A stretch of DNA of 16,784 nucleotides from positions 1-16,784 of the forward strand of contig NW_001915170.1 in assembly GCF_000208925.1 (NCBI RefSeq), in the 5' to 3' direction. Below are positions 1 through 16,784 of this stretch, in pieces (the stretch's first letter is position 1; each line of letters starts with the position of its first letter). The notes beneath the pieces are model-generated. The model had not been told where the DNA came from and ran no database searches. It saw only the letters and a program-made list of their open reading frames with translations. This stretch comes from Entamoeba histolytica HM-1:IMSS. Lineage: Eukaryota > Evosea > Mastigamoebida > Endamoebidae. Made by a program: the position numbers and the translations under genes.

Positions 1-1566
1 ATTAATAGAAGTGTTTTGAATCAAAATACCATATGAAATAATTGAGACGGATATTGTTAACAAAAATATGAAAGAATTAATGAAATAATGTTATAATCAT
101 TTTGATGAATATAAGAATCTATATAGAATAGAAGAAATAATCTATTTGATATTAAAATAATAGATGTAATAGCAGTTAAATATCATATAGAAGATGTTTG
201 TTTTGAAACATAATAATTAATATATTTTCTTGATAATAAATAAAAGTTTTATTTCATTTTTAATTTTATTATTAATATTTATATAAAACAATTTTAAATT
301 AATAAATAATTCTGATAGATGAATAATAAACTAAATATGTTTAGTATAAACTAATATATGAATCGAATAAAATATTATAAATAATATTAATATTTCTATA
401 GAATAATTGAATAAATAATTTATATGAAAAATAAGAAATAAATAAGAAGAGTTATAAATTAAAATATTTATTTAAAAAATAAACATAGAATTTATTTTAT
501 AAAAAGAATTAAATATTAATATTTATTAACATAATTATTTTATTTGTTAATATGAAATAATGAATGAAAAGAATATTTAAATATATTTTTATTTTATTTG
601 TAAATTGTTACATTATTATATTATTTACATAGATAAAATATTAAATATTATTAATTCATTAAATTATTTATAAAATTATAAAGAATTAATAAAATTATAT
701 TTATTTATGATTACTATTATTATTATTATTATTATTTATTGAATAAATTATTTTTGATTTTCTTCTTTTGAAATATATAATTTATTTTATTTATTCAATT
801 TATTTAATATTATGAAATTTATTCTATTTGTTTATTTATTTACTTCTTTATAATATCTATTTATTTGATTAAATTTATCATGTTTCTTTTTGCTTTTTTA
901 ATATATTTTAATTTATGAAATATTTATTTTCTTATTTTTATTTATTTCTTTTTTATAATTATTTTGTATGGTACAATTTATTATTAGTGTGTTAATTTGT
1001 ATATTGTATATTATTATTTCTTCATTCATTTGGTTATTTATCATTTATTTATATTTTGTTTTATACCATATTCTGTTTGTAGAAAATATAATTCTTTAAT
1101 TCTTTGACTATTTCATATCTAATCATTTATTCACGTTTCTCCTGTTTATAACTTATTATTCTCTCTAATATTTAAAATCACATTATTTTTATTATAATTT
1201 ATTATAATTATTTATTTTTAATCAATCTAAAAGAATGAAATTAGTATATACTAATTCATTTGTGTAAATATTAGAATGGAGATTATATTTTGATTCATAA
1301 CAACATAAGAATGTATAGATTTTTCATTTGAAATAAAGATAATAAATGAAAAGAAATAGAAAATGGAAATAAAAATAAAAAGAATGAATAATAAATAAAA
1401 AAGAAGAAATAGAATATGATTAAAAGAATAATAGAAGAATAATATAAATAATAAGAAAATAGAAGAAAATAAGACATAATGATAATAAACAAGAATTAGA
1501 TATAATAAAAGAAATTAAACGATATAAAGAAGAATATAAATAACAGAAATATGTCAGAAGAAGAAA

Positions 1567-1620
1567 AAATATTAATAATTTGTGATTTTCTCCGGAGAAA
1601 ATCACAAATTATTAATATTT
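1567..1620. repeat. 54-bp exact palindrome, left arm
   Basis: This is a perfect inverted repeat with no spacer, centred on CCGG (1592-1595) within TCTCCGGAGA. Each half continues through TTTTC, CACAAATT and ATTAATATT. Symmetry stops abruptly on both sides. It can extrude as a cruciform, or fold as a long hairpin when single-stranded. Its position just outside the repeated ACGT block, and its exact preservation in the other arm, suggest an origin or terminus-resolution structure. The function is inferred. Confidence 0.9.
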
Positions 1621-1648
1621 CAAAATGAAATGATTATGAATGTTCTAA

Positions 1649-1771
1649 AAATAGAATGATGACGTGTAAATACGTAATAATTATTTATAGAAATAGATTT
1701 GACGTGGTAACAACTCAAATGTATTTATAGAAATAGAATTTACTCATCAACACGTAATCAAATATAAATAG
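1649..1771. repeat. Three ~40-bp iteron-like units, left arm
   Basis: Units begin with AAATAG at 1649, 1691 and 1731, and a further AAATAG closes the block at 1766. Each carries one or two ACGT-core motifs (TGACGTG at 1660-1666 and 1700-1706, TACGTAAT at 1671-1678, AACACGTAATCAA at 1749-1761) and ends in ATTTATAG or ATAAATAG. Spacings of 42, 40 and 35 nt approximate four and three and a half helical turns. They lie between the palindrome and the unique core, as expected for Rep-binding iterons beside an origin. Confidence 0.65.
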
Positions 1772-1818
1772 AATTATGGGATAGATAACAAAAAAATCTA
1801 AAAAATTACAAATAGAAA

Positions 1819-2137
1819 TGTCAGCTGACAACGCTGACAAGAATTATAGTAAAATATAATAAAATATATTATAAAATATAATAAAAAATATATATCAGTA
1901 TAAATATATATATATATTTTGGACCTCAGATGTCAGTGTTGAATTATTTATGAAACACTCTCTGACTAAAGTGTGTTGAATAACAAAATTTATGGAATTA
2001 AAATAAATATTATACCTCAATTTTAACTCAATTCAAAACTCAATTATTATTTACTCAGCTATTTTTATAAAAAAGGAAAAGATACTTATAACAAAATAGT
2101 CAGTGCAAGAACCGACTGAAATTATTAGTTCGCTGAC
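1819..2137. repeat. Cluster of GTCAG/CTGAC motifs, left subterminal region
   Basis: GTCAG or its complement occurs at 1820-1824, 1825-1829, 1834-1838, 1932-1936, 1962-1966, 2099-2103 and 2133-2137. The first two form the palindrome TGTCAGCTGACA (1819-1830). The cluster spans the inner end of the repeat arm and the start of the unique core. It stands out because the sequence around it is AT-rich. It may be a binding site for a replication or packaging protein; the function is unknown. Confidence 0.45.
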
Positions 2138-2420
2138 AATTGTTTATATAAAAACGCAACGTGGCAGGGTTGAAAATAACATTCAAAAATTTCAAACGGT
2201 GATGAATTAGGGTGAAAGAAAGGTACAGAAATAAGAAGAAAATATTACTTAGAAGTATAAAGAAGCATCGAAACACTCAAATATAAATAAGGAAAGAGAG
2301 AAGGTGAAGTTTGTATAACGGTTGAGGAATACAAACCTATTTAATAATAATTTAATAATACCAGTTTAATTACAAAAAAAAAGAGAACTCATTAAACACG
2401 AGTAATAGTCCAATTGAATA
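1994..2420. promoter_or_regulatory. Leader region before the kinase gene
   Basis: These 427 bases hold no gene; ATG codons in them are closed quickly by stops. The heptamer CTCAATT occurs three times at 2016-2022, 2027-2033 and 2039-2045, at 11- and 12-nt steps, which places the copies on one face of the helix. TATATAAAA (2145-2153) is a TATA-like element. An A-rich run and a GAACT element lie just before the kinase start. AAATATTAC at 2240-2248 fits the CRESS pattern NANTATTAC, but no inverted flanks surround it. Confidence 0.4.
2385..2397 (+). promoter_or_regulatory. GAACT element before the kinase gene
   Basis: GAACTCATTAAAC begins 36 nt before the start codon. CTCATTAAACA recurs before the 354-aa gene (near 12610-12620). 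It is related to the GAACT elements before the 105-, 163-, 317- and 824-aa genes. Confidence 0.35.
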
Positions 2421-3149
2421 ATGAACAAGGAAAGCATGAATATATCCCCCATGCGATCAGAAGAACCGACATATCAATTCACGAAACAGCATATATTCAT
2501 AAGCGGCAGTTTAGCAACCGGAAAGACTTCTGTCATGAAATGGTTAAATGAATATTTACGAGAAAGAGACGATGTATCATTCATTAAAGAGTATATCGAT
2601 TTCGATGTAGACGGGGAAAAATATTTAGAAAGATTATACCACGGTGAAATTTCAAATTACCAATTTCAATTATACGTATTAAGTTGTTATGAAAAACAAC
2701 TGAATACACTGGATTTCGAAGAAGCGGATGTCATTGTCTGGGAAAGACATCCCCTGGAAGCTTTAAACATATTCTGCAAGGACGATACAACACTAACAGA
2801 AAAAGAACGCAGCATTATTATGTTAAAAATAGAAAGCATGTGTGATAAATACAAAATACCGAAGTTATTCGAAAAAAACATTAATTATATTCACATTGAT
2901 ACGATTTTCTTTGGAATAGAACAGATATCCTATTTTATTTTATCGGAAATAATTTATCAAATGTTACTCGGAGAATACGTGAATGATGTCTTTATATTAT
3001 TATTTTGTAGCAATAATCAGGAGCAGTTAAATAGAATTCTTAGAAGAGAAAGAACAATTGAATTGGATATGTACAAAACAAAGGACGACTTACTCAAAAT
3101 TAATAACAAATATTTTGAGTTTTATTTAAGACGGAAAGATTCGAAATGA
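2421..3149 (+). CDS. Deoxynucleoside kinase, herpesvirus-thymidine-kinase-like
   Basis: The 242-aa protein probably phosphorylates thymidine or other deoxynucleosides with ATP, raising dNTP supply for viral DNA synthesis in non-dividing cells. A P-loop GSLATGKT lies at residues 29-36 after a hydrophobic strand. EYIDF (57-61) fits the substrate-binding acidic region. VIVWERHP (104-111) matches the position of the D/E-R-H/S motif, and its RHP resembles herpesvirus thymidine kinases more than cellular dNKs. RILRRERTIELD (205-216) is the Arg-rich lid. The length is typical for dNKs and shorter than herpesvirus kinases. The ATG at 2421 is used; Met6 and Met11 are alternatives. The neighbouring 52-aa gene follows on the same strand, 41 bp after the stop. 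Family assignment is fairly firm; substrate specificity is inferred. Confidence 0.85.
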   Translation: MNKESMNISPMRSEEPTYQFTKQHIFISGSLATGKTSVMKWLNEYLRERDDVSFIKEYIDFDVDGEKYLERLYHGEISNYQFQLYVLSCYEKQLNTLDFEEADVIVWERHPLEALNIFCKDDTTLTEKERSIIMLKIESMCDKYKIPKLFEKNINYIHIDTIFFGIEQISYFILSEIIYQMLLGEYVNDVFILLFCSNNQEQLNRILRRERTIELDMYKTKDDLLKINNKYFEFYLRRKDSK

Positions 3150-3190
3150 AATAATTGACTATTCATCTAAAATTCTCATTTCATTTCCCA

Positions 3191-3349
3191 ATGCCTGTTA
3201 AACCCGAAGAACCGTTTATAAAGGATTCCGAAACAAGACAGCCAAGAATATTACGGAGACTCTGTTATTCTATTGCCACAGCCGCTATATTATTATTATT
3301 GACCATCCTTATTATTTTAGCAGAATTGGTTTTAAAAATTTTAGAATAA
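3191..3349 (+). CDS. Small single-pass membrane protein, 52 aa
   Basis: This unrecognised protein has a polar, charged N-terminal half (MPVKPEEPFIKDSE...), a short Arg-rich stretch (RILRRL) and then a strongly hydrophobic Leu/Ile segment, about residues 24-50, ending in LELVLKILE-like sequence. Basic residues just before the hydrophobic helix predict a membrane protein with a cytoplasmic N-terminus. The frame is open from a TTG at 3155, but the first ATG at 3191 is preferred for a eukaryotic virus. It lies directly downstream of the kinase and may share its transcript. Possible roles include envelope, entry, exit or viroporin-like functions, none of which can be shown here. Confidence 0.6.
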   Translation: MPVKPEEPFIKDSETRQPRILRRLCYSIATAAILLLLTILIILAELVLKILE

Positions 3350-3351
3350 CT

Positions 3352-3373
3352 ATTAATTGAAGAATCAATTAGT
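3352..3373. terminator. Inverted repeat between convergent genes
   Basis: TAATTGA (3354-3360) and TCAATTA (3365-3371) form a 7-bp stem with a 4-nt AGAA loop. The stem overlaps the TGA stop of the 105-aa gene and begins 5 nt after the stop of the 52-aa gene. The two convergent genes are only 15 bp apart, so this could end transcription in both directions. The AT-only strength of the stem makes it weak evidence. Confidence 0.35.
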
Positions 3374-3682
3374 TTTCTTCGGTTTGGTTTCATTACGGCG
3401 TTTAGAAGAGCATCGCTTCATTATTTCAATTACTTTCTTATATTCTCTTAAAAAGTTCATAGATGTTAAAGCGATATCTTCTACAAGCTCAGCTTCCCTT
3501 TCCATAATTCTCAGATAGTTATCATCCCCTAGAGTAGCACACTGTTCCTTTTTGTATAATTCCTTCATATCATCGCACAACTCCTCTATACCATCGAGAT
3601 CCAAAAAATAACTAGCAAGTACATCAACACTCAAATCTTCGATACTACAAGCCTCAATACGGTCGTCAATCGTGATACTCAT
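3365..3682 (-). CDS. Hypothetical 105-aa acidic helical protein
   Basis: Not recognised. The protein is predominantly helical, with an acidic N-terminal two-thirds rich in Asp, Glu and Leu (SIEDLSVDVLASYFLDLDG, then EELCDDMKELYKKE). A second helix follows (MEREAELVEDIALTSMNFL). The tail is strongly basic (KRCSSKRRNETKPKKTN) and could bind nucleic acid or act as a nuclear localisation signal. It has three or more cysteines but no zinc-finger spacing. The ATG at 3682 is chosen; the frame is open a further six codons to a TTG at 3700. It is divergent from the 98-aa gene across a 189-bp gap. A GAACT element starts 22 nt upstream. Confidence 0.65.
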   Translation of the reverse strand: MSITIDDRIEACSIEDLSVDVLASYFLDLDGIEELCDDMKELYKKEQCATLGDDNYLRIMEREAELVEDIALTSMNFLREYKKVIEIMKRCSSKRRNETKPKKTN

Positions 3683-3691
3683 CAATGAACT

Positions 3692-3704
3692 CTTTTTCAA
3701 GTTC
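3692..3704 (-). promoter_or_regulatory. GAACT element before the 105-aa gene
   Basis: GAACTTGAAAAAG on the minus strand begins 22 nt before the ATG at 3682. AGTTCATTG follows directly before the start, similar to initiator-type TTCA sequences at other starts here. Confidence 0.3.
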
Positions 3705-3871
3705 GTTTAAACATCCACGTTTCACCACCAAAGATACAAAGCATCTCAAACAGACATTCCGATTTCATAAACAGACAAAAAAAAATTCCTCACTCGCTAA
3801 AAATAAGAAAACAGACAGAAGGGTTTTTTTTTCCATCGATATTTTTTTATTGAATATTCAGTTCGACAAAC

Positions 3872-4168
3872 ATGAATACACCAACCGAAACCAAGAAAGC
3901 ATTAAAGGGACTTGTCAACCAATTAGTCGAGGAAATTAGACTCCATCTCTCATCTAATATTACCAGGGAAGGGGAAAGCCTCCTCATTGCTCTGTTTTAT
4001 TGGGTGAGGCGCCTCGATTTCAACGAGGAGTATGAATATAATTCCAGTCTGGCTAATTATCTCCCCTTCTTTTTGGAAGATATCAAATGCTACCTTGTCC
4101 GCTTTGATAAACTGGAGAGAACAATTCAGGAAATTAGCACCCTTTACGTTGAAGAAAATTTTAATTAA
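3872..4168 (+). CDS. Hypothetical 98-aa protein
   Basis: Not recognised. The composition is coding-like and richer in G and C than the surroundings. The sequence suggests a compact helical protein: an amphipathic first helix (KKALKGLVNQLVEEIRLHL), a central hydrophobic segment with aromatic residues (LLIALFYWVRRLDF) and an acidic C-terminal region (DKLERTIQEISTLYVEEN). There is no signal peptide or clear membrane helix. An ATATTCA sequence lies just before the start. It is unusual in containing an exact TAATATTAC (3955-3963) in its coding sequence. Two overlapping frames (3685-3939 and 4032-4232) were judged shadows of this gene. Confidence 0.65.
   Translation: MNTPTETKKALKGLVNQLVEEIRLHLSSNITREGESLLIALFYWVRRLDFNEEYEYNSSLANYLPFFLEDIKCYLVRFDKLERTIQEISTLYVEENFN
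3941..3976. other. TAATATTAC in an imperfect stem-loop (candidate Rep nick site)
   Basis: TAATATTAC (3955-3963) is exactly the geminivirus origin nonanucleotide and fits the general CRESS pattern. It is central in a 14-nt loop (3952-3965) between CTCCATCTCTC (3941-3951) and GGGAAGGGGAA (3966-3976). These arms pair at 8 of 11 positions counting G-T pairs. Outer GAGGA (3929-3933) and TCCTC (3981-3985) are also complementary. It lies inside a gene, the stem is imperfect, and the nonamer is expected by chance a few times in DNA this AT-rich, so confidence is low. Confidence 0.3.
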
Positions 4169-4383
4169 TTTAATTATTTCTCCTCTAATTTTCCTCTTTT
4201 ATTGTATATATATATATTTTCTCAATGAATAGAAGTCGCTCAACGGGCGTTCCCGAATATATAATTGAAACAAAACATTTTACCCCATGCACCGGGTTTC
4301 GAATTTAAACATTGACATTGTATGAATATCAAATATAAATATTATTTAAATACAGTAAGACCAAAAAGGATTAAATTAGTTGT
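4169..4383. other. Intergenic region with GC-rich hairpin and a possible 27-codon ORF
   Basis: Downstream of the 98-aa gene a TATATATATATA tract (about 4205-4216) is followed by TCTCA and an ATG at 4225. A 27-codon frame runs to a TAA at 4306-4308. Inside it is a compact hairpin, CGGG-CGTT-CCCG (4244-4255), and a second G/C-rich patch at 4288-4302. Whether this is a micropeptide, a structured RNA or a regulatory element cannot be decided. Nothing else is visible. Confidence 0.25.
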
Positions 4384-4875
4384 TTAGTCTTCTTTATCAA
4401 CCTTCTTGGGCTTCTTTTCCTTGTCACCCTTTTCAGAGACACTGAGCAGGGCACCGCGTTCCCTTTCCTCCACAACGGCAATTTCCTTCTCTCTACTGGA
4501 ACAGCGTCTAACCCATTCCGGAATCGTACTCTGATTAATCGTTTTCTGATTCAATTTCTTCGCGAATTTTCTATTCCAGGAGTTAAAAGAGGCAAGACCA
4601 ATATTAATTTCATCCAGATATTCTGACATTCGTTCGCACCTCCTGATACTCTCCAGCTTCTGTCTCAATAAATCCTGTCTTTCATCATCGTTCTTTATCT
4701 TATCACTATTATTAAGTTTCCAATCAATATAAGATGGTTCCCTCATCGTGTAGAAGAATTTTTTGAGGAAGGAATTAACATTTGGATCGGCTCGAGACTC
4801 TGTGTAGACATCCATTACATCCATCGAGGCAACATCCGCGTATATATCGTCCTTTGGTCTGTTCATATTCGACAT
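4384..4875 (-). CDS. Hypothetical 163-aa charged protein
   Basis: Not recognised. The N-terminal part is acidic and Met/Asp-rich (DDIYADVASMDVMDVYTE). A middle region carries aromatic residues (FLKKFFYTMREPSYIDWKL). A charged helix follows (DDERQDLLRQKLESIRRCE). The tail from about residue 125 is Glu/Lys-rich and probably disordered (EKGDKEKKPKKVDKED). It is divergent from Rep across 149 bp, so it may be expressed and regulated together with Rep as an early gene. A GAACT element and an AATTCA sequence lie upstream. A GGAGGTGAAC sequence upstream is too far from the start to be a ribosome-binding site. Confidence 0.7.
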   Translation of the reverse strand: MSNMNRPKDDIYADVASMDVMDVYTESRADPNVNSFLKKFFYTMREPSYIDWKLNNSDKIKNDDERQDLLRQKLESIRRCERMSEYLDEINIGLASFNSWNRKFAKKLNQKTINQSTIPEWVRRCSSREKEIAVVEERERGALLSVSEKGDKEKKPKKVDKED

Positions 4876-4904
4876 CGTTTCTTCGTTATGAATTCACCAG
4901 TTTT

Positions 4905-4917
4905 CATTAAATAGTTC
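4905..4917 (-). promoter_or_regulatory. GAACT element before the 163-aa gene
   Basis: GAACTATTTAATG on the minus strand starts 42 nt before the ATG. It combines the GAACT motif with a TATTTAA-like sequence, and GAATTCA follows about 20 nt before the start. This is the most complete promoter-like arrangement in the window. Confidence 0.4.
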
Positions 4918-4939
4918 ACCTCCTTTCAGTGACGCGAAT

Positions 4940-4982
4940 AACACGTAATCAACACGTGTGAAATCCTCATCGCAACACGTAA
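4940..4982. promoter_or_regulatory. Three AACACGT iterons before the Rep gene
   Basis: AACACGT occurs at 4940, 4951 and 4974, spaced 11 and 23 nt apart, about one and two helical turns. The first copy extends to AACACGTAATCAA (4940-4952), a 13-mer identical to one in the left terminal repeat (1749-1761). CRESS Rep proteins often bind the same iteron at the origin and in their own promoter. These sites are therefore likely Rep-binding and autoregulatory, and placed to affect both Rep and the 163-aa gene. Confidence 0.55.
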
Positions 4983-5024
4983 ATAGTTCGACTATCGAGA
5001 CATGCAACTTTTTTTTCTCAAACA

Positions 5025-6674
5025 ATGTCAACAGATAATTTTAACAGTGAACCGAGTAAGCTAGACGAAACCCGTTTAAAAGAAACATTAAAACATGATA
5101 AGGCTTTACATTTTACGTCAAAGTATATGTATCTCACTCTCTGGGGTGATGAAGTTGCGAATCAGACCCAGTTCAAGGAAATAATAGATAGAATGGCCGG
5201 GGCAACAAGCAACGTACAATACGCTCACATCTCACCTGTAGAACACGATGACACGAATCCCCGACCACATCAGCACGCCCTAATCGTATTGAAGCGCCCC
5301 AGGTCGTTCAATGCCAGGCCAATCATTACACACTCGGACGGAACCAGGCAAACGTTCTGGTATTCTCGCGTTAACTCATACACCTCGAGAACGGGGGATA
5401 TCTCTGCACTGATAAAGTACATAACGAAGAACGGGAAAGGAATGTACCAGGGGGATCCGACTAAGAAAGAAGAATTGAAGCAAACATGGGTAAATGCGTT
5501 AAATGACATGGACTCCTACAGAGATTATAAAGAGCTGGAACAAAACCTGATGGAGATCAATTCAGAGAAATACATTCAACAGGAGGGGCGCATCAAAGCC
5601 CGTTGGATGAGAAAAAATGCCAGAAGACTTGACATGGAGCATTATACGAAGACTGACCTACTGCCGTGGAAAGAAGACATGGAAGAAATTAAGACGATTA
5701 GAAAGTGGATCAAGTGCGCGTCAGGGGACAGATATCGAATGGGTAACCTATTCGTCGTAGGTCCAACCAAAACAGGGAAAACGGAATTCGCAATACAGGA
5801 AATATTTATGAAATATAATACATTTATGTTGCGGGGAGATTCCCTGTTTGATACCTACGACGACGAGCAACATTATAAATTCCTGTTATTCGACGACGTT
5901 GATTACGACAAACACACCATGCGCTTAATAAAAGCCATCACGTCCACAATCAATAAAAAAACGATAGTAAATATCAAATACTCAAAGGCGATTGTAACGG
6001 CGAGACCATGTGTCCACCTCCTCAATCAAAGGGAATATGAAAACGTCGTAAATTTAATGAGAGAAAACGGCGGTTATTCATGGTGGAAAAGAAACTCATT
6101 AACCGTGTTCTTAAATAAAAAGATTTACAAAGATCCCAATGAAACTGAAAATCAATCAAAAGACATGTCAGAAGAGGAGAGAGATTATGATCCACGAGAG
6201 GATTTGAACGAAAAATATGACCAAATTAAAGACGTCGACAGTGAAGATTACCAAGATACAGATAAAGAATCTTTGCAGCATGTGAAATTTGAAACGAGGG
6301 TAACTAATCTGATGGAAGAACTGGGTTACGACGAAACATTCCTCGAAGAATTTACCGAAAGGATGAAAACGGCCAAAAAATCGAACAATATCTTAAAACA
6401 GAAACTCAACCAATTAGAAGACGATAATGAAAGCTTAGTGGAAGAATGGGAGAACGACCTAAACGAATACCAAAATGACAACCCACTCGGCATGACGGAA
6501 GAGAATTTTAAACGTTTCGAAGACGATATGATGTCAGAGTTTGAAAGGGAAAGATCGAATTACTTTAACAAAAAAACGAGTGAAGAAGATGGCTATACGG
6601 ACGATGAAGACTTTACAGTGGAACAACCACCTTTTTTGGGGAATGGAAATGATCCAGACATAATCTACGACTAA
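5025..6674 (+). CDS. rep: CRESS-type replication initiator protein (HUH endonuclease + SF3 helicase)
   Basis: The 549-aa protein would nick the origin, stay covalently attached through a tyrosine and unwind DNA. The HUH domain shows motif I YLTLW (36-40), motif II HQH (82-84) and motif III KYITK (131-135) with the single catalytic Tyr132 and Lys135. The SF3 helicase shows Walker A GPTKTGKT (246-253), Walker B LLFDDVD (287-293) and a motif C region IVTARP to Asn334. The domains match the normal order and spacing of circovirus-like Reps of ~300-370 aa. The remaining ~180 residues (370-549) are extra: highly acidic, Asp/Glu-rich, partly coiled-coil and probably disordered. No polymerase gene accompanies it, so host polymerase is implied. 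The start ATG at 5025 follows a T-rich tract and TCAAACA. Convergent with the 824-aa gene, with 17 bp between stops. Confidence 0.93.
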   Translation: MSTDNFNSEPSKLDETRLKETLKHDKALHFTSKYMYLTLWGDEVANQTQFKEIIDRMAGATSNVQYAHISPVEHDDTNPRPHQHALIVLKRPRSFNARPIITHSDGTRQTFWYSRVNSYTSRTGDISALIKYITKNGKGMYQGDPTKKEELKQTWVNALNDMDSYRDYKELEQNLMEINSEKYIQQEGRIKARWMRKNARRLDMEHYTKTDLLPWKEDMEEIKTIRKWIKCASGDRYRMGNLFVVGPTKTGKTEFAIQEIFMKYNTFMLRGDSLFDTYDDEQHYKFLLFDDVDYDKHTMRLIKAITSTINKKTIVNIKYSKAIVTARPCVHLLNQREYENVVNLMRENGGYSWWKRNSLTVFLNKKIYKDPNETENQSKDMSEEERDYDPREDLNEKYDQIKDVDSEDYQDTDKESLQHVKFETRVTNLMEELGYDETFLEEFTERMKTAKKSNNILKQKLNQLEDDNESLVEEWENDLNEYQNDNPLGMTEENFKRFEDDMMSEFERERSNYFNKKTSEEDGYTDDEDFTVEQPPFLGNGNDPDIIYD

Positions 6675-6691
6675 AAAAGAATTAAATTAAT

Positions 6692-9166
6692 TTACTTCTT
6701 TTTATCTTTTACCATTGAAATTTTTGTTATTTTTCTCGGTTTCACTGTTTTATCCTTCTTCATTGCATCTTCCCATGCATGTTTATTAATGCGTTCCATG
6801 GTACGTTTCAATATTAAATTGTTTCTTTTCGAAGCACTCACGCGCTTTTCATATCGTCCAATTTCATCGGCCTCAATCATGTTATACACACCTCTTGGAA
6901 TCGATTCAGTAATATGTCCATTAATATCGACAACTTCTCTTTCATTTTCTGGATTATCATAATATTTCTTTACTCGTTCTTTTATTCTTCCTCTAGCTTC
7001 TTTGTACCACTTCTCGTAATCATATTCATTATAAGATGAACGCATCAAATCATTTGTCTTCTGTCTATAATCCGAAGCAATGGGAATAGCATCATATTTA
7101 GGTTCAATTTTATGTCTACCCATTATTTCATATCCACGATTTCTTTCTCTCGGTGTAACTGTTCCATCTCCGCGTTTGTCAAATCCAGAATTTGAATCAG
7201 AAGAAATATCATCTCTTATCATTCTTTTTCTAGGCTGTATTACACTCTCAGAAACATAAGAATCTGCACCACCACGTACAGCAAAACTCTGAGCATATTC
7301 AACAAAATCATTAATATTTATACCATTTCGTTCAGCTAACTTATTTGCAATAATCTTAGCACCTGCATTTCTATTATCATTCCAAGAACCTCGTAATTTA
7401 TCAAAATCGTGAGAAGCAACATCCAATTTATAACGAATTTCATCAACATTAGACTTATCATCCATAATACCACTCAAAACCATCATCATACTTTCATGGA
7501 AATTTTGCATATCATTAACAGGAACAACATATTCAGCATTAAAAGACTGAGCAATATTTTCAAATTGTTTCATAATTGCATTAACATTACTTATTACATC
7601 ATTATATTGTGCACCCCGAACCTCATCATCTTTTATATACTTATTAACATCTTTAAAACGAGAAATTAATAATTGGCGTGTATTTTCAAATGCCTTTTTA
7701 CTCTGTCTCATATCCGGATCATCACTATAAAATTGTTCTTCTCCTGCATTTATTATTTGTCCCTTCTTTTTATATGAATTCATATCATTTTGTATACTAT
7801 TCACCAAACTTATTACACGAGTAATTTCTTCTGTTTTACCACTACCAATTTTATGTATTGATGAATTAAGAGCTTTCACTTCACTCTCAAGTATTCTCAT
7901 TCTTCTAGTGAAATTAGCGGGTTCTCTTTCTTCCAATAAATCTTTAAGTAAATCATTTAATGGTATTTTCATATGTTCAGGTAATCTATTAACAACATCA
8001 AAAACATTTTTCCATTCTTCTGATTTCTTTTCTAATTTATCAAGACGTTCTGTATATAAATTGACCTTATCTGTAACAGCATCGAGTTGTTTCAATGAAA
8101 ATCGGTTCTGTTCAGCAAGTCTTGAATCAATATCCTTAATAATTCCTTCTTGTTTCTTTACATAATCATTAATTTGTCCTAATAAAGCATTTACATCATT
8201 TCGATTATATGTATTAGGTAATGTCTGATCAAACCACTTAGCAGCATCATTAACATCCAATTTAGTCTTATAAAGTAATTGTATTTCTTTTTGAAGTTGG
8301 TTTTTATATAATTCCAAATCCGCTCTAACAGCATTTAAATTTTCTGGACTTATTGTATTTAAATGTCTAAATCGAGAATTTAAATCATCATATTGTTTAG
8401 AAAATACCATTCCCATATTCCGATAAGCATTAGATAGATTCTGTAATTCATTCTCAAAAGCAGGATATTTATCAATTAATCCTCTCATGACATTAACTCG
8501 TTCTTCGATATTTTGTAATCTAGAACCTTGTTTTTCAATTAGAGGTTCATAGAAATCTCTGAAAGCATTTAACTCTGCACGAGTAACAAATATCCCATTA
8601 TTCCTTTCAATTTGAGATACACGACGTTTCAATACTGAATTTTGTTCTGTAAGATCCTTTATTTGAGTACGAACATTACGAGGAATAAAATCACCAAATT
8701 GTAATTTTAATTCATTGATCTTATTCACATTTTCATTTATCATTTCTCTATTTTCACGAACTAAATCTTCAACTGTAACAAATCGTTCAGCATTTTGTTT
8801 ATATTTTTTAATTGCAGACTCTAAACGTTCAATATGATGGACATTTTTAAGATTATCCTGTTGAGCACGTAGAATAGCTCTATACAGACTTTTATTATCA
8901 TCATCAATCTTTTTCTGTCGTTTATTGTTTTCTTTATAAAAACTACCTTCTTCACCTAATCGTTTATCTAATTCCCTACTAACTATATTTTGAAGAGATT
9001 CATCTGGAAGTGGTGGATTATAAGGTCTTCCACCAAATTGATAAAACTGTTGTTCATTATCAATGGGTTGTTTATCATATTGTCTGGAAACATACTTTCC
9101 GGCACTATTATAATAACGGTTATTTCGTTTGTTATAACTATATTGTCTTCTCCTTCGTCTCCACAT
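6692..9166 (-). CDS. Large Arg-rich coiled-coil protein, probable structural component
   Basis: The 824-aa protein is not recognised as a known family. It starts MWRRRRRQ, followed by a Tyr/Asn/Arg-rich segment to about residue 35 that resembles the nucleic-acid-binding arm of capsid proteins. Residues ~60-620 are almost entirely charged helix with heptad-like patterning and repeated short coiled coils. A Ser/Asp/Gly/Arg linker spans about 630-700, followed by another charged helical region and a Lys-rich tail (KITKISMVKDKKK). The ATG at 9166 is used; a TTG precedes it in frame. It is the last gene of the leftward capsid block, 29 bp after the 317-aa gene. That position favours a virion core, scaffold or DNA-organising role. 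A cytoskeletal-like or transport role is possible. Confidence 0.75.
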   Translation of the reverse strand: MWRRRRRQYSYNKRNNRYYNSAGKYVSRQYDKQPIDNEQQFYQFGGRPYNPPLPDESLQNIVSRELDKRLGEEGSFYKENNKRQKKIDDDNKSLYRAILRAQQDNLKNVHHIERLESAIKKYKQNAERFVTVEDLVRENREMINENVNKINELKLQFGDFIPRNVRTQIKDLTEQNSVLKRRVSQIERNNGIFVTRAELNAFRDFYEPLIEKQGSRLQNIEERVNVMRGLIDKYPAFENELQNLSNAYRNMGMVFSKQYDDLNSRFRHLNTISPENLNAVRADLELYKNQLQKEIQLLYKTKLDVNDAAKWFDQTLPNTYNRNDVNALLGQINDYVKKQEGIIKDIDSRLAEQNRFSLKQLDAVTDKVNLYTERLDKLEKKSEEWKNVFDVVNRLPEHMKIPLNDLLKDLLEEREPANFTRRMRILESEVKALNSSIHKIGSGKTEEITRVISLVNSIQNDMNSYKKKGQIINAGEEQFYSDDPDMRQSKKAFENTRQLLISRFKDVNKYIKDDEVRGAQYNDVISNVNAIMKQFENIAQSFNAEYVVPVNDMQNFHESMMMVLSGIMDDKSNVDEIRYKLDVASHDFDKLRGSWNDNRNAGAKIIANKLAERNGININDFVEYAQSFAVRGGADSYVSESVIQPRKRMIRDDISSDSNSGFDKRGDGTVTPRERNRGYEIMGRHKIEPKYDAIPIASDYRQKTNDLMRSSYNEYDYEKWYKEARGRIKERVKKYYDNPENEREVVDINGHITESIPRGVYNMIEADEIGRYEKRVSASKRNNLILKRTMERINKHAWEDAMKKDKTVKPRKITKISMVKDKKK

Positions 9167-9173
9167 CAAATAA

Positions 9174-9186
9174 CCAAATAAAGTTC
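9174..9186 (-). promoter_or_regulatory. GAACT element before the 824-aa gene
   Basis: GAACTTTATTTGG on the minus strand starts 20 nt before the ATG, in the 29-bp gap after the 317-aa gene. It may allow a separate transcript. Confidence 0.3.
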
Positions 9187-9195
9187 AATAATCAA

Positions 9196-10149
9196 TTAGA
9201 GATTAACATTATGTTCTGGCAATCCATTATTTGGTATTACCAACCCACCGTTAGAATATGCATCATTGGCATTATCATAAACAGTCTCGGGATTAATTGA
9301 TGGAGCAAATCCATTAGCAATAGCTCCAACTAAAATATACGGAGGTTGAGCATTAGGAATATTACTAGGTACAACAAGTCCATTATTATTGCGAGCATAA
9401 CCAATAAACCCAGCATAAGGTTTAAATGAATTTTCATCAGTAACAAGTACTTTTCTCAAACCTCTCAATGTAACATCAAATTGCCAATGAATAGTAAGAG
9501 TACAAGCATTGGCAACATTAACAGCTTGAGGAGTTTTTATAGCGATAAGTAATTGAGGATTCCATGCACTATACATATTATCCATACTAAGTACATCTCT
9601 AGTATTAGTTGTTGGCAAATACATAGACTTTTCCATCATAGATGCCGCATCTAATTGTCTCACTACTCCCCATCTACTACCATAATACAATGTCTTTTCA
9701 TTTGCACTAGAATAAGAAGAAACAGAAGAATAAGCGGGTAATTGGAAATATCTCGTATTATTAATAACAGCAGTATTAATTCTAACACCATTACGATCCC
9801 ATGCCGTACATATAGAAGGGAATGTTGCACTATTTAACAACTGATTTCCAATGAATGTCATTTCCATGGATGCTCTGACAGCATTTAACTTGAATTGATC
9901 ATACATTCCCATATAATTATGAAAATATTGTGTAGAAGTCATCAAAGCAGTGACATTCCTCAACATTGTACCTTCATTTGCACCAACTGGAACATTAATA
10001 GAAACATCCTCTTGCATACTAATAACTACATTAGTACTATCTCGTTGCTGCATAGCACTTGCAAAATTACCAAATGCTTGTCGTTTCAAAGTTGTACGTT
10101 TTTTATAACCTCTTCTTGGATAATTACGTCTACTAACACGTCGTTGCAT
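9196..10149 (-). CDS. CRESS-type capsid protein, single jelly roll
   Basis: The 317-aa protein has an Arg/Lys-rich, probably DNA-facing N-terminal arm (MQRRVSRRNYPRRGYKKR to about residue 25). A beta-rich body follows. YDQFKLNAVRASMEM (83-97) matches the conserved Y-D-Q-Y/F-K strand of many CRESS capsids. TIHWQFDVTLRG (219-230) matches the late W-x-F/V-x-F-R-G strand. The length suits a T=1-type single jelly-roll protein, although the much larger genome would need a bigger shell or several capsid proteins. The ATG at 10149 is used; the frame is open eight more codons to a TTG. It is flanked by the 576-aa capsid-like gene upstream (33 bp) and the coiled-coil gene downstream. The capsid role is inferred from motifs, not structure. 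Confidence 0.75.
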   Translation of the reverse strand: MQRRVSRRNYPRRGYKKRTTLKRQAFGNFASAMQQRDSTNVVISMQEDVSINVPVGANEGTMLRNVTALMTSTQYFHNYMGMYDQFKLNAVRASMEMTFIGNQLLNSATFPSICTAWDRNGVRINTAVINNTRYFQLPAYSSVSSYSSANEKTLYYGSRWGVVRQLDAASMMEKSMYLPTTNTRDVLSMDNMYSAWNPQLLIAIKTPQAVNVANACTLTIHWQFDVTLRGLRKVLVTDENSFKPYAGFIGYARNNNGLVVPSNIPNAQPPYILVGAIANGFAPSINPETVYDNANDAYSNGGLVIPNNGLPEHNVNL

Positions 10150-10170
10150 CAAATGATTGAAAACAAGATT

Positions 10171-10183
10171 CAATTAAAAGTTC
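10171..10183 (-). promoter_or_regulatory. GAACT element before the 317-aa gene
   Basis: GAACTTTTAATTG on the minus strand starts 34 nt before the ATG and overlaps the stop codon of the 576-aa gene. AACTTTTAATTGA is shared exactly with the gap before the 354-aa fibre gene (12580-12592). It may combine the end signal of one gene and the start signal of the next. Confidence 0.4.
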
Positions 10184-11913
10184 TAATTAAAGAGTGATAT
10201 AGTCTTTGAAAGTAATGAAGTAACATTACCACAAAAATCGACAACTTTATCACCTGCAACTTTCCTCAACCCACCAATTAAGACGGATTCCAAAGCATCT
10301 CGACCAGCACTCAAATAGGTATTATTATCAATAAACTCCATACCTTCAGAAATACCAGTATAAGCATATCCTACCAACACCTTAGCAGTATTATAACCAG
10401 GTACAGCATCAGAAATGGCACTTTCAACTAATGGACCAATTACATTCTTAACTCCTTTTTTAACCATATTACATGCATAAGAAGTAATACCCGTTCCTTC
10501 AGCAAGAGAGCCGAGAGTCAAGAAAGTATCAACTGGAATGTTTTCAACACCATATCGTTTCAATGCATCCGTCCATGACTCTCCATCACCACGTTCAATA
10601 ACAAACCCACTAACACCGTCTTGAACAAATTGTCCTAAACCATTTAACGAAATTACACTGTCATGAGATGCAACCTCGCCAGTCGTTGGATTTCTCCAAG
10701 ATGACTGACAACGAACAAAATTATATGCTTCGACAATCTCAAGAGGAGATGAACGCAAATGCTTAAATCTCACTGTAATATACCCCATAATTTTCATAAT
10801 ATATGAACCATCAGTCTCAACGGTGGTATGATTAGCGAGTTCTTGTTTATATGCAGCTTCAACATCCGCGGCATCCGATCCCTGAAATCCTCCAACTACA
10901 ATACCACGACCAACACGAACTTTTATTTTCACATTATCACGAATAACATCCTGTAAATCAACATTGGCATTATCCAAAATAATCTCCTCTTCTTCTTGAG
11001 GTATTCCCGCATTACCAGTCCAAGAAATACCACCATCATCAATAAAAGAAAGAGCATCAGTAATATCACCAGCACCTGTAGGAAGAGTAGCTTTGGCACC
11101 ATACATAATAAAAGGAAAAAAACGTCCATTTTGATTCTCCGGAATAAATTTATATAACTTTCCAGCCATCATAGTGGGGGTCGTCATCATTTTTTCACTC
11201 GAAGATACTCCAGCGACATCAAGTGATAAATGTAAACTGGCACCGGGTAATTTACTTTGATATATAAAAGAAGAATAGGAAGAAAGAACATCAAAACTAG
11301 GCTCGACATATGAAACTCCTGTAGGACTTGGAGTAAAAAAACCGGGAGGAACAGTACGACGACTAGCTAAACCATAAACAGTTGGAAAACTGAGAACTTG
11401 CGTGGCAATTACTGCTCCATTTACACTTGTTTCCGGTTTTCCGATATAAAAATTCCCATTATAATATTCAATAAATTCACCAGCCTGACCTTCTTCAAAA
11501 TACACGTGATTCGCATCAACTAATAATTCCGCTGCATCAATATCCGTCCAATTTGAACCATTATCGATACTCACCTGAAGTGAAATACTCTTTATAAAAC
11601 ACACTTTAAAATTCAATGTGGATACCCCTTTACTAACATCACCGCAAATATGAACATCCATAATTTTAAATTGATCGAAACAATCACACATTTCTATAAA
11701 TTGTCTAGAACCGGCGAGCATGGATAAACTCGAAATGGTGTGGACATCACTATAATCTCTCCCCCCGTTATGTCTCATTGCACCTTTCCATTCAGTTGAC
11801 ACGGGAATAGTAACGGTAAGCTCCTGTAACTGATTACGTTTTGCAATATCGACATTAACTTTAGCTGGTCCGTATTTCTTATGTTTAAATGTTGAATTGG
11901 ATGAAAAAGACAT
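10183..11913 (-). CDS. Large capsid-like protein, diverged paralogue of the 317-aa capsid
   Basis: The 576-aa protein is beta-rich for about its first 440 residues. SRQFIEMCDCFDQFKIMDVHI (69-89) parallels the capsid's TQYFHNYMGMYDQFKLNAV. LSSYSS (210-215) parallels VSSYSS. GYITVRFKHLR (377-387) sits where the late jelly-roll strand would be. The basic N-terminal arm is short (FKHKKYGPAKVNVDIAKR). Insertions between the motifs, with an acidic EEEE stretch near 307-310, could form surface loops. The C-terminal ~120 residues are Gly/Ala/Val-rich and may be amphipathic or membrane-interacting. It is probably a second capsid protein, such as a vertex or major/minor partner. It is first in the leftward structural block and shares a 40-bp divergent promoter with the 208-aa gene. 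Homology is by eye. Confidence 0.65.
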   Translation of the reverse strand: MSFSSNSTFKHKKYGPAKVNVDIAKRNQLQELTVTIPVSTEWKGAMRHNGGRDYSDVHTISSLSMLAGSRQFIEMCDCFDQFKIMDVHICGDVSKGVSTLNFKVCFIKSISLQVSIDNGSNWTDIDAAELLVDANHVYFEEGQAGEFIEYYNGNFYIGKPETSVNGAVIATQVLSFPTVYGLASRRTVPPGFFTPSPTGVSYVEPSFDVLSSYSSFIYQSKLPGASLHLSLDVAGVSSSEKMMTTPTMMAGKLYKFIPENQNGRFFPFIMYGAKATLPTGAGDITDALSFIDDGGISWTGNAGIPQEEEEIILDNANVDLQDVIRDNVKIKVRVGRGIVVGGFQGSDAADVEAAYKQELANHTTVETDGSYIMKIMGYITVRFKHLRSSPLEIVEAYNFVRCQSSWRNPTTGEVASHDSVISLNGLGQFVQDGVSGFVIERGDGESWTDALKRYGVENIPVDTFLTLGSLAEGTGITSYACNMVKKGVKNVIGPLVESAISDAVPGYNTAKVLVGYAYTGISEGMEFIDNNTYLSAGRDALESVLIGGLRKVAGDKVVDFCGNVTSLLSKTISLFN

Positions 11914-11953
11914 AAACTGATATTACAAGATCCCCGAGAAACTGAGAATATCA
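11914..11953. promoter_or_regulatory. Compact bidirectional promoter between capsid and fibre genes
   Basis: Only 40 bp separate the two start codons. TGATATT (11918-11924) and AATATCA (11947-11953) form a near-symmetric inverted repeat. Read in its own direction, each gene therefore has AATATCA 0 or 4 nt before its ATG. CCCCGAGAA in the middle is unusually G/C-rich. This looks like a shared control region giving co-expression of the two structural blocks with very short leaders. Confidence 0.5.
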
Positions 11954-12580
11954 ATGAACACAGAAGTGAGTATAAAAGACCTAATAAACACTTGTAATAT
12001 CCTCCAAATGAATCAATACGACATTGTATTGGAAAAAGAAACAATAACTCTAAAAGATATACCAAGCTTACTTGTAATAAACAGAATAAAACTAACAGGA
12101 ATTAATCCAGACAACGACGAAAAACAAATACAAATAAATGAACAACCAACTAATCATATAATCATAACATCTGAAAAGGGTAACACTCAAACATGGCAAT
12201 CTCTAAACATTCCAACTTCAACTGTGACATTTCTAACAATGAAAGACGACGATGAACACGAAATAATGATTACAGAAGGAAGTGGAATACTCTATGTGGT
12301 AATGAGCTTCGACTTGAAAACACGCGCAATCCGTTTCGGTGCATACAAAAATCAATGGTTCAATATCACACCTCAAAAAAACATAATAATATTTCCCTAC
12401 AGATTAAATTATAATGATTCGACTAAACGTTTATTATTAACATTGGAAAGTGGGGGAAGAGAACAGAACTCGGACCAGCAATACATTGAAATAGACCTGG
12501 AAATTAATGGGGGATTATCAACAATTTCTCCTGGTCTCTTTGATGAGATTTGGAATAAATACTTCAATAAGGAAGTTTAA
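11954..12580 (+). CDS. Short fibre-like protein (anchor + head)
   Basis: This 208-aa protein is not recognised by family. Its first ~48 residues (MNTEVSIKDLINTCN ... EKETITLKDIP) match the start of the downstream 354-aa protein (METEINLTNLIKTCN ... EKEKIILTNIP). Its last ~129 residues, from TWQSLNIP (80-87), match that protein's last ~126 residues from TWSELNIP, including SPGLFDEIW against PTSLFSNRW near the end. The protein thus looks like an anchor joined through a short linker to a beta-rich head. Duplication with the 354-aa gene is clear. A role as a virion spike or receptor-binding fibre is inferred from the shaft repeats of its longer relative. Confidence 0.7.
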   Translation: MNTEVSIKDLINTCNILQMNQYDIVLEKETITLKDIPSLLVINRIKLTGINPDNDEKQIQINEQPTNHIIITSEKGNTQTWQSLNIPTSTVTFLTMKDDDEHEIMITEGSGILYVVMSFDLKTRAIRFGAYKNQWFNITPQKNIIIFPYRLNYNDSTKRLLLTLESGGREQNSDQQYIEIDLEINGGLSTISPGLFDEIWNKYFNKEV

Positions 12581-12592
12581 ACTTTTAATTGA
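12580..12592 (+). promoter_or_regulatory. Shared intergenic motif before the 354-aa gene
   Basis: AACTTTTAATTGA overlaps the stop codon of the 208-aa gene and starts 50 nt before the next ATG. The same 13-mer overlaps the junction of the 576- and 317-aa genes on the other strand. TTCATCTCATTAAACA lies closer to the start. Confidence 0.35.
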
Positions 12593-12629
12593 TTAGTTAT
12601 TCGATTCATCTCATTAAACATTATAACCA

Positions 12630-13694
12630 ATGGAAACGGAGATAAACCTAACAAACCTCATAAAAACATGCAATAAAACAAACCAAAATTCTCTTGAAAT
12701 AATTTCCGAGAAAGAAAAAATTATTCTAACAAATATACCGGATTTAGAAACAAAACAGCCAATAAATACTATAACTCTATCTTCTTATATAACACAGAAT
12801 GGAAATTATACAATTCAGACACCAACTGATTACGATGGAATAAAAGAAGTAAACCTCAAAGTCGATGTACCTCCTAAAACAGAAGATATGTTAGTAAAAT
12901 TGATAAACCAGAACGGCCAACAAACCTTCTTACCAGAACCGAATCATACCTTCGGTCAAGTTTCGATAACAACGGATGTCAACCCTCCTCTTCAAACACT
13001 AGCACACACATTTACGAATAACGGAAATTACCTTCTTAAACCAGACGAAAATCATTACGGTTTAAATGCCGTCAATGCATCAATAAACGTACAACCTGCT
13101 CTACAAGCAAAAGACATAACAATACAGGAAAACGCAACAGCAACTTACACTCCGGATTCAAACTACTATGGTTTTTCAAAAATTACCATAACCACGAACA
13201 TCCCAGAAGAAAAACATACATTCAATAAGCTATATTATTCTAGTGGAACCGAAGCCTTTCCAATTAACTATCCTACCAACATAATAAACCTTCCTACAAA
13301 CACAGAACAGGTTACATGGTCGGAACTCAACATTCCTTACTCCGAAGAAACGACACTCGTAAAATCTAGTCACGCGCTTAGACCATTTTATATAACTCTA
13401 CTAAGTTCTAAAAGCTGCCTTTCGTTAAAATTCGCAAATAATGGGAAATTAGAACCCCGATTCATATATGAAGGAGAAATCTTCTTAGCTGCGGGGGAAA
13501 AGGCATTACTCGTTCCAATACTCTTCGCCAATGCAATAAATTGGGGCAGTATATTCTTTATAGCATCGAACTCTGATGATGAAATGGCACAACAAGAAGA
13601 TTCAATGAAAATAGCATTCAGAAAAGATACACCATCATATTCATATTTGCCAACTTCACTTTTCTCGAACCGCTGGAAAGCACTAGGTAATTAA
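12630..13694 (+). CDS. Long fibre-like protein (anchor + four-repeat shaft + head)
   Basis: The 354-aa protein is probably a virion fibre or adhesin. Residues 1-50 are an anchor shared with the 208-aa protein. Residues ~52-193 hold four tandem repeats of about 36 aa built around N-G/A-x-Y/T, then Pro, then Y/F-G/D-G and a V-x-I/V-x-V-x-P strand. Examples are QNGNYTIQTPTDYDGIKEV, NNGNYLLKPDENHYGLNAV and ENATATYTPDSNYYGFSKI. Such repeats are common in tail fibres and adhesins of gut bacteria and phages. A head from TWSELNIP (229-236) to the end is shared with the 208-aa protein. No signal peptide or membrane helix is seen. The head probably contacts the host surface. It is the last gene before the right terminal repeat. 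Confidence 0.75.
   Translation: METEINLTNLIKTCNKTNQNSLEIISEKEKIILTNIPDLETKQPINTITLSSYITQNGNYTIQTPTDYDGIKEVNLKVDVPPKTEDMLVKLINQNGQQTFLPEPNHTFGQVSITTDVNPPLQTLAHTFTNNGNYLLKPDENHYGLNAVNASINVQPALQAKDITIQENATATYTPDSNYYGFSKITITTNIPEEKHTFNKLYYSSGTEAFPINYPTNIINLPTNTEQVTWSELNIPYSEETTLVKSSHALRPFYITLLSSKSCLSLKFANNGKLEPRFIYEGEIFLAAGEKALLVPILFANAINWGSIFFIASNSDDEMAQQEDSMKIAFRKDTPSYSYLPTSLFSNRWKALGN
12783..13208 (+). repeat. Coding region for four ~36-aa shaft repeats
   Basis: The repeats span roughly residues 52-82, 88-120, 125-157 and 161-193 of the 354-aa protein. They are clear at protein level but have drifted strongly at DNA level, so the array is not a recent duplication. The whole array is absent from the 208-aa paralogue. 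Confidence 0.75.
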
Positions 13695-13819
13695 ATTCTT
13701 TTGTGAATAATTTAATGTTGTCAGTTGTACAGGAAAATAAGAGTGAAATAACAACCAAAGGGAAGTGCATGTAACGATTTCCTGATAACTGATAACATTA
13801 AATCGAGCAAAAGAAATCA
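13695..13819. other. Spacer between the last gene and the right repeat
   Basis: This 125-bp stretch contains no gene. TAATT overlaps the stop codon of the 354-aa gene, a T-rich stretch follows, and one GTCAG motif lies at 13720-13724. It is much shorter than the 427-bp leader at the other end. Confidence 0.5.
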
Positions 13820-13994
13820 ATAAATTGTGTTATTCAACACACTTTAGTCAGAGAGTGTTTCATAAATAATTCAACACTGACTTTTGAGGTTCAAAATATA
13901 TATATATATATTTATACTGACTATATATTTTTATTATATTTTATAATATTTTTATTATAATTTTACTATAAATTTGGTCAGCGAGTCAGCTGAC
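13720..13994. repeat. Cluster of GTCAG/CTGAC motifs, right subterminal region
   Basis: Seven copies lie at 13720-13724, 13847-13851, 13877-13881, 13917-13921, 13977-13981, 13985-13989 and 13990-13994. Some mirror the left cluster as part of the inverted repeat. The copies at 13720 (outside the repeat) and 13917 are not simple mirror images, so the motif is enriched beyond what the repeat alone explains. Confidence 0.45.
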
Positions 13995-14043
13995 ATTTCT
14001 ATCTTTAATTTTTTAGATTTTTGTGTTATCTATTCCATAATTC

Positions 14044-14167
14044 TATTTATATTTGATTACGTTTCAATACGTCATCATTCTATTTCTATAAATACATTTG
14101 AGTTGTTACCACGTCAAATCTATTTCTATAAATAATTATTACGTATTTACACGTCATCATTCTATTT
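14044..14167. repeat. Iteron-like units, right arm
   Basis: This is the mirrored copy of the left block. The innermost unit differs: read on the minus strand it carries GAATGATGACGTATTG where the left arm has GAATTTACTCATCAACACG. As a result it resembles the outermost unit (GAATGATGACGTG) more closely than its positional partner does. The ACGTAAT half is kept. Confidence 0.6.
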
Positions 14168-14195
14168 TTAGAACATTCATAATCATTTCATTTTG

Positions 14196-14249
14196 AAATA
14201 TTAATAATTTGTGATTTTCTCCGGAGAAAATCACAAATTATTAATATTT
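14196..14249. repeat. 54-bp exact palindrome, right arm
   Basis: This is identical to the left palindrome and centred on CCGG at 14221-14224. It sits at the mirrored position (1567 pairs with 14249). Both arms keep perfect symmetry although the neighbouring inner repeat has drifted. Confidence 0.9.
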
Positions 14250-15815
14250 TTTCTTCTTCTGACATATTTCTGTTATTTATATTCTTCTTTATATCGTTTA
14301 ATTTCTTTTATTATATCTAATTCTTGTTTATTATCATTATGTCTTATTTTCTTCTATTTTCTTATTATTTATATTATTCTTCTATTATTCTTTTAATCAT
14401 ATTCTATTTCTTCTTTTTTATTTATTATTCATTCTTTTTATTTTTATTTCCATTTTCTATTTCTTTTCATTTATTATCTTTATTTCAAATGAAAAATCTA
14501 TACATTCTTATGTTGTTATGAATCAAAATATAATCTCCATTCTAATATTTACACAAATGAATTAGTATATACTAATTTCATTCTTTTAGATTGATTAAAA
14601 ATAAATAATTATAATAAATTATAATAAAAATAATGTGATTTTAAATATTAGAGAGAATAATAAGTTATAAACAGGAGAAACGTGAATAAATGATTAGATA
14701 TGAAATAGTCAAAGAATTAAAGAATTATATTTTCTACAAACAGAATATGGTATAAAACAAAATATAAATAAATGATAAATAACCAAATGAATGAAGAAAT
14801 AATAATATACAATATACAAATTAACACACTAATAATAAATTGTACCATACAAAATAATTATAAAAAAGAAATAAATAAAAATAAGAAAATAAATATTTCA
14901 TAAATTAAAATATATTAAAAAAGCAAAAAGAAACATGATAAATTTAATCAAATAAATAGATATTATAAAGAAGTAAATAAATAAACAAATAGAATAAATT
15001 TCATAATATTAAATAAATTGAATAAATAAAATAAATTATATATTTCAAAAGAAGAAAATCAAAAATAATTTATTCAATAAATAATAATAATAATAATAAT
15101 AGTAATCATAAATAAATATAATTTTATTAATTCTTTATAATTTTATAAATAATTTAATGAATTAATAATATTTAATATTTTATCTATGTAAATAATATAA
15201 TAATGTAACAATTTACAAATAAAATAAAAATATATTTAAATATTCTTTTCATTCATTATTTCATATTAACAAATAAAATAATTATGTTAATAAATATTAA
15301 TATTTAATTCTTTTTATAAAATAAATTCTATGTTTATTTTTTAAATAAATATTTTAATTTATAACTCTTCTTATTTATTTCTTATTTTTCATATAAATTA
15401 TTTATTCAATTATTCTATAGAAATATTAATATTATTTATAATATTTTATTCGATTCATATATTAGTTTATACTAAACATATTTAGTTTATTATTCATCTA
15501 TCAGAATTAATTATTAATTTAAAATTGTTTTATATAAATATTAATAATAAAATTAAAAATGAAATAAAACTTTTATTTATTATCAAGAAAATATATTAAT
15601 TATTATGTTTCAAAACAAACATCTTCTATATGATATTTAACTGCTATTACATCTATTATTTTAATATCAAATAGATTATTTCTTCTATTCTATATAGATT
15701 CTTATATTCATCAAAATGATTATAACATTATTTCATTGATTCTTTCATATTTTTGTTAACAATATCCGTCTCAATTATTTCATATGGTATTTTGATTCAA
15801 AACACTTCTATTAAT

Positions 15816-16784
15816 CTTCTTATTTCTTTATTAATTAATCTTCTTATTCTTATTACAAATACTAATTATCATTACTTTCATCATTCTATTCTCTTGAATT
15901 TTCATAATTTATATCTTACATGTTCATTTTATTCATAAATATTATATTTATATTGCAATTTCTTACATTTATCATATCTATGATACGTGATATTTGTTCA
16001 TTGAACATATCATATAAATGTCTAGTATTTTATTGAACTTCATTTATTCTTTATTCATATTTTCACTATGCTTCATTACTATTATCTCTTCTTTTCTACT
16101 CTTCTTATGTTATCTTTTTTCGTTTGTATGTTCCCTTTATTCTTTTCCTCAGTTGATTTATTATTTTATTTTGAAATAATTTGTATTTAATTCTTAATTC
16201 TCTCAAAATATATTCATCTATTAATTCATGTTTTCCATCTGATTTTTCTTTGTTACAATTACACTTTAATATTATATATTTGATAATTGTTGTTTTATCA
16301 TATAATTAACAAAATGATAATATTTTATTATATTTCATTGTACTTTCATTCTTCCTGAATCACCTTTACCTGTTCTTATCATTTTCTTTGTATATTTATT
16401 AATTTCATTATTTTATTTGTAATTTCTTTAATTGCCATATAACTATTAAAATTGTTTCTATTTTGCTTACTTTGATTCTTCTTTTTCTAATTCTTCAAAC
16501 TAATATTGTTTGAATATATTCTTTATATATTTAATACTCATATTTATTTGTTTTTTCATATTCTCTTTATTGTCTTTTTTATTTATTCTCTTTCTTCAAA
16601 CACTATCAAATATATTCATTAATCACTTTTCTTTCTTTTGATTTATTTCATCTCATTATTTAAATGTGAATTGCATTATTCTTCTATTATATTCTAATCA
16701 TTATTTATCTTTAAATATTATTATTCAATATTAATTCTTCTCTTTTTAACATATAATCTTACTATACATTTTCTTTCTTTTTCA
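15816..16784. other. AT-rich, gene-free sequence beyond the paired repeat
   Basis: No gene is visible in these 969 bases. Composition and texture (T-rich, with many TTCTT and ATTATT runs) continue those of the repeat arm without a break, so this is probably the outer part of the terminal repeat whose left copy lies before the window. Host flanking DNA cannot be excluded. A small inverted repeat, TGTTCA-T-TGAACA (15995-16007), lies in a run of further short ATCATAT/GATAT inverted segments at 15970-16015. Confidence 0.5.

Follow-up and report, generated by a model that had tools for sequence, protein, structure and literature searches.

The genome assembly of Entamoeba histolytica contains five related virus-like units of approximately 12 kb, each lying between long inverted repeats. 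One of them is found in the window analyzed here, that is, the whole 16,784-base stretch that makes up contig C88. Its core of approximately 11.8 kb is enclosed by arms that are exact inverted copies of each other at 1–1739 and 14077–15815 (1,739 identical bases); gapped alignment extends the match to 1–1999 and 13814–15815, with 98.45% identity over 2,005 columns. These exact and gapped alignments confirm the core size and the inverted repeats of at least 1.99 kb described in an earlier note on this DNA. The left arm (1..1999), on the kinase side, is cut by the contig end and may exceed these limits because position 1 is the end of the contig. The right arm (13814..15815), on the spike side, has an outward continuation (15816..16784) with 99–100% identity to contigs C82, C56, C86, and C72 as far as those reach; it extends to 16784 and then further on other contigs. 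Arms reach at least 3.1 kb beyond the palindrome described below.

Genes of the core

The first part of the core, from kinase to Rep, is termed the early block. It begins with a deoxynucleoside kinase of 242 amino acids (2421..3149, forward strand), which matches the Pfam dNK family above the cut-off (E 5.4e-10) and has no match among PDB sequences at E 0.01. Three further ORFs follow, each present in all five copies: ORF111 (3365..3700, reverse strand), ORF98 (3872..4168, forward), and ORF163 (4384..4875, reverse), the last of which is short in C49 (86 amino acids). The block ends with a 549-amino-acid CRESS-type Rep (5025..6674, forward) composed of an HUH endonuclease, an SF3 helicase, and a long acidic C-terminal part. 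Across 19 aligned Reps, its HxH, YxxK, Walker A, and Walker B motifs and the motif-C asparagine show little or no variation, which bears out the complete HUH and SF3 motifs reported earlier. Matches to PF23343 were obtained for 10 of the 19 members (best E 0.00097), and the two top hits of the Rep profile in the PDB are both replication-associated proteins, but at E 0.5–0.8. The window Rep by itself matched no Pfam Rep family and, in a sequence search, no solved structure.

The structural genes begin with a coiled-coil protein of 824 amino acids with a basic N-terminus (6692..9166, reverse), a proposed structural protein, followed by the CRESS/circovirus-like capsid protein Cap317 (317 amino acids; 9196..10149, reverse), which has an arginine-rich N-terminus. 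The Cap317 profile aligned with nine distant CRESS-type Caps at an hhalign probability of 100 (E 1.1e-45), and two of those nine match PF02443 (Circo_capsid), below its cut-off. Initiation of both ORFs at in-frame ATGs, giving 317 amino acids for the capsid protein and 824 for the coiled-coil protein, is the more likely arrangement; most other copies have these lengths. Among metagenome relatives of Cap317, 11 of 61 lie on contigs of 11.9–28 kb; the contigs of the other 50 do not reach 11 kb, and this says nothing of genome size.

A 576-amino-acid protein (10183..11913, reverse) is a possible second capsid protein, the link consisting of no more than shared short motifs (hhalign probability 31). 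The earlier note had spoken of capsid-type genes in the plural; this holds for Cap317, and for the 576-amino-acid protein it stands as a possibility. One member of the latter's cluster is located on a 214,769-base contig of another assembly. ORF208 (11954..12580, forward) has an N-terminus related to its neighbor, a 354-amino-acid protein (12630..13694, forward) with repeated NGNYT-type segments and weak relatives in a second family (family B, below), which we propose as a spike. This spike candidate had no match in phages, and neither it nor the two capsid profiles matched solved structures by sequence. None of the ten ORFs gave a Pfam match to a polymerase B, transposase, or integrase, in agreement with the earlier remark that no polymerase B gene is visible.

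Five copies, a candidate origin, and a mosaic

The window and four other contigs share a set of ten genes whose order does not change, enclosed in each case by the same arms. Since five syntenic copies lie within the same arms, this is one real unit, neither an artefact nor a small virus beside unrelated genes. The latter case, a small circular virus merely lying next to other genes, had been named in the earlier note as one that would overturn its proposal; it is ruled out by synteny, the flanking genes accompanying Rep and capsid in all five copies and being under purifying selection wherever this is measurable.

Structural proteins are 87–100% identical between copies, and dN/dS is below 0.2 in 31 of 35 structural-protein comparisons. 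Of the proteins measured, Cap317 is under the tightest constraint (0.00–0.04, six pairs); the coiled-coil protein, at 96–99% identity, has values of 0.08–0.13 (six pairs). Some genes are interrupted, namely the 576-amino-acid gene in C82 and C72 and the Rep and kinase genes in C72, and these were left out of the dN/dS set, as were the C86 coiled-coil protein (split across two pieces) and the C49 capsid and ORF163 (shorter ORFs). No dS could be calculated for 3 of 6 kinase pairs, 3 of 10 for ORF111, 4 of 10 for ORF98, 5 of 6 for ORF163, and all 6 for Rep. Overall, the genes of the unit look as though purifying selection has kept them working.

Between copies, DNA identity is 41–78% in a variable early block (2101..6600), as against 84–100% in the remaining core. 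Judged by sequence comparison, the early block is far older than the structural block, and Rep lineages are common to different strains and species, crossing species boundaries. By the same measure early blocks predate the species split and structural blocks postdate it, so that the unit is a mosaic of old early blocks on young, shared structural blocks. The question this raises is what maintains the diversity of Rep on a young structural backbone.

Each arm of the window contains a perfect 54-nt palindrome, a candidate origin hairpin (1567..1620 in the left arm and 14196..14249 in the right). It is present in all ten arms and exact in nine; the tenth, in C86, has a paired change that preserves palindromy. 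This conservation, although the surrounding sequence varies between arms, and a hairpin-region z of −8.8 mark the palindrome as a candidate replication origin. Beside it are two iteron-like 40-bp direct repeats (1660..1737, forward, in the left arm; 14079..14156, reverse, in the right). In CRESS viruses the classic nonanucleotide, NANTATTAC, lies in the loop of an origin hairpin; it was not found in the 54-nt palindrome. A loose match, AATTATTAC, is found in each window arm among the 40-bp repeats, outside the palindrome, and is missing from the C86 arms; the whole window holds seven loose matches.

Over window columns 949–1560, the two arms within one element are 99.8–100% identical in four of the five elements, and arms of different elements are 97.4–99.8% identical; the C86 arms, 98.5% alike, are no closer than arms from different elements. 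The inner arm ends within one contig diverge, at 71–99% identity (window columns 1741–2000), and the inner part of the arms has no copy outside the five contigs (10 of 10 candidates scored).

A second, distant family in the same genome, family B, has a similar gene content with relatives of Rep, Cap, and spike, and its contig C11 carries arms of its own. UniRef records of single genes already exist under the names Replication protein or Capsid protein. Scans of viral contigs and of bacterial and archaeal genomes confirmed no relative of the element.

Resident virus or mobile element

Contig C56 starts with arm sequence and, beyond its first 1,183 bases, matches interspersed chromosomal repeats, for which reason it was not counted as part of the element. 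One arm thus probably joins chromosome-like repeats, and the junction suggests that at least one copy is integrated. On the 522-kb contig C392, a decayed arm piece (80–86% identity) adjoins a host gene, and a 565-amino-acid ORF considered as an element gene proved to be a chromosomal repeat with at least 110 matches (77 of 499 candidates scored). Unique host genes adjoin the arms on none of the five contigs, all ten ends of which lie in AT-rich arms or, for C86, in another repeat. Nothing in the arms or contigs of the assembly indicates a circle. A resident provirus and an episome are about as likely as each other.

We consider it likely that the units represent an Entamoeba virus lineage resident in the genome or nucleus, with a CRESS Rep and Cap, a core of approximately 12 kb, and origin-bearing inverted repeats. 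It is favored by what the sequences show, namely the synteny of ten genes in five copies, the low dN/dS values, the palindrome and its hairpin score, the close agreement of arms within four of the five elements, the Rep motifs, the profile match of Cap317, and family B, together with the relatives of Cap317 on contigs of 11.9–28 kb. For the nicking site, replication route, packaging, particles, and topology, we infer the following. The early block would supply Rep, which would bind the 40-bp repeats; the palindrome would extrude as a hairpin and be nicked there by the HUH tyrosine, and the SF3 domain would unwind the DNA while a host polymerase copies it. As both arms would carry an origin, they would be kept identical by copying or by recombination between them. 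The kinase would increase the supply of dNTPs, and the particle would consist of Cap317, the coiled-coil protein, and the 576-amino-acid protein, with the 354-amino-acid protein as spike. Against this reading, the C56 junction and the relative on the 214,769-base contig point to integration. The interrupted genes, the C86 arms, the lack of a Pfam Rep match for the window Rep by itself, the short contigs of most Cap317 relatives, and the absence of relatives among the viral contigs scanned likewise tell against it.

The C56 junction and the relative on the 214,769-base contig, along with the decayed piece beside a host gene on C392, would suit a chromosomal mobile element, that is, a transposon or provirus driven by its Rep that has captured a capsid module, copies out in the nucleus, and forms particles rarely or never. 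We hold this to be possible, if somewhat doubtful: the dN/dS of Cap317 is hard to explain without use in particles, no unique host genes adjoin the arms, and copies of the inner arm region are confined to the five contigs. A more ambitious proposal, that the unit is a CRESS branch which exchanged the small circle for a linear inverted-repeat genome of at least 15 kb, is still infectious or particle-forming, and underlies the polyhedral virus observed in E. histolytica in 1972, strikes us as unlikely; a 2023 review gives no genome for that virus in its Table 1.

Lower still we rate old integrations from which the amoeba took over viral capsid and Rep genes, for example for antiviral defence. 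Rep lineages common to strains and species, and small RNAs against endogenous Reps (Kinsella 2020, PMC7493932), accord with such a take-over, but what is retained is entire ten-gene units with arms and palindrome, not single genes, and the structural blocks arose after the species split, the early blocks before it. That assembly alone produced the inverted repeats, through hairpin reads or a collapsed repeat, is hardly credible. All five contigs do end in arms or an adjoining repeat, but the same anatomy recurs on five contigs with different early blocks, the inner arm ends of one contig diverge as a folded copy would not, and the family B contig has its own arms; this other case posed in the earlier note is accordingly rejected. 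The resident virus lineage is the preferred reading.

Comparison with known systems

Very small circular genomes are characteristic of CRESS viruses. The larger-genome CRESS lineage proposed earlier is upheld insofar as Rep and Cap occur in one large unit with five syntenic copies; its linear form is something that may be so. The unit has the HUH and SF3 Rep motifs of the Cressdnaviricota and a CRESS-type capsid protein, which is not universal in that phylum. No description of the ten-gene inverted-repeat unit was found in the literature searched. A lineage that retained Rep and Cap while expanding to some ten genes flanked by inverted repeats would show how small Rep viruses can reach mid-size without acquiring a polymerase. 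The unit is also a case of capsid genes that remain strongly constrained within the genome of a parasite, and a concrete sequence that can now be tested against unidentified E. histolytica virus particles.

Parvoviridae and Bidnaviridae have terminal inverted repeats with hairpins and an HUH and SF3 replication protein. The Entamoeba element resembles them in its inverted repeats with candidate hairpins and its Rep, but its ten ORFs have no Pfam match to Parvo_NS1, parvovirus VP, or polymerase B, and its Cap is CRESS-like. From Polintons and adintoviruses it differs in that polymerase B, a retroviral-type integrase, and a double jelly-roll capsid are absent from its Pfam matches. Adomavirus hosts are of the fish type. 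Adomaviruses that carry a CRESS-type Rep (preprint PMC11071296) are similar in their mid-sized genome and several virion proteins, but are described there as circular, with adenovirus-like late proteins, none of which the element's ORFs matched.

Within Entamoeba, the ERE1 repeat (7,160 bp, one 369-amino-acid ORF, very many copies; Lorenzi 2008, PMC2657916) is likewise AT-rich, with long terminal inverted repeats of 2,221 bp; compared with ERE1 by its description, the element has ten ORFs, a core of approximately 12 kb, and five copies. Fourteen Rep-like sequences were counted in E. histolytica (Liu 2011, PMC3198968), probably including some of the genes described here; in the parts of that account available to us they are single genes, with no capsid, arms, or unit described. 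Two families of CRESS viruses with small circular genomes from Entamoeba, the Naryaviridae and Nenyaviridae (Kinsella 2020, PMC7493932), share the host genus, an HUH and SF3 Rep, a Cap gene, and copies in Entamoeba assemblies. Their descriptions set them apart as small circles with Rep, Cap, and a nonanucleotide origin, whereas the element has ten genes, a core of approximately 12 kb in five copies, inverted arms, and a palindromic candidate origin.

Anatomy of the element and its copies

The window comprises all of contig C88 (16,784 bases), within a 392-contig, 16.95-Mb assembly that is most likely from E. histolytica, judging by the protein identities of Rep and of a capsid. Its inverted arms (1-1999 and 13814-15815) share 98.45% identity over 2,005 columns, their outer 1,739 bases being identical, and GC content is 11-13% in the outer arm parts versus up to 42% in the core. 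The core encodes, in order, a kinase, ORF111, ORF98, ORF163, Rep, a coiled-coil protein, the circovirus-like capsid protein Cap317, a 576-amino-acid protein, ORF208, and a 354-amino-acid protein. Each arm carries one set of a 54-nt perfect palindrome (1567-1620 and 14196-14249) and 40-bp repeats. The sequence TATAGAAATAGA is found four times in the window, two per arm (0 of 200 shuffles gave four). A single occurrence of TAATATTAC lies at 3955-3963, inside the early block (kinase to Rep) and distant from the arms.

Four further contigs of 14.4-16.7 kb (C49, C72, C82, and C86) carry the identical ten-gene set and order within the same arms, and it is near certain that the copies share ancestry as a real unit. 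Some genes are interrupted or shortened: C82 and C72 are affected in the 576-amino-acid gene, C72 also in Rep and the kinase, and C49 in ORF163 and the capsid ORF. The inner arm region has no further occurrence in the assembly beyond the five elements (10 of 10 candidates scored). The outer arm (40 of 437 candidates scored) was found as the ten arms and one decayed 221-base piece, 86% identical, on the 522-kb contig C392, remaining matches being AT-rich and 66-81% identical.

The palindrome is present in all ten arms and exact in nine; the tenth, in a C86 arm, has two mutually pairing changes that preserve it, and the neighbouring C86 repeats are strongly different. Columns 1561-1740 are 100% identical across the eight arms of C88, C49, C72, and C82, to which C86 is 84-86% identical. 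A functional hairpin would show this pattern, with the caveat that paired changes would also arise for free if a hairpin were copied end to end. Over columns 949-1560, the arms of one element are 99.8-100% identical in four of five elements, and arms of different elements 97.4-99.8%; the exception is C86, whose own arms are only 98.5% alike. Inward of column 1741, arms within one element diverge. Judged from these alignments, the two arms of an element appear to evolve together, C86 excepted.

A two-speed mosaic

DNA identity to C88, measured in 300-base windows, is 41-78% at 2101-6600 versus 84-100% at 6601-13800, with the jump located near the Rep stop codon. Protein identity is 87-100% in the structural block (dS 0.04-0.25 between copies) and 29-81% in the early block (dS saturated or above 0.6). 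Reps within this genome are 67-84% identical to one another; the C49 Rep matches E. nuttalli P0010 at 96.2%, the C72 Rep, over its open part, E. dispar P0011 at 96.3%, and the C82 Rep E. dispar P0003 at 88.2%. The Rep tree gives 100/100 support to C49 with P0010, and likewise to C82 with P0004 and P0003. By these figures, the Rep lineages predate the species. Cap317 shows the opposite pattern: it is 99-100% identical within the genome, whereas the closest relative in E. dispar shares 74%. With old Rep lineages and a young Cap317, therefore, either co-resident elements homogenise their structural genes and arms, or one backbone has spread, acquiring old early blocks.

Ratios of dN/dS are below 0.2 in 31 of 35 structural-gene comparisons: 0.00-0.04 for Cap317 (six pairs), 0.04-0.10 for the 576-amino-acid protein (three), 0.08-0.13 for the coiled-coil protein (six), 0.04-0.18 for the 354-amino-acid protein (ten), and 0.10-0.45 for ORF208 (ten, the top four being all pairs involving C49). 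So strict a conservation of the shell protein would argue that shells are in use now, or were until very recently.

Protein relatives and a second family

The window Rep, 99.8% identical over 505 residues to an E. histolytica HM-1:IMSS-B protein, contains HxH, YxxK, Walker A, Walker B, and motif-C asparagine. It matched no Pfam family; PF23343 was matched weakly in 10 of 19 Rep relatives (best E 0.00097), and in PDB two Rep chains were weakly similar (E 0.5-0.8). Among 22 Rep relatives, all 16 with a source name are from Entamoeba. Cap317 has 69 relatives: seven from Entamoeba, one CRESS DNA virus, and 61 without a source name. Contigs of 11.9-28 kb carry 11 of these 61 and shorter ones the other 50, so a large genome for relatives outside Entamoeba is no more than suggested. 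The 576-amino-acid protein, which resembles Cap317 weakly (probability 31), has at least 12 relatives (8,000 candidates scored), and the seven with a source name are all from Entamoeba. The kinase scores above the Pfam dNK cut-off in the window and in C82; sequence search of PDB returned no match for it. For the 354-amino-acid protein, a proposed spike, a search gave no phage match.

Locus tags and contig sizes, rather than DNA, suggest the same gene neighbourhoods in E. dispar: one contig of 19,304 bases has Rep EDI_113650 and the 576-amino-acid EDI_113620, another of 15,699 bases has Rep EDI_192730 and Cap EDI_192750, and a third of 5,220 bases has Cap EDI_017400 and the 576-amino-acid EDI_017390.

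A distant second family, family B, comprises eight contigs matching one another at the DNA level (C11, C48, C69, C123, C142, C174, C189, and C239). Its Rep is 23-28% identical to the window Rep, and its 507-amino-acid Cap, intact in five contigs, partial in two, and not found in C11, is 38% identical to Cap317. It also carries a relative of the proposed spike (weak, 30-36% identity, in six contigs), and its 496- and 505-amino-acid proteins have a GSYG motif in common. Inverted arms occur in two of three contigs tested: C11 has arms of approximately 1.17 kb (96.8%), C69 has a terminal 179-base inverted copy of its own left palindrome region, and C48 has no inverted arm pair. One capsid of the assembly outside the window contig is 100% identical to E. 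histolytica CL6EHI_154760. A C69 protein (L042:448-1221), related to the 354-amino-acid protein of the window, has an ITENGSYTI segment, a motif that occurs in phage and bacterial surface proteins. A further Rep, 26% identical to that of the window, lies on the 72.9-kb C335 (L018:4593-6011), near a gene that is presumably GH25 lysozyme-like.

Probable integration and comparison with known agents

The arms extend at least 3.1 kb outward of the palindrome (C82). Contig C56 begins as arm sequence, 99.6% identical to the window end over 563 bases, and may be the flank of the window itself; beyond base 1,183 it turns into sequence that recurs elsewhere in the assembly, part of it a repeat with many occurrences. 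A C86 arm adjoins another repeat (L015:1-1000) at a sharp edge that recurs on C56 and C174. Because the arms of C56 and C86 run into repeats seen elsewhere, at least one copy has probably integrated, though a free form may exist as well. On C392, the decayed outer-arm piece (105600-107600; 80-86%) adjoins family B end-like sequence near an importin-like gene and appears to be a remnant of an old insertion. The same contig carries at 101600-105599 a 565-amino-acid ORF that belongs to a chromosomal repeat of high copy number, with at least 110 matches across the assembly; this repeat may be like ERE1 (described in Lorenzi 2008, PMC2657916).

We regard a virus-like element, replicated by Rep and using capsids, as the probable nature of this unit. 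The E. histolytica virus reported in 1972 is entered in a 2023 review as polyhedral and 70 nm, with no genome listed there; that the element is a free, linear, particle-forming virus identical with that agent seems to us unlikely. Among the papers listed from the open-licence literature, none gave an account of this ten-gene unit. Earlier papers describe, for Entamoeba, small circular viruses (Kinsella 2020, PMC7493932) and single Rep-like genes (Liu 2011, PMC3198968).
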